Of a stretch of 64,000 nucleotides of DNA, positions 1 to 64,000 are shown one piece after another. The notes beneath the pieces were generated by a model, which was not told the DNA's origin, did no database searches, and worked only from the letters and a program-made list of their open reading frames with translations. Source of the stretch: Corallium rubrum (lineage: Eukaryota; Cnidaria; Anthozoa; Scleralcyonacea; Coralliidae); the NCBI GenBank assembly GCA_964035015.1, contig OZ035998.1, positions 31,120,358-31,184,357 on the forward strand. Reading direction: 5' to 3'. Position 1 is the stretch's first letter. Each line of letters opens with the position of its first letter. Both the position numbers and the translations under genes were made by a program.

Positions 1-111
1 TTACTTACTTACTTACTAAATTACTTACTTAAATTACTTACTTAAATTACTTACTTAAATTACTTACTTAAATTACTTACTTAAATTACTTACTTACTTA
101 AATTACTTACC

Positions 112-146
<35 letters not shown>

Positions 147-172
147 CAAGCGCAAGCAAGTAAGCAAGTAGT

Positions 173-237
<65 letters not shown>

Positions 238-256
238 AGTAAGTAAGTAAGTAACC
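1..256. repeat. Compound microsatellite TTAC/AAGT/GTA
   Basis: TTAC and TTAAATTACTTAC units give way to AAGT units near 111 and then to a GTA run at about 170-236. The switch from TTAC to its reverse complement at about 110 makes a short inverted repeat. Tyr-rich or Leu-rich ORFs here are translated repeat, not genes. Confidence 0.95.
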
Positions 257-344
257 TGACGGATAAGCAAACGAAATAATGAACCCAAACACGCTGACAA
301 TAAGCTATTATAATTCATAATAATAAGCCATTATAAACACTTAC

Positions 345-544
345 GTATTCCTTTGAATCGACATAATACGGATTCCAAAACTTTATATTTCCATCAATAA
401 TAAAGTTAATATGTACAGCATAATATTTAACTTTGGTGTCATTCCACTTTTCGTCACTCCAGTTTAGAATTACGGACGACGTGTTTTCCGACGTCTGAGT
501 AGAATTTAAACGAAAGAATTTGTTTCCATATTCCTCAACAACGT
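345..544 (-). CDS. Exon 8 (last visible) of a large FN3-containing receptor-like gene
   Basis: This is a 200-nt open exon on the minus strand. The acceptor is CTCTTAAACAG (exon begins at 544, phase 1) and the donor is GTAAGT immediately below 345 (phase 0). It encodes residues 260-326 of the deduced protein. The peptide has the pattern of the first half of a fibronectin type III domain: SSVILNWSD supplies the conserved B-strand Trp, followed by KYYAVHINF as the C strand. There are several N-glycosylation sequons (NST, NTS, NWS, NDT), as expected for an ectodomain. The gene continues past the window start, so the rest of this domain and any transmembrane or cytoplasmic part are not visible. 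Exon boundaries and phase are seen; the FN3 assignment is by pattern; function is unknown. Confidence 0.68.
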
Positions 545-572
545 CTGTTTAAGAGAACAGGGATGTGTTTAA

Positions 573-1250
573 GGTCTTCGTTAAGGTTTACAGAGTTATT
601 TTGGTAAAGCGCTCTCAATTCGTCAGAATTTATGCCACAAAAATAAAATAAATATCGTTAGAAAGCAATTAATTTATATAATACAATGCTGTCTTTAATG
701 TTGCGATAAACATAAACCAGTAAAAGTTGTGAATTTTTTAAGTTAAACCAGAGGGCTTCACTCGGGCCGACTTAAGTACAAAGCGTTTTATTTTGTTCAG
801 AATGGGGTTTTTTGTAGTTCGATTCCAAGATAAACTTCCAGCAAAACGGTGTCAGCACTTTGTCGAGTTTTGCTGATTTTATTGACGACCAAAGTTGAAA
901 ATGCTGTTTTTCGACCAACATTCGGACAAAATTAAGTAATAAAATCGAAAACAGGTAATAAATGGAAAAAAAACTAAAACAGTTTTACTGGAAATTTATC
1001 TCGGAATCAAACTGCGAAAAAAAGATCTGAACAAAATAAAACGCTTTATTCTTATAGTAAAGTCCTCTGGTTTTACCTAAAAAAATTCACAAGTATTATT
1101 GGTTTGTTTTTATCGCAAAATGAAAGATAACATTGTATTCTACAAATTAGTAGCTTTCTAACAATATGTACTTTATTTTGCGGCATACAGTAAACTCTGA
1201 CGAATTGAGAGCACTTTACAGACATGACTCTGCAAACCTGAACGAAGACC
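573..1250. mobile_element. Fold-back MITE, TTAA TSD, TIR GGTCTTCGTT
   Basis: The 678-bp element is flanked by TTAA at 569-572 and 1251-1254. Its left arm (GGTCTTCGTTAAGG..., TCTCAATTCGTCAGA) recurs as the reverse complement at the right end. The arms run about 100 bp and then diverge around an AT-rich centre. It has no coding capacity. The TTAA TSD and RR-starting TIR fit Kolobok-like non-autonomous elements (inference). It lies in the intron just upstream of exon 8. Confidence 0.75.
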
Positions 1251-1460
1251 TTAAATAACTCTCCAAAATTTTCCAAAAAAAAAAAATTGGTCTTTACTAA
1301 TAGTATATTTTAACGCCAGACGATTTTATTGAGCTCTAGGCTTGATCTTTACTAATAGTATATTTTAACGTCAGACGATTTTATTGAGCTCTAGATAGAC
1401 CTTCGGATGAGTTAAAGTTTACGGTGAACATCTAATTTACCAACTTAGTGTGTGAGTTAA

Positions 1461-1810
1461 AGTGCCTATGAAGCTACAATTAAGTTTATCTTATTTGAAA
1501 GAACACTTACATTATAGAGTAACATCATTTCCAGTTTTTTGTTTCCTTGCTTTGTTCTTGAGATATTTTAGTTTATCTGATATGCAAATTAAACATTTTG
1601 ATGTGGTAGGGGCATAATGAGCTATCGGAGAAGGTTAGATATCTTTTCTATTATCACACCAAATTAATTTGAATGAAGCATGTGGAGGTGTTTCGCCCAC
1701 ATCACTAAACATGTAGATCTTCAAGTGATTATCATATATTTGATAATGGAAAAGATTTATAACTTTTTCGATAACTCATTATGCACATGTGATGTCAAAA
1801 TGCGCCGGGC
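1461..1810. mobile_element. Partial fold-back MITE of the AGTGCC family
   Basis: Starts AGTGCCTATG directly after TTAA at 1457-1460. Internal stretches (GAGATATTT, GATATGCAAAT, a CATTATGCA motif) match the complete copy at 22468-22933. The right arm is missing where the next MITE begins at 1811. Confidence 0.6.
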
Positions 1811-1814
1811 TTAA

Positions 1815-2147
1815 AGTGCCTATCTCAGGGTTGGGGATTTTACATATTTAGGATATTTGGAACATTTTAAGACGATTTGTAATATATCTTGTCAGACGAA
1901 AATTTCATCTTCATGGGCTTTTTCGCTGGTAAAGGTTCCGGAAGTGATGTCATTTTGACGTCAAAGCAGGAATATGTGTATATTAAACCCTATTTCTAAA
2001 TCCCTGCTTTGACATCACTTCCGGAACCTTTAACAGCGAAAAAGCCCATGAAGATGAAATTTTCGTCTGACAAGATATATTACAAATCGTCTTAAAATGT
2101 TCCAAATATCCTAAATATGTAAAATCCCCAACCCTGAGATAGGCACT
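1815..2147. mobile_element. Fold-back MITE, TTAA TSD, TIR AGTGCCTATCTCAGG
   Basis: The two arms, about 155 bp each, are almost perfect reverse complements (AGTGCCTATCTCAGGGTTGG at left, its complement at right) separated by about 25 nt. TTAA flanks both ends (1811-1814, 2148-2151). No coding capacity. High arm identity implies a recent insertion or arm homogenisation. Confidence 0.85.
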
Positions 2148-2332
2148 TTAAGCTCTCTAATGTTATTTGCACGTCTGGAGGTTCCAAACGATACAAAACC
2201 CTTGATAAAAATAAATTGACGAGTAAATTAACCATTTACCCGGCAGTGTTGCCATTTGGCAACTCAGACATTTTACTCTGTCTAGCGCCAGACGATTTTA
2301 ATCGTCAATTGGAGGCGTCCTGGTAACCTGCC

Positions 2333-3726
2333 GGGTATGTGGCCCTGATAATATCACACCGCGTGTATTAAAGGAATTTGCTCATGAGTTTGCGGAACCT
2401 GCTGCAACTATTTTTAATACATCCCTAACTTCTGGAACATTTCCCGTTGTTTGGAAAGACTCTTGCATCTCCCCAATTCCAAAAGTGTCGCAACCGACTT
2501 GGGAAGGAGAAACCAGACCAATTTCTCTTACTTCCTGCCTATCTAAAGTCCTAGAAGATGCTGTAGTACAATGGATGATGGCAGATGTCGTGAACAATAT
2601 TGACTTACAGCAATTCGGCTGTCTAAAAGGATCATCAACAGCATATTGTCTTCTCGACATGATACACAATTGGTTATTCCATTTAGATTCCCCTGATAAG
2701 CATATCCGCCTACTTTTTTCAGATTACACCAAAGTTTTCGACCGTATTGGACATAATGTTCTTATTAACAAGCTTATTGATATCGGAGTAAGGCGGTCTT
2801 TGATTCCATGGATCATAAGCTTCTTATCCAACCGTAGACACTGTCTAAAACTTGGTAACGTTACCTCGGATTGGCTGACTGAAGCGGCTGGAGTACCGCA
2901 AGGAACAAAATTGGGGCCAATCTTATTTTTGATTGTGATTAACGATTTGAAGATCTCATCTCCAAGGAATACTGGTATTTGGAAATTCATGGATGATGTC
3001 TCCATCTCTGAGTCCCTGTCAAGGAACAATGAATCCCATATGCAGATCTACCTTGATGAGGTCAAAACATGGGCTGACAACAACCTGATGAGACTAAATG
3101 CAAAGAAATGCAAAGAAATGCATGTCTGTTTGACTGTTTCCTTAAAGAGCGACCCACTTCATCGCGCCTTAACTTGGAGGGACATGCATCCTCTGGAAAT
3201 CGCTTCCCATTATAAAGTTCTTGGCTTGTTCATACAAGATAACCTTAAGTGGAACGAACATATTGCTATGATCGTAAAAAAAGCCTCTAAACGTCTCCAT
3301 ATTCTTAGAGTTCTTAAACGGAGTGGAATCCCACCTCACGAACTGATCCTTATTTACCATGCTCTCATTCGGTTCGTATTGGAGTATTGCTGTATTGTTT
3401 GGCAAAATAGTTTACCAGCATACCTTGCTGATTCAATTGAAAGAGTCCAGAAAATAGCACTGAACTTAATCCTTCCTGGCATGTCTTACCGAGAGGCACT
3501 GAGTGAGCTCCATTGTCCTCGTTTAGATGAGACGCGATGCGCTATGTGAGAAAACGATCAAAAAGATAACTGATGGTAGCCGGCTGTCCGTCTCTTACCT
3601 CAAACTAGAGAAAACGTGAATTATAATTTACGTAATTCTAACAATTGCTCGTTGTTCAAATGTAGAACTGATCGTTGTAAGAAAAGCTTTTTTCCAAGTA
3701 TTATTCGCGTTTTAAATACATGTATG
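2333..3726 (+). pseudogene. 5'-truncated LINE reverse transcriptase (CR1/L2-like), frameshifted
   Basis: The open frame runs from about 2333 (CGPDNITPRVL) to a stop at 3547-3549, so its first useful codon is not the GTG at 2485. RT motifs in order are RPISLTSCLSKVLE, then FSDYTKVFD (motif A), AGVPQGTKLGP (motif B), FMDD (motif C), KVLGLFIQDNLKW and the C-terminal VLEYCCIVW. After the stop, homologous sequence continues in other frames (RRDALCEKTIKKITDGS, then RLLPQTRENVNYNLRNSN), so at least two frameshifts disable it. The endonuclease is absent, as in a 5'-truncated insertion. It would copy its own RNA at a nicked target if intact. The clade is inferred; the RT identity is clear. Confidence 0.9.
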
Positions 3727-3927
3727 TCGTTGTGACTCTTTTTTGAACTTTTAAATTATGATCATATATACTTGTCTTACATAATTAAATTTTTATTGTA
3801 AATATAGTATTACCCATTTTGTAAATTTGCAACCTTTGCAGTTATTTGTAAGCACATTGTAATTCATTTTTTTTGCGATGATGTGCCATTAAACCTTAAT
3901 TATTATTATTAATTATTATTATTATAT
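3727..3927 (+). mobile_element. 3' UTR and (ATT)n tail of the LINE at 2333
   Basis: AT-rich sequence without ORFs, ending in ATTAAACCTTAATTATTATT and an ATT microsatellite. A short-repeat tail rather than poly(A) is the usual end of CR1/L2-type LINEs. It sets the 3' border of the insertion. Confidence 0.65.
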
Positions 3928-4250
3928 GTTAAAAGAGACGCGAACTTCAGACAAATCAATCTGACTTAATTTTATATACCAACGTTTTGCCCGTCCAACT
4001 AATCAAATTCATAAGGCTTAAATAAGCAATACGTAAATAAATCAGTCAATATAATATATAGCTATTCGTATTGCAATGTAAAAAATGTTCTCAAAAAATA
4101 TGATCAGATAATCCGAATCTAATTAAAAATAAAAACAATTAGTTTAAACAAAAATTGGCTAGTAAATGTATCTATATCTTCAAACAAAGACAGAATGACT
4201 CTTTGACTTTCAAAGAAATAGAAATTATATTTTTAAAAAGATGCAAAAGT

Positions 4251-4254
4251 GCCC

Positions 4255-4285
<31 letters not shown>

Positions 4286-4512
4286 AAGCAACAAAAAAAC
4301 CCACAAAAAACCCCACAAAAACAAACAAACAAACAAACAAACAAACAAACAAAACAAAACAAAACAAAACAAAACAAAACAAAACAAAACAAAGCAAAAC
4401 AAAACAAAACAAAACAAAACAAAACAAAACAAAACAAAACAAAACAAAACAAAACAAAACAAAACAAAACAAAACAAAACAAAACAAAACAAAACAAAAC
4501 AAAACAAAACAA

Positions 4513-4543
<31 letters not shown>

Positions 4544-4646
4544 CAAAACAAAACAAAACAAAACAAAACAAAACAAAACAAAACAAAACAAAACAAAACA
4601 AAACAAAACAAAACAAAACAAAACAAAACAAAACAAAACAAAACAA
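4251..4646. repeat. Poly-C tract and (AAAAC)n microsatellite
   Basis: About 25 C, then A/C-rich sequence, AAAC units (4320-4351) and about 60 AAAAC units with one AAAAAAAAC interruption near 4515. The period of 5 leaves no stop in several frames and creates spurious TKQNK or CFVLF ORFs on both strands. The array lies in an intron, ending 8 bp from a micro-exon. Confidence 0.97.
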
Positions 4647-4654
4647 ACACTTAC

Positions 4655-4693
4655 AATTACACCCACAAATCTTCTTTGGCGACTTGATGCACG
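4655..4693 (-). CDS. Candidate 39-nt micro-exon (exon 7) of the FN3 receptor-like gene
   Basis: On the minus strand a strong acceptor (CTTTATTGTAG) is followed by 39 nt and a near-consensus donor (GTAAGTG). Read in phase 1 it gives CIKSPKKICGCN, open and Cys-rich, and it exits in phase 1. That fits between exon 6 (ends phase 1) and exon 8 (starts phase 1) without changing frame. The join would supply residues 247-259. It could be alternatively spliced, because skipping it keeps frame. The support is splice-site quality and phase only, so it is the least certain exon with exon 1. Confidence 0.42.
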
Positions 4694-4696
4694 CTA

Positions 4697-5010
4697 CAAT
4701 AAAGATATAGAGTAAATAACTTTCTCAAACTCATTAAGCCAAAAAACTCAATCAACTGCATTGAGCCAAAACAAACTTACTGTAACTACTAAAAAAATAT
4801 AAGATAAATTTAATAAATAAATTTAAACAAAATAACAGTTATTATAATACAGTTTATCGTTTAAGAGATGAATGTATTGACTGACCATCCTACATGTTTA
4901 CTTTTTAAAATAATAAACTATTAACGTTCAACTTTGTTTTCTAAAAGTGATGCAATTTTTTTCTTGCTCAAACTTGATGTAGGAAGTCAAATGTTTCAGT
5001 CAAAGTCAAA
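4697..5010. other. Intronic AT-rich sequence, nothing recognised
   Basis: No ORF, splice-site pair or repeat unit stands out. Confidence 0.5.
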
Positions 5011-5011
5011 T

Positions 5012-5560
5012 GGTCGGCCCCTAAGTAGACTGGAACGATAACTCGCTTGCACGTTTTGAAGCCAAAAATGGCGGACATGGGGACCGCCATGCACGTCACC
5101 CCCAGTCCCTTTTACTGTATAGCCGAGAAAAAATGAAGCTGAATTTAGTGAAATGGGTTGCAAAAACAGCTTGAAATCAACTGAAGAAAAACTAAACTTG
5201 TTAACCACTTTTAGGCTTAAATCAAATTCCAATATACCGTAGCGTATAGGTGAACACTGACATGACGAGTAAAAACAAGAAAAACAGTAAAATTATAAGA
5301 TCTCAAATGAAAGTCAACAATACGCAACCAAAATTGCGAGTTTTCAGTTTTTCATTGTGCACTTTATAGGTTCCGTTGACGTGCAGTGGCTACCCCCAGC
5401 GGCCGTAACTTTCACTTCACCCAATCATTATGGGGTTAGCGTTCCAGTTTATTTAGGTTCAATGATCATGACCACTGATCTCTATATAAACTGGATGGGC
5501 CATGGGTCGAATTTCGCGTGTCAGTTGTATGATGACGTGACCACTATATACCCAAGATAG
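5012..5560. repeat. Copy of the GGAACGATAACTC TIR repeat family (deleted centre)
   Basis: 5012-5338 matches 40089-40398, from AGTAGACTGGAACGATAACT to the ATGACGAGTAAAAACAAG and AAAGTCAACAA motifs. 5339-5560 matches the far end of the full copy (TTTTCAGTTTTTCATTGTGC, CCCCCAGCGGCCG, GCGTTCCAGTTTATTTAG). The middle block seen at 13168 and 40399 is missing, so this is an internally deleted derivative. Confidence 0.7.
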
Positions 5561-6224
5561 CTTTCGAAGATTTAAAACAGACAAAAAGAGTTACTTAAAG
5601 AAGATTTAAACGAATGTAAGGACACAAGAAGTACTCAATAAGGTTTAAGACGCTAATTTCTTGCATTTGTTTTATCACTGAGCTGTAAAACGTTTAAATT
5701 TCGTTGTTTTTCTTCAGTGCCGACAACAAAGAAACTTCACGATAATATAAACTGAAAAACAGACTATAAAATCTACTAAGAATTTTTAAATTTTACCTTT
5801 TATAGTAATATTAATGCCTTAACAATATCTCGCGTCGTGTACTTGCCATCTTTTGACTGTATTTGTTGTTAAACAGTGAAAACTAAACGAACCGGCATCT
5901 GTTGTTTGCTCTACGGCTTTTGCGACTCCTCCGGCACAGAGTACTTAATATTCTTCCCCCCGGATAATCTGACCGTGCTGACGTCAAGATTGCTTATGCT
6001 AGTCAACTTTGGGATTATGTTGCACTACGTAAGATTGCGGCGACTGGCACGAAATGTTTGACTGCTGGCCATATATAGGGAATGGCCTATCCAGTTTATT
6101 TAGAGATCCGCAGTGGTTACAACCGTACAACGTTTTAAATTATACAATTATTTTGAAAATAACCAAGGTGCCCCTTTTTGGCGGTGTCAATCCAGCCAAG
6201 CGGTCGCTTTCAAACTTTCAGGAT
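5561..6224. other. Unassigned intronic sequence with a second repeat end
   Basis: Mostly unique AT-rich sequence. CCAGTTTATTTAGAG at about 6090 echoes the terminus of the TIR family above, so part may be another degraded copy. The short ORFs lack codon bias or motifs. Confidence 0.4.
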
Positions 6225-6368
6225 TGTGTAAAATCTTCTCCCAAAATGCAGGAAATGCCATTTTAGAGACTCTAGATCCCTAGATTTCAAAATTTTCCGG
6301 GGGAGCATGCCCCGCGGACCCCCCAAGAAGTTTCGCTCCTCCCCTTTCAAAATCCTGGCTACGTTCCT
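6225..6368. mobile_element. hAT-like GC-core repeat fragment
   Basis: AATGCAGGAAATGCCATTTT, TTTCAAAATTTTCCGGGGGA, GCATGCCCC and the terminal AATCCTGGCTACGTTCCTG match the family at 36925-37285 and 41060-41216. Only the right end is present. The minus-strand peptide NFLGG-RGMLPRKI is the translated repeat. Confidence 0.7.
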
Positions 6369-6439
6369 GGCGGCAACAATCTGAAAACTTTTTGTTACAA
6401 GCAGGCAACCAGCATAGAAATGTAGTTTAGACATTGATC

Positions 6440-7540
6440 AAGATGACTAGGCCGGTTGCCTTCCGTGTATCACAAGATAGTACTGTTGAACAGTTGAGTT
6501 AAATGTCCAAGGGTATTATGAGCAATACTATATAGCTACTATAGTACAAAAGCTCAGCTTTATAACAGTAGATAGATGGCGGTATCGGCAAATTACCAAA
6601 ATAAAACGAAGTAATTTACGAATATGAGACTTTCCTGTAGCTACCAGATCTAATAAATTTCTGATTCTTGCCAAGCTTACTTTTTGTGGCCTATCTTCGA
6701 AGTATTATATTTAGGTGTATTCACGCCGTATTTCTTGTTTGTTTATGATTGTGAGGAATGCGAATTAGGTTAAGCAAACTAGAGGCACGCTGATTGGATA
6801 GCATTCTGAATTTAGCTAATTCAGATAAAATACAAACGTAAATAGGCAGCACTTTTCAGATATCCTATCCATCACATCGAGTTTTCAAAAAGCTCTAAAT
6901 TTTAGTATATAAATCAATAATTACGGCTGCCAATACCCCTCACCTTCAAAGTATACACTATCCGTTACGATTTAGAATGGTTGCCTGCTTGTAACGAAAA
7001 ATGCAATCAACGGTGTTTTGAGACACTTTTAATCGAGGTTGGCCGGCCGTCTATTATACGGTGATCTGTTATCGTTCAATTGCACATTTGATCCTAGCCA
7101 GCAAATAATTAAGGCCATTTTCCATTACGTGCGCTTTGCCCAAGCGGACGGAGAGGGCTTTAAAATTTGGAAATTTTCAGCTTCCAAAGCGAATTATAAC
7201 ATAGCTTTGATATAGCAACGTTTTTGATTGGCTGTCGTGCGTGCTCCATAACTCGATGGAGCACGGCAAAAAAGCGCGGGAAAAAACTTCAAAACAAAAC
7301 TGAGTTTTAAATTGACTTTTTGTGGCCTTTTATATTATCAAAATACCGAGTCATTTAATTTTATTGAGTAATAAAGAACAACGACCCAGAAGACATAAAC
7401 TGGGTCTGGGTAACCGAGTTTAAACTGTCCTTTTGGTTGGATTTTAGTGAACAAAAAAGACTTGGATACGAAAGTAGAAAAACACAACAACCAAAACGCT
7501 TGTGAGAGGATTTAATGCTATGTTATAAAAGAAATGGCTC
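6440..7540. other. Unassigned intronic sequence
   Basis: No gene seen. The palindrome TCCATAACTCGATGGAGCACG at 7247 recurs twice in the fold-back at 7543-7706. Confidence 0.4.
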
Positions 7541-7542
7541 AT

Positions 7543-7706
7543 GGTTTAGTGTGCTCCATCGAGTTATGGATGCACTTGGGAAATTTGGAGAGCACTCAAA
7601 AATCTAGACTTGGTCTCGGCTACGCCTCGACCAACTCTTACAATTTTTTCGTGCTCTCCCAATTTCCCGCATGCATCCATAACTCGATGGAGCACGCTAA
7701 ACCATG
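7543..7706. repeat. Fold-back repeat with GTGCTCCATCGAGTTATGGA arms
   Basis: TGGTTTAGTGTGCTCCATCG at left is mirrored by the complement ending at about 7706 (CGATGGAGCACGCTAAACCA). The centre holds a smaller palindrome around CTTGGTCTCGGCTACGCCTC. It is non-coding. Confidence 0.75.
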
Positions 7707-7709
7707 AAC

Positions 7710-8335
7710 CATTTCTTAACTGAACAATGCTCGCGCGGACAAAGCGCGCGTGATAGAAAACAGCCTTTAAAACCCGTAGGTAAAATCCTAGCGAATTAAG
7801 AACCTGCAGGCTGAAATTTCGCATTTAAAACCCCAATATGCTTAAGAAACCGTTCAGCCTGAAAAATAAAACAGGTCCTTGTTTGCAAGAATCGCTTCAA
7901 AAATACTTATTTGATTCAAATAAGTGATAACGGTCGTAATTATTTCGCCTGAAAGGTGAAAACATTCTCATATAAATCCGGGATTAAAATGGTCCCGTCC
8001 CACTTCATTTCCCCATCCCGGCTGCAATGTAAACAGCCCCAAAAAAGTCACAACTCACAAAATAAATCTGACAGTCATACCAGGTGTGTGAAAGTTCCAT
8101 GTCGCACCAATTATATTTTTATGCCCAAAAGCATTTTTCTGTTTTATCTAACATAAAGGAAAAACAAGAAGTAAATTGAAAGACATTGAACAAAGAAAAA
8201 CGCTCAACATTTCCCGTCCCGATTGGTCTTTATATTATTTTATTTTGACTTCATCAAATTCCGTGCATGTGCGCGTCGGGAAAAACGTTACAAGGAATAG
8301 AATACTCGCGTGATAATTTGTGTGCGCAAGAATAA
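7710..8335. other. Unassigned intronic sequence
   Basis: No convincing exon, RNA gene or repeat boundary. CACATAAACCCGGGA-like text at 7970 (ACATTCTCATATAAATCCGG) recurs near 58990, so part is dispersed repeat. Confidence 0.4.
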
Positions 8336-8339
8336 AGGA

Positions 8340-8635
8340 TAAAGGACTGGGGGCTAATCATCCTTACTTGCAGCTAGCGGTTGAATTGCGAAGGACACAG
8401 ATCAACGTGGCCGTGTCGAGGCATATCAAAGGCGCTCCAGGCAGCCGCCATACGACGCAGTTCAGACCACGGATCACAGCTAAGATGTTAGGTGTTGATT
8501 TTATGGAGGGAGGAAAACCGGAGAACCCGGCGAAAAACCATCGAAGCACAGGAGAGATCAGCTACAGCTTTACTCACATAAGTTCCAGGCATCGGCTGGT
8601 GGATTCTATAATCTGATTGGCCGGTTAAAGAACCC
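8340..8635 (+). repeat. Dispersed repeat with GGAGGAAAACCGGAGAA core
   Basis: The block GATTTTATGGAGGGAGGAAA, ACCGGAGAA, AGCACAGGAGAGA, TACTCACATAAGT is shared with 41990-42110. The 98-aa ORF here is the translated repeat (GGKPENPAKN...). I know such peptides as a frequent artefact in coral gene predictions. Confidence 0.65.
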
Positions 8636-8699
8636 TCTATTATTACATAAACATATAATGCAATTATTGGCTCATATTTTTAATAAAAATCTACATTAA

Positions 8700-9370
8700 G
8701 GTGGCCCCATACAGTTTCTTGAAAAATGGAAAATACAAGTTCAAGAGTCCAAAACACGTGTATAAACAATAATAATAAAACTAAATATTATGCATAGTTA
8801 AACAGTCTGACAATCAAACTGTTACCAAATAAATAGCAATAGTTGTTGCTATGGCAACAATGACGTTTCAAAATGGCTGCCAATTACCCTTTAAACTAAT
8901 TTAATTCAAAAAAAACTATGGTGATCCCCAATTTTTTTCCCCTTAAAACTTTTATTGAAGTATGAGTAATCAGTAGGCCGATTTTAAACAAATTCTGCAA
9001 AACGAATAATTTTTTTTCCGGAAAAATCATGTTTGTTAATTTTTAAAAAATTTGGTTCTACAGAATTTTTTTAAAACCGGCCTCTTGATTACTCATACTT
9101 CGCGAAACGTTTTAATGAAAAAAAAATTGGGGGTCAGCGAAGTTTTTTTTCGGATTAAATTAGTTTGAAGAGTAATTGGCAGCCATTTTGAAACGTCATT
9201 GTTGCCATAGCAACAACTGTTGCTATTTATTTGGTAACAGTTTTTGATTGTCAGATTGTCAGAATTATGCATAACATTTAGTTTTATTCTTTTTCCAAAT
9301 TGTTTATGCACGTGTTTTGGACTCTCAAAACTTGTATTTTCCATTTTTCAAGAAACTGTATGGAGCCACC
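8700..9370. mobile_element. 671-bp fold-back MITE (copy 1), TTAA TSD, TIR GGTGGCCCCA
   Basis: TTAA at 8696-8699 and 9371-9374 flanks TIRs GGTGGCCCCATACAGTTTCT and the complement. The arms extend over 300 bp each, including GTTGTTGCTATGGCAACAAT in both, so transcripts would form a long hairpin. Copies 2 and 3 are at 56657 and 61509. No ORF of interest. Superfamily Kolobok-like by TSD and TIR (inference). Confidence 0.9.
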
Positions 9371-9402
9371 TTAATCTTATAATTAAATTTAATATTTTAC
9401 AC

Positions 9403-9505
9403 CTACATTAACTTGGTACCAACAGTCAAAGTAAAGTCCTTTCTCTCCTATTTTTTTATCAATTAAAATATCGTGACTTGAAAGATTCTTGTCTATCACC
9501 TTTTC
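9403..9505 (-). CDS. Exon 6 of the FN3 receptor-like gene
   Basis: The acceptor is TTTCTATATAG (exon from 9505, phase 0). The preferred donor is after GTAG at 9403 (GTGTAA, phase 1). The exon is 103 nt and covers residues 213-246. The peptide begins EKVIDKNLSSHDILID and ends KGLYFDCWYQVNV, which matches the F-G strand pattern closing an FN3-like domain (aromatic-x-aromatic then alternating hydrophobics). Two other donors (GTAGGT at 9406, GTAAAA at 9400) would give phase 0; phase 1 is chosen because exon 8 and the micro-exon both start in phase 1. It lies 30 bp beyond the MITE end at 9370. Confidence 0.6.
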
Positions 9506-9710
9506 CTATATAGAAATAAAAAGTTCATGTAAGAATGAAATGTATTAATTAATAAAGACATGCCATTCTTGGACAAAAATAATTCATTTTTAATTGCCAG
9601 CATTCGAACAGCATTGACATACGAAAGATAAACTATACCTTACCCCATGATGGAGTGTAGCGTTTTGCGGATACTGGTTGCTAAACCATATCCGCTATGT
9701 CATGAGCGCG

Positions 9711-9778
9711 GTTGTGTGTTTGTGTGTTTGTGTGTTTGTGTGTTGTGTGTTTGTGTGTGTGTTTGTGTGTGTGTGTAC
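9711..9778. repeat. (GTGTTT)/(GT)n microsatellite
   Basis: GTGTGTTTGTGTGTTT units grading into GT. It causes Val/Cys-rich and Thr/His-rich spurious ORFs. Confidence 0.95.
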
Positions 9779-9779
9779 G

Positions 9780-10224
9780 AATGTTTTCGTCAATCACGTG
9801 ATCAACGCAAACGACCAATAGCGGATCCGAATCAGCATACTTCAGAAGTCTTATTTGTATGTCCGAAGGGTTTATGAACGTGTACCAGAACAATGAATGG
9901 AAGATAGAAAGTTGAGTTTTGTTTCAGGTAATGAACATTTGCGCGCAATCACAAGACGCCAAGAAATATATGGCAAGTCGACAGCTGACAGTGGGCTACT
10001 GGTCTGTTGGTATAAATTTGAACGGTTTTGAGAATTTTGCGGATTGTCTGGTTTCGAAACAATATGTATTTCAGCATTTTAATACATTTTTATGCACATG
10101 TATGTATGTACTGTGGTTTTATACTATAAATACAAGCGCGCGGTGACTGCATATTTACATGCAATACTTTCTCGTGTTCATCTCAGCATCACGTAATCAA
10201 ACCATACAAGGTGTTTATACTCTA
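9780..10224. other. Unassigned intronic sequence
   Basis: No exon or repeat boundary could be supported. The 75-aa ORF at 9919 has no recognisable motif. Confidence 0.4.
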
Positions 10225-10292
10225 ATAATTCCGGAACGCGTTTCGACTTTGTCGCCTAAACGACAAGCTTTTCAAGGACAAAGAAACAGTAT
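10225..10292 (-). repeat. Penelope-type terminal repeat with degraded hammerhead-like core
   Basis: On the minus strand: CTTGAAAAGCTTGTCG, TTTAGGCGACAA, AGTCGAAACGCG. A GTCG/CGAC-type hairpin followed by GAAAC resembles the PLE hammerhead layout, but CTTGAAA does not match the CTGANGA core, so activity is unlikely. Confidence 0.4.
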
Positions 10293-10374
10293 CAGCGCTT
10301 GTTTGGCTTCGGATTAAAGATCTTTCTGAAATTGAATGCCCTTTTAACTATTAAATGTCCCAAGTGTTTACGTG

Positions 10375-10760
10375 TTAGACGCTCGGCCAAGATGTTTTAG
10401 CTATAGGTTTACACGCAGAAATCCAACCGTGCTTGGCACTGTTTATGTTACATGTAGACGTATTCAATACTTATACAAAAAACTCGTTGAACATTGATTT
10501 ATTGAGACGCATCAACGCATATGTTACCAGAGTCTAAAACATAGCCATATAAAACATAAAAATATCATATTCTTTAACAATGCGATTAGCGTCCGCGTTT
10601 CCTGTTTTTGGCGATTTACCAACTATGATTTACCTAACTTTACCGCGTGTTCAAACATTTTAGTGTAGGGGTTAGAGATTGCCAGATTGGGGTTAATCGT
10701 TAGAAATTAATGATTATTGTTATTTCTATAGGTGAGACGTAACAGTACATGTTGAAGGGT
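10375..10760. repeat. Diverged repeat, copy 1 (GCGATTAGCGTCCGCGTTTC)
   Basis: Shares CTCGGCCAAGATGTTTTAGC, TACCAGAGTCTAA, AACAATGCGATTAGC and a TTTACC motif with 11598-12060, and shorter parts with 10855-11080. Spacing is conserved, divergence is roughly a quarter of positions by eye. Non-coding. Confidence 0.65.
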
Positions 10761-10854
10761 GTAGTCAATTTATAACGTTTTTGCTCAGACAAGAGTGTTA
10801 AACAGTTCGAATCAATATTTCTGAAACCTGAATAGCCTTTGAATTAATGTTTGA

Positions 10855-11080
10855 AGTGTTAACATGATAAGCGCTGGGCCGAGATGTTTAACTATAATTC
10901 ACAAGCGGAAATTTTCAGGCTGTTCTTTGCGCCGGCTCCAATGCTTTAATTCGAATATAGGTGTGGCAGATCACACGCTTATTGTGTTGAGTTCTAACAT
11001 TGCACTCGAGCGAAATTAAAGCGATATAAGTATCACATTTTTTAATGCGATTATAGGGACCGCGTTTCATGTTTTAAATA
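10855..11080. repeat. Diverged repeat, copy 2
   Basis: CGCTGGGCCGAGATGTTTAA, AGCGATATAAGTATCACATT and AATGCGATTA align with copies 1 and 3. It is shorter and more degraded. Confidence 0.5.
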
Positions 11081-11180
11081 ATGTTCCAAGTCGGAAAACG
11101 CAATTTAAAAATGAATATCAGAGCCCAGCATATGACTTTGAAACAAGCCATAATAAAAAGAAAAGAAAATTTATTTACTG

Positions 11181-11212
11181 ACGTTTCGTTGTTACATCAC
11201 AACATCTTCAGA
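11181..11212 (-). ncRNA. Hammerhead-ribozyme-like motif of a Penelope element
   Basis: Minus strand: CTGAAGA (11211-11205), TGTTG, loop TGATGTAA, CAAC, GAAAC (to 11183). This fits the conserved CUGANGA - stem II - GAAA layout exactly, with a 4-bp perfect stem II (GUUG:CAAC). It sits about 155 nt downstream of the GIY-YIG stop at 11367, the position where PLE terminal repeats carry hammerheads. Stems I and III were not modelled. Confidence 0.6.
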
Positions 11213-11366
11213 GCATTTAAACTATATTACAGTTGGTTCACTATATATACTACAAAGATATACTGGTTTAAAATTACAAGAACGGTTACAAAATTTAAAG
11301 TTCAAACGGACAAATGAACGTCAAGAACAGACAACAGAGATTGAATATCAATAACAGACAACATAC

Positions 11367-11600
11367 TTAAAATAGATCAAGAGGAGTTGATCTTATAGTG
11401 GCGTTAAGAACTGGATTAAGTTTGGAGATTAGAAGGCTTTCACGTATAAGTAGATCATATTCAGAAATGCCAGATGAAAGTATTTTAAAGTCAGAGGAGG
11501 AGACAGTGTGTTTGAGGAGATGTTTATGTGCAAGTATACTTGACATAGTTGATGCAGAGCGATCCTTTCCAGTTTCAAGTGTACTGTTGACATGTTAGGC
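11367..11600 (-). pseudogene. Penelope-like element: GIY-YIG endonuclease C-terminus
   Basis: The minus-strand frame ends at the TAA 11369-11367 and is open back to about 11600. The peptide contains SSSDFKILSSGISEYDLLIR, ESLLISKLNPVLN and then STPLDLF. The pattern 'F-x-x-L ... D-L-L-I-x-E-S-x-x-I-x-K-L-x-P-x-L-N' is the end of the GIY-YIG domain of Penelope retroelements, in which the Glu (in RESLL) belongs to the active site. The RT domain and the GIY-YIG motif itself are missing upstream, where a repeat copy begins at about 11598. The hammerhead-like motif downstream supports the assignment. It is a 5'-truncated, inactive remnant in an intron of the receptor-like gene, on the same strand. 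Confidence 0.72.
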
Positions 11601-12060
11601 CCTTGGCCAAGATGTCTTAGCTATATGTCCGATTGTCTGTATATATACGCAGAAAGAAATCAACTGTACTTCAATAACTTGGTACTGCTTGAGTTACATG
11701 TAGGTGTATAAAATACTTATTCAAAAAGCGCGTTGATCATTGTTGAGACAAATCAATTCATGTGTTACCAGAGTCTAACGTAAGTAAAGATTAGAACGAA
11801 AGCGATATATTATCACATTCTTTTAACAATGCGATTAGCGATCGGGTTTCTTGTTTTTCCCAATTTACCTATAAAATTGTCATTTCAAGATTAGAGTTAA
11901 GATTAGGGTTGGGACCGGGCTTGGGTTAGGGATTGGGTTGGAGTTTAAGTAAGGGCTAGAATTAAACATTATTGTTAAGTTATTAAGGGCATTTAAAAAT
12001 TAATAATTATTGTCGATACTAGATGATACGTAAGAGCATATTCTGATATGTCACAAGGTT
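11598..12060. repeat. Diverged repeat, copy 3
   Basis: CTTGGCCAAGATGTCTTAGC, TACCAGAGTCTAACG and AACAATGCGATTAGCGATCG align with copy 1. A GGGTTAGG/GGGTTGG-rich tract (11895-11945) is present here only. Confidence 0.65.
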
Positions 12061-12179
12061 ATCAGCATTTTCAGTATGTTTTAGTGAACAATTTACGTTG
12101 TTCAATCATTATCGGTAGGTGAAATAAATACCAGTATCCGCATGTACGCATTGCGTACCTATTTTTTTACCATATCATA

Positions 12180-12370
12180 TTCCTACCGTTTGTTAGCATA
12201 TACTACCATCTGCTAGACCGTCTGTTAGAATATGGTACCGTCTGTTAGCATATGGTATACCGTCTGTTAGCATATGATACCGTCTGTTAGCACACGGTAC
12301 CGTCCGTAAGCATATGGCCATGGTGCCATCTTTTAGCACATGATACCGTCTGTTAGCATATGATACCTAT
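12180..12370. repeat. 20-bp minisatellite, unit ACCGTCTGTTAGCATATGGT
   Basis: About nine variant units, most carrying CATATG, several with GGTACC. It recurs at 18403-18672. Followed at 12417 by CCCAATACCCTTTA and CGCATGACGTCA, which at the other locus (18361) precede the array. Confidence 0.9.
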
Positions 12371-12664
12371 AATATTCAACCACATAGTTTCATAGACAGT
12401 GCAAGTCTGGCTTGTACCCAATACCCTTTAATGTCAACAACCGTTCGCATGACGTCACTGGGACATTGCATCCCTTCCCCTTCTTACATCTGTTAGTCTA
12501 TGAATTAATGTAACTTAATATGAACAATATTCCTGATTAATTTATTAGTTCTGGTAAGAGTTCGTAAATGTAAAATGTTACGAATTATTCTGCATATTGT
12601 TCCCATAAAAGGCTGGTAGGTGTCTCTCTCGGATTGGGTATCTTCTTGCCTCCACTTGTCTTTC

Positions 12665-13170
12665 TGGTTCTAGTTCAGGTGGATTTTTGGTTCTAGTTCG
12701 TTTTCCGCCGTGATCATAGATCCCTTCTTTTCCACAATACGGTAAGATTGAGGATTGTATGGAGCTGTTAACTTGTTTTGTTTCTTTTGACGTATCAGTA
12801 CGACGTCCCCAGACGATCGGCCAGCATAGACTTTCATCTTTTGCTTTGTGTTGTCGTCCCGAGATCGTAGTGGTTGCAGCTTGATTTTCATCTTTCTATT
12901 GAACATTAGCTCGTACGGGGAAAGCTCTGTGGTGCTGTGAGGTATTGCCTTGTAATTCCGAAGGAATCTATACAGTTCCTGTTTGATATTCTTCTTCTCG
13001 ATGCAACTGGCTTGGACTGCTTTCTTTAGCGTCTTCATGAATCGCTCGCTTTCGGTCGTGGACGTATATAGCTTGTGGACGTAATGGTGTTATCTTCCTG
13101 TGACGGAATCCTAGCTCCTAGGAAAATTTGGCGAACTGCTCACTGTTGAATGGGGGTCCATTGGTTTGGA
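12665..13170 (-). pseudogene. Ty3/gypsy integrase fragment
   Basis: Minus strand. The clean ORF 13038-12670 carries ERFMKTLKKA-type integrase core end (ATGAAGACGCTAAAG at its start), then LYRFLRNYKAIPHSTTELSP, YELMFNRKMK and the C-terminal GDVVLIRQKKQNKLTAPYNP. Upstream to 13170, NGPPFNSEQFAKFS, a stop, then FRHRKITPLRP are the catalytic-core part of the same protein in shifted frames. The integrase inserts retrotransposon cDNA; this copy is broken by at least one stop and one frameshift. RT and RNase H are absent: at 13168 sequence switches to an unrelated repeat. Gag of the same orientation lies at 16884-17393, so both may be relics of one element. Confidence 0.85.
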
Positions 13171-13790
13171 CAAATATAAAGAAAATACATATGAAACCCA
13201 GGTTTAAAATGAAGAGGTTGTTTATAAAAACAGTTGGGTTTTAAATTTCTCAATTTTCAGTAGGGAAAAAAACAAAATGCACTTTACCGTGTGTTATTAC
13301 AGCTCTGGAATTACTCTTCGTATCGAAAAATGTCAGATTTAGCATTTCCACAATTGAAACTTGAGTTAAAGCTATAATTTAGCATTATCTTATTACTAAT
13401 TCTTGGCAAGACAACCTTCAAACGTTTGAGATAACAAAGAAAAATAGGAGAAAGCTGCATTTTCCGTACCAGTTTCGGACTCGAATTTTGCTTTTGTTCG
13501 GCAGATATTTCGTCATTCAATCCATTTTCGTGTGTAGAAATTGTTCAGGTACAAGGCCGATAAGCCCAATACATACTATCTTCTTCGTTATCATCTATAA
13601 AAGAACTTTAGGTCTAAAGAATGGTTGTTTTTTGCAGCGAGTTTTCAGTTTTTCATTGTGCCCCTCATAGGTTCTGTTGACGTCAGACATGCAATGCCTA
13701 CCCCCAGCGGCCGGAAGTTTGACATCACCCAATCATAGGCCTGTCTTATGGAGTTAGCGTTCCAGTTTATTGAGAGTTCAATGGTGATGG
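13168..13790. repeat. Partial copy of the GGAACGATAACTC TIR repeat family
   Basis: Starts GGTTTGGACAAATATAAAGA and ends GTTAGCGTTCCAGTTTATTG, colinear with 40399-40907 plus 41214-41264. The left part of the family (5012-type) is absent. It directly abuts the integrase relic. Confidence 0.75.
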
Positions 13791-13849
13791 TCCATAGCCA
13801 CTGGTAGAGAGAGGGCTGTGAAAGTGGCGTGACTAAGATTTACGTTATC

Positions 13850-14330
13850 CTTCGCCAAATTCAAGATCACGTGACTTTGAACCTGCATGGGTGAGCAATA
13901 AAAAGCAAGCTTTTACATTAGAACAGCGAGGCGTACGGAAGAACCTTCGTTGTAGGTAATGGTTTCGATATAAATTCCACTTCATTTGGACGTTATATGC
14001 ATAGATGGTCCCTCCTAAAAACTCCCTTTGCAAAGTATATTTAAGAAAGTGCAGTAAATTCGAATAAACGATCAAACCGACAGGTAAAATAATGATACAA
14101 TAGTTTGTTAACAGTTGACTAAAACTAAAATTCGCTTTTGTCTTAATATGAATGGTTGTACTAAATTATATGTTGTAAGTTGAGTTGACTTGCCTTCATT
14201 TAATATTAAATGCACTGAAGTCTGGTGTATTGCGCATCACTGGTTTGTTTCATAAACACGGTGAGGACTGGCAATTGTCGTACGTGTATCAGTTTACGTA
14301 GACGTATAGGAAGAACTAAAGTAAGAAACA
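13850..14330. other. Unassigned intronic sequence
   Basis: TTCAAGATCACGTGAC (13861) recurs at 16259, otherwise nothing is recognised. Confidence 0.4.
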
Positions 14331-14334
14331 TTGT

Positions 14335-14795
14335 TATATAGCTAGAGCTTCACTGGATGCAACGATGACTGTCATTGGTTGGTTTGTGGTCACATGACCT
14401 TAGCTAAATTTCAATGTCTACCGAGCGGGCAATAATTGAGAACTTATTGCCTGCTCGGTCAATAAGTTTTCAATTGTTTCCCGCTAGAACTTTGAACTCT
14501 TCACGGCATCCTATAAACAAAAGCTTGTTTGGTACGAAAAAAAGAATATTTATAGGTCTTCAAAGCATGTGTGAAGATTGACTGGAGAAATGTATTGCTG
14601 TTCTTTTGTTCTGAGGCTCATATTTGTTGGGTTGAAGTGAAATTACGGAGCCAGGCGAAATGTTTTGGTAAGTCTCAGCGTTTGTCTTTTGTGTATAATT
14701 TCCCTTGATAAACGTCGAAGTTATTCAGCGAAACTCAAGCTATATAACAAAACACTTAATGTCTGCTACCTCGGGAAACAGTTAGTTTTGTTTTC
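14335..14795 (+). repeat. Dispersed repeat, copy 1 (pair with 22990-23405)
   Basis: TTATATAGCTAGAGCTTCAC, GACTGTCATTGGTTGG, TCAATAAGTTTTCAATTGTT, GAAATGTTTTGGTAAGTC and CACTTAATGTCTG occur in the same order in both copies. Contains the inner palindrome GAGAACTTATTGCC/GGTCAATAAGTTTTC. Confidence 0.8.
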
Positions 14796-14900
14796 CCTCG
14801 AGTCTCGATGTTTCCCTCGACTTCGTCTCGGGAAATATCAAGACTCTCGGGAAAACAAAACTAACTGTATCCCTCGGGAGCAGACATTAAGTGTATATTA
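14755..14900. repeat. CCCTCGGG fold-back
   Basis: ACACTTAATGTCTGCTACC and GGGAAACAGTTAGTTTTGTT are mirrored by AACAAAACTAACTGTATCCC and GAGCAGACATTAAGTGT. Centre TCGACTTCGTCTCGGG. Non-coding. Confidence 0.85.
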
Positions 14901-15052
14901 CCATCCAACAAAAAAAGTACAAAACTCCGATTTAATAGCACAGGATCGACAAATGCTTTTCGACTGCCTTGGTTTTTGGTCTTCTTTATCTTCGCTCAAA
15001 TAATCTATAGACATGCGGTGGGGAGAACATATAGTTTGTTCTCCGGCTTGCT

Positions 15053-15665
15053 CAGGGCCGTAGATAGCGGGGGGGGGGGGGGGGGGGGGATAAAGAACTA
15101 ACTAGTCGTTTAGTATCATAACTCTAACAATGAGTTTTCGCGTTCCGTTCGCGCTTTATACCGTTAGAGTAACTATTATTTTACAGTTATTTGCTACTCA
15201 CTTTTCAGCAAAATGTTCGGAAGTTCGTTCCGAAGTTCACAAGTTTGTTGGGAAGTTCAAAGCTCGTTTTAAACTACGCATCTGATTGACTTCTTGCCTT
15301 CTTCGTTCCTAGTAGCCGGCAATCAATTGTAGCTCAAAACGAACTTTGAACTTCCCAACGAACTTCGTAACGAACTTCTGAACATCTTGGTGAAAAGTGA
15401 CAAGTGAGTTGAAAATGACTGTAATTGTCTTTGTAAATATGTAATACTGTAGTTTAGACAAAATCTTTTGTAAAAATGAGAAAATGTGTCTTTAAAATAT
15501 GTTTCAAAATGTTCAAAGTTTTGCTCAAATATGATGTCAGATCGCGGGAAATGCCATTTCAGACTCATATTTTAAAAATTTTCCAGGAGAGCATACCCCC
15601 AGACCCCCCTAGAAATTGGCCAGTCTTACTGCCCCCCTGACTAAAAAATTCTGCCTACGGCCCTG
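15053..15665. mobile_element. hAT-like MITE with perfect 8-bp TSD GGCTTGCT
   Basis: TIRs CAGGGCCGTAGATAG and its near-complement CTGCCTACGGCCCTG are flanked by GGCTTGCT at 15045-15052 and 15666-15673. A poly-G run follows the left TIR, and the right part has the family core AGGAGAGCATACCCCCAGAC. An internal fold-back (15200-15410) has arms around GAAGTTCG and TCACTTTTC. An 8-bp TSD with CAG-starting TIR defines hAT superfamily behaviour. No transposase, so non-autonomous. Confidence 0.85.
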
Positions 15666-15669
15666 GGCT

Positions 15670-16660
15670 TGCTCACAATGCCAGAGTATGAATTATTTTA
15701 GTGAGCCATGCATGCATGAGTTAGCGCTTGATACGACTGTGTAATATCAGTTATAAGTCATTCAAGGGATGATCATTTTAATGCCACAATCATGAAACCG
15801 AGCTCCCCTCGGTGATATACGCGGACGCCGATCATCTACACAACACAATGATGCACCACCAGATTTGTTTATGTCTTGTTTGCGAAATGTGCGACTTATT
15901 AAAAACTCTCGGTCCTGTTAAAACCAATCCGGTCTGTTTGAGGTGATTTCTTTGCGCACACAATCATATAGCTTTTGAATAAACTAATATCTAAAATTAC
16001 GCAGAATCAATGTAAAATATATTTCTCATAAAAATGACTGACTACAGTATACAGCACTGTCAGTGTCACTGCCTTAAGTTTGTAGGTCGTCCAAACCGAA
16101 TTCCTACCGACTTTTGTTGACGAAATACAAGAGAACTCCTTTGGACTTGTAAATATCATGTTTCTTGTGGAGTTTTAGCAGTCACCATAACCGACATCGT
16201 GCCGGAGAACAAGGTACTAATAATGTAAGCCATAAGAAACAACACACTGGCCATGCCGGTTCAAGATCACGTGACGCTCAGACGTGCAAGTTCAACATCA
16301 AACTGGAAGTTCTATTGTTCAGAGCGGAGTTTCACAGCCCTCTCCCTTTCCAGTGGCTATGGATGGCCTTATTAGCGTCCCTCATGTCGACATAAACGCG
16401 AACTTGGTCAGGATTTTTGTATCTGCGCAGCAGATATATTGTTATCGTGCTGTTAAGGAGGTTTGTTGGTTAACTCGGTTAGCCAATCAACGATCAGAGC
16501 ACTCCAGCGTACCAGATACGCTGAAAAGATGTCAACAACGTCCGACGACTACCAGGGTACGAGGTTGACCAGGAATTTGGCTGAAATGTCAGTTTGGTGG
16601 ATCGAAACGAGTCTAGCATTAGTTTGGCGCGTGAGGTATTTATATTTCGACGCCACTGCT
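15670..16660. other. Unassigned intronic sequence
   Basis: The overlapping small plus-strand ORFs at 16165-16666 do not continue each other's frame or show a domain. GTTCAAGATCACGTGAC and GTGATCTACAACAG-type words (16740) recur elsewhere (13861, 45688), so parts are repetitive. Confidence 0.4.
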
Positions 16661-16883
16661 TCATGAATGAACACGTCCAAGAAGAACTCTTTTTTTATTA
16701 AATTAGGCAAGTATTTTGATCATAAATTTCAGTGAATTTGCATCTGTGATCTACAACAGTTTTTGTGCGTTATACAGAATCCTTGAAAAGTTGACAAAAG
16801 GTTAATCCAGTCAGGCCTATACGTGTTTATGAAGGACCGTCTTCAAGGGACAAACGATCCTCTGCGGATGATAAACAACCTTA

Positions 16884-17393
16884 TTAACCGTGGCGTCGTT
16901 GAAGTGAGTGGTGAGGGTTTTTGTCTTTCTCGATCATTGAAGCGTGTAGCTCTGATATTTCATGGCATCTGCCTTTAGCGAAAAGTTGTTGTAGTGTCAG
17001 CGACGGTTCACGTAGCACGCGTCGGCGGAGTTTCGTCGACTTGCATCCTTGTATGATTTGTTGTTTAATTTCGCTGTCATTGTCGGTGAAGTTGCAGTAT
17101 GTTGCTTTGTGGCGCAATCTTGTGCAGAACTGATCAGTCGTTTCGTGTTCTTCTTGGCTAATTTGTCTAAAAAGGTACAGCGAGAAAGCAGTATTCTGTT
17201 TAGGGGTAAAATATTCGTCGAATCACGCCAGTTTGAAGTCTTTGTTTTCTCCAGTGGCTGGCAAGGTAGTGCAGTAAAAGAGCGCGCTTTCTCGTCCATT
17301 GCTATAATAAAGTTCAAGAAACGGCTTTTCCACTTCTTCCATCGTTCCCCAAGAGTAGACGGATCCTTATCGCAGTCGAATCAGTGGCGTAGC
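16884..17393 (-). pseudogene. Ty3/gypsy gag remnant
   Basis: Minus strand, in pieces: DPSTLGERWKKWKSRF (near 17385-17330), FDEYFTPKQN, TTDQFCTRLRHKATYCNF, EIKQQIIQGCKSTKLRRRVL and REPSLTLQQLFAKGR (to about 16950). These are the capsid-region motifs of Ty3/gypsy gag, in which W-x-x-W-K-x-R-F begins the domain and the LDEYFTPKxN and DQFxTRLRxLA helices follow. At least one frameshift (near 17300) and an in-frame TGA disrupt it. The zinc knuckle is not visible. It is on the same strand and in the right order relative to the integrase at 12665-13170, with the polymerase region between them missing. Inactive. Confidence 0.75.
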
Positions 17394-17480
17394 TAGGAAT
17401 TTTGAGCGGTGGGGCAAACGTTCTATATATTGGCGTGGTCACATTGGCCTGACCAGAATTTTGTGGGGTCATTCGTTTTT
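17394..17480. mobile_element. hAT-like terminal fragment (CAGTGGCGTAGCTAGG)
   Basis: CAGTGGCGTAGCTAGGAATT follows the gag relic. The same type of terminus begins at 38471 (CAGTGGCGTAACTGG). No matching right end was found nearby. Confidence 0.45.
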
Positions 17481-17492
17481 ATTTTATTTTAT

Positions 17493-17931
17493 TCATTTAT
17501 TTACTTGTCTTTTAAGTGACTTTATGGGACTATTTGATATAAAATAAAGAAATGGGCGATCTTCCATTATGTCCTGCCTATATATCTTCATATGTGTATC
17601 TTCACATTCACTTGATGAAGACGGCCCCGAAACGGTTGATACGGGAACCTCCGTTGCACCTGCAGCCTTATCAGGCTTCGTTTTCCGTGCGAACGTAAAT
17701 GGATTTTCCACGGGATTTTTGGGAGCGCCGGCCAGCTTATACGGAATATGGCGATGGGCAGCTATCATTTCACGCTGGTATTTATCATTGTGCCTTTTTC
17801 TGTAGTCACTGTCAAAGGTCATTTAGTACAGAGAACATTCTACCTTTTTTCGTTTGGTCTTACCTTGACCAAATATGCTATCCTGAACGTGAGGCGCGAG
17901 ACGCCGCGGCCGGCGAGTCGGCAAGTACATA
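17493..17931 (-). pseudogene. Unidentified 100-odd-residue reading frame, possibly a broken small gene
   Basis: An ATG at 17931-17929 opens MYLPTRRPRRLAPHVQDSI, then FGQ, and the frame stops at a TAA (about 17825) directly followed in the same frame by a 109-residue ORF (17822-17493) starting MTFDSDYRKRHNDKYQREMI and containing AAHRHIPYKLAGAPKNPVE. Composition is normal protein-like, unlike the satellite ORFs. GTAAGA right after CAAG could be a donor, but the implied intron would be about 55 nt and would shift frame, so a single exon with one stop is as likely. I do not recognise the family. The Arg/His/Tyr-rich, non-membrane sequence tells little. It may be a retrocopy or a real gene with an assembly error. 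Confidence 0.35.
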
Positions 17932-18402
17932 GGGCTATACAATCAATTAAAAACAAGACTTCGTTTACAGCGAAATTTATTCATCAAACAAAATAAGTAT
18001 TTTTTTATAGTTCGGTTTCCAGTGGAAACTTTCCACCAACTGGCTACTTAAAAAGAGGTGATAAACTGAGTATTATAGCTATCTAATATCATACCATGTG
18101 ACCATGTAAATTAATTTCCGAACTGTTAAGAGCGTATACGGCAGTAGGGCACATCGTGAAATCGACGAAAATCATTTCAAAAATTCAATTTATTGATATA
18201 ATTCAGTGCGTAAGTACGTAACTCTTAAATACATTAAGATTTTATAAGACTAAATAAGCGGTTTAAGTTCATACACCGCGCACTTTGCGGGTTGAAATTG
18301 AATACTGCTTCTGCGTGCCATAGTGCCGTATCACGTTAGTCACTCCAAAATTCAACCATACCCAATACCCTTTACCTTTCGCATGACGTCATTGAGACAT
18401 TA

Positions 18403-18672
18403 CAATACCGTCTGTTTGCATATGGTAATGGTATACTGTCAGTTAGCATATGATACCGTCTGCTGGCATATGATACCGTCTGTTAGCATATGATACCGTC
18501 CGTTAGCACGTGGTATCGTCTACTAACACACGGTACCATCCGTAAGCACGCGGAACCATCTTTTAGCACATGATGCCATCTTTTAGCATATGGGACCTTC
18601 CGTAAGCATATGGTACCATCTTTTAGCGTATAGTTCCGTCTCTTAGCATGTGGCTCCATCTGTTAGCACAAA
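18403..18672. repeat. 20-bp minisatellite, second array
   Basis: About thirteen units of the type GATACCGTCTGTTAGCATAT with drift to GGTACCATCCGTAAGCACGC. Same unit as 12180-12370. The arrays are about 6 kb apart in the same orientation and bracket the gypsy relics. Confidence 0.9.
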
Positions 18673-18914
18673 CATGATATTATTCATGGAATCCAATATT
18701 CAGTCTTAAACTGCCTGTTCTCAAGAGACTCAAGACCCCGGGACAAGTCACTATCTCATGCAGGTGAAAAACGTGGCCCACAACAGGAATTGTCACGGTG
18801 CCCGTTTTGAAGTCTATGAGTGTTCACGACCGGGTAACCCTCTTCAACAAAACGGTTAACCGAGGTATCTTTCCCCCATGTGAACACATTATCTCGGGGC
18901 TACGACCACATTAG

Positions 18915-19082
18915 CCTGGTAACCACTAAAGACTTCTGCTTTCCTATTGGTTAAAATTTCGCGCGTTTTTAGTGGCTATGAGTAAGTCATAAGTGGAATT
19001 AGCCCTGATGACGCGAGCATGAGATTAGTGGTTACCTGGCTCTTATTTCTTTTGAAATTGGGCCAGGGTACCAGGCTATACG
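18915..19082. repeat. Fold-back repeat AGCCTGGTAACCACTAA
   Basis: TAGCCTGGTAACCACTAAAG is mirrored by TTAGTGGTTACCTGGCTC and by GGGTACCAGGCTA at the right end. Non-coding. Confidence 0.6.
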
Positions 19083-19249
19083 ACCACATATGAGTGCAAG
19101 TACGACAGTACGTCGTTTTTCGCCATTGACGTCATTTTCAGCTTTTTGAATTATATTGAAAATATACAAAGACGACAAACGAAATTGAATGTGGGGACTT
19201 AGGGCCTAGATGAAAATTACGCTTGTAATTCTAGTTACCCTGGTTAAGG

Positions 19250-19945
19250 TTTGATACCCTGGGAAGCCATTTCAAGAAATTTGTTACCGCTCGCATAATT
19301 TTTTCCGATTTGTCTCAAATTTGCACCAAATGTAGATAAGTATGTGATGGACACTATCGTATTATACAGTAAATAAGAAATAAAATATTGTTGCAGATAT
19401 ACTCATCAGTCATCAGTTTAAAATCACAGTACCTTCGCGCCGCGGTTTAAGGCGGTCTTTGGTTTTACCAAAAAGCTCTCAATTTATCATATTTACACTT
19501 CTCAATGTTTGTTCTAAAGAAGTGTGCTCGCATTTTTCTATTAATATAGTGGTTTAGCAGCTAGGATATTTTATTTCTCGACCTATGTTGTGGCACCAGC
19601 AATTGAAAAATAAAAGCTTGTAACTCAGGTAATTTTTACATAAATAAAACGCGCGAACACACTTTTTTAGAACAAACATTGAGAAGTGTAAATATGATAA
19701 ATTGAGAGTTTTTTGGTAAAACCAAAGACCGCCTTAAACGGCCGCGGCGCAAAGGTACTGTGATTTTAAACTGATGAGTATATCTGCAACAATATTTATT
19801 TCTTATTTACTGTATAATACGATAGTGTCCATCACATACTTAACTACATTTGGTGCAAATTTGAGACAAATCGGGGGGAATTGAGCGAGCGGTAACAGAT
19901 TTCTTGAAATGGCTTCCTAGGGTATCCTGAAACCCTAAATCAAGT
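19250..19945. mobile_element. About 700-bp fold-back MITE, TIR near GGTTTGATACCC
   Basis: Arms: GATACCCTGGGAAGCCATTT at left and its complement (AAATGGCTTCCTAGGGTATC) at right. Inner arm words such as CGATAGTGTCCATCACATAC and GGTAAAACCAAAGACCGCC pair over about 300 bp. Ends are imprecise, so no TSD is claimed. Confidence 0.75.
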
Positions 19946-20159
19946 ATTATTATTATAAGTAATATCATGGCCACCTCGGTTTTCATTGTTTCCACACGAA
20001 CATTTAATCTCTAAATAACCCGGCGATGCATAAAGATGAAGTACGATTAGTTACAACTAATCATACCTAATGTTTACGCCAAAGTTCGCTTATGCATATA
20101 ATAACTAACAAATACATGAAGTGAAAGTATTAATCACAATTCAATAATTTATTCACTTT

Positions 20160-20365
20160 GAAGTTGTTGACTCCGCCAAAAGCGTTCTTGTTTTATGGAT
20201 CGTTTTCATCTGACGTCACGGCGGCCATATTGGTGTACCAAAACAATGAAATGGCGGCCATATTGGTGTACGGTATGGGAATTAGCTCTTTCTTATTCAA
20301 ATATTTCGTATTGTTTCACCACCCCAGTGGGGCCACCGATCACGTGAGTGAAAACGATCTATAGC
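20160..20365 (+). repeat. Repeat with GCGGCCATATTGGTGTACC, inverted partner at 38985-39180
   Basis: GGATCG, TGACGTCACGGCGGCCATAT, TGGTGTACC, CGTATTGTTTCACCACCCCA and GTGGGGCCACCGATCACG recur as the reverse complement at 38985-39180. It contains CRE (TGACGTCA) and YY1-like (GGCGGCCATATTGG) words. Confidence 0.75.
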
Positions 20366-20379
20366 ATGGCATTCCGGTT

Positions 20380-20670
20380 GATTAGTGATTAAATGTCCCT
20401 CAAGCCTTGGGAGATTTAGTAAAAGACCCTCGGACTTCGCCCTCGGGACTTTTACTAAACCTCCCTCGGCTTTCGGGTTATGGTACATTTAATCACTAAT
20501 CAACCGAAATGCCATGCTATAATAACATGACCTTAGGGAAATTAGCGATTAAATTTCCCGCAGCCGAGAGAAGGTTTGTGAAAGTCCGAGGGCCGCAGGC
20601 CGGAGTACTTTTACAAATCTTCCCGAGGCAAAGGGGAAATTTAATCACTAATTTCCCGAAAAGTCATGTT
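20380..20670. repeat. Two adjacent fold-backs with CCTCGGACTTCGCCCTCGGG-type centres
   Basis: 20380-20520 has arms CATGGCATTCCGGTTGATTA and the complement ending at about 20517. 20525-20670 has arms CATGACCTTAGGGAAATTAG and complement. Both centres are GC-rich hairpins (GTCCGAGGGCCGCAGGCC in the second). Non-coding. Confidence 0.75.
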
Positions 20671-20899
20671 ATTAGTTTGTAATATTATGATCGCCAAGGA
20701 AAACTTTGAGAATTTCACTGACAGGAAATTTACACGGTTGATCAGAGAAGTTGCATCTAATTTTCCCGCAATCTCCGTGCGATAGGTTTTCGTGGGTCTG
20801 GGTCCAAAATAATCAACTGCGCAAATTCGTGGGGTTTCAAACGGATTGTCCCGGAGCCATTTGATTTGCCAGCGCGGCCGGGCATATTTGGCTCTGGGG

Positions 20900-21100
20900 A
20901 CGAGATTGATTTTCCCGTGCATGTTGATGATGGAAAATATATCCAAGCGGGAAATTTAGAAGAAGACAAAGGATTTCTTTGTCTTCTAATTTTCCCTCAT
21001 CAACATATACACGGGAAAATTAGAAGACAAAGGAAAACTTTCCCTCTTGCAAGAGCAAGGAGGGAAATACGAGGTTTACATTCCCTCGGAGAACAAAAGA
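20900..21100. repeat. GGGAAAATTAGAAGACAAAG fold-back
   Basis: CCCGTGCATGTTGATGA, AAATTTAGAAGAAGACAAAG are mirrored by CTTTGTCTTCTAATTTTCCC, TCATCAACATATACACGGG. Non-coding. Confidence 0.6.
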
Positions 21101-21111
21101 ATCCGAGGCGA

Positions 21112-21640
21112 TCATCAACCTCGTCCCCAGGGCATTTTGCCTCCACGTTGGGAGGTCGGCGAAAATGGCCCTGGCATCGGCTGGTCACGTGACACCCAGA
21201 ATTTTGGGGTGTTTTGGCAAGAAAATTTATGCGGTCTTTGTGTTTCGTTTTTGTATAATACGTATACATGAATAATAAATAAGAAATATTTAACGCTCTG
21301 CCGAATCACTCATGTGAACCTTTATCATAAATGCAACTGGCTAGCGTTATTCATCATGACACTCCCCACGATTATCCAGGATACATTTAAATGTCGGGAA
21401 GAAACATATATCTAATGTTGTTCTTGACTTTAACCAAAGCTATCGTTACAATTCTTTGGATGAACTTCGCAGAGTGGATTTATTGCAATTCATATTTTGA
21501 TGAATAGATTAAACTGTATCTGAATTAATCAAGTTTCTAAACCGGCCAATCCGATTATAGAATCGACCAGCCGATGCCAGGGCCATTTTCGCCGACCTCC
21601 CAACGTGGAGGCAAAATGCCCTGGGGACGAGGTTGAGGCG
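21112..21640. mobile_element. Repeat bounded by inverted CCTCGTCCCCAGGGCATTTT ends
   Basis: AACCTCGTCCCCAGGGCATT...GGCCCTGGCATCGGCTGGTC (21117-21187) is inverted at 21565-21638. The two inverted ends enclose about 380 bp without ORF. It may be a MITE with about 75-bp TIRs or two opposing fragments. Confidence 0.6.
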
Positions 21641-21646
21641 ATCATG

Positions 21647-21647
<1 letters not shown>

Positions 21648-21741
<94 letters not shown>

Positions 21742-21752
21742 GTTATTATTAA
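21648..21752. repeat. (ATT)n / (ATC ATT) microsatellite
   Basis: ATT units with a short TCATTA interruption at about 21698-21720. It follows the repeat end at 21640, so it may be a LINE or MITE-associated tail. Confidence 0.95.
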
Positions 21753-21770
21753 GTGCATGTCTTTTCATAC

Positions 21771-21886
21771 CTTCTCCAATTCTTTTTCATAAGTAATACT
21801 GAGTTGTTTATTTTCGCAGTTCTTATTAGTTGACAATGGGTCAATGACAAAAAAGTATTGCTCACCAAAAGGAAGGCTAGGCAGAT
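21771..21886 (-). CDS. Exon 5 of the FN3 receptor-like gene
   Basis: The acceptor is TTTTCTGTTAG (exon from 21886, phase 1) and the donor GTATGA follows AAG at 21771 (phase 0). The exon is 116 nt, residues 174-212. In phase 1 it reads LPSLPFGEQYFFVIDPLS then NCENKQLSITYEKELEK. The 'L-P-F-G-E-Q-Y-F-F-V-I' stretch matches the E-F loop and F strand of an FN3 domain (L-x-P-G-x-x-Y-x-F-x-V). A second frame (phase 0) is also open across this short exon, but it gives no domain pattern and would not fit the donor phase of exon 4. It ends 20 bp from an ATT microsatellite. Confidence 0.62.
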
Positions 21887-21982
21887 CTAACAGAAAATAA
21901 AATACAAATATAGGTGTTAACTGCAGTATAAACAATATTTAAAATATATTTATCTATACATGTATAACTAAATAAGTGCTAA

Positions 21983-22162
21983 CAATCGAAATATAGCAAG
22001 GTTAGATATACTGCCGAAACAGAGAACGTAGGAGTCTAACGTTTCGAGCGAAGGCACTTCTGTCCTCTATGACGAAGGGCCTTTGCTCGAAACGTTAGAC
22101 TCCTACGTTCTCTGTTTCGGCAGTATACACTGTATCTAACCTTGCTATATTTCGATTGTTGT
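21983..22162. repeat. Penelope-type inverted repeat with hammerhead-like core
   Basis: CAATCGAAATATAGCAAGGT, AACGTAGGAGTCTAACGTTT at left are mirrored to about 22160. The right arm reads TATGACGA (22069-22076), AGGGC, CTTT, GCTC, GAAAC (22090-22094), i.e. UGACGA - stem (GGGC:GCUC) - GAAA. The C before UGA is replaced by A, so it is a degraded CUGANGA core. Such GACGAAGG...CGAAACG ends are typical of cnidarian PLE termini in my knowledge. Confidence 0.55.
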
Positions 22163-22189
22163 TTCTACACGCAGCACGCTACTTTTACT

Positions 22190-22460
22190 AAGTAAGTGCT
22201 ATATGTGTTACCATTATCTACACACAATGTGAATAAATATAATGCATCATTATACTCGCAATTAATCGTCCAATCAAATGTCTACATTAGCGTCACGTGC
22301 CAGCCCAATATTTTACGATGTAGGACAACTATATTGGGCAGCAACCTTTGGACAGGTGCACAGGATATATTTACTTGCCAAACGCACGATTATTTGTTCG
22401 ATATAATAAAACACCTATTGGATTCATCTTCGCCCGATATGGAAAATATTTAAATCTCAA
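22190..22460. other. Unassigned intronic sequence
   Basis: An 85-aa plus-strand ORF has no motif. Nothing else is seen. Confidence 0.35.
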
Positions 22461-22467
22461 ATTTTAA

Positions 22468-22933
22468 AGTGCCCCTAACCTCGACAGTTTTTATTGTCTT
22501 ATTTGGAAGAACTTTTAAAATGATAAAGTAACTTCTTTGGAAGATTTTCGCTCTGTTTTTGAGATATTTCATTTTGTTTGATATGCAAATGTACGGAATT
22601 TACGTCAACATGCATAATGACTTATCAGAGAATATGTATCTTTGCGTTCGTCAAATAAAAACACTAAAGTATGAATAACATGTGTGCGTGTTTCTCCCAC
22701 AACACCAAACATCTCGATTTTAAAGGTTTCGTTTAAGAATGAAAGAGTTACACAAACTTCTTCGATAAGTCATTATGCATGTGTGTGATGTAAATTCCGT
22801 ACATTTGCATATCAAACAAAATGATATATCTAAAAAACAAAGCGAAAAACCGAAAATCTTCCAAAGAAGTTACTTTATCATTTTAAAAGTTCTTCCAAAT
22901 AAGGCAATAAAAACTGTCGAGGTTAGGGACACT
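22468..22933. mobile_element. Fold-back MITE, TTAA TSD, TIR AGTGCCCCTAACCTCGACAG
   Basis: TTAA at 22464-22467 and 22934-22937. The arms of about 130 bp pair (AGTTTTTATTGTCTTATTTG with complement; AAGTAACTTCTTTGGAAG with complement). Complete relative of the partial copy at 1461-1810. Confidence 0.85.
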
Positions 22934-22989
22934 TTAAATATCTTCCCATATCGGACTTAATAGATGAATCCAATAAGTTATATTGTTAT

Positions 22990-23440
22990 ATAGCTAGAGT
23001 TTCACTGGATACAACGATGACTGTCATTGGTTGGTTTGTGGTCACATGACCTTAGCCAAATTTCAATGTCGGGCAATAATTGAGAACTTATTGCCTGCTC
23101 GGTCAATAAGTTTTCAATTGTTGCCCACTTGCCCGCTAGAACTTTGAACTCTTCACGAAAAAAAGAATATTTATAGGCCTTCAAAGCATGTGTGAAGATT
23201 AACTGGAGAAATGTATTGCTGTTCTTTTGTTCTGAGACTCATATTTGTTTGGTTGAAGTGAAATTACGGAGCCAGGCGAAATGTTTTGGTAAGTCTTTCA
23301 GTTTGTCTTTTGTGTACTTTCCCTTGATAAACGTCGAAATTATTCAGTGAAACTCTAGCTATATAACAAAACACTTAATGTCTGATCCCTCGGGAAACAG
23401 TTAGTTTTGTTTTCTCGCGAAAACAAAACAACTGTTTCCC
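22990..23440 (+). repeat. Dispersed repeat, copy 2 (pair with 14335-14795)
   Basis: Colinear with the first copy, with small deletions (for example after TTCAATGTC). It ends in the AACAGTTAGTTTTGTTTTC fold-back. Confidence 0.8.
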
Positions 23441-23519
23441 GCTTGGATGTAGTGAAATATGGATTCTACGAGTGGTTTAGTTGCTAGTAAAATACTCTTC
23501 TCTATATAATAAACGTAAT

Positions 23520-23670
23520 TCTCAACCCCCCGGTAAACTACAACCCCCCGGTAGCCCTAAGCCTAATCACAACCCTCCGGAAAAAAGTCCCACCTCTCAG
23601 ACCCCGACCACAACGCCCCTCCAGGATTTTTAGCTTTATGTGTTCAAGTTTAACATCCGGCTTGTGGGAC
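23520..23670 (+). repeat. Dispersed repeat with AACCCCCCGGTA / TTTAACATCCGGCTTGTGGG
   Basis: CCACCTCTCAGACCCCGACC, ACAACGCCCCTCC, TTTAACATCC, TGTGGGACAGA occur in the same order at 58420-58575. A CCCTAA-like run (CCGGTAGCCCTAAGCCTAA) is part of it. Confidence 0.7.
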
Positions 23671-23992
23671 AGATAAATTAAGGCCATGTCTTAATTGTAG
23701 CCCTATTTTAAAATTAAGGCCATGTCTTAATTCGAGCCCTATTTTACAATTAAGATATACACTTAATTTTGGTAAGAGATCGTGTTGCCTAGCAACATTC
23801 GTAAAACGGTCCTGCCTAGAATCGTTCTGGCCTTCGAGTGTTCCTGGGATCTAGCGTAGCGACAGTATATTATATAAAAAGCATAAGGATGTCTGCGAAG
23901 ATTTTACCAAAGATCTTGGCGATCGAAAGAAGGAAATTATGGAATATATTCCAATTGGAGCTCGAAATGAAAATTTAACTGTTTAACTTTCA

Positions 23993-24660
23993 ACTTTTGG
24001 CGGTTGCAGAAGGAAAGCTAGTGATAAGAAGCTAGGACAGTGAACCTTCGTCGATCAGAGGTGAGTAGGCCTGTATTATTTTATGCAGATGGAATAGTAA
24101 CTGTCGGGAAACACTTAGGACATCATAACATCACAATTCGTCCTCAATAAACAACTGAGCTGTAAAGTGAAAGTATTTACGAATGTTGCTAGGCCTTCCC
24201 CAGCGGGTCCGTTCGGATCACTTCCGAAACGTGTCAACCGAGGAAGGCCTAGAAACTAGGCTAGCTTAACCCTTTATTGACCAGGTTTCCGGAAGCTCTC
24301 CCCTTGAATAAAATCGTCTGGCGTTAGCCAGAGTAAAATTGTCTGGCGTCAGCCAGAATAAAATTGATAACTTTCGGCTGTTGCGGAAGGAAAGCTAGTG
24401 ATGGGAAAGCTAGGCTAGTGAAACTTCGTCGATCCAAGATGAGCAAGCTTGTATTATTTTACGCAGAGGAAAATAGTGTGAAAACACTTAGGACATCATA
24501 ATATCACACCCCTTCCTCAAATAAACAACCAAACTGTAAAGTGAAAGTGTTTATACGAATTTTGTTTAAAGGTCTTCTCCTGCGAATCCGTTCATCACTT
24601 CCGAAACGCATTAACTGGGAAAGGCCTAGAAACTAGGCTAATTGTTACTAATTTTCGAGT
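23993..24660. repeat. Diverged tandem duplication, unit about 370 bp
   Basis: Copy 1 (23993-24286) and copy 2 (24370-24660) share GGAAAGCTAGTGAT, CTTCGTCGATC, CACTTAGGACATCATAA, AAACAACnnnnCTGTAAAGTGAAAGT and AAGGCCTAGAAACTAGGCTA. Between them lie two GTAAAATcGTCTGGCGT units (24307-24366). Confidence 0.75.
24296..24368. repeat. Tandem 'GTAAAATCGTCTGGCGTTAG' units
   Basis: About 30-bp units, GAATAAAATCGTCTGGCGTT, GAGTAAAATTGTCTGGCGT, GAATAAAATT. Related single units lie at 1310-1395, 2265-2325, 26320-26375 and 52025-52065. Confidence 0.7.
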
Positions 24661-24887
24661 TACTCAGTTATAAGTGCAATGTGCATGTCGTAAACTCACA
24701 GTAAAAAGTTGTAGTTTGTCGCAAACGAACATGCCACACGTTCTATGTTTTCTTTCAAAGGTTTTACATGATCAATATCAATCATTGCAAGAAGAAAGCT
24801 GTGTCAAAATAAAATATACACTGAAACGCCGGTTCTGAGACTAGCAGTAGCTGTTTGTAAATACGGATAAGCATTTGAAAATTTTTA

Positions 24888-24957
24888 GTTTAGTTTAGTT
24901 TAGTTTAGTTTAGTTTAGTTTAGTTTAGTTTAGTTTAGTTTAGTTTAGTTTAGTTTA
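24888..24957. repeat. (TTTAG)n microsatellite
   Basis: About fourteen perfect AGTTT units. Confidence 0.97.
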
Positions 24958-24961
24958 GAAA

Positions 24962-25378
24962 CTAGAAGTTTTTATCAAAAGTGAAGTGCTGCGAGTTGCT
25001 ACCATTTACTATTTAGTAGTAAAATACTTGTTATCGTCCGAAGCATTTTCAATTAAAGAGCTTAGCATGCGACGTTTTCCTCGACATGGACGTCACGCGT
25101 ATAAAATCGAGCCTTTAAAGAGTGATGGCGTCAGTACTCTTGCTTGAAGTGAAGAACGGCAATCTATGCAGTTTTAGGTTGTTGATTTGCAGCAATAACG
25201 TCTTTTGCCATATCTAATGTTGCCATCTTTAATGCCTGCCGCTGATCGGTAGACATTGCGTATACCGAAGATCATCGCCCACGAAATCCTAAGAATCGAG
25301 TTTGTGAATGCATATAAACTCGGCCCAGACCTCGTCAAGATTAGTGAGCTGCTCGCCTTACGGCTCGCAGCAAAAAGG
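24962..25378 (+). repeat. LTR-like repeat, copy 1 (inverted partner 50319-50766)
   Basis: ACTAGAAGTTTTTATCAAAA to CTTACGGCTCGCAGCAA matches the reverse complement of 50319-50766 along its whole length. It holds a TATA box (GTATAAAATCGAG at about 25098) about 30 bp before a CTTTAAAGAGTG start-like region, and a CRE-like GACGTCA. A promoter inside a 400-500-bp repeat suggests a solo LTR, but TG...CA ends and TSD were not found. Confidence 0.5.
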
Positions 25379-25494
25379 TTTAGTCCCTTTCAACACGATT
25401 TTTCTTCCGAATCGCGAAACTATTTAAATCTCACAAAATATGCCTTTCCCATTTTCGCAAATTAAGCCCCTTCGAAAACTAGTAACAACATGGC

Positions 25495-25497
<3 letters not shown>

Positions 25498-25541
<44 letters not shown>
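25498..25541. repeat. (AT)n microsatellite
   Basis: TATA run of about 44 bp. Confidence 0.95.
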
Positions 25542-25542
<1 letters not shown>

Positions 25543-25677
25543 TTCCGCCAGCGGGTTATTAGAGATGTTTAAGAGAAAACGCGCCATCCCGCTAACTATA
25601 GGCTAGCTCACAAGTCACAAGACTTGCACAAGTATGAATGAATAAAATGCTTGATAACTTTTGTAATCTTCTAGATT

Positions 25678-26048
<371 letters not shown>

Positions 26049-26063
26049 GGTAATAAAAAATAC

Positions 26064-26217
26064 CTGACTCAATGGTTGGTTCCCAATAGAAAGTGGAATT
26101 TAGATCTTCTGGTCCTTTATAAGGCACAAAGGAAAACAGCTCCATTCGAAAGTTTGTAACACCGCATTTTTTTTTCTCACAGCTATCTAAACATGGGCAC
26201 AAAAAAGAATATAAACC
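26064..26217 (-). CDS. Exon 4 of the FN3 receptor-like gene
   Basis: The acceptor is TTTACTGTGGAG (exon from 26217, phase 0) and the donor GTATTTT after TCAG at 26064 (phase 1). The exon is 154 nt, residues 123-173. It encodes GLYSFLCPCLDSCEKKKCGV, then NFRMELFSFVPYKG and LNSTFYWEPTIES. Five cysteines in twelve-odd positions (C-P-C-x3-C-x4-C) suggest a disulfide-rich insert between the FN3 halves of exons 3 and 5. An NST sequon is present. The acceptor is weak (purine just before AG), but phase matches exon 3 exactly, and the frame is open 200 codons only because the microsatellite downstream is also open. Confidence 0.62.
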
Positions 26218-26289
26218 CTCCACAGTAAAGTGTATTTGTAATATATCATTAATAATTCATGACGAAAATTCAGAGGAAATAGATGTTTG

Positions 26290-27050
26290 ACGCCTTCACT
26301 ATCGAGGGCTCTCCACTTGACGAGTAAAATCGTCTAGTGTTAGAGTAAAATCGCCTGTCATTAGACAGAGTGAAGGAAATATTTGCAAGCGAATAGGATT
26401 TTTATGTCTTCCATCTGTCCAGTTTGTATTATACTTGAGAATGTAAATAATGCAATACTTTTTATAAAATAACAGGTATGCTACGCACGCTCTGATTGGA
26501 CGAGAGCCATTTTCACTCAGAGTACAGAGACACGTTTGACGTCATTTTCATTTTATATTGTACAACGCATGCTCTGTTTGGTTAAATCTCACGTAATCAC
26601 TGGCGTATTTATTTGATTACGCCATCATTCGTCAGCTGAGTCTCGGTCACTTTGGTGGCTTCTCCTTGGTTTTTTACCTCGTAAAACGGTTAGTTATTTT
26701 ATAAAACAAATAGAAAATCGCTTTTGTGACCCTGTACTGTGATACAAACACGAATGTCGTGATTTCAACCGGAAAAAATGCCTAGTGGCATGACACGCAA
26801 GCGATTTTCTATTTGTTAAATTAATGAATACTAACATAATCTAGGCGAAGAGGTGGTCTGTCTTTGCATATGGGAAATATCTCATTATGCAGGTATCACA
26901 CTCAAGAGTGCAGACGCAGTAAGCGCTGTTCTTCGCCAAGTTATGAAGATGAATCTATTTCAATTTGCCCACGCTTCTCCTTTATTGCCCTCATATTTAC
27001 TGGGCTCAATCATCAATTTGAATTATGGAAAATAATTATATAATTTAATT
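26290..27050. other. Intronic repeats with promoter-like words
   Basis: 26320-26375 holds GTAAAATCGTCTAGTGTTAG units. 26475-26520 (TATGCTACGCACGCTCTGAT) recurs at 55668. AAATAGAAAATCGCTTTTGT and its inverse at 26700-26820 form a loose fold-back. No exon is supported. Confidence 0.45.
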
Positions 27051-27150
27051 ATGACTTTTTAATAAACGCGGCTGTGGTTCAAGGGGACCACAGCCATATT
27101 TATCCCAATTGGTGTATGTCAGTTTCCTTCATTGGTTGTCCCTGGTATTA

Positions 27151-27234
27151 GGCTACGTTTACACGTACCGGACGAATTCGAGATCGGTCTTCGAGACCGG
27201 TTCCGAATCCGTCTGATACCGTGTAAACGGGGTC
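27151..27234. mobile_element. 84-bp MITE with GTTTACAC TIRs and TTA TSD
   Basis: GGCTACGTTTACACG and CGTGTAAACGGGGTC ends are flanked by TTA (27148-27150, 27235-27237). A 3-bp TWA TSD fits PIF/Harbinger. Centre: GAGATCGGTCTTCGAGACCG hairpin. Confidence 0.65.
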
Positions 27235-27239
27235 TTAGA

Positions 27240-27890
27240 GAGACACGGTGGAAGACATAAAATATTTGAAGTGCGCTTCGTTCGAAAACGAACGATACGG
27301 TATACAGTACATGTAACAACGGTGAAAGTCCACTACTTGCTTTATCATTCGATACAGAATGCTAACATAGTTATTACGTATAAAGTGTGTCGCACGTATA
27401 TACTGTACGTAGTTCATGTGGGCACGTTTGCAAGCTTGGTGTAACAGCGAGCTTGTAAACGTTCGTCAAGGTAAAATACTCAACTATGTTTCTGAGCCCC
27501 AGACAGGAATCAAAGGACTTCATCAAACCTGCAATCTTTTTGTGACCTGTTAGAGGCTCTATGGGGGCGGTGAGGGGTGGGGGGGTGAATAGGTTTACGG
27601 ATCGGCGAATTTTGTTCTAAAATCGGTTCCGATCGACATTACTGGCGGATTTTGGGAACCTGGAAGAGTGGCGAATTGCGGATTTTCCCAAAATTGATCT
27701 CCGATTAGGATTTTGCTTGTGATTTTCTACTGGACGCTGGATCTTATTCCCATCTTGGATTGGATTTTGCCTGTTATTGATCAGATTATATCATTGACGA
27801 TCTTTTGTCATTGTCATGAGGAAAAGAAATGATCATAGACGAGTCAACACAAGTTGAAGTAATTGTCAGCATGTTGAAGTAATTTAATTA
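27240..27890. other. Unassigned intronic sequence
   Basis: CATGTAACAACGG... and the GGGGGTGAATAGG segment show no coding pattern. Confidence 0.35.
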
Positions 27891-27894
27891 ATTT

Positions 27895-28283
27895 AATGTA
27901 TCATGTATCATGTATCATGTATCATGTATCATGTATCATGTATCATATATATCATGTATATCATGTATATCATGTATATCATGTATATCATGTATATCAT
28001 GTATATCATGTATATCATGTATATCATGTATATCATGTATATCATGTATATCATGTATATCATGTATATCATGTATATCATGTATATCATGTATATCATG
28101 TATATCATGTATATCATGTATATCATGTATATCATGTATATCATGTATATCATGTATATCATGTATATCATGTATATCATGTATATCATGTATATCATGT
28201 ATATCATGTATATCATGTATATCATGTATCATGTATATCATGTATCATGTATCGTGTATCGTGTATCATGTATCATGTATCAC
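27895..28283. repeat. TATCATG / TATATCATG satellite, array 1
   Basis: Seven TATCATG units, about thirty 9-bp TATATCATG units, then TATCATG/TATCGTG units. The ATG-bearing ORFs MYHV, MYIM and SCI repeats are translated satellite. Confidence 0.97.
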
Positions 28284-28368
28284 GTAGCATATGGCATGTA
28301 TCAATGAGCATGCATGTATTGTATAAAATATACTAAACATACTGTAAACCTATGCTTACGTAAGCATA
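28281..28368. repeat. 88-bp spacer, duplicated at 28723-28810
   Basis: CACGTAGCATATGGCATGTA through ATGCTTACGTAAGCATA is identical by eye in both copies, 442 bp apart. Together with the flanking satellite this is a tandem duplication. Confidence 0.9.
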
Positions 28369-28722
28369 TGTATCATGTATCGTGTATCATGTATCATGTA
28401 TCATGTATCATGTATCATGTATCATGTATCATGTATCATGTATCATGTATCATGTATCATGTATCATGTATCATGTATCATGTATCATGTATCATGTATC
28501 ATGTATCATGTATCATGTATCATGTATCATGTATCATGTATCATATATCATGTATATATCATGTATATATCATGTGTATATCATGTGTATATCATGTATA
28601 TCATGTATATATCATGTATATCATGTATATCATGTATATCATGTATATCATGTATATCATGTATATCATGTATCATGTATCATGTAGCATGTATCATGTA
28701 TCGTGTATCATGTATCCTGTAT
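28369..28722. repeat. TATCATG satellite, array 2
   Basis: About 24 TATCATG units, then TATATATCATG, TGTATATCATG and TATATCATG variants, then TATCATG again. A different internal order from array 1, so the arrays have been remodelled since duplication. Confidence 0.97.
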
Positions 28723-28810
28723 CACGTAGCATATGGCATGTATCAATGAGCATGCATGTATTGTATAAAATATACTAAACATACTGTAAACCTATGCTTA
28801 CGTAAGCATA

Positions 28811-31800
28811 ATTTTACAGTATGTTTAATGCAAGAGGAGGCTTTAAATTTAAATTTGTTAATACGAACAATTATGTATTTCGTCGGTGGTCGCTTCGAAG
28901 ATTATGCAAGCCGAAATTATCTCATAGCCGAGTTGCTTATTACTCCAATTCTACGGCCACTAAACGGATTATTCTGCTTTCTGGCGATATTGAACTTAAC
29001 CCGCCATACAAGACTTTGCTAAAACTGTGAACCAAGAATCTACTAACTTGACGGTCGCACATATAAACATTCGCAGCCTCAGGAACAAAGTTGGTGAAGT
29101 TAAGTTACTTCTTCAAGTGGGCCGTTTTGATATTCTTGCAATTACAGAGTCGTTTTGGTACAGGAAAATTTCTAATCGGCAGCTCGAAATTGAAAACTAG
29201 AAGATTATAAGAAGGGATAGAAAAGCTGGCTCTGTTGGTGGTGGGTGTTTGGTTTACATTGCTAATCATATTTGCTCGATGCGGCTAAAGTCAGAGACAT
29301 CAGAAATTGAAGGAATTTGTATACGTATCTTAGTGAATTATACATCATTTATCATTGGGAATATTTATTGGCCTCCTTCAGATTCGGCCTTCTTTGATCA
29401 TTTTCACGTTGTGCTGGAAAAGGTGTGGGTCAAATATAAAAACGTTGTTCTCCTCGGCGATTTCAATTGTGACTTTACCTTCTCGGATGAAGGTGTGATT
29501 AATTCAACTACGGGTAGAAGGTTACAAAGAATATTACAACAGCTTGATTAAACGGTGGTCAATGAGCAGCCTACTAGGGTCATTGGCGTCTCTTCTACAT
29601 TCCTTGATCTTGTCATAAGCAGCAAACCAGAATTGGTCAAAAGTACTTTGACACTTGAACTTGGTATCTCGGACCATATGCTTGTATTTGCTTCTATGGT
29701 GACCAGAGTTAAACGTCCACCTCCTAAAATTATACACGCTCGTACATTCAAGAGATTTGACTGTGGTGAGTTTAAGAGAGATATTGAATGGTCCGTTTGC
29801 TCTGTTTGCTCTGGTCCGTTTGCTTTGTATTTGACGATCCAGATGACTATTACTGGGCGTGGTTTCACATGTTTTATGATATCTGTCAGCGCCACGCTCC
29901 ATTTAGGCAGATTAAAGTCAGACGACATTCCTTGCCTTGGATAACACCCCAAATCCGGCATATGATGAACTTGCGTTTCAAAACTCTTCTTATAGCCAAG
30001 AAAACAAATTTCCCTGAGCATTGGGCGGCTTACCGTGAGTTGAGAAACAGCTGAGTAACACATGTAATTATTATATGGACTTATTTGATGAAGTTAAGGA
30101 TTGCAAACTGCGTACTGGAGGTTGGTGAAGCAAGCTACCAACAGCTAATTATCTCAGCCAATAGTGGGAATAAGGAGACCTGATGGGGAAATCGAAACCG
30201 CTGATGAGAAAAAGCCTGAAATACTAAACGATCATTTCTCGACTATTGGTGAGAGCGATGGATCTCCCAGCATATCTTGGGGATAGGAATTCACATATTG
30301 CATGTATTACTCCAACTAAGATGAATATTGATTTATCTTATGGTTCCATTTCCAAAAGTCTTGAGAAATTAAAGGCTAATAATGCATGTGGTCCTGATAG
30401 AGTTACACCTAATTTGATTAAAAAGGCTGGTGACTATATTATTCCATCTTTAATCCCCATATATTAAAATAGTGCTACATGTAATACTGTACATGAAATA
30501 TGGAAGTCTGCAAACGTGTCCTCCTTGTATAAATATGATGATGAGACTGATAAACAGAACTATCGACCCATTTCTCTGCTATGTGTTCTGGGAAAGCTAA
30601 TGGAGACAAATGTAGTGTCTACTATATACACTCATATGGTTGATCAAAATCTTGCTCACCCTAATCAGTGGGCATATAAACAAGGCCATTCAACAGAAAT
30701 GTTATTGGTTAAAATGACGGAGGACGGGAGGAGGGCCTTGGATGATAATCTTGTAGTGGGAGTTGTATTGGTGGACTTTCGAAAGGCGTTTGACTCAATA
30801 TCGCATGAAGTATTGATGCAGAAACTTCAAGGGCTCGGCATAGTTGGTGATATGTGGAGTTGGATTCGGGATCATTTATCCAACCGTTCTCAGGTCACTT
30901 ATGTAAATGGTTCTAAATCTAAAGCTATGCCAATCAAATTTGGAGTGCCCCAAAGATCCGTGCTTGATCCAACCTTATTTTCATTTTTTAATGACCTCCC
31001 AGATGTAGCGGAGGATGAGGGGTTATTCATATATACACAGACGACACTGCCATATATGTGATTGGTCCCTCTCCAGATATTGTTGTTATTTTACTTAATA
31101 ACACTTTAAGAAGGTTGTATGATTGGTGTTGTCCAAATCGTCTTACACCTACCTCATCCGGGAAAATCAGAATTTATGTTACTAAGTAGACCTTTCACTG
31201 GTCCATTACAGGGGATCAAGCTTGGAAATTGTTATATAAAACATGTAACATCTACTAGATGTTTAGGTGTATAGATAGATAATCAGTTGAAATGGAAGGC
31301 CCACGTAACTGAGCTAATTAAGTCGTATTCTCAAAAGCTAAGTTTACTTCGATCATCATATTTTCTTTCTTCCACCTAAAGTCAGAACTGACTTCTGTTT
31401 TAAAGTTATTTTACCATCTGTTACTTATGGTCTCCTGATCTGGGGTTCTTGTGCCAAGACACTATTTGACGAATTGGAACACATTCATGTAAGGGCAGCT
31501 AAGATCATTTACGGTCTAGATTGGTACACTCCCAGTAATGAAGTGCTTTGTCGCACAAACTGGTGCACTTTACATCACATGCTTTCTACTAGGCTTACTA
31601 TATTAGCTCATAAAAGTTTTTATTGTCAAACACCTGTACATTTGACTTCTTTGTATGTAAAAGGTGATTTTAAGTATAATCTTAGAAGGAAGCTAACATT
31701 TGTTTAGCCTAGACCAAGGACTGATTATACGAAAAAATCAATAACTTTTAAGGCAATTTCTATATGGAACTCGGTAGATAATAATGTAAGAGCTATTAAT

Positions 31801-31984
31801 GATTTGATTAGTTTTAAAAGCTTAGTTAAAAAGTTGTCGTTTAAAATTAAGAATTACCTACTCAATTCTTAGAGTATCATATTATAATTTGTAATATGTG
31901 ATTTAAATTTACTTTGTATATTTATTTATTATTATGCACAACCACATCAGCTATGCTGTAATTCTATCGTGTTGAAATAAATGT
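28811..31984 (+). pseudogene. Decayed LINE (EN plus RT), many stops and frameshifts
   Basis: In order: KRIILLSGDIELNPPYKTLL (28950-29020), ANinitial LTVAHINIRSLRNKVGEV with ITESFW (29050-29160), EN core GDFNCDFTFSDEG (29455-29495), GISDHML (29660-29690), ANNACGPDRVTPNLIKKAG (30375-30430), RT QNYRPISLLCVLGKLMET (30555-30615), VLVDFRKAFDSISH motif A (30765-30810), FGVPQRSVLDPTLF (30940-30985), Y-T-D-D motif C (31035-31047, in a shifted frame) and VRAAKIIYGLDW (31490). Seven or more disruptions split these. It resembles CR1/L2-like ORF2 with a linker of ORF1-type sequence before EN. Ends in AAATAAATGTTTAGTAGTAG, so the GTA array downstream is its tail. Inactive. Confidence 0.88.
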
Positions 31985-31985
31985 T

Positions 31986-32060
<75 letters not shown>

Positions 32061-32406
32061 TGGTAGTGGTAGTGGTAGTGGTAGTGGTAGTGGTAGTGGT
32101 AGTGGTAGTGGTAGTGGTAGTGGTAGTGGTAGTGGTAGTGGTAGTGGTAGTGGTAGTGGTAGTGGTAGTGGTAGTGGTAGTGGTAGTGGTAGTGGTAGTG
32201 GTAGTGGTAGTGGTAGTGGTAGTAGTAGTGGTAGTGGTAGTGGTAGTGGTAGTGGTAGTGGTAGTGGTAGTGGTAGTGGTAGTGGTAGTGGTAGTGGTAG
32301 TGGTAGTGGTAGTGGTAGTGGTAGTGGTAGTGGTAGTGGTAGTGGTAGTGGTAGTGGTAGTGGTAGTGGTAGTGGTAGTGGTAGTAGTAGTAGTAGTAGT
32401 AGTAGT
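31985..32406. repeat. (AGT)n and (AGTGGT)n microsatellite at a LINE 3' end
   Basis: About 25 AGT units, then about 55 AGTGGT hexamers with a single AGTAGT break at 32221, then AGT again. It continues the LINE tail, so it probably grew from it. The SGSG, VV, LPLP and HYHY ORFs are artefacts. Confidence 0.97.
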
Positions 32407-32499
32407 GCAATAGCTAGACAGTATAACCTACTACTATGTAAGGTGACATCAAACCCCTCTATGTTACATATACGTAAATTATACATTCAAACTTCATTC

Positions 32500-32900
32500 T
32501 CGTTTCTTATTGGTCAACATACTGTAGTCAATTCTCATATGTTCGGCAGGTGTTACATCATTTCCGTCGAATACTGTAAATTATTGAATGCTGATGACGT
32601 CACTACCTCAATTAAAGCGCGCGAAAATTACAAAAGAGCAAAATGGCCTGCGGTAGATTTGCCTCTGTTGACGAAGGCAACTCTTTTTACTGCCAGACCT
32701 TGCTTGCATTATAGTACAATTGTGTTGGATGTATAATAATGAGGATTTATTAACCGAATGCGAGGTATGTACGGGAAAGTATTTGTCTGAGGTTTTCGTA
32801 CAGACCGAGCGACGAAGGGGCGAGGTTTGTGCGATAGAACCGAGGGCAAATACTTTCCAGTACAGATCGAGCAAGCGAGGTTAATAAGGAATTTATTATA
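32500..32900 (+). mobile_element. Promoter-plus-ATG repeat cassette (Crypton-like N-terminus?)
   Basis: TGACGTCA (32595), GCGCGAAAA, then ATG at 32643 with MACGRFASVDEGNSFYC, which loses frame in 25 codons. The following 32740-32890 is a fold-back (TTATTAACCGAATGCGAGG and complement; GGGAAAGTATTTG with CAAATACTTTCC). The peptide start resembles the N-termini of cnidarian Crypton/DUF3504-type recombinase families; that is from memory and weak. Confidence 0.35.
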
Positions 32901-33290
32901 TGGCTATTGGTTTATTTTATTTTTAAGCTTCGAACGTTATTTTCGTCTTCGGAGTATGCTGTTTACCTTACCTGTTGACTGTTTCGTGTCGCTTCTTGGC
33001 CTTCTTATTTACACCAGTTCGGCTTTTATTTGTCGTGTTTTTAGATAAACAGCTTTAAAGAAAACCAGTAGTAATGTTCCAACACATTTTATTGTTCAGA
33101 ATATTTGAATAAAGATACCTATTTCTCTTTTATTTGTATTCAAATCAACTCCGAAATTTTCCCGCCAAAACTTACAGGGCCGAGAAAAAAGCGTATTGAC
33201 CGGTCGGTCAATATCGTAAAATCCCGACCTCTCAGGAACGAATCAGCGTGCGTCATTTTGCGTACGAACCGGAAATCAAACCTAGCCATA
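32900..33290. other. Unassigned intronic sequence
   Basis: Two short ORFs lack motifs. GACCGGTCGGTCAATA at 33197 is a small palindrome. Confidence 0.35.
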
Positions 33291-33292
33291 TA

Positions 33293-33500
33293 ACTAGAAA
33301 TACTGTACATGATCGCAACAACCCCTCGCTCACTTTTAATATGTACATTTTTGTAAGCCACCACCACCACACACACACTTTCTGGTTTTGGTTTTTTTTT
33401 TTGTATTTAAGCCTATTATAGTTTTTGTATTTAGTCTACTAGAAATACATAAACGCAACGACCCCTCGCCCGCTTTTAATACATTAAATATACATAAATA
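33293..33500 (-). repeat. CTAGAAATACATGAACGCAAC repeat, two tandem fragments
   Basis: CTAGAAATACTGTACATGATC, GCAACAACCCCTCGC (33293-33340) and CTAGAAATACATAAACGCAA, CGACCCCTCGCCCGCTTTTA (33438-33482) match the complement of 56235-56300 and 62820-62892. Confidence 0.6.
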
Positions 33501-33569
33501 CCCCTCCCCTCCTCCCCCCGATTAGAATAAGCACCTGATCTGTTACGTTTTAAAATAAGCACCTGAGCT

Positions 33570-33785
33570 TGTTTTTCTCGTTCAGTTTCTTACTTTTTCC
33601 CAGTACCCTGCTATCTGAACTGCGAAAGTTGCGGATTTGTTGATATATATATATATGATTTGATGATATATATATATATATATATATATTCTCGCAGAAT
33701 TTCTTTCCCACTTGCGTGTAATTTCGCGTGTAAGTGAACTCCATGCGTGTCGAGATTAGCACCCTCACCCGGGCTCGGGGATAAA
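33570..33785 (-). repeat. Repeat paired with 61105-61275 (inverted), with (AT)n inside
   Basis: CCAGTACCCTGCTATCTGAA and CATGCGTGTCGAGATTAGCA, CCCTCACCCGGGCTCGGGG match the reverse complement of 61105-61275. The copy here contains two AT runs (33641-33690). Confidence 0.65.
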
Positions 33786-33829
33786 ACTGATTATTAGATT
33801 CGGTTTACGCATGATATCAAGAATTATCC

Positions 33830-34170
33830 AGACTTCTCAGTCTTCGGTAGATAACATTGACCTCGGTCTGGATAATTCTTGTTGGTATAAATACACAGGT
33901 GATTATAGAAAATCGCGTGCGCTGATTGGTGGAGCTACTTCAGAATAATCCTCGATAATCACCTGCAGCGTTTATTCAAAATGGCCGCCAGGCAATTTGT
34001 CAATGCCGAGGAAATTAACAATTTTAAAGAAAATGTTGTTCCTAAAAGTAAGAAAATGTGTATTTATACTAAAACAATTATTCACCTCAGGCTCGGTGAA
34101 TAATAACCTTAACTTCGTCTCGGTTATTATTCACTGATATTCACCTCGCCTTCGGCGAATAATTGTTAAA
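33830..34170 (+). mobile_element. Fold-back repeat carrying a promoter and a 22-codon first exon
   Basis: 33830-33885 and 34075-34170 are CCTCGG-centred fold-backs. Between them, TATAAATACA (33886) and GATTGGTGGAGC precede an ATG at 33981. The frame reads MAARQFVNAEEINNFKENVV then PK and meets a good donor (GTAAGA at 34048). It looks like exon 1 of a gene captured in, or belonging to, a mobile element. The peptide resembles the N-terminus of Crypton/DUF3504-like families of cnidarians (weak, from memory). No downstream exon is found. Confidence 0.42.
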
Positions 34171-34174
34171 TATC

Positions 34175-34500
34175 GTGTTCAGACTCATCCAATAATTTTT
34201 AAATATACGAACGCAGAAGCATCACAAACAAATTAAATAATAAAAAAAAAACATACTGTTTGTATGAATAAAATCACTCCAGTTACTGAAGGAAGACGTT
34301 TTATTCATTGTTACGGCTGCAACTCGAAACGAATAGTTCATCTTTGCTACTAAATCTTCTACGGTGTAAACTGATAGATTCGTCTATTGGAATAAAATAA
34401 ACGATGTCATTATTACTCGGGTTACTTGTGGTAGAGCCGAATATTAAATTCAGCTCTGTCTTTTGTATATATTTTATTTCGCTTCACCTTACGCCACTTA
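34175..34500. other. Unassigned intronic sequence
   Basis: ATTACTCGGGTTACTTGTGGTAGCCGA recurs at about 57610, so this includes a dispersed repeat. No exon is seen. Confidence 0.4.
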
Positions 34501-34504
34501 ACTT

Positions 34505-35046
34505 CATTTTATTTCAATTCACTTCACTTCAGTTAATTTTAATTTCACTTCACTTCACCTGACGTCACTTCATTTCACTTCACTTCGATTCGTATGTTTC
34601 ACTTCACTTCACTTCACTTCACTTCACCTCACCTCACCTCGCCTCGCCTCGCCTCGCCTCGCCTCGCCTCGCCTCGCCTCGCCTCGCCTCGCCTCGCCTC
34701 GCCTCGCCTCGCCTCGCCTCGCCTCGCCTCGCCTCACTTCACTTCACTTCACTTCACTTCACTTCACTTCACTTCACTTCACTTCACTTCACTTCACTTC
34801 ACTTCACTTCACTTCACTTCACTTCACTTCACTTCACTTCACTTCACTTCACTTCACTTCACTTCACTTCACTTCACTTCACTTCACTTCACTTCACTTC
34901 ACTTCACTTCACTTCACTTCACTTCACTTCACTTCACTTCACTTCACTTCACTTCACTTCACTTCACTTCACTTCACTTCACTTCACTTCACTTCACTTC
35001 ACTTCACTTCACTTCACTTCACTTCACTTCACTTCACTTCACTTCA
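34505..35046. repeat. (CACTT)n with embedded (CGCCT)n, pentanucleotide array
   Basis: Degenerate CACTT-like units from 34505, perfect from 34594, 21 CGCCT units at 34640-34733, then about 62 CACTT units to 35045. The array ends 18 bp below exon 3's last base. HFTSL ORFs are artefacts. Confidence 0.97.
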
Positions 35047-35063
35047 TTTTCAGTTCAACTTAC

Positions 35064-35257
35064 TTTATGATACTTCTTTATGTAAGGAAAATAGACGTTG
35101 CCACTATAGTTCGTCCAGCTTGGCTGTACTTGCAAGATATAACTGACAATTGTCATGTTGGACACGTTTGTCGTGTTCCACTTTACTCGGATTGATCTAT
35201 ATTCTGAACTAAACAAAGTTGGTATTCCTGGCGTCGGTAATTCACGCTCTTGATCTG
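35064..35257 (-). CDS. Exon 3 of the FN3 receptor-like gene (FN3 domain, first half)
   Basis: The acceptor is TTATTTTTAG (exon from 35257; GCAG three bases later is an in-frame alternative), entry phase 1. The donor is GTAAGT after AAA at 35064, exit phase 0. The exon is 194 nt, residues 58-122. It encodes LPTPGIPTLFSSEYRSIRVK, W, and then TIVSYILQVQPSW. This is the classic FN3 A-B-C strand pattern: P-x-x-P, S-S...I-x-V-x-W, then Y-x-L-Q. Four N-glycosylation sequons (NTT, NVS, NMT, NYS) support an extracellular location. It is the strongest coding exon in the window. ROS1/sevenless N-termini have a similar Cys-rich segment followed by such an FN3 domain; cytokine-receptor FN3 domains are the alternative. 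Confidence 0.8.
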
Positions 35258-35309
35258 CTAAAAATAACAACAAGATATCAAAGTTGAATACTTCACAAAT
35301 CTTCATTGA

Positions 35310-36420
35310 AGCAAAACTCGTATTATAAAATAGGTTCCGTCTTAAGCACGCTGTGATTGGTCAGTTACTAGACTGAAAGCCCCGCCGATCTTATCTGAGA
35401 GGCGTCTGAATTCAATACGCGATAATGCCGTCCAGTGACGTCACTACCATGGTGTAAACATGAAGCGCCCCAAAAGGTAACCGACTCGATCCTAAGACAA
35501 AAAACAGCGTTCAAGACTTAATTAAAAAAAAGTGAACCAAAAGCTGCATATATAAACTCCTTATCCGATCCTCATTTGTTCGACCGTACGGCGTCATTTC
35601 CTGTGAATAGCCAGTAAACCAACAGAACTTGAGCAGAAGAGAAAGACTTCAAGACGAAACTTTAGTCGATGATAGTACAGATCAAACAATTCCTATCAGA
35701 AAGTTCTAAAGACTGTAAATATATAAAAAAGTCCAAACATGAGGTAGGCACTCTAAACTTCTGGTAGAAGGCGACTAATAACTTGGGTGACATGACCTTC
35801 TTAACTTTTTTTTTTAAAATACGTAGTATTGATGGATATGTCTGTGACTCTGTGTGAACATTTTATAAGCACGGAACTCTGAGCATGGAATAAGCCGATT
35901 GGAAAACAAATCCCCAACATTCTTCCGAAATATCCTTCTTCTAGGACTCTCTGGACATTTGGGTGAGGTGGTTTTTGTAAAAAAACGAAAACCGCCCGAA
36001 AAAACCCGAAAAAACCGGGTGAACCGATTTTTTTAAAACGCGTTCGAAACCACAGTTTAAAAAAAACATGCATGACGCTACTCGTGCAAGATTTCAATTT
36101 AAAAAACAATTGTATTGATTATAACATCCTAACTACGAATTACAAAGAAACATGCAGTATATAAGATAAATTTTACATTCAGGAGAATCGTCCAGTTTTT
36201 CGGCTTTCTTGAAGAAATCGGCCAAACAGCACTTTGGCTCATTTTGGCAGAGAAATGTTACGAGTAACCAACAGTTTCGGACCTTAGCCCTTAGGATATC
36301 TCACTTTTTAATTCGCAGAAAATGCCAAATACAGTTTTGTAACAATTACGTGAAAAAGGTCCCCCCCCCCCAAAAAAAATAAATTTAGTTTGCCCCTCGA
36401 TTGCCACACCCACATTCACT
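35310..36420. other. Intronic sequence, one promoter-like patch, poly-C tracts
   Basis: 35340-35490 has AAGCACGCTGTGATTGGTCA and TGACGTCACTACCATGG, as in other repeats here, but no clean boundary. Poly-C/CCCCCCAC tracts are at 36360-36450. No exon is supported. Confidence 0.4.
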
Positions 36421-36924
36421 CCCCCCCCCCACCCCCCACCCCCCAAACTGCGAGGCCTGGCGCCGCCGCTGGTGGTTAACCAGAGGCAAGGAAACGAAGC
36501 AAAAGAATACGTTATCTGAACTGTTGAACGATAAATTCTGTTCTATAATAATCAACAGCTGAAGTTTTAGTATTGATCATTACATCGCATTGAGTCGCTA
36601 ATGAATTTGTCACTACAATGGTGACTCATAAAGTAAGACAAACATGAAGGGGGTAGGGGCCCACAATCTTTTTTTTTAGTCAGTCCCCGAACAATGTTTC
36701 AATTCTTTGGTCTCTGAAAGGGTATTTCCTGCATTTTGAAGGCACTATTCTCGGCTACGACGCCAACTCGATTCAAAGTATTCAATTGGCAAGCTTTTCT
36801 AGTTTTTTTTCCCAAATTGTCGTCAAACTTCAGTCCCTAACCACAACAGAACCTTAGCTGTTTAGAAACAGAAACGTATTTGACGACATATTCTGGAATA
36901 GCCGCGAAAGGACTGGAAGGGTCC

Positions 36925-37285
36925 AGGGACGTAGCCAGGGGGGGAGCCGTGGGAGCCGCGGCTCCCCCCCTTTTGATATAAAACGACAGACATGTAACTA
37001 CAAAATTGATGCAATATGAATTGTGTCAGGAAATAAACTGTAAACAGTGTATTCAATCTACTGAGTGTATGCATTTTGAGTATCTATGTGACGTTTGCGT
37101 GTTTTGAGTATTTTATATGACGTTTTTTTACCTTTAGAGTCTGTAAAATCTTCCTCCAAAAGCCAGGAAATGGCATTTCAGCGACTCTCGATTTCAAAAT
37201 TTCCCGGGGGAGCATGCCCCCGGACCCCCCTAAAAAATTTTTTATTTCGGCTCCCCCCCCTTTCAAAATCCTGGCTACGTGCCTG
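36925..37285. mobile_element. hAT-like MITE with GC-rich core (CAGGGACGTAGCCAGG ends)
   Basis: Left end CAGGGACGTAGCCAGGGGGG, right end AATCCTGGCTACGTGCCTG. Right half carries the core TTTCCCGGGGGAGCATGCCC, CCGGACCCCCC. An almost identical copy without the left end is nested at 40908-41216. CAG-starting TIRs fit hAT; the 8-bp TSD is not clear here. Confidence 0.7.
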
Positions 37286-37401
37286 AGTCATCCCTTTTAG
37301 CCGAAACCGGCCGAATATGCCAAATACGTTTTGGGAAACGCCCAAGTTCAGGTTAGCCCTGGTCTGCCTACACTACTGGCATGCGTGGACGATTTACAAA
37401 C

Positions 37402-37468
37402 CTTGTTTCATGCGCCCTTCAAGATAAACATCATTGCAAGTGTTCTTGCAGATACTTTCTTCTTTGAC
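37402..37468 (-). CDS. Exon 2 of the FN3 receptor-like gene
   Basis: The acceptor is TTGTTTGTGTAG (exon from 37468, phase 0) and the donor GTTTGT after CAAG at 37402 (phase 1). The exon is 67 nt, residues 36-57. It reads VKEESICKNTCNDVYLEGRM then KQ. The C-x3-C pair continues the C-x3-C pair of exon 1, giving a four-Cys N-terminal segment. The donor is weak at +3 and +4. Phase joins exon 1 (exit 0) to exon 3 (entry 1), and without it those two would not be in frame; this is the main support. Confidence 0.52.
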
Positions 37469-37489
37469 CTACACAAACAACATTATTAG

Positions 37490-37845
37490 TAAAGTTGAAC
37501 AATAACACAGAAACTTAACCTTGGCTTAACTTATTTTTAAGATTTATTGTTATTTCGTCTGGAAAAGGCTAACGTCGCTGAAATGCGCGAGATTCTCAGT
37601 AGCAAGCGCGAGAGCGTGAAATGAGCCCAGAATGCGTGAGATTCACGCGGGATGCGTGAGACTTCAGACTTGGGATGTCCACACTCCAGTAGTAGTATGT
37701 GTGCCGCAGACGAATATGGATAGATATGCGATCTTCATTGACTTTGTACATTAACTGCATTGTTCATCAATGATGGCAGTGCAGTGCTGTACAAGGTTCA
37801 CCCGGCACATTTGGCACCTTCTAGTGATTGCCTTACATGAAAACA
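37490..37845. other. Unassigned intronic sequence
   Basis: AAATGCGCGAGATTCTCAG...GAATGCGTGAGATTCACGCG repeats (37576-37665) are short, imperfect and non-coding. Confidence 0.4.
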
Positions 37846-37850
37846 CTTAA

Positions 37851-38292
37851 AGTGTCTATAAAATGAAAAATTCGTTGGCATTTTTGTTGTTTTATGGTAC
37901 AGAGGAGAATGGCAGGAGCACTCACTGAAAATTTCAAGAGAATCTGATGCGTAGTTTTCGCGCTATCAACTCTCAAAATTTGCCGTGGATAGTTTGTTTT
38001 GGGGAAATTTGGGCTTCTTGGTAACCATGCCTTATGACGTACGCAGATGGATTATTAATAGTGAAATCTATTGTTCTTATGCATAGTTGTCCATCTGCGT
38101 ACGTCATAAGTATTGTTTCCGAAAGCCCAATTTTTCTCCAAGAACGAACTAGCCATAGCAAACTTTGAGAGTTTATGGCGCGAAAACTACGCATCAGATT
38201 CTCTTGAAATTTTCAGTGAGAGTGCTCCTGCCATGCTCCTCTGTACAATAAAACAACAAAAATGCCAACGAATTTTTTATTTCATAGACACT
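37851..38292. mobile_element. Fold-back MITE, TTAA TSD, TIR AGTGTCTATAAAATG
   Basis: TTAA at 37847-37850 and 38293-38296. Arms of about 190 bp pair throughout (AAATTCGTTGGCATTTTTGT, GATGCGTAGTTTTCGCGC, TTATGACGTACGCAGATGGA). Same TSD and AGTG start as 1815 and 22468, but a different arm sequence. Confidence 0.88.
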
Positions 38293-38299
38293 TTAAAAG

Positions 38300-38750
38300 C
38301 TTCATGACGATGTATTGTATTTCAATTGTTCTAACCTAGCTACAAGTAGCTTCCACTAGACTAGCACATATGCTGTCATGTCTCTTTCTCTGATTATCTG
38401 CCTAATTCAGACTGGACACTTTTTCTTCCACTTTTGGCACCCTTTCAAGCCTTTCACGCCTTTCACGCCTTCAGTGGCGTAACTGGTAATCTTCTGGAGG
38501 GGAGGGACGCGAAATTTCCCGACAAGTCTCTAGCAGTTAACCATGTTACTAACAGTAGTTTGGACACGACATGGCCAAGGCTGTAAAATTTGACTTGGCG
38601 GTAAAAAGTAAAAGAAGTAAAATTCTTAGACGGCATAGTACACCTACGCAATAATATAATAGACTCCCCAGTAAATGCTAACTACAGTAATTACAGTCAC
38701 ATGCAGCAAATGTATTCAAATGGTGTTTGAACTTGGTACTATTTATCAAT
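38300..38750. other. Unassigned; one hAT-like terminus
   Basis: CAGTGGCGTAACTGGTAATC at 38471 is a hAT-type end without a partner. The rest is not recognised. Confidence 0.35.
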
Positions 38751-38756
38751 TATAGA

Positions 38757-38876
38757 CCTGGAGCGAAGGGTATTCCACAAAAAATTACCCCGAAGGATGA
38801 AATAACATTTCATCCCGAGGGGTAATTTAGTGTGGAACACCCCGAGCAAAGGGTCTATAATTGATATAATATACCG
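38757..38876. repeat. Fold-back TATAGACCTGGAGCGAAGGG
   Basis: TCAATTATAGACC... and GGGTCTATAATTGA ends; inner GTATTCCACAAAAAATTACC pairs with GGTAATTTAGTGTGGAACAC; centre GAAGGATGAAATAACATTTC. Non-coding. Confidence 0.8.
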
Positions 38877-38984
38877 AAACATATAATCTTTCAAAAAAAA
38901 CCCTTCTTTTTTGCTTTCTTTGTATTTTTTGAATTCTTATTTTCTTGTTACTCAACAATTTTCTTGTCAACATTAATGTTCAGG

Positions 38985-39185
38985 CCGGCGAAACGTCTTC
39001 TTGTTCCGCCATTATGGATCGTGATCGGTGGCCTCATTGGGGTGGTGAAACAATACGAATTTTCTGAATAAGAATAGAGCTAAATTCCAATAGGATAAAA
39101 GATGATACAGCAATATGGCCGCCATTTCATTGTTTCGGTACACCAATATGGCCGCCGTGACGTCAAATGAAAACCATCTATTGAC
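38985..39185 (-). repeat. Inverted partner of the repeat at 20160-20365
   Basis: GATCGTGATCGGTGGCC, GGGGTGGTGAAACAATACGA, GGTACACCAATATGGCCGCC, GTGACGTCA are the complement of that copy. Confidence 0.75.
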
Positions 39186-39199
39186 AGCTTCGTTTTGGT

Positions 39200-40050
39200 T
39201 TTCGCGCGTGGCATTCACGCGTGGTACACGAACTTTTGAGTTGAGGTAACGCAACAAACATATAATAAATTATAACAAATTGTTATTCGAATAAAAAATG
39301 GTATGTTGATGCACTATTTTTGATGAAAATTCCAGGTACATGTCTTTTATATCAGATGAACATTCAAAAGTACCTTGAATTAGTAATTAATCGGCTTACT
39401 TGCTGGGTTCTTGAAGTTGACAAAAACGTCCATGATAAGTAAAGTTCTGTTTTAGGAATGTTGCCAAGATTATCAAAGGGTCTTAGAGGGGAACCAACAC
39501 TGCAAGTTAGGAAATTTATAAGGGGGTCTGGGGCACAATGATCTCTATAAAATAAACTGGATTGCTCATCTGGCTTCATTATCTGGCTTCAAAAATGAAG
39601 TGATGACGAATTTGGAGTACCAAGATGGCCGCCACGGAAACTCTGTTGTTTTCGTAGCACGAAAAGAGACGAAAAGAGGGGCATTAAGAAAATTCTTGCT
39701 ATTGGTATCAAACAAAGATCACTGTACAAGGTTTAGACGCTTAGTTTTTGCATTTGTTATTATTATTAAGCAGTAAAACGTGTTATTTCGTAGTTTTTTA
39801 TTCTGCCCGGTAATCAGTCAATAAAATAACCTCATTGTAAAACTATCTATATACCTGGTCCTTTGGTATTAAAACAAGTCTTTACAAAGCCTTGAAGTAT
39901 GTAGTTGACAATTTCGGACTGTATTTCCTTGTATTTTCCTTTTACAGTTGGTAAATTGACATCTGAGAATTGTTTTACGGCTTTTCCGACCCCGGGTATA
40001 AAACTCGCAATATATTACTACTCTTAAGCCTGCAAAGTACACTGGACTTG
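39200..40050. other. Unassigned intronic sequence
   Basis: TTGGAGTACCAAGATGGCCG (39614) and TTGGAGTACCAATATGGCCG (40050) are related words about 440 bp apart. No exon is supported. Confidence 0.35.
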
Positions 40051-40055
40051 GAGTA

Positions 40056-41300
40056 CCAATATGGCCGCCAGTGGCTTCAAACATTGAACTCTAAGTAAAC
40101 TGGAACGATAACTCGATCGATGGCGTATCATGAAGCCAAAAATGGCGGACATGGGGGCCGCCATGCACGTCAATCCCAGTCCCTTTTACCTTATAGCCGA
40201 GAAAAAATGAAGCTGAATTTGGACTTATTTAGTGAAATGGGTTGAAAAAAAACTGAACTTGTTGACCACTTTCAGGCTTAGATTAAATTCCAATATACTA
40301 TAGAGCAGGTGAACACTGACATGACGAGTAAAAACAAGAAAAACAGTAAAAATATAAGGTCTCAAATGAAAGTCAACAATATGCAATCAAAATTGGCATG
40401 GTTTGGACAAATATAAAGAAAATACATAAGCATCTCATGTTTAAAAGGAAGAGTTTGTTTATAAAGACAGTTGGCTTTTAAATTTCTCAATTTTCAGTAG
40501 AAAAAACCCAACAAAATTCACTTTACCGGGTGTTATTACAGCTCTGGAGTTACTCTTTGTATCGAAAAAAGTCAGATTTAGCATTTCCACAACTGAAACT
40601 TGAGTTAAAGCTATACTTTAACCTCAATCTTTTACTAATTCTTGGCATGCCAACCTTCAAACTTTGAGATAACAAAGAAAAATAAGAAAAACCTGCATTT
40701 TCCGTAGAGTTTCGGACTCGAATTTTGCTTTTGTTCGGCAGATGTTCGGCCGATAAGCCCAATACGTACTAGCTTCTTCGGCATAATTTCTAAAAACCTT
40801 TAGGCATAAAAAATTATGAGTTTTCTGGTTGATTTTTGCAGCGAGTTTTCAGTTTTTCAATTGTGCCACTTCATGCCCCCAGCGGCCGGAAGTTTGACTT
40901 CACCCAAACAACAGACATGTAATTACAAAACTGATGCAATATGAATTGTGTCAGGAAATAAACTGTAAACAGTGTATTCAATCTACTGAGTGTATGCATT
41001 TTGAGTATCTATGTGACGTTTGCGTGTTTTGAGTATTTTATATGACGTTTTTTTAACCTTTAGAGTCTGTAAAAACTTCTTCCAAAAGCCAGGAAATGGC
41101 ATTTCAGCAACTCTCGATTTCAAAATTTCCCGGGGGACCATGCCCCCGGACCCCCCTAAAAAATTTTTTATTTCGGCTCCCCCCCCCCCTTTCAAAATCC
41201 TGGCTACGTGCCTGCCCAATCATAGGGCCAGTCTTATGGAGTTATCGTTCCAGTTTACTTAGAGTTCAATGGCTTCAAAATGTTTACTGCTGACCATATT
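40056..41300. mobile_element. Full-length copy of the GGAACGATAACTC TIR family with nested hAT-like insert
   Basis: Ends CATTGAACTCTAAGTAAACT, GGAACGATAACTC and the complement GAGTTATCGTTCC, AGTTTACTTAGAGTTCAATG. The inner region matches 5012-5338 then 13168-13790. 40908-41216 is an inserted piece of the hAT-like family, absent from the 13168 copy, which reads CACCCAATCATAGG straight through. About 0.94 kb without the insert. No transposase. Confidence 0.8.
40908..41216. mobile_element. Nested hAT-like MITE fragment
   Basis: AACAACAGACATGTAATTAC to AATCCTGGCTACGTGCCTG equals 37000-37280 with few differences. CCCAA is present on both sides (CACCCAA / CCCAATCA), consistent with a target duplication. 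The left TIR is lost. Confidence 0.75.
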
Positions 41301-41985
41301 AAAAGGATGACTCTGAAATGCCAATGCCATTTCTTGCCTTTTGGGAGAAAGTGATAAAGGTAGGAAGTGAAACAAAATACAAAAGTGAAGTATATAGTCA
41401 AACCAGATGTTCTCTATTAAATTGATACGCATATGAGATGTTGTTTGTTGACATGAAATTTTGTCCCAAGGAAGTAGCATTTGAATGAAGCCAACATGGG
41501 GGCCCCCTCCCTCGGGACTAACATTGATAGGTGCATGATTCCCCAATGAGTTTACTTAAATTATTGGTTTCATTTAAACATCAAACAACACATAAATGTG
41601 ATGTTGTACTTGAAGTTTATGGCTCTAACTTTACGTAAAATTTCGCATTACTTGAAGTTTGTCATCGAAAACGATTTTTTAGAGCAGCCTATCAAGAATT
41701 GTGATTTATAAGCATTTGTAAGTCACTGATTGAATCCCACCAATCAAAATTGCAATGTTGCCAATCAATATTGCAAAGTCATACAAAAAAAGTAAGAGTT
41801 AGTGAGTTAATTGACTCCAAGGCATTATATAGTTCTTAATATTATAACATGCAATTAGATTAAAAATAAAAAGAAAGGAGCTGCAGCTCTTGAATTTAAA
41901 TTTATTAAATTTGCCACTTAACGTGTGGCAGGAGAGAGGAACAAAACTTTCGTCCCAATTGACACCAAACTCCTATGTGTAGACA
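41300..41985. other. Unassigned intronic sequence
   Basis: AATGCCATTTCTTGCC-type words (41318, 53206) belong to the GC-core repeat family. No exon is seen. Confidence 0.35.
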
Positions 41986-41989
41986 ACTA

Positions 41990-42175
41990 AGACCTAGGTG
42001 TTGATTTTAGGGGGGGAGGAAAACCGGAGAAAGTGGTGAAAAACCCTTGGAGTACAGGAGAGACCAACCAAACTCTACTCACATAAGTCCCAAGCTGGCG
42101 GAGGACGGGGCTATTCCCAAACGGTCAAAAGTCTAAAAATCGAAAGTTTTAGATGAGGGGGGGGGGGGGGGGGAT
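41990..42175 (+). repeat. GGAGGAAAACCGGAGAA repeat, copy 2, plus poly-G
   Basis: GGTGTTGATTTTAGGGGGGG, AGGAAAACCGGAGAAA, AGTACAGGAGAGACC, CTACTCACATAAGTCCC align with 8490-8590. A G19 tract ends the block (42156-42174). Confidence 0.65.
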
Positions 42176-42179
42176 CAGC

Positions 42180-44165
42180 ATGACACAAATAGGTGTCATA
42201 AAAGGGAGTATGCCCCTCCCCCAAAAGGGAGGTCCTCTTTAATAGGGTCTCTGAGAAATGCTAATTTTCTGCATTTTCAAAGCACTTTTGAGAGCAAACA
42301 GACTTTTACCCTGTTGAGGATGTATAGTGCTGGGGAACAATCTATACTTGTAAATAGGATGGGTGCCAGTGGGTGATCCCTCAATCCAATATCCTCTGCA
42401 GGCTATGCAGACTATGACAAATGCTGATATGGAACATGCCAGAGCTGTTGGGTGACTGATATAGTTTCAAAAGATTGGCACATTAGTGGCACATTATCCA
42501 AGCATGCAGTTTCTTGAATCATGCACAATACATGTTAATTGAATTTCTGAAGCCTAATTTTCACTACTCCTAGCACGATAAAGACAAGTGAAGCACAATG
42601 ACATACACAAATGCAGTTACCATGTCACCTAATTATTCTAGATGTTGTCACTGTGCCAGTGATGGAAATACACTTTTTCAGGTTGGGGGCCAAAGCCTCA
42701 TAAATATCTGACAAATATCATATTAATATCCAACAAAATTACAAATGCATGAAAAGCAGTGGATTTGACTGTTTTCCCCTCACTTTGCTGTTGAATATTT
42801 CCAATAAATTGACTATTTCCCCCCCCCCCCCCCCCCCCCCCTATCACCATCAAAATTACTGCACAGTAGGCTACACAATCTATTCTTTCTATTACTAAAT
42901 AACACACCACTATTAATACTGCGCCAAGAATGTGTCAGTTATTACTATACACTACATTTACTTTTTGACTTAGAAAAACATAAAAAGACCCTTACAAAAA
43001 CAAAACTACAACATACTGTCATTTGATTCCTGTCTGATTTGCAAATCTTTTTGCCTAATGATTGTTTTATGTTATCTGTCAGGGAATGTTGTTTTATCTC
43101 TTCCACTAAGTACCATAGGCCATAGCACAATTGTTTCGCTTGCTGGCAAATTACATCGAATCAGCTTAGTGTCTTTATTGGAAACTTCTCAAATATCAAA
43201 CACTTGTTACAATCTTGCTCTACTCACTATCTTGGCTAGCTTTAGTTACACAAAAACACAAAAACCTTGAAATCAGTTCTTTAAAACCAATAGAACCAAT
43301 GACCTTCAGTTCGTTGTGCAATTGCATAATAAAATACGTATCCTCAGGCTATAGACGAAATCGTAGTTTCAATTGCGCATAGAATCTAAGTCGGGATAAA
43401 ACGTAGTTCATTTATACCATGAGGCTGAAGCAGCCGTAGTAAACATAACATTTCTGATTTCAGAAACTTTTTAATGTTTAGGTATTCGATAAGGATAAAC
43501 TTTGCTTATCGATTATCCTTGACAATAATCCTAAACGTAGTGTCTAAAAATAATGAACTCAATACATGAAAAAACAGTCCCAGCCCATGTTATCTCCCCG
43601 TTATGTTTTAATGGACACGATGTAATTTGCATAGGGGCCCAAATTGAATAGGAAATAATTTGCATGTGGACGTAAATGAAACTACGATTTGGTGTATACA
43701 TAGTTTAAATTCTAGGGGAGTATAATTATAGTACCGCCGATAGCGATACAAAACGTACATCATCATATCTTGATATCTATAGACCGGCTTGCCAGAGAAG
43801 AGATCTATGTTCATAACAAGTACACAGAATATACCAAGACATGAAATCTTCCATCATTAAAAATCGGGACACGTACGGCGCTGCGCTTCAGTCGTGACTC
43901 GCGTACAGTATTAATTAAAACCGCATCATTTCGTCATCATTTTAATACATTTCAGCCTTCTCAGATTCTTGAAAATTTATACTGATGACTCGGGAATAGC
44001 TTTGGGATGCTAACTAAATTACTAAACTATTATATTCCGCATGTACAAGTTTGCTTAATTAGAGTTGATATTTTCAATCTAATAATTGTAATATCGACTA
44101 ACACTAAACGGAAATTTCGCTGGACTACCGCCCGCATTGAAACCAAAACACGCGTACGCGTTTTA
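42180..44165. other. First intron, mostly unique AT-rich sequence
   Basis: A poly-C tract (42820-42841) gives the Gly-rich ORF on the minus strand. Otherwise I see no repeat border, exon or RNA gene. It lies between exons 1 and 2, so regulatory sequence is possible but not shown. Confidence 0.4.
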
Positions 44166-44171
44166 TGTTAC

Positions 44172-44276
44172 CTTCTTTCCGCACTCTTGGACACATTTTT
44201 CTTCGTTATTTTCCTCTGCAAGATGGCCGTGAAAAATCAGCACCAAAGCCAAAACGAGCATCCGTAGGTAACACAT
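44172..44276 (-). CDS. Exon 1: signal peptide of the FN3 receptor-like gene
   Basis: ATG at 44276-44274, with a second in-frame ATG at 44261-44259 (MLVLALVLIFHGHLA). The stretch from Leu7 to Ala20 is a typical hydrophobic signal core with a small residue before the likely cleavage, followed by acidic EENNEEKCVQECGKK. The donor GTAACA follows AAG at 44172 (phase 0); +5 is not G, so it is moderate. The exon is 105 nt, 35 codons. The next 44 kb on this strand holds exons 2-8 in consistent phase. No TATA box or Inr was recognised upstream (44280-44520), which is ordinary for such genes. If the donor is not used, the frame stops two codons later and this would be a chance ORF. Confidence 0.5.
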
Positions 44277-44279
44277 GTT

Positions 44280-45275
44280 GCTTTAAGCATAAGCCAGACG
44301 AATATCCACGCAAAATACTTTCGACATATGATATCCGTATCCACGCGAAGATTCAAGAGGAGAGAGATGCCTGCGACGTCCGGTCCATCAGACAATCGGG
44401 AAGTTTTGATAGAGACTTTCAGTTTAGCGTTTATTGCTCTTCACAGTCTGTGCGCTTTCGAATGTTGTGCCAGCCAAAATTCATCACCTAGTTCAAAAAC
44501 AAGCGAATCGAACAGATATGTGCAGTAATCCATTTCAAACATTAACAGATAAGAGTGTCGATCCTTAAAAAAACAATCAAGCTTAACTTGTCAGTAGCGT
44601 CGTCCCACGCTGTTTACCATTTTGAAGACCTTAGTTTATTAATTACCTAGATATTAAATTGCGCAATGGCACCATGCCAGACAGAGATTTTGAAGCTTTT
44701 CGTTGCGAATAACAAATATCAAGTTCACATCAGCCATCAGCGTCTGCAGTCTCTCCGCGATATGTCAACACGACCGGCGCCTTTCAACACCCATCCAAGT
44801 TGAGAGTTAGCTGCGCCCCTACATATTTGGTTTGAGTGAGGGTCGAGGGCAAAACTTCGAGGGTTCGATGGTGAAAATGTGAAATCTCTGTTTAATTTGT
44901 TAGCCTAGTGTAAAATATGTTGATGATAACATGTACGTACTGCGCCTAACACCGGCCTCTATCTCTACACAACCGGTGTACCCAGGTCATATTTTGACAA
45001 TGAACACAATGTGGTCACGCGATCTCCTGACCCCCGGACATCTATTTGGTATTTTTGTATCTGCCTGTTAGCTTTTTTGTGTAACCACTGACCTGTAGTG
45101 TGTGCTGTTGTGTAACTATAACCAATGCGCGATGATTACATCAGGGCCTACGAGCTGTCAGTTTGAACGATGGAAACAAGTATTTTAATCCGATCGTGTT
45201 ATATCACAAAGTCCTCCAAAGCGACAAAGTTTTGGATTAAACTACTACGATTTTCAGGGTTCTGTTCTATACGAA
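44280..45275. other. Region upstream of the receptor-like gene
   Basis: Few repeats, several CpG-containing words (CACGCGTACGCG at 44149 and GCGTACAG at 43902 lie nearby). It would contain the promoter if exon 1 is correct. The plus-strand ORFs at 44165 and 44328 overlap in different frames and lack motifs. Confidence 0.4.
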
Positions 45276-45279
45276 TTTT

Positions 45280-45515
45280 TCAAATTTACAAGTTTCGTGA
45301 ATGGCACAAACCTACAGACGATTCAGGGATACTTTAAATATGATTGCGTTTGACCCGATAATTGCCAGCTCATCTCAATTCAAATAGATTTTTCTCCGTT
45401 GCTATTCTACGATTTTTTCCAATTCACATTTGTTATGCAGAATTAACGCTCTATCTAACGGTATAAGTTTCCAAAATGTCACAAACCTACAGACGATTCA
45501 GGGGTATACTTTAGA
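45280..45515. repeat. Tandem pair ending CACAAACCTACAGACGATTC
   Basis: Two diverged units (45255-45345, 45410-45515) share TACGATTTTTTC/TACGAATTTTTC and end AGACGATTCAGGGATACTTT, AAA. The reversed end AGTATCCCTG after TTAA fits the TTAA-MITE type. Confidence 0.5.
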
Positions 45516-45760
45516 CTCGCGGTGTCCGGCTCCGCAACAGCCGTATTGGGATATATCTTCATGCAGTTAGCCATTATATATTTCCGGCAAAGCTTTGCAC
45601 TAAAACATTTCGGAGACAGGGGATATATATTGCTGATAAAACTGGTAAGTATTTTTAACGTGACTTATAGTAAACTTTTGAGCGTGATCTACCACAGTTT
45701 TTGTGAGTCATGATAAAAAATTATTTTGGTCAGAGAATGTGTACTTTCTCTGATCTTTAA

Positions 45761-45870
45761 GACTGCGTTTACACTAGAGCAAAAGTATCCGGATTCACAT
45801 TGTTTTTCATCCTCGTGGGAATATCAAACAATGTGAATCCGGAAACTTTTGCTCTAGTGTAAACGGGGTC
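45761..45870. mobile_element. 110-bp MITE with GTTTACAC TIRs and TAA TSD
   Basis: GACTGCGTTTACACTAGAGC and its near-complement ending AACGGGGTC, flanked by TAA at 45758-45760 and 45871-45873. Arms of about 45 bp (AAAAGTATCCGGATTCACAT) pair. PIF/Harbinger-like by TSD and size. Confidence 0.75.
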
Positions 45871-45893
45871 TAATTATCGTATAAGATCTCGCT

Positions 45894-46308
45894 ACGTAGC
45901 TATACACAGCTATACGTAGCTATACACAGCTGTACGTAGCTATACACAGCTATACGTAGCTATACGTAGCTATACGTAGCTATACACAGCTATACGTAGC
46001 TATACACAGCTATACACAGCTATACGTAGCTATACACAGCTATACGTAGCTATACACAGCTATACGTAGCTATACACAGCTATACGTAGCTATACGTAGC
46101 TATGACACAGCTATACGTAGCTATACACAGCTATACGTAGCTATACACAGCTATACACAGCTATACTTAGCTATACACAGCTATACACAGCTATCCGTAG
46201 CTATACACAGCTATACGTAGCTATACACAGCTATACACAGCTATACTTAGCTATACTTAGCTATACACAGCTATACGTAGGTATACACATACATACACAG
46301 CTAAACTA
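45894..46308. repeat. 10-bp minisatellite with two alternating unit types
   Basis: About 41 units of CTATACGTAG or CTATACACAG, with rare CTATACTTAG, CTATCCGTAG and one inserted base (CTATGACACAG near 46102). It abuts the 5' end of the LINE fragment. Confidence 0.95.
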
Positions 46309-46358
46309 CCAAGATTTCTCCGTTCTTCAACAAACTTGATTCGCCCTGCACGACTTTC

Positions 46359-46793
46359 ATGTCCTACACTGTGTCGCTGTATATAAATAATGCTCGGCCG
46401 CGCGCGTGCTGCGTTTTAAAAGATTTATCACAAATATCAGAATCCAACTTTCATCAACTCTGGATAAATCTCCAATGTAAGAAAAACAAGTCCGTCATAA
46501 TTTGCGTGACATACCGACCACCTAACTGTCCCCTCAATTGTTTCGAGAATTTTTTTAAACCTAACTATGTTCAGGCTTTAACCATGAACAAACCGATTTT
46601 CGTGCTTGGGGACCTAAATTGCAATATGCTGAAGGATGGTCCTGCTTATAGAGCACTAACAGATATCACGACTGAGTTAAATCTCACACAAGTGATTAAA
46701 ACCCCGACAAGAATTACAGACACCTCTCAATCACTTATTGATGTCATCTTAGTCTCATCTACCGCCCTTGTACTTGAGAGTGGGGTCCTTAAT
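46359..46793 (+). pseudogene. LINE ORF2, endonuclease part (interrupted by MITE)
   Basis: APE-type endonuclease of a CR1/L2-like LINE, 5'-truncated: ARPRACCVLKDLSQ, then VIICVTYRPPNCPLNCFENF, FVLGDLNCNML (the G-D-x-N catalytic region) and PTRITDTSQSLIDVIL. It stops just inside the inserted MITE at 46794. The conserved S-D-H catalytic motif lies beyond the insertion (about 47545-47556, in ...SISDHLPVYV). Removing the MITE and one TSD copy would return the frame to one ORF with 47583-49781, so only this insertion breaks it apart from the missing 5' end. The 5' end abuts the minisatellite at about 46310, so ORF1 and the EN N-terminus are lost. Confidence 0.88.
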
Positions 46794-47531
46794 CATAGGT
46801 AGCCCAAACACTGTTTGTGAGTAATAAATACTCCTTTATTTACATTTCCAATGTTATATTTCGGGCTTTTAGACTGTAAAAATGCATACTATAAACATAT
46901 GATTGTCCACAACATAAATATTATGTATATCACTCATTTGTAGACTATAGAGCTGTATTTCAAAGGCTGTACTTCAAAATCTTCGTCTAGTATTTATATA
47001 TTTACTTGACGTACCCCCTGTGGTGTTCAGCTCTTTAAACCGTCGCCTAAGTATTGACTGTTGTTATATCAGTATTTTTTTACTCTAACTATACACAAAA
47101 GTCTAGTATACTGTTCAGATAAACTCCCTGCGATTTCAGACCGCTCATGTCGTAAGTAAATTTGTTTATTGTGCCTGTTAGATGCTACATTATCTAGGGA
47201 GTTTATCTGAACAGTATACTAGACTTTTGTGTATATTTAGAGTAAAAAAATACTGATATAACAACAGTCAATACTTAGGCGACGGTTTAAAGAGCTGAAC
47301 ACCACAGGGGGTACGTCAAGTAAATATATAAATACTAGACGAAGATTTTGAAGTACAGCCTTTGAAATACAGCTCTATAGTCTACAAATGAGTGATATAC
47401 ATAATATTTATGTTGTGGACAATCATATGTTTATAGTATGCATTTTTACAGTCTAAAAGCCCGAAACATAACATTGGAAATGTAAATAAAGGAGTATTTA
47501 TTACTCACAAACAGTGTTTGGGCTACCTATG
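46794..47531. mobile_element. 738-bp near-perfect fold-back element in the LINE, 7-bp TSD CCTTAAT
   Basis: Arms 46794-47129 and 47196-47531 are each 336 bp and almost identical as reverse complements (I saw about two or three differences) around a 66-bp loop. TIR CATAGGTAGCCCAAACACTG. CCTTAAT flanks it at 46787-46793 and 47532-47538. No ORF. The near-perfect arms imply a young insertion. A 7-bp TSD is not typical of the common superfamilies, so class is open. Confidence 0.92.
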
Positions 47532-49781
47532 CCTTAATGCCTCAATCAGTGATCACCTTCCAGTATATGTTTCCGACTCAAATTGAAGACTCCCAAGATG
47601 CCACCTTGTTATATTACAGCGAGAAGTCATAAAAACTATAATCCTTTATTATTTTCCTCCGACCTCGTCACCAAATCGGACCGCCTTTTATCCATATTCT
47701 CTGATGCAGATGTTAACACGAAACTAGAATCCTTTAATGATGTTCTTCACTCAACTCTCGACGTACATGCACCCGTGAAAACTTTTAAAATTCGTCGTCG
47801 ATCATGCCCATATGTCTCGCATGAAATAAAAGAACTTATGAAGTTTAGAGATCAACTTCACCGTCGGTTTCTTCAGACACATGATAAAAGAGATTGGGAA
47901 GTCTACAAGGAATCTCGCAATCGCGTCAAAATCAATCTCAAGAATGCAGCAAAAAACCACATCTTCGATGAAGTAAAGGAACACAAGAACAATTCAGGTT
48001 CTCTCTGGAAAATAATCAATAACATTATTCCTTCAAAAGAAAAGGAAACGCAAGTCTATAGTAAAGATCCTAAGTCGATTGCAGAAGATTTTAATCACTT
48101 CTTCACTTCTGTGGGAAGGAACGCTGCCATGACGGCGGCAAGCTCAGCCAAAGACAATGATATCACCTTGTTAAACCCTTTTTCAAATTTAATAACTTAT
48201 CCACCAGATCAGCAGTTCAATTTTAGACCTGTTACTTGTACTGAAGTTCAACGTATCATTAGGGCAATGCCAAGTAACAAATCACCTGGTCCGGATAAGA
48301 TAAACATGCGTGTTATCAAAGACTGCCTCCCTGTCATTTTAGGTCCTCTTACACATATAATAAACTGCTCTCTTATGACAGGCATGTTCCCTGACTTATG
48401 GAAGATTTCTGAAGTAATACCATTGCTAAAGGACGGAGACCACGAGGTTGCCTCAAATAATCGACCCCTTTCACTTCTTGTGGTTGTATCAAAGGTGTGT
48501 GAAAAAGTTGCTCTACAACAATTCAGCTCATACCTAACAGAGAACCAGCGTATATCATCACATCAAAGCGGAAACAGAAGATTTCACTCTACAGAAACCC
48601 TAAACATCTTCATTAGTGACACCATGTTGAATGCCATTGATAAAAAGAAGGTAACAGCACTTATCTTATTGGATTTATCCAAAGCCTTTGACAGTGTCAG
48701 CCACTCAATTTTATTGCACAAACTGAGCTGTGTCGGCGCCTCGTCCGAAACGGTTAAATGGTTTAAGAGCTATTTGTCAGGTAGATCTCAATACGTACGG
48801 ATCGGATCATCTGTGTCATCAACTCTTTCCATCACCCATGGTGTACCGCAGGGCGCAATATTATCACCGCTTCTATTCTGCATTTATATAAACGATTTAC
48901 CAGCGGCCACACAATCATGTAATCTTGATTCATACGTTGACGATTCAAAACTTTATCAGTCATTCTCTATTAAAGATATGGAACAGACAACAGTCAATCT
49001 GGAGGAAGACCTTCATAGAGCCGCTAGGTGGTGTTTTGAGCACCAATTATTAATCAATCCCGACAAAACCAAATTTCTTCTCATCGGCTCAAGGCCCATG
49101 TTACAAAATTTACGCACAGAAATGTCTCTGAAATTCTTGAAAAAGACCATCAGTCCGGTACCGTCAGCCAAAGATTTAGGAATCAACTTTGACACATTAT
49201 CGTTTGACGATCATATCTCTAAACTGGTTTCGACGTGTATGAGTAAATTGTGTCAGATTAACCGTGTCAAGGATAGTTTGGACAGAGAAACATTACTACT
49301 AGTCATCGAAACACTTGTAATTAATAAGCTCTTGTACTGCTCTACGGTTTGGTCCAACACATCATCTAAGAATATAAAGAAGCTTCAAACAGTACAGAAC
49401 TTCGCCTGCAGAATCATTACAAAAACCAGGAAATTCGATCACGTTACACCAGCTCTGCGTGAACTTAATTGGCTTCCTGTTGAACAATTGCTTTTGTACA
49501 GAGATACTGTAATGGCCTATAAATGTTTCAACGATCTTGCACCTAGTTATTTAATAAATAAGTTCACCAAGCGCTCTGAAATATATAATTGCTCGACACG
49601 AAATCATCACCTTTTAGACATTCCACTTTTTAAAACTTCTTCAGGGCAAAGAACATTTTACTATAGAGCAGTAAAAATATGGAATGATTTAGATGACGAT
49701 CTTAAGCAGATTACAACGCTTAGTAAATTTAAACGAAAACTCAGAGAACAATTATTAAGAAATTTTTATAGCATATCTTAA
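47532..49781 (+). CDS. LINE ORF2, reverse transcriptase part, open reading frame
   Basis: The frame is open from about 47532 (in frame with the SDH motif) to TAA at 49779-49781; the ATG at 47583 is internal and starts a 732-residue ORF. Positions below count from that ATG. Linker, then SNKSPGPDKINMRVIKDC (about 232-250), RT motif A ILLDLSKAFDSVSH with Asp364 and Asp370, HGVPQGAILSPLLF (motif B), SYVDDSKLY with Asp453-Asp454 (motif C), INPDKTKFLL (motif D) and the C-terminal LNWLPVEQLLLYRD, FKRKLREQLLRNFY. All RT catalytic residues are intact and there is no stop. One odd point: RPLSLLVVVSKV where RPISLLPxxSK is usual. It converts element RNA to DNA at a nicked target. Clade CR1/L2-like by motif and tail; that is inference. 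Confidence 0.93.
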
Positions 49782-49945
49782 CCATTTAGGGTGCATAACA
49801 TTTACTTATGTAATTTTTGAATACAACATTGTAAATATATTCGATACACATATTATATAAATAGTTTTTAATATTTAATCATTGTAATTGAGTGTAGAAA
49901 AGCCCTTAGGGGAACACACAATAAAGTATCTATCTATCTATAAGA
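49782..49945 (+). mobile_element. LINE 3' UTR with (TATC)n end
   Basis: Ends AATAAAGTATCTATCTATCT, ATAA. A short tandem repeat instead of poly(A) is a CR1/L2 trait. AATAAA occurs just before the tail. Confidence 0.75.
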
Positions 49946-50150
49946 TCTACGTGTAAAAATCTTATAAGGTTTTTCTTAAGATCTTACAAGATTTTCCAAG
50001 ATCACACAAGATCTTACAAGATCTTGACAAGTGATTCTCACAGTGGTGGGTTCGGCGCAGATACATGTACGCATAGCGGACCTTTTGGTTTTTTTATAAA
50101 CTAAAAGACGATACCTCACGTTTTTAGCGTTCCCAAAAAAAAATATATAT
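49946..50150. repeat. AGATCTTACAAG clustered words and (AT)n
   Basis: AAGATCTTACAAGATTTTCC, AAGATCACACAAGATCTTAC, AAGATCTTG are imperfect palindromic units (49960-50030). Then a short AT run (50142-50158). No gene is seen. Confidence 0.6.
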
Positions 50151-50154
50151 ATAT

Positions 50155-50766
50155 ATATGCCTTATGCCTTATCAAGAGCCCTTGTGTCTGAGGGTTATTC
50201 GCCTGCCGAAAGACGCCTAGGGCTCCCCTAAGTCTAACCATGTCAGATCGGCAGAATCGCAGAATAACTGAAGACTCAGTTGGCAGTCTGGTCAGTTGCT
50301 ACCAGATGTTAGCCACCTTGTTGCTGCGAGCCGTGAGGCGAGCAGCTCACTAATCTTGACGAGGTCTGGGCCGAGTTCATATGCGTTCACAAACTCGATT
50401 CTTAGGATTTCGTGGGCGATGATCTTCGGTATACGCAATGTCTACCGATCAGCGGCAGGCATTATTGAATTGTGCGCTACGCTACACCACGTTGCCTTTC
50501 TTCCTCGAGGACTTTTCGACAACAGCCGTTATTGCTGCAAATCAATAACCTAAAACTGCATAGATTGCCGTTCTTCACTTCAAGCAAGAGTGCTGACGTC
50601 ATCACTCTTTAATGGCTCGATTTTATACGCGTGACGTCCATGTTGAGGAAAACGTCGCATGCTTAAGCTCTTTAATTGAAAATGCTTCGGACGATAACAA
50701 GTATTTCACTACTAAATAGTAAATGGTAGCAACTCGCAGCACTTCACTTTTGATAAAAACTTCTAG
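50155..50766 (-). repeat. LTR-like repeat, copy 2 (inverted partner of 24962-25378)
   Basis: 50319-50766 pairs with the first copy. This one extends on to 50155 through GATTCTGCCGATCTGACATG and AAGGGCTCTTGATAAGGCAT (minus strand), with TGGTAGCAACTGACC a few bases past the shared end, which could be a primer binding site. That supports an LTR plus leader of a retrotransposon in minus orientation, without coding part. Unproven. Confidence 0.5.
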
Positions 50767-50769
50767 TAA

Positions 50770-51135
50770 TAATATGGTTTCTTGAGTTACAGCGGATTCA
50801 GGTTAAGCATTCAACGTTAACAATTATCGCGTTAGTTACGATTATAAAGACGTTTCCAGGCAAAAACGTCAGAACGTTCTGTCTAAAAATATCTGCGCAT
50901 GCGTTGCGTGTGAATTTAACTGATAAGAACTGTCGGATCGGAAGGCCTTGATTTTGCATTTTTCTTTTTTCGCAAACATTGCAAACACGCATATGCTATA
51001 AATTACAATACTAAGAGTCTATACAAAATACATTTACGACTTGTCATGATAAATAAACATAAAATATCTAAAGATATTTTAACGTGTATCATTCTATGTT
51101 CTGGTTTGATTTCAACAAAATTTTGTAATTTATGT
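50770..51135. other. Unassigned sequence
   Basis: Nothing recognised besides a 64-aa minus-strand ORF without motif. Confidence 0.35.
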
Positions 51136-51137
51136 CT

Positions 51138-51265
51138 TTCAAATTACTCAGGAAATAGTGTTTCCGAGACCCTAGAAATCAAAAATTTTCCAAGCGAGCA
51201 TGCCCCCTGCCCCCCTAGAAAATTGAGGTTCTTGCCCCCCAAACCCAAGACCCTGGCTCTTAGCT
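51138..51265. mobile_element. GC-core hAT-like repeat fragment
   Basis: CAGGAAATAGTGTTTCCGAG, AAAATTTTCCAAGCGAGCAT, GCCCCCTGCCCCCC belong to the family at 15053, 36925 and 51304. No left end. Confidence 0.65.
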
Positions 51266-51303
51266 TGGCCACACGCAATGAGCAGTGAGCGTATGGACAC
51301 ATG

Positions 51304-51731
51304 CAGAGGCGTAGGAAGCGGGGGGGCGGTGTGCCGAGTCTGCCGAGTGACGACGACAACAAAGTTAATTCTACGGAAGCTAAGTTGACAAAGAATTAGA
51401 AGCTATTGTGTAGCTGTTTAAACACTATTATTGAAAAAGCGACTTCAGTGCATGCAATGCCTAAAAAGTGTTCAGTTTTGTGAAGTGTCGTCTGTCGAGG
51501 CTTTAAGGTATGTTGGTTTAATAATTTCTTCGTTTTTATGTTAAAATTTGAACTATGCTTGCTGTGGAATTAGATGAAAAAATTTCCTCAAATTGCTGCA
51601 AATTGTGTTTCCGAGGTTCTAGATTTCAAAATTTTCCGGGAGAGCACCCCGAACCCGGCTAAAAATTCGGTTACTGTTTATCGCATGTCGACTTCAGCCC
51701 CCCCAACTTTAAATCCGTTCCTACGCCTCTG
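51304..51731. mobile_element. 428-bp hAT-like MITE, TIR CAGAGGCGTAGGAA, 8-bp TSD
   Basis: Left end CAGAGGCGTAGGAAGCGGGG, right end CCGTTCCTACGCCTCTG. TSD GACACATG (51296-51303) and GACTCATG (51732-51739), one mismatch. Core TTTCAAAATTTTCCGGGAGA near the right end as in relatives. Non-autonomous. Confidence 0.82.
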
Positions 51732-51739
51732 GACTCATG

Positions 51740-52500
51740 CGTGTCCTGGGGGTTCCCCCGAGGTAATTATTATAACTCATACGTTCCCCTGAGGTAATTA
51801 TAACTCGTGCCTGTCCCCCTGAGGTAATAATAACCTGTGCATTTCCTAGACGGTCCCCCATACTTTTCGCGCGAAGCGTGATTGGGTTATTTTACTAACC
51901 CGTGAAACGTGATCGATGATTCTTTTAATCCGTGACCGTAGGGTTTCAAATATTTTACGTGCACGTGAAAGTAACTTTTGATTTAACTGTGATTCGTGAA
52001 TCGTCTACTTACAGATTATTTTGACTATTTTACTCTGACTAACTCCAGATGATTGTACTCGTCAAACGGAGACCTTCAGGCTTCAGAGTGTTGAGACAAA
52101 GATAATAAAAAGCGACGCCAGGCGCAATTTGCATGATCGCAGTGTTTCCAGGCCTTTACAATGGACTGCAAGGACAGAAAGAAATCTTTCAAACTTGCTG
52201 CATCCTTCTGAGGTTGAACAGAAAGACTTCGAGAATGCGAAATATTTTTAATCTGCAGTCAGATGATACGAAACATTAATCCGTGAATTTCTGTTGTATT
52301 TTTACGTGAATCGTGATTGCCTCGATTTTTGTGTGAACGTGAAAGAGTTTTTGCGATTTTTCGTGACTCGTGAAAAGACTAAATATTTTTGCGTGAATGC
52401 ATTTTGTGAATGGGTATAGAGGACCCTCTTCCTAGAGTGCTCTTCTGAGATAATTATAACTCATGAATGCTCCATAATCGCAATTTCTTATGAGGAGCGA
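51740..52500. other. Unassigned sequence, CCCCCTGAGGTAATTATAAC words
   Basis: GAGGTAATTATAACTCATG/TGC units repeat about four times at 51755-51835 and again, degraded, at 52455. TTACGTGAATCGTGATT-type words recur at 51890-52400. No coding sequence is seen. Confidence 0.45.
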
Positions 52501-52513
52501 ACGTATTTAGCTC

Positions 52514-52746
52514 ACTCTCCTCCGCAGAGGCCTTTCTTTGGCTACTTTTAGCTATATTTACCACTGAATTGCTACTTTTAGCTATATTTAGCTATATTTA
52601 CCACCACTGAATACCCCCAGCTCCGTTTCCCGCCTTCATATATCCTCCACTATCCCTAGTTATCCATAAATTAATTAGTTATCCATGATAATTCAGTGGT
52701 AAATATAGCTAAAAGTAGCCAAAGGAAAGCCTCTGCGGAGGAGACT
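52514..52746. mobile_element. 233-bp MITE with 11-bp TSD GTATTTAGCTC (MULE-like)
   Basis: Ends ACTCTCCTCCGCAGAGGC and GCCTCTGCGGAGGAGACT. The duplicated flanks GTATTTAGCTC are at 52503-52513 and 52747-52757. Inner arms (GGCTACTTTTAGCTATATTT) pair. A 9-11-bp TSD is characteristic of Mutator-like elements (knowledge); assignment is inferred. Confidence 0.8.
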
Positions 52747-52759
52747 GTATTTAGCTCTA

Positions 52760-53140
52760 GTTTTTGAAAGCCTTTTTTGAGACTTACGTTAATGGCCGTC
52801 ATCTCATTGCTGGATTAAAAATAAAACAAGATATTATCTGAAGTGTAAATGACGGGTTTCTTGCAAGCCCGGGCATGTAGGCTTTAGGCTACGTAGAGAG
52901 AGTTACTTGAACTTGAGCTTGATGAATATGAACTTGTACACTCACATATAACCAAAACATTTATATAAACGGCAGGTATTTTTCTAACATTCACACCTGA
53001 TGGTCAAGTAGATCGAATACGTTCGTGTTTAATCATTTAATTATAACATTGCATGGTCACCTGCTCGTCAATATACTGGATTTGGGACGTTTAAACGTCG
53101 CGCTCGTCCAGTACTCCGCCCTTTGAAACGAGTCAAAAGG
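52760..53140. other. Unassigned sequence
   Basis: No gene, repeat border or RNA recognised. Confidence 0.35.
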
Positions 53141-53142
53141 TA

Positions 53143-53838
53143 GCCCTTGTTTACATGGAGTTGGGTACCCTTGTGGCAGGGCTAACTAATTTAGAGTTTC
53201 GGATCAAATGCCATTTCTTGCATTCTGAGCGGTGATTTTTAAGAACACAGAAGGTCATAAAAACTAGTTAAAATACGATATTTCGCTTGGTGTCAGAACT
53301 CATCAGCTTATTTACTTTCAAATATAATATGGAAAATTTTGTGAGGAACTATAAAAAGATTTTTTCGTCACCACATAATCTTATCAAAATAAAAACTATT
53401 TAACTAATATAAAGATTTATCTATACCTGTTTATCTATATATCCATGGCAATAAAGTCGCCGTATGAATTACAAAGCTGAGCAAAGCCTGAGTCCGAAAT
53501 TTTTCTTTTATATCTTTATTGCTTTATTCTTCGTTCAATTGTATTTCGGTACTTCAGCAAAAAGGAACTTTTCCTGGGGAAAAAAGTGACTTTTACTGGG
53601 GGGAGGAGTCAATTCGTGGGAGGGCTCAAGGGGGGACTGGTGGGCTTGGCCCTTGCAGCTTGTTTGTTAAAAAGGCCCTGTGTATACGAACAGGAAGGGC
53701 AGCCACGAAATTATAGCGAACGCGTATGTAAACCAAGATAGCCCTGTCACCAGGGTTAGCCTTAGCAAGCTGATAGGGTAACCCTTCCCCCACGGAAAGA
53801 TAATGGTAACCCTTTTACTATCCATGTAAACAGGGCCT
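53143..53838. mobile_element. About 0.7-kb repeat with TGTTTACATGGA ends
   Basis: Left TAGCCCTTGTTTACATGGAG, GGGTACCC; right AACCCTTTTACTATCCATGT, AAACAGGGCC. The ends are inverted; the interior includes a GC-core fragment (53205) and a G-rich plus-strand ORF without motif. Related in terminus to the GTTTACAC MITEs. Confidence 0.55.
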
Positions 53839-53927
53839 TACACGATGGGTGCATGGCGTCGTGTGCAGACTTAACAGGTTGGCAGCACATAGTCATAAAC
53901 CTGCACGTAGGCGGCAGAGGATTTATC

Positions 53928-55030
53928 CATAGTCAATCGAGATATGGTCTGGAAACTCGGCAAACTTCAAAGCGCCTATAATGAGCTGGGATTTTATGTT
54001 GAATCGTACCTTACACCGTGCACATCCTTTGTATTAGGTTTATTAATATTTAAATAGCACGGTTGAGTGATTGAACTGAAACGTTGCTATTGGACAATTC
54101 GTTCATTATACTAAAATACAATGTGTTCAGAAATGCATAAAGGCGAACAAAAAGATAGACCAAAGACTTTAGCTGAGTTTCCAGACCACATCTCGATTGA
54201 CTATGTTGCAAAAGAACTAAGTAGAATATACAATGTGGATATTGCTGAAGCCCTGTTTACACGGTCAAAATTTAAGCGGGATCTGAGCCACATCTGACTT
54301 TATAAAATGTCCGTGTAAACCATAGTCAATCGAGATGTGGTCTGGAAACTCAGCTAAAGTCTTTGGTCTATCTTTTTGTTCGCCTTTATGCATTTTTGTG
54401 CACGGTGCACGGTCACTGAACACATTGTATTTTAGTATAATGAACGAATTGTCCAACAGCAACGTTTCAGTTCAATCACTCAACCGTGCTATTTAAATAT
54501 TAATAAACCTAATACAAAGGATGTGCACGGTGTAAGGTACGATTCAATATAAAATCCCAGCTCATTATAGGCGCTTTGAAGTTTGCCGAGTTTCCAGACC
54601 ATATCTCGATTGACTATGTTGCAAAAGAACTAAGTAGAATATACAATGTGGATATTGCTGAAGCCCTGTTTACACCGTCAAAATTTAAGCGGGATCTGAG
54701 CCACATCTGACTTTATAAAATGTCCGTGTAAACCATAGTCAATCGAGATGTGGTCTGGAAACTCAGCTAAAGTCTTTGGTCTATCTTTTTGTTCGCCTTT
54801 ATGCATTTTTGTGCACGGTGCACGGTCACTGAACACATTGTATTTTAGTATAATGAACGAATTGTCCAATAGCAACGTTTCAGTTCAATCACTCAACCGT
54901 GCTATTTAAATATTAATAAACCTAATACAAAGGATGTGCACGGTGTAAGGTACGATTCAACATAAAATCCCAGCTCGTTATAGGCGCTTTGAAGTTTGCC
55001 GAGTTTCCAGACCATATCTCGATTGATTAT
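53928..55030. repeat. 413-bp tandem duplication plus one inverted unit
   Basis: Units 54181-54593 and 54594-55006 are nearly identical (each yields the same 65-residue minus-strand ORF), with a third start at 55007. Each contains a fold-back unit bounded by CCATAGTCAATCGAGATGTG. 53928-54213 is the same fold-back unit in opposite orientation. The spacer carries CTGTTTACACGGTCAAAATT and TGTCCGTGTAAACC. Non-coding; the ORF is repeat-derived. Confidence 0.9.
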
Positions 55031-55480
55031 GTGTAAACAGATCGGCGTAAATTAATCGCGATTATAGTTTGCACCACCTCAAGGAAGTGGATAAACTGAG
55101 CACGATCAGTAAGTTAATCGCGCTTAACTTGGCCGTGTAAACGCAACGGGATTGAAAAACGCTTGCTATTAATACGGTCCGTGTTATTAATACGATAAAA
55201 TGCTTTTTTTTTCCCCTACTGTAGAAGCTTCCATCTCGCTATTCTTTGTTCCTTTGTTTCTTTCTTTCTTTTAGCTGTTACTCTTTCTCGTGTACCGATG
55301 TCTTCCGTTGTTCTTTGACGTACGCTACCCATACGAAGCTTCCAAAACCAAAAATATAGCTCGTCCGCCATGTTGAATAATGGTGTACGTGTTTTAGTAA
55401 GGGATTATTAAATGACCGTGTAAACGCACCAAGGTGGCGCACTTTAAGCACGCTTAACTTAAGCGTGCTTAAATTTTGGC
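55031..55480. repeat. GTGTAAAC-bounded repeats, first block
   Basis: AAACAGATCGGCGTAAATTA and the CTGTAGAAGCTTCCATCTCG...TCGTGTACCGATGTCTTCCG block (55222-55310) recur at 55965-56215. On the minus strand that block reads KERKKQRKQRIARWKAS-like, a possible decayed coding piece. Confidence 0.6.
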
Positions 55481-55489
55481 CGTGTAAAC

Positions 55490-55655
55490 CACAGGAAGAG
55501 AGGAGAGAATGTGGAGTCGGATTTGCTATTAAGAAAGAAGTTGTTAGACAACTTGAAGAATTATCATGTTGGTATCAACGAGCGTATTATCACACTACGT
55601 GTATCATTAAAGAATTACCAAATGATATTCCGTGCAGGATACTCTGTTTTAAAAT
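55490..55655 (+). pseudogene. LINE endonuclease fragment
   Basis: EERRECGVGFAIKKEVVRQL in one frame, then HVGINERIITLRVSL in the next: the conserved G-V-G-F-A-I...G-I-N-E-R-I-I-T-L-R pattern of an APE-type LINE endonuclease. One frameshift at about 55565. It is inserted between two GTGTAAAC repeat blocks. Nothing else of the element is present. Confidence 0.65.
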
Positions 55656-55659
55656 AACA

Positions 55660-56310
55660 TGTATGCTACGCAAACGCTGATTGGTCAATACCCATGCATG
55701 TTTGGATCAGGCATCCAAACACGGAAATGTGCAGCAATTTTAAGTGACGCCTTTTATAGACTTTAATCTAATTTGCTTACACAAATAAAATAGCATTGAA
55801 ATTACTGAAATATTATTGGTAAGTATATAGGTATGTGTAAGGGCTTCAACAGGAAAAAGTTTTAAATAAGCGAGGGCGGAGAACTAAAGCCCTGTTTACA
55901 CGGTCAAAATTTAAGCGGGATCTGAGCCACATCTGACTTTAAGCGGGCTTAAAATATCCGTGTAAACAGATCGGCGTAAATTAATCGCGATTAGTTTGCA
56001 CCACCTCAAGGAGGTGGATTAAACTGATAAACGTGTGAATGCAACGGGATTGAAAAACGCTTGCTATTAATACGTTATTATTATTAAATACGATAAAATG
56101 TATTTTTTTTGCCCTGCTGTAGAAGCTTTCCATCTCGCTATTCTTTGTTTCCTTTGCTTCTTCCTTTCTTTTGCTATTACTCTTTCTCGTGTACCGATGT
56201 CTTCCGTAGTTCCATTCGGTAGTTCTTTGACGCACGTTACGGGGGGGGGGGGGGGAGTGGGGTTAAAAATGCATATAAAGCGGGCGAGGGGTTGTTGCGT
56301 TCATGTATGT
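55660..56310. repeat. GTGTAAAC-bounded repeats, second block, then poly-G repeat
   Basis: 55890-56230 duplicates 55031-55340. 56235-56310 (G16, AGTGGGGTTAAAAATGCATA, TAAAGCGGGCGAGGGGTTGT) equals 62820-62892 and the inverted 33293-33500 fragments. 55668 (TATGCTACGCAAACGCTGAT) matches 26477. Confidence 0.6.
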
Positions 56311-56650
56311 CTAGTGGGATTATTCTAGTGGGATGTCCAAATCCAGTTACAACTGCAAACAAATAATTTCTTGAACGAATCTTCAAGAAAAAGCACCGTC
56401 TTTGAGTCTTTTTAAGGCAGTAAAAAACAACAACACTATGTTTATACATTGTGAGAGAACAATAACCAAGCCTGAAATTGTTTTCTGGCCCTTTTGTGTT
56501 CAAGAGCCAAGCTAAACTGGCTAGGCAGACTGGCCCACCGGGATACCGGGAAATTTCCCTGTACGCCCCTTGGTTTTCCAGGCGCCCCCATAAAAGACAA
56601 TTAACATTCCTAGACTACAAGTCGTAACACGATGATATACAATTTGTATT
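56311..56650. other. Unassigned sequence
   Basis: Nothing recognised. A CCAGGCGCCCCC word at 56579 may be a hAT-type end. Confidence 0.35.
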
Positions 56651-56656
56651 TTTTAA

Positions 56657-57332
56657 GGTGGCTTCACACAGTTTCTTGAAAAATGGGAAATACAAGTTTG
56701 AGAGTCCAAAACATCTGCTTAAACAATTCCAAAAAAAAATAAAACTAAATGTTATGCATGGTTAAACATTCTGACAATTAAAAACTGTTACCAAATAAAT
56801 AGCAACAGTTGTTGCTATGGCAACAATGACGTTTCAAAATGGCTGCCAATTACCCTTCAAACTAATTTAATTCGAAAAAAACTTTGCTGACCCCAAATTT
56901 TTTTTTCATTAAAACTTTTCTTGAAGTATGAGTAATCAATAGGCCGATTTTAAAAAAATTCTGTAGAAGGAATAATTTTTTCTTCGAAAAAATCACGTTT
57001 GTTAATTTTTAAAAAATTTCGTTCTACAGAATTTTTTTTAAATCGGCCTATTGATTACTCATACTTCAAGAAAAGTTTTAATGAAAAAAAATTGGGGGTC
57101 ACCAAAGTTTTTCTCGAATTGAATTAGTTTGAAAGGTAATTGGCAGCCATTTTGAAATGTCATTATTGCCATAGCAACAACTATTACTATTTATTTGGTA
57201 ATAGTATTTGATTGTCCGACTGTTTAGCTATGCATAACATTTAGTTTTATTCTTTTCCCGAATTGTTTAATCACGTGTTTTGGACTCTAAAACTTGTATT
57301 TTCCATTTTTCAAGAAATTGTATGGAGCTACC
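56657..57332. mobile_element. 671-bp-type fold-back MITE, copy 2
   Basis: TTAA at 56653-56656 and 57333-57336; ends GGTGGCTTCACACAGTTTCT and TATGGAGCTACC. Full-length match to 8700-9370, same arms with GTTGTTGCTATGGCAACAAT. Confidence 0.9.
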
Positions 57333-57339
57333 TTAAACT

Positions 57340-57945
57340 ATTAACTCTGCATGTAAATGTGTTATCTTTTCTTTGTTATTCATTCTTCATAAGATGTAAC
57401 CATACATAATTTTTCGCGTATACAATAAATTTTGTAACTCTAATAAAACTAGCTAAGACTAATTTTAAGAGGCTGTTTACATGGACGGCGGGACGGGACG
57501 GATCGCATTCCCTTTATTTATCTCATTTCGTTTATATGAAGAATGTGTTTGCCGGGAACATTTTTATCCCGTCCCACCTAACCGGAATCCCGGTTTCCTG
57601 GCTCAACCATAATTACTCGGGCTACTTGTGGTAGCCGAGTCTATGTTTCGGCGCCGTTTGTTATTATTTTCTTCACCACACAAAATTGCAAAATTGCGCA
57701 ATACCTCCCATATATGGAGCCTACACTTCGAGTGTTCGGTCACTTCGAAAATTCATTGACAGTCATGTTCCTTTATATTTATTATTCTGTGGAACTTTGT
57801 ATCAAGCACATCACTGATCAACTATATAAGCAATTTACTTGGAAAACCTACCAACAATTTCGTCAAAGGTAAATCTAGCTGAAGCTGTTGCATCCAAGTG
57901 GCAACCGAACAACCGACAACGATATACAGTATATTTTTCTCATGG
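57340..57945. other. Unassigned sequence with one GTTTACATGG end
   Basis: GGCTGTTTACATGGACGGCG at 57471 resembles the GTTTACAC MITE termini; ATTACTCGGGCTACTTGTGG at 57611 recurs at 34416. No gene is seen. Confidence 0.4.
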
Positions 57946-57949
57946 CTAA

Positions 57950-58410
57950 ACAGGTCAAGTGTGTGTTATATGCGGACGGTAGCAAAATGTATAGAGAAAT
58001 TAGAGTGTCTGACATTCAACTACAGTACTAGCACTGCAGAGTTGAGGAGCCTTCCCGACATGCTCTAAAGCAAAAACATGGAATCAGGATTCATGTTGTA
58101 CGAAGATATTGCATAGATGTAGAGTGTGGGTATATTTTACTAGTCACCTATTGCATATATGCTAGTGCATCTGTACCTGACCCACACATGTGAAGTTTGA
58201 GCACCTCAGACAATAACTAAAATCAGTAAGGTTGAAAGACTACAATGCAGGGCAACTAAATATATTTTAAGTTTTTGAACTTGTAGGATGATTTATCATA
58301 CAATCTGAATGATGATCTGAAAACAGTTAATCTACTACTGTATCATTATCATACTGGCATGACTTGAAAGATCTTATCTATTTTAAACGTTTGCAGGTCA
58401 CTACTCGCCT
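57950..58410 (+). pseudogene. Heavily decayed LINE RT fragment
   Basis: VKCVLYADGSKMYREI (motif C, G for the second Asp) at about 57957-58005, then KISKVERLQCRATKYILSF at about 58222-58278 (the V-Q-R-R-A-T-K-Y-I-L C-terminal signature), then LNDDLKTVNLLLYHYHTGM. Multiple stops. It is older than the other LINE copies here. Confidence 0.6.
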
Positions 58411-58419
58411 CTAAATCTG

Positions 58420-58575
58420 ACCCTAAAATAAACCTAACGATAACCCCTGGTAACCCTAAATCTAACCACAACCCCCCAGGGAGAATGTTCCACCTCTCAG
58501 ACCCTGACCACAACACCCCTACTGTTTTTTTTTTGTTATATGCTTTTTAGTTTAACATCCTGCATGTGGGACAGA
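58420..58575 (+). repeat. Dispersed repeat, partner of 23520-23670
   Basis: AACCCTAAATCTAACCACAA, CCACCTCTCAGACCCTGACC, ACAACACCCCTAC, TTTAACATCCTGCATGTGGG. Confidence 0.7.
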
Positions 58576-58579
58576 GAAG

Positions 58580-59225
58580 TCCCCTGGACCATTAGGCATC
58601 AGGATGATCTTGAATTCTAGACACTTTAAATTGACAATTCAGGATAGTCCTGCACCACATTCAGCCTTCGATCTGATCTTCCTCGGCCCACTCCCACTTC
58701 TTTGCTGCACTTTCCAGTAGCCCGAGTGAACACCTAACTCAGGTGTCTTGTTTATAAATGCTCTGACGCTCTGTGCCGCCTAACCGGGACGATATGACAG
58801 ATACCGTTTCGAGTATTTATTTTGATTCTTAAGCTGTTTATTCGATACAAATGACTGATAACGGCTAGTAGGAGGACATCAGCAGCTCTTTATAATACGT
58901 CAAATTATATTTATTTCTCTGTTATTCTGTGGTTTTTACGACTTTCCAGCTGTGTTGTGAAACGTCCCGGTCGCAATTATCGTGCTTGAAAACATTCTCA
59001 TATAAACCCGAGATGAAAAACGTCCTGTCCGGCTTACTTGTGATTTAGATGCATGTTAAAACGGGAAGTGCAGCAGCATGTTAAGTAATAAAGAACAATG
59101 CAGAAAAGCAGTGCTTTTATTCTTTTACTTAACATGCATCTAAATCATGGGTCGGCGACGATCGGCGACCGGCGACACATGAGAACCAGGCTTAATTTAT
59201 TATTGAGTCGGTTTTCTTTGATGTA
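58580..59225. other. Unassigned sequence
   Basis: TAACATGCATCTAAATCA occurs inverted at 59045 and 59128, a small fold-back. No gene is seen. Confidence 0.4.
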
Positions 59226-59460
59226 CCGCGGGCTGTATATAGCATACAGCCCTTGAATACTAATTAGATAAGAAATGAAGAAAAAAACTAGGAAAATCTT
59301 GGTCCAAGGTAGAAAAAAAGACAAAACTTTGTTGGAAAACCTCCTCAATAATAAATTAAGTCAGATAAATCCCTCGAACGTCGGGCTGTATGCGATATAC
59401 AGCCCTCGGACGCTTCGCGTCCTCGGGGCTGTATATAGCATACAGCCCTCGTTCTCGGGC
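59226..59460. repeat. Three GGGCTGTATATAGCATACAG hairpins
   Basis: GGGCTGTATATAGCATACAGCCC-type palindromes at about 59229, 59382 and 59427, with CTCGGACGCTTCGCGTCCTCG between the latter two. Confidence 0.7.
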
Positions 59461-59477
59461 TTTATCTCTTACTTAAA

Positions 59478-59654
59478 GGTGGATTTCCATTCAGTGCATT
59501 TTATCGCGATCGACTTTTTGCGATCGCTTTCTTTTGAATTGTGGGTTGTCAAGCGGAACGCATTTCATTAGCTTTGGTTGAATACACACATTTCAAAAGA
59601 AAGCGATCGCAAAAAGTCGATCGCGCGATAAAATGCACTGAATGGAAATCCACC
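59478..59654. mobile_element. 177-bp fold-back MITE, TIR GGTGGATTTCCATTCAGTGC
   Basis: TTAAA on both sides (59473-59477, 59655-59659). Arms of about 60 bp with GCGATCGACTTTTTGCGATC pair. A related, less exact fold-back (ATATCGCGCGCTCGACTTTT) follows at 59660-59800. Confidence 0.8.
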
Positions 59655-59809
59655 TTAAAGCTGGATTCCACTAGGCGTAAAATATCGCGCGCTCGACTTT
59701 TTTCTTTTGTCTTGTAAGTTTCCATGTGGAACGAAGTCGAAAACTATTCAATTTGTACAACAGAAGAGTCGAGCGCGCGATATTTTACGCCTTGGAACAG
59801 TAATTCACT

Positions 59810-60235
59810 CGTAGTATATAATATATTGTCTATTAAATGTTGTATATCGTCACAAAAAAATATGGGCATACATAAATCGTGCTTAAAATGAAAAATGCCG
59901 CTCTCAAAATCGAGGAAATACAACTTCAGAGGGTCAAAAATTCAAAAATTTCCTAGAAGCCGGAACGGCACGGGCACTCCTCAGCAGGGAGGCGCCCCTT
60001 TCATCTAATTTCGCGGCAGAGATTTCGTGGTAACTTTTCTGCTGCCAGTCCGCCCCTGGATGTCTCAATATTCGATCCATTCAGGGACATACAATATAAT
60101 CATACTTGCTTAATTGGTCCAACAATAAGGGCTTGCGTCTTTCCATTATTTACAGTGTATAACAAGATGGTTCTAATAGTTTTGTAACTGCTTTGCATTC
60201 GTGAATAATGTAGAAAACAAGTCTTATATTATGCT
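59810..60235. other. Unassigned sequence
   Basis: GCCCCTTTCATCTAATTTCG and CAGTCCGCCCCTGG (60045) look like hAT-type ends. No gene is seen. Confidence 0.35.
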
Positions 60236-60239
60236 GCGC

Positions 60240-60270
60240 TTTCGTCATGTGGTGCTCAGGACATCATCAG
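60240..60270 (-). ncRNA. Hammerhead-ribozyme-like motif, second Penelope 3' end
   Basis: Minus strand: CTGATGA (60270-60264), TGTC, loop, TGAC, GAAA (60243-60240). CUGAUGA and GAAA are exact; stem II is only GUC:GAC. About 330 nt upstream a minus-strand frame ends RRIGESIEIHKYQS...NNT at a stop 60603-60601, which may be the end of a GIY-YIG domain (weak). Same order as at 11181-11600. Confidence 0.45.
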
Positions 60271-60603
60271 AGCTTGTGAGCTTGCAAACTAGTTTGTAAA
60301 CGTTATTATAAAGATTGAAGGAAACTCAGTCTAACGTCCGATTTTTATCACGTCATCATACTGCTTGGTTTTACGTCTTTGCACATAAATTTAGTTACAA
60401 GTTACAAGTTACAGTATATACTAGTAGAACCATAAGTAAACTAGAGTAACTGGATATTACTAAACGAGATTATTATAATAGTTATGAAAGCTGTGCGCAT
60501 GCAGTATAGTCAAAGTAATAAAAAAATAATAGAACGAATATTATAAATATGTGTTATATAAAGGACGGAATTAGCATTGAAACTTATTAAACAGTGCTGT
60601 TCA

Positions 60604-60735
60604 GGTGTTGTTCAGAGGTTGCATGGTCTTCTTGGGGGAAGAGTGTGATTGATATTTATGAATTTCTATTGATTCCCCAATCCTACGAGAGAAGTAGAAG
60701 GAAGTTTCAGTTTCCAATAAATTTGGTGGTCCGTT
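60604..60735 (-). pseudogene. Possible Penelope GIY-YIG C-terminus
   Basis: Frame LLETETSFYFSRRIGESIEI followed by HKYQSHSSPKKT and a stop. R-x-I-x-E-x-I-x-I resembles the helix carrying the GIY-YIG glutamate. Position relative to the hammerhead-like motif is right. Weak without alignment. Confidence 0.3.
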
Positions 60736-60739
60736 GCCC

Positions 60740-61500
60740 ATGTATGCATGTCAGTTAGCGACGGAAGACTTTTTGGTTTGATCCATGGAGCAACAGCCGA
60801 AACATGACGTAGAATGCCCGTTGCTGAGCGGTCGTCAAAATATTTCCTGAGGGGGAGTAGGTTAGTTGTATGGTTTGCCTAATTCTCTTCTGTGATTGGC
60901 TGGCGTGTTCGTGTTCCTCCTCACAGAATCCTCGAAGTGCACCTCATTTTCAGAATGGCGTTGACAGGGCAGAGCGTGTACTCATTTGGACTCTTTTGAA
61001 ACTACACCTTACATTTTCAACTACTAATAAAGACTATTATGCCTTTCAAGAGAGATCACAGCCCGATATATTCCAAGTGGTACCCTTCATAAAATCAACC
61101 ATTGTCCCCGAGCCCGGGCGAAGGGCCGAAGGCCCGGAGCCTGGTGAGGGTGCTAATCTCGACGTGCGTGGAGTCCACTTTCCACGGGAGATGGAAACCT
61201 GAAAGCAATTCTGAAATCTGTTTGTATGTATGTTATCAAATCCCCAACTTGCGCAGTCCGAATAGCAGGGTACTGGTAACTAACCTGTTAAATTATTCAA
61301 ATTATTTAAATTTACGTCAGCAAATTATAATTTACAAGTACGGTTGGATTACGAAATAGTTTTTCAACGATCATGACGAAAGAAATCTTTGCCAGATAAA
61401 AGGATTTCAGCTAAAGTGTACATTAATATTACTATGGAAAAAGACCAAAGAAATAAGGCTAAGAAGAGATGTGGCAGCGAGAAAAAGACAACAATAAATA
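60740..61500. repeat. Partly repetitive sequence; 61105-61275 pairs with 33570-33785
   Basis: CCCCGAGCCCGGGCGAAGGG, GAGGGTGCTAATCTCGACG, TACTGGTAACTAACC are the inverted partner of the 33.6-kb repeat. The 110-aa ORF at 60870 ends in this repeat and has no motif. Confidence 0.55.
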
Positions 61501-61508
61501 CGACTTAA

Positions 61509-62179
61509 GGTGGCCCCACACAGTTTCTTGAAAAATGGAAAATACAAGTTTGAGAATCCAAAACACGTGCATAAACAATTCCACAAAATAATAAAACTAA
61601 ATTTTATGCATAATTAAACAGTCTGATAATCAAAAACTGTTACGAAATAAATAGCAACAGTTGTTGCTATGGCAACAAGACTTTTCAAAATGGCTACCAA
61701 TTACCCTTCAAACTAATTTAATTCGAAAAAAACTTTGGTGACCCCCAATTTTTTTTTCATTAAAACTTTTCTTGAAGTACGAGTAATCAATAGGCCGATT
61801 TAAAAAAAATTCTGTAGAAGGAATAATTTTTTTTCCGGAAAATTCATGTTTGTTAATTTTTAAAACATGCATTTCGTTCTACAGAATATTTTTAAAATCG
61901 GCCTATTGGTTACTCATACTTCCAGGAAAGTTTTAATGAAAAAACAATTGGGGGTCACCAAAGTTTTTCTCGAATTAAATTAGTTTGAAGGGTAATTGGC
62001 AGCCATTTTGAAATGTCATTGTTGCCATAGCAACAACTGTTGCTATTTATTTGGTAACAGTTTTTGATTGTTTAATTATGCACAACATTTAGTTTTATTT
62101 TTTTCCGAATTATTTAATCACGTGTTTTGGACTCTCAAACTTGTATTTTCCAATTTTCAAGAAACAGTATGGAGCCACC
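61509..62179. mobile_element. 671-bp fold-back MITE, copy 3
   Basis: TTAA at 61505-61508 and 62180-62183; ends GGTGGCCCCACACAGTTTCT and TATGGAGCCACC. Exactly the same length as copy 1. Small indels only. Confidence 0.92.
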
Positions 62180-62183
62180 TTAA

Positions 62184-62818
62184 AACCACTGAAAAAAGCC
62201 TAAAAATTAATACGATAAAGACCGAAAACGATGCCGACCGAAATGTAACTGAAAGAAGAAGGATGTGTCCTGAAACTGTTCAAAGCCGGTAAAGAATTTT
62301 GCTCTGGTGTATTCTACATAACTCGAGAAGGAACGATGAAGAAATTTTGAAACAAACGGCTTTTTAGATCATGAAGAGAACTGAATGATGCCTTGTCATA
62401 TTTATGTGTCGACAACGAAAAAAGTAAGAGACCGCGAACGAGAAAAACAATCCGAAAAGAGTGGACTGAATTCGCAGTGTTTGCGGTGACAAAAGCAGAA
62501 GAAAGTTTAACGGTAGGAGATTCGTATTTACCAGTTTAGCTGAGTTAAAACGGAAGAAATCTTGAAAATTAAAATTAATATAAATGATATATGTTTTTGA
62601 ACGCTAGGACGTTGGCATGGTGTCTTTTCTTGGCCCCTGTTTATATCTATTTTTGAATGAAAATATGTCATTTGGTTCATCTCGCTGTGATTTATTTTAA
62701 TATTGACTTTGCATGTTCTTTCTGTGTGTCAATACATGACTACAGATGAACCTTTCTAACTAAAATTCTGGGATTTTTTCTGATCTGTGTGTCATTAATA
62801 CAACAAAAAACAGAAATT
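62184..62818. other. Unassigned sequence
   Basis: A-rich, with Lys/Glu/Arg-rich short frames on the plus strand (62190-62290) but no motif or splice pair. Confidence 0.35.
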
Positions 62819-62819
62819 A

Positions 62820-62892
62820 GGGGGGGGGGAAGTGGGGTTGAAAAACGCATATAAAGCGGGCAAGGGGTTGTTGCGTTCATGTATTTCTAGTT
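62820..62892 (+). repeat. Poly-G repeat (partner of 56235-56310)
   Basis: G9, AAGTGGGGTTGAAAAACGCA, TATAAAGCGGGCAAGGGGTT, GTTGCGTTCATGTATTTCTA. Confidence 0.75.
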
Positions 62893-63279
62893 TACTGATG
62901 ATTATACACATGCATGGAGTCAAATCGTAACATGTTTTCTGGCCTGAAAAACCGCAAAAAGTCCGCTGTCTCTGGATTACTGAGCTTAGCCGCATAATTT
63001 GTTTTGTTCATACTTTCATTTCATGGCCAGGTGGTACCTATATTCAAAAACGACAAGCCTTGCAAGTTACGGGCGTTTTGGGCATTTACGACAACCAAAT
63101 TCAGTCAAAGTTTTTGGCTTGTACTTGCCGTTAAATACTATTAAGTTCTGTGACTTAGCATACTACGCCATGTGTTCTTTCAGACGACGGAGTGAGGACG
63201 GTGATGTTTCGGACGGTTTCTCCGCGATGTAAACTATTCTACTGCTACTTACGCGACCTTCATTCAAGTTCCATATTCC

Positions 63280-63560
63280 CAAAATTCTACGGATACATAA
63301 ACCCAACGTACCATTACGACCCATCGTAACTTCAAAACGATCCGGCACCCACTTAAACTCTGGTTAAACACCTTACAGGAATCCTGAAGTGAAAGCACTG
63401 GTTGGAAAATCTGAACACCATGTTCATAATTCAACCAGATTCATAATCAAGGAACTAAATAACAACAAGCTCAGTACAAAGTAACGGCATCCTGGTAAGC
63501 TTCGACGTGGCGAGCCTGTTCAGCAACGTTCCAAGCTAGCGACGAGGCATGTGAGAAGAC
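63280..63560 (+). pseudogene. Penelope-like reverse transcriptase fragment
   Basis: PKFYGYINPTY, then frame-shifted VPLRPIVTSKRSGTHLNSG, then NPEVKALVGKSEHHVHNSTR with FIIKELNNNKLSTK, then GILVSFDVASLFSNVPS. The P-K-x-Y-G...P-L-R-P-I-V and F-D-V-x-S-L-F-(T/S)-N-V-P motifs are those of Penelope RT (motif A Asp in SFDVAS). At least two frameshifts and stops. Downstream RT motifs and GIY-YIG are absent. Plus strand, opposite to the 3' ends at 11 and 60 kb. Confidence 0.72.
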
Positions 63561-63599
63561 ATTTTAAATCACATGTTTTAGACGTCAGAAAGAGTAGAG

Positions 63600-63690
63600 A
63601 GTCGAAGTAACCTTTGAGATCCAAAATTTCTCTCGCACCACCCAAAAAGGTGGGCGGTCGCACCCCCAACTTCCCCCTCGTTGCGCGCCT
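63600..63690 (-). mobile_element. hAT-like terminal fragment (CAGGCGCGCAACGAGGGGGA)
   Basis: On the minus strand CAGGCGCGCAACGAGGGG, then GTGGTGCGAGAGAAATTTTG. GC-rich end in AT-rich surroundings, CAG start. No partner end within the window. Confidence 0.4.
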
Positions 63691-63694
63691 GATT

Positions 63695-64000
63695 TCTCCC
63701 TTCTCTCCAGTATTGGCCAATCTTTTCATAGAAGATTTTGAAACCAATTAGTATTCTATTTCGCAACACTCATGTTCATGCTCAGTTAATTAAGGAATGG
63801 GGACAAATCTTGATCCAGCGACTTAAGCCAAGCTGGAACAGCTTGGCTTAAGGGTAACAGTGTTGTACGACCCACGCGAATTCTTGAAGGGTGGGAGTGA
63901 TGGGCCGTTTTCGTGATCACTGATCCGCTGGAGAGAAACTGAGCAAGAATGGAGTGTTTTTCCCAGTGTTGTATTTATAGCCCCTCCCTCTTTGTGACAT
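63695..64000. other. Unassigned sequence
   Basis: A short palindrome GACTTAAGCCAAGCTGGAAC / AGCTTGGCTTAAG at 63820-63852. Nothing else is seen. Confidence 0.35.

Follow-up and report, generated by a model that had tools for sequence, protein, structure and literature searches.

A minus-strand anthozoan gene of about 84 kb very probably encodes a receptor tyrosine kinase with FN3 and EGF-like modules in its ectodomain

The ectodomain of FGFR is Ig-like, and TIE receptors contain both EGF and FN3 domains, arranged in the order Ig, EGF, Ig, FN3. ROS1 features N-terminal cysteine pairs and YWTD propellers interspersed among its FN3 domains, and class I cytokine receptors carry paired FN3 domains with a WSxWS motif and have no kinase. 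PMC8662651 describes the RET ectodomain as cadherin and, as a feature of the FPVR group (FGFR, RET, PDGFR, VEGFR), a conserved asparagine in the hinge region that serves as a molecular brake. Among the literature matches listed, judged by titles and the beginnings of abstracts, no anthozoan receptor kinase with the architecture described below was present.

The stretch of Corallium rubrum DNA analyzed here, referred to as the window, is 64,000 nucleotides long, and scattered short open segments along it had been joined in a sequence-only reading into a minus-strand receptor-like gene. These segments are, with high probability, the ectodomain exons of one anthozoan minus-strand gene for a single-pass receptor tyrosine kinase, which in the model of this analysis spans about 84 kb with an exon total of only about 2.9 kb. 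As judged from the sequence, the window carries the 5' half of the gene, and the kinase half lies just to the left of it (Table 1). The encoded protein would begin with a signal peptide and a short C-x3-C cysteine segment, followed by an FN3 domain, a cysteine exon and at least one further FN3 domain; it would continue with two EGF-like modules, a membrane span, a juxtamembrane region, a tyrosine kinase split by an insert, and a tail. Signal peptide and membrane span were read from hydropathy, the former as a hydrophobic N-terminus and the latter as 20 residues with a mean hydropathy of 3.3. The kind of protein is familiar and the gene is a novel version of it, with an ectodomain unlike those of the named families compared here. 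Strand, exon order and receptor-like content had been read correctly before, as is evident from a paralog and from the EGF, membrane and kinase exons to the left.

Table 1. Exons and candidate exons of the receptor gene. Plain numbers are window positions; C8 is the contig that contains the window.
Feature	Position	Strand	Evidence
Exon 1: signal peptide with start codon; C-x3-C pair 1 (MCYLRMLVLALVLIFHGHLAEENNEEKCVQECGKK); exit phase 0	44172..44276	-	paralog
Exon 2 (probable): C-x3-C pair 2 (VKEESICKNTCNDVYLEGRMKQ); entry phase 0, exit phase 1	37402..37468	-	Cys pair and splice score
Exon 3: FN3 domain 1, first half; entry phase 1, exit phase 0; acceptor at 35257 or 35254	35064..35257	-	FN3 scan, paralog
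Exon 4: FN3 domain 1, second half; entry phase 0, exit phase 1	34257..34383	-	FN3 scan, Pfam, paralog
Cys exon (SCEKKKCGVTNFRMELFSFVPYKGPEDLNSTFYWEPTIES), phase 1 to 1	26064..26186	-	paralog
Unsupported candidate exon, phase 1 to 0	21771..21886	-	good splice scores only
Unsupported candidate exon, phase 0 to 1	9403..9505	-	strong acceptor, weak donor
Exon 8: further FN3 domain, first half; entry phase 1, exit phase 0	345..544	-	FN3 scan, paralog
EGF-like exons	C8:31114932-31115054 and 31112752-31112877	-	
Stem exon (weak)	C8:31111772-31111816	-	
Membrane-span exon	C8:31110044-31110257	-	
Kinase, eight exons	C8:31084058-31104804	-	
Probable tail exons (stop in the latter)	C8:31082858-31082986 and 31080814-31080915	-	

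The window segments were rebuilt independently, with only the outer coordinates taken over from the earlier reading. Joined, the eight rebuilt segments amount to 1,035 nt and 345 codons with no stop and 15 N-glycosylation sequons, as against the 978 nt, 326 codons and roughly ten sequons given before; the two models are not identical, with different phases at joins five and six. Of the eight rebuilt segments, five (exons 1, 3, 4, 8 and the Cys exon) have paralog counterparts with identical phases and a sixth, exon 2, is probable: it is the top phase 0 to 1 candidate containing a cysteine between exons 1 and 3, and a genome search with it returned only the self-match. The remaining two, following the Cys exon, are unsupported, yielding self-matches only in the genome search and FN3 scores of at most 2.6 bits; a single FN3 domain composed of these two and the Cys exon scored 1.4 bits and was dropped. 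Neither Rfam nor tRNA scanning produced a match in the window.

Exons 1 to 4 used as one query match Pfam fn3 with 32.4 bits (cut-off 25; E 1.1e-7), the match covering exons 3 and 4, and exon 3 alone gave no Pfam fn3 match. When 8,157 open segments between splice sites (5,081 on the minus and 3,076 on the plus strand, 184 kb) were scanned for FN3, the three top places were window exons 4, 3 and 8 with 17.9, 14.1 and 10.8 bits, followed by a next place at 7.5 bits and a plus-strand maximum of 6.8 bits; the score of exon 8 is by itself not significant (E 0.13). The top-scoring variants have exon 3 beginning at 35248 and exon 4 ending at 34278. The earlier description of a very long gene that is FN3-bearing and rich in sequons is borne out. 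The partner half of the exon 8 FN3 domain had no convincing candidate in -2500..-5302 (numbered leftward from the window), nor in 10 kb at the paralog.

Downstream exons had been expected to the left of position 1, and a membrane span and a tyrosine kinase are found there. The membrane-span and kinase exons join into nine exons of 1,386 nt without a stop, which match PF07714 with E 2.8e-80 over model positions 1-257 of 258, a complete tyrosine kinase domain with the motifs GRGAFGEV, VAVK, HRDLAARN and DFG; domain homology and the main catalytic motifs are directly established at the sequence level, and so is the gene structure except for its open joins. The end of the kinase-insert exon is ambiguous (donor -29315 or -29330, of which one had to be chosen), and the final kinase exon, which ends in phase 1 at -36299, does not fit the tail exon (-37371, phase 0). 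An exon linking exon 8 (exit phase 0) to the first EGF exon (entry phase 1) was found neither at this locus nor in the 10 kb past the paralog's exon 8; it may sit in the 2,500 N at -2499..0.

The paralog, a diverged copy roughly 8 Mb distant on the minus strand of C8 (22.86 to 22.55 Mb), repeats eight exons (1, 3, 4, Cys, 8, EGF, EGF and catalytic-loop) in the same order, on the same strand and in the same phases. Exon 1 has its counterpart near C8:22861544-22861720 (19 of 35 residues identical, E 0.0022), with the methionine, signal peptide, C-x3-C and donor position all in common. Identity amounts to 36 of 61 residues for exon 3, which shares phases and donor position, 27 of 42 for exon 4, 25 of 40 for the Cys exon (C8:22745122-22745262, acceptor and donor positions matching) and 28 of 58 for exon 8 (C8:22671399-22671548, equal phases, E 9.9e-4). 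The EGF exon matches at the paralog locus have E values of 3.7e-4, 0.002 and 0.13, and of the paralog kinase one exon is seen, 125 kb from paralog exon 8. As several of these matches are weak singly, the weight rests on their order and shared phases. Across the 382 codons of the eight exons, gene and paralog differ at 112, 85 and 157 first, second and third codon positions (dN 0.31, dS 0.86, dN/dS about 0.36), indicating purifying selection.

An ORF listing of at least 100 codons contains two of the eight rebuilt exons: exon 3 as a frame of 101 codons, and the Cys exon within one of 213 codons made up largely of simple repeat. Phase agreement, previously held to be rare by chance, carries no weight as evidence, since at the thresholds of this analysis 11,369 in-phase triples (minus strand) and 54,926 (plus strand) fit the span that remains for the three middle exons. 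An ab initio exon chain built across 86 kb filled the introns with segments lacking homology and gave no usable model. Splice-site weights were approximate values rather than ones trained on this genome. The codon model behind candidate-exon scoring, the triple counts and the search of -2500..-5302 had two of its eight training FN3 loci wrongly oriented and also drew on the EGF, membrane and kinase exons to the left; a corrected one was used only for the ab initio chain and the joining of membrane and kinase exons. The Pfam, PDB, FN3-profile and paralog results are independent of either codon model.

Compared with 784 sequences of solved structures, the kinase has as its top relatives RET (227.6 bits) and FGFR1 (about 226), besides one EGFR construct that carries two kinase copies with summed scores; the best 60 consist of RET and FGFR1/2 plus this construct, which is a ranking rather than a tree. 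By sequence, the kinase is nearest to the FPVR group. Its KHDNVIQ stretch has an asparagine that may lie at the FGFR brake position. RET and FGFR resemble it in kinase-domain sequence and in the insert separating the kinase halves, but differ in the ectodomain, which here comprises FN3, a Cys exon and EGF-like modules. The catalytic-loop exon alone scores best, after the EGFR construct, with TIE2 (66.7 bits; RET 65.8). The gene does not fall among the TIE receptors: FN3 comes before EGF, and in the parts scanned no Ig model rose above cut-off (one at E 0.056).

A cytokine-receptor-like molecule had also been considered. FN3 domain 1 shows a weak, non-significant resemblance to gp130 (E 0.12) and a W-S element close to its end (SNWSD, with WSEWS in the C11 copy), but the window copy has only part of the WSxWS motif and the protein carries a tyrosine kinase at its C-terminal end, which places it outside class I cytokine receptors. 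The kinship with ROS1/sevenless favored earlier is not supported, and an orthologue of that receptor is highly improbable. Signal peptide, cysteine pairs, FN3 domains and a tyrosine kinase would all fit, and PMC8662651 links FN3 to the InsR and Sev families of kinases; however, ROS1, ALK and insulin receptor are all absent from the best 60 of the 784 solved sequences, headed by RET and FGFR, two EGF-like modules form a stalk ahead of the membrane span, and a crude motif look, covering minus-strand open frames of at least 45 codons in resolved sequence, revealed no YWTD-like propeller.

The two halves could instead belong to adjacent genes, with exons 1-8 encoding a short or secreted receptor and the EGF and kinase exons on the left forming a receptor kinase gene of their own; the invisible linking exon and the 2,500 N between the halves would allow this. 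We regard such an arrangement as unlikely: the paralog locus has pieces of both halves in like order and on the same strand, and exon 8 stops in phase 0 partway through an FN3 domain, which means that any gene containing it must continue. Slightly less likely still is a decayed, inactive receptor gene, to which long repeat-filled introns, one missing join and one mismatched join might point, but neither the joined window exons nor the joined membrane and kinase exons contain a stop, splice sites are shared with the paralog, and both the dN/dS value and the catalytic motifs speak against decay.

For the single receptor kinase gene, we propose that the glycosylated FN3 and cysteine part would bind a ligand, that receptors would pair and their kinases phosphorylate one another, and that tyrosines in insert and tail (such as YVNL after the kinase) would recruit SH2 adaptors. 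It is conceivable, albeit with low probability, that the gene represents a class of anthozoan receptors with a split kinase of FGFR/RET type under the control of an FN3 ectodomain that resembles cytokine receptors, as the W-S elements might suggest, and sits on an EGF stalk. The outer part of such a receptor, which diverges at two to five times the rate of the single kinase exon compared, would be tracking a changing ligand. Where ORF calling and phase matching fail, a gene of about 84 kb can be recovered from raw sequence with the help of homology and a paralog collinear with it. The gene adds, from an early-branching animal, a receptor tyrosine kinase whose ectodomain lies outside the named families compared, and its ligand could reveal the signals that such animals read through FGFR/RET-like kinases.

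The downstream exons that the sequence-only reading had suggested to lie left of position 1 were found in the 120 kb examined there, where a membrane span and tyrosine kinase exons follow on the same strand. The nine exons that begin with the membrane span and end at -36299 give a stop-free, in-phase join of 1,386 nt, which matches the tyrosine kinase model PF07714 over positions 1-257 of 258 (E 2.8e-80). Two further exons probably form the tail; the phases do not fit between the kinase exon ending at -36299 and the tail exon at -37371. The two modules preceding the membrane span were identified as EGF-like by their cysteine pattern together with two Pfam EGF models, which score just below (25.4 bits, cut-off 26) and well below (16 bits, cut-off 27) their thresholds. 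An exon is required between 345 and -5303, and none was seen in that stretch, which contains exactly 2,500 N at C8:31117858-31120357 (-2499..0), adjoining the left edge of the window (C8:31,120,358-31,184,357; C8 position = 31,120,357 + window coordinate) and representing either a gap or sequence that was withheld. No N runs were found in the 30 kb to the right of the window, examined for these only.

Exons of the receptor gene (window coordinates, negative to the left of the window) and of its paralog on C8, all on the minus strand
Feature	Receptor gene	Paralog (C8)	Paralog match	Identical residues
Exon 1, signal peptide	44276-44172	22,861,544	41%, E 0.0022	19/35
Exon 2	37468-37402 (probable)			
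Exon 3, FN3	35257-35064	22,783,963	57%, E 1.6e-14	36/61
Exon 4, FN3	34383-34257	22,777,986	56%, E 1.7e-9	27/42
Cys exon	26186-26064	22,745,122	60%, E 7.6e-12	25/40
Filler	21886-21771 (candidate, unsupported)			
Filler	9505-9403 (candidate, unsupported)			
Exon 8	544-345	22,671,399	52%, E 9.9e-4	28/58
EGF-like module, six Cys	-5303..-5425			
EGF-like module, six Cys	-7480..-7605			
EGF-like exon		22,611,957	E 0.13	
EGF-like exon		22,605,911	E 0.0021	
EGF-like exon		22,594,244	E 3.7e-4	
Stem exon, short, weak	-8541..-8585			
Membrane span exon	-10100..-10313			
Kinase exon	-15553..-15809			
Kinase exon	-17608..-17801			
Kinase exon	-29216..-29330			
Kinase exon	-29856..-29956			
Kinase exon	-32263..-32465			
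Kinase exon	-32946..-32986			
Kinase exon	-34478..-34574			
Kinase exon	-36136..-36299			
Catalytic-loop exon		22,546,399	kinase family search; twin on C10	53/67
Two tail exons (probable)	after -36299; last stops at -39543			

Within the window, eight minus-strand segments had been described without inner coordinates, and the chain was rebuilt from a list of splice-bounded open segments on that strand. The rebuilt chain fits the description and is free of stops, but at 1,035 nt it is not identical to the 978 nt originally given. The agreement of order, strand and phase, put forward as evidence for the chain, is cheaply obtained here: the length required of the middle part is reached by 11,369 in-phase triples on the minus strand and by 54,926 on the plus strand. 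It is homology that carries the weight. In a scan of 5,081 minus-strand and 3,076 plus-strand segments across 184 kb, using a profile of 45 FN3 domains from this genome's own matches, exons 4, 3 and 8 took the top three places (17.9, 14.1 and 10.8 bits), ahead of the fourth place (7.5 bits) and the best plus-strand segment (6.8 bits); exon 8 by itself is not significant (E 0.13). Pfam returned no fn3 match for exon 3 or exon 8 alone, and a joint query of exons 1-4 gave 32.4 bits (cut-off 25) across exons 3 and 4, which bears out the proposed FN3 content.

The introns hold long simple repeats and reverse-transcriptase frames antisense to the gene (2302-3546 and 30468-31058). A similar plus-strand frame of 742 codons with a reverse-transcriptase domain lies 5' of the gene (47553-49778). 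At 54175-55032, a 413-bp unit occurs in two tandem copies, 98% alike, each with an identical 68-codon minus-strand frame; an exon may have been duplicated here. A cluster of minus-strand frames some 62-66 kb beyond the left window edge (L015:4025-8188) includes an integrase that also carries a chromodomain (Pfam models rve and Chromo); its 449- and 180-residue neighbours, in which Pfam found nothing, resemble parts of a Polinton-type element.

The only GFP-family match in the 474-Mb assembly is, among solved structures, closest to red fluorescent proteins such as drFP583; these come from anthozoans, so the animal is probably an anthozoan too. A search of the whole assembly with exons 1-4, allowing E values as high as 10, returned 11 matches: four to the gene itself, three to a second C8 locus, two to contig C11 and two weak ones elsewhere. 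The remaining exons gave 21, namely eight self-matches, five at the second locus, four on C10, C11 and C216, and four weaker EGF-like ones on C37, C292 and C156; exon 2 and both fillers returned self-matches only. All pieces of the second locus, which spans about 315 kb with a single kinase exon seen, share order and strand with the window gene, and its exons have identical phases and corresponding intron positions, differing slightly in length. Across eight exons, with 382 codons aligned, dN is 0.31 and dS 0.86. The ectodomain evolves faster (dN 0.24-0.63 per exon versus 0.12 in the catalytic exon), a contrast overstated relative to the whole kinase, since the most conserved kinase region lies in the catalytic exon. 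The EGF-like exons share 14/40 and 19/39 residues, in a pairing that is not certain to be one-to-one because the paralog has at least three. Further copies of paralog exons lie on C10 (200,572 bases), C11 (137,500 bases) and C216. The synonymous difference between C8 and C11 in exons 3 and 4 is 0.07, so that these copies are haplotigs that have diverged or else stem from a recent duplication. The C11 copy of exon 4 (L067, C11:115410-118553) reads SEWSEWSD, with WSEWS inside; at this place the sequence is SNWSD in the window and SEWSD in the C8 paralog.

Work by Suga in 2012 is said to have described several radiations of receptor tyrosine kinases. The proposed kinship with ROS1/sevenless is not borne out by the kinase: among the best 60 of 784 matches to solved structures, the joined kinase scores highest with an EGFR construct in which the kinase is present twice (258 bits in total, with 119 from each copy's main stretch), followed by RET (227.6 bits) and FGFR1/2, and ROS1, ALK and the insulin receptor do not appear among these 60. 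With the catalytic exon alone, the EGFR construct again comes out on top, and TIE2 and RET are next; the P-loop exon alone places VEGFR2 and FGFR1 first. Most top-scoring relatives belong to FPVR families, a group that, according to PMC8662651, emerges in eumetazoans. The same paper links ectodomains of the FN3 type to the InsR and Sev kinases. An FPVR-like kinase paired with an FN3/EGF ectodomain therefore fits none of the named families compared, and it may have been annotated earlier.

By analogy with the family, a ligand would bind the glycosylated FN3/Cys part, upon which receptors would pair and their kinases trans-phosphorylate. Phosphotyrosines in the kinase insert and tail, for which PPAY in the insert and YVN after the kinase are candidate motifs, would then recruit adaptors.
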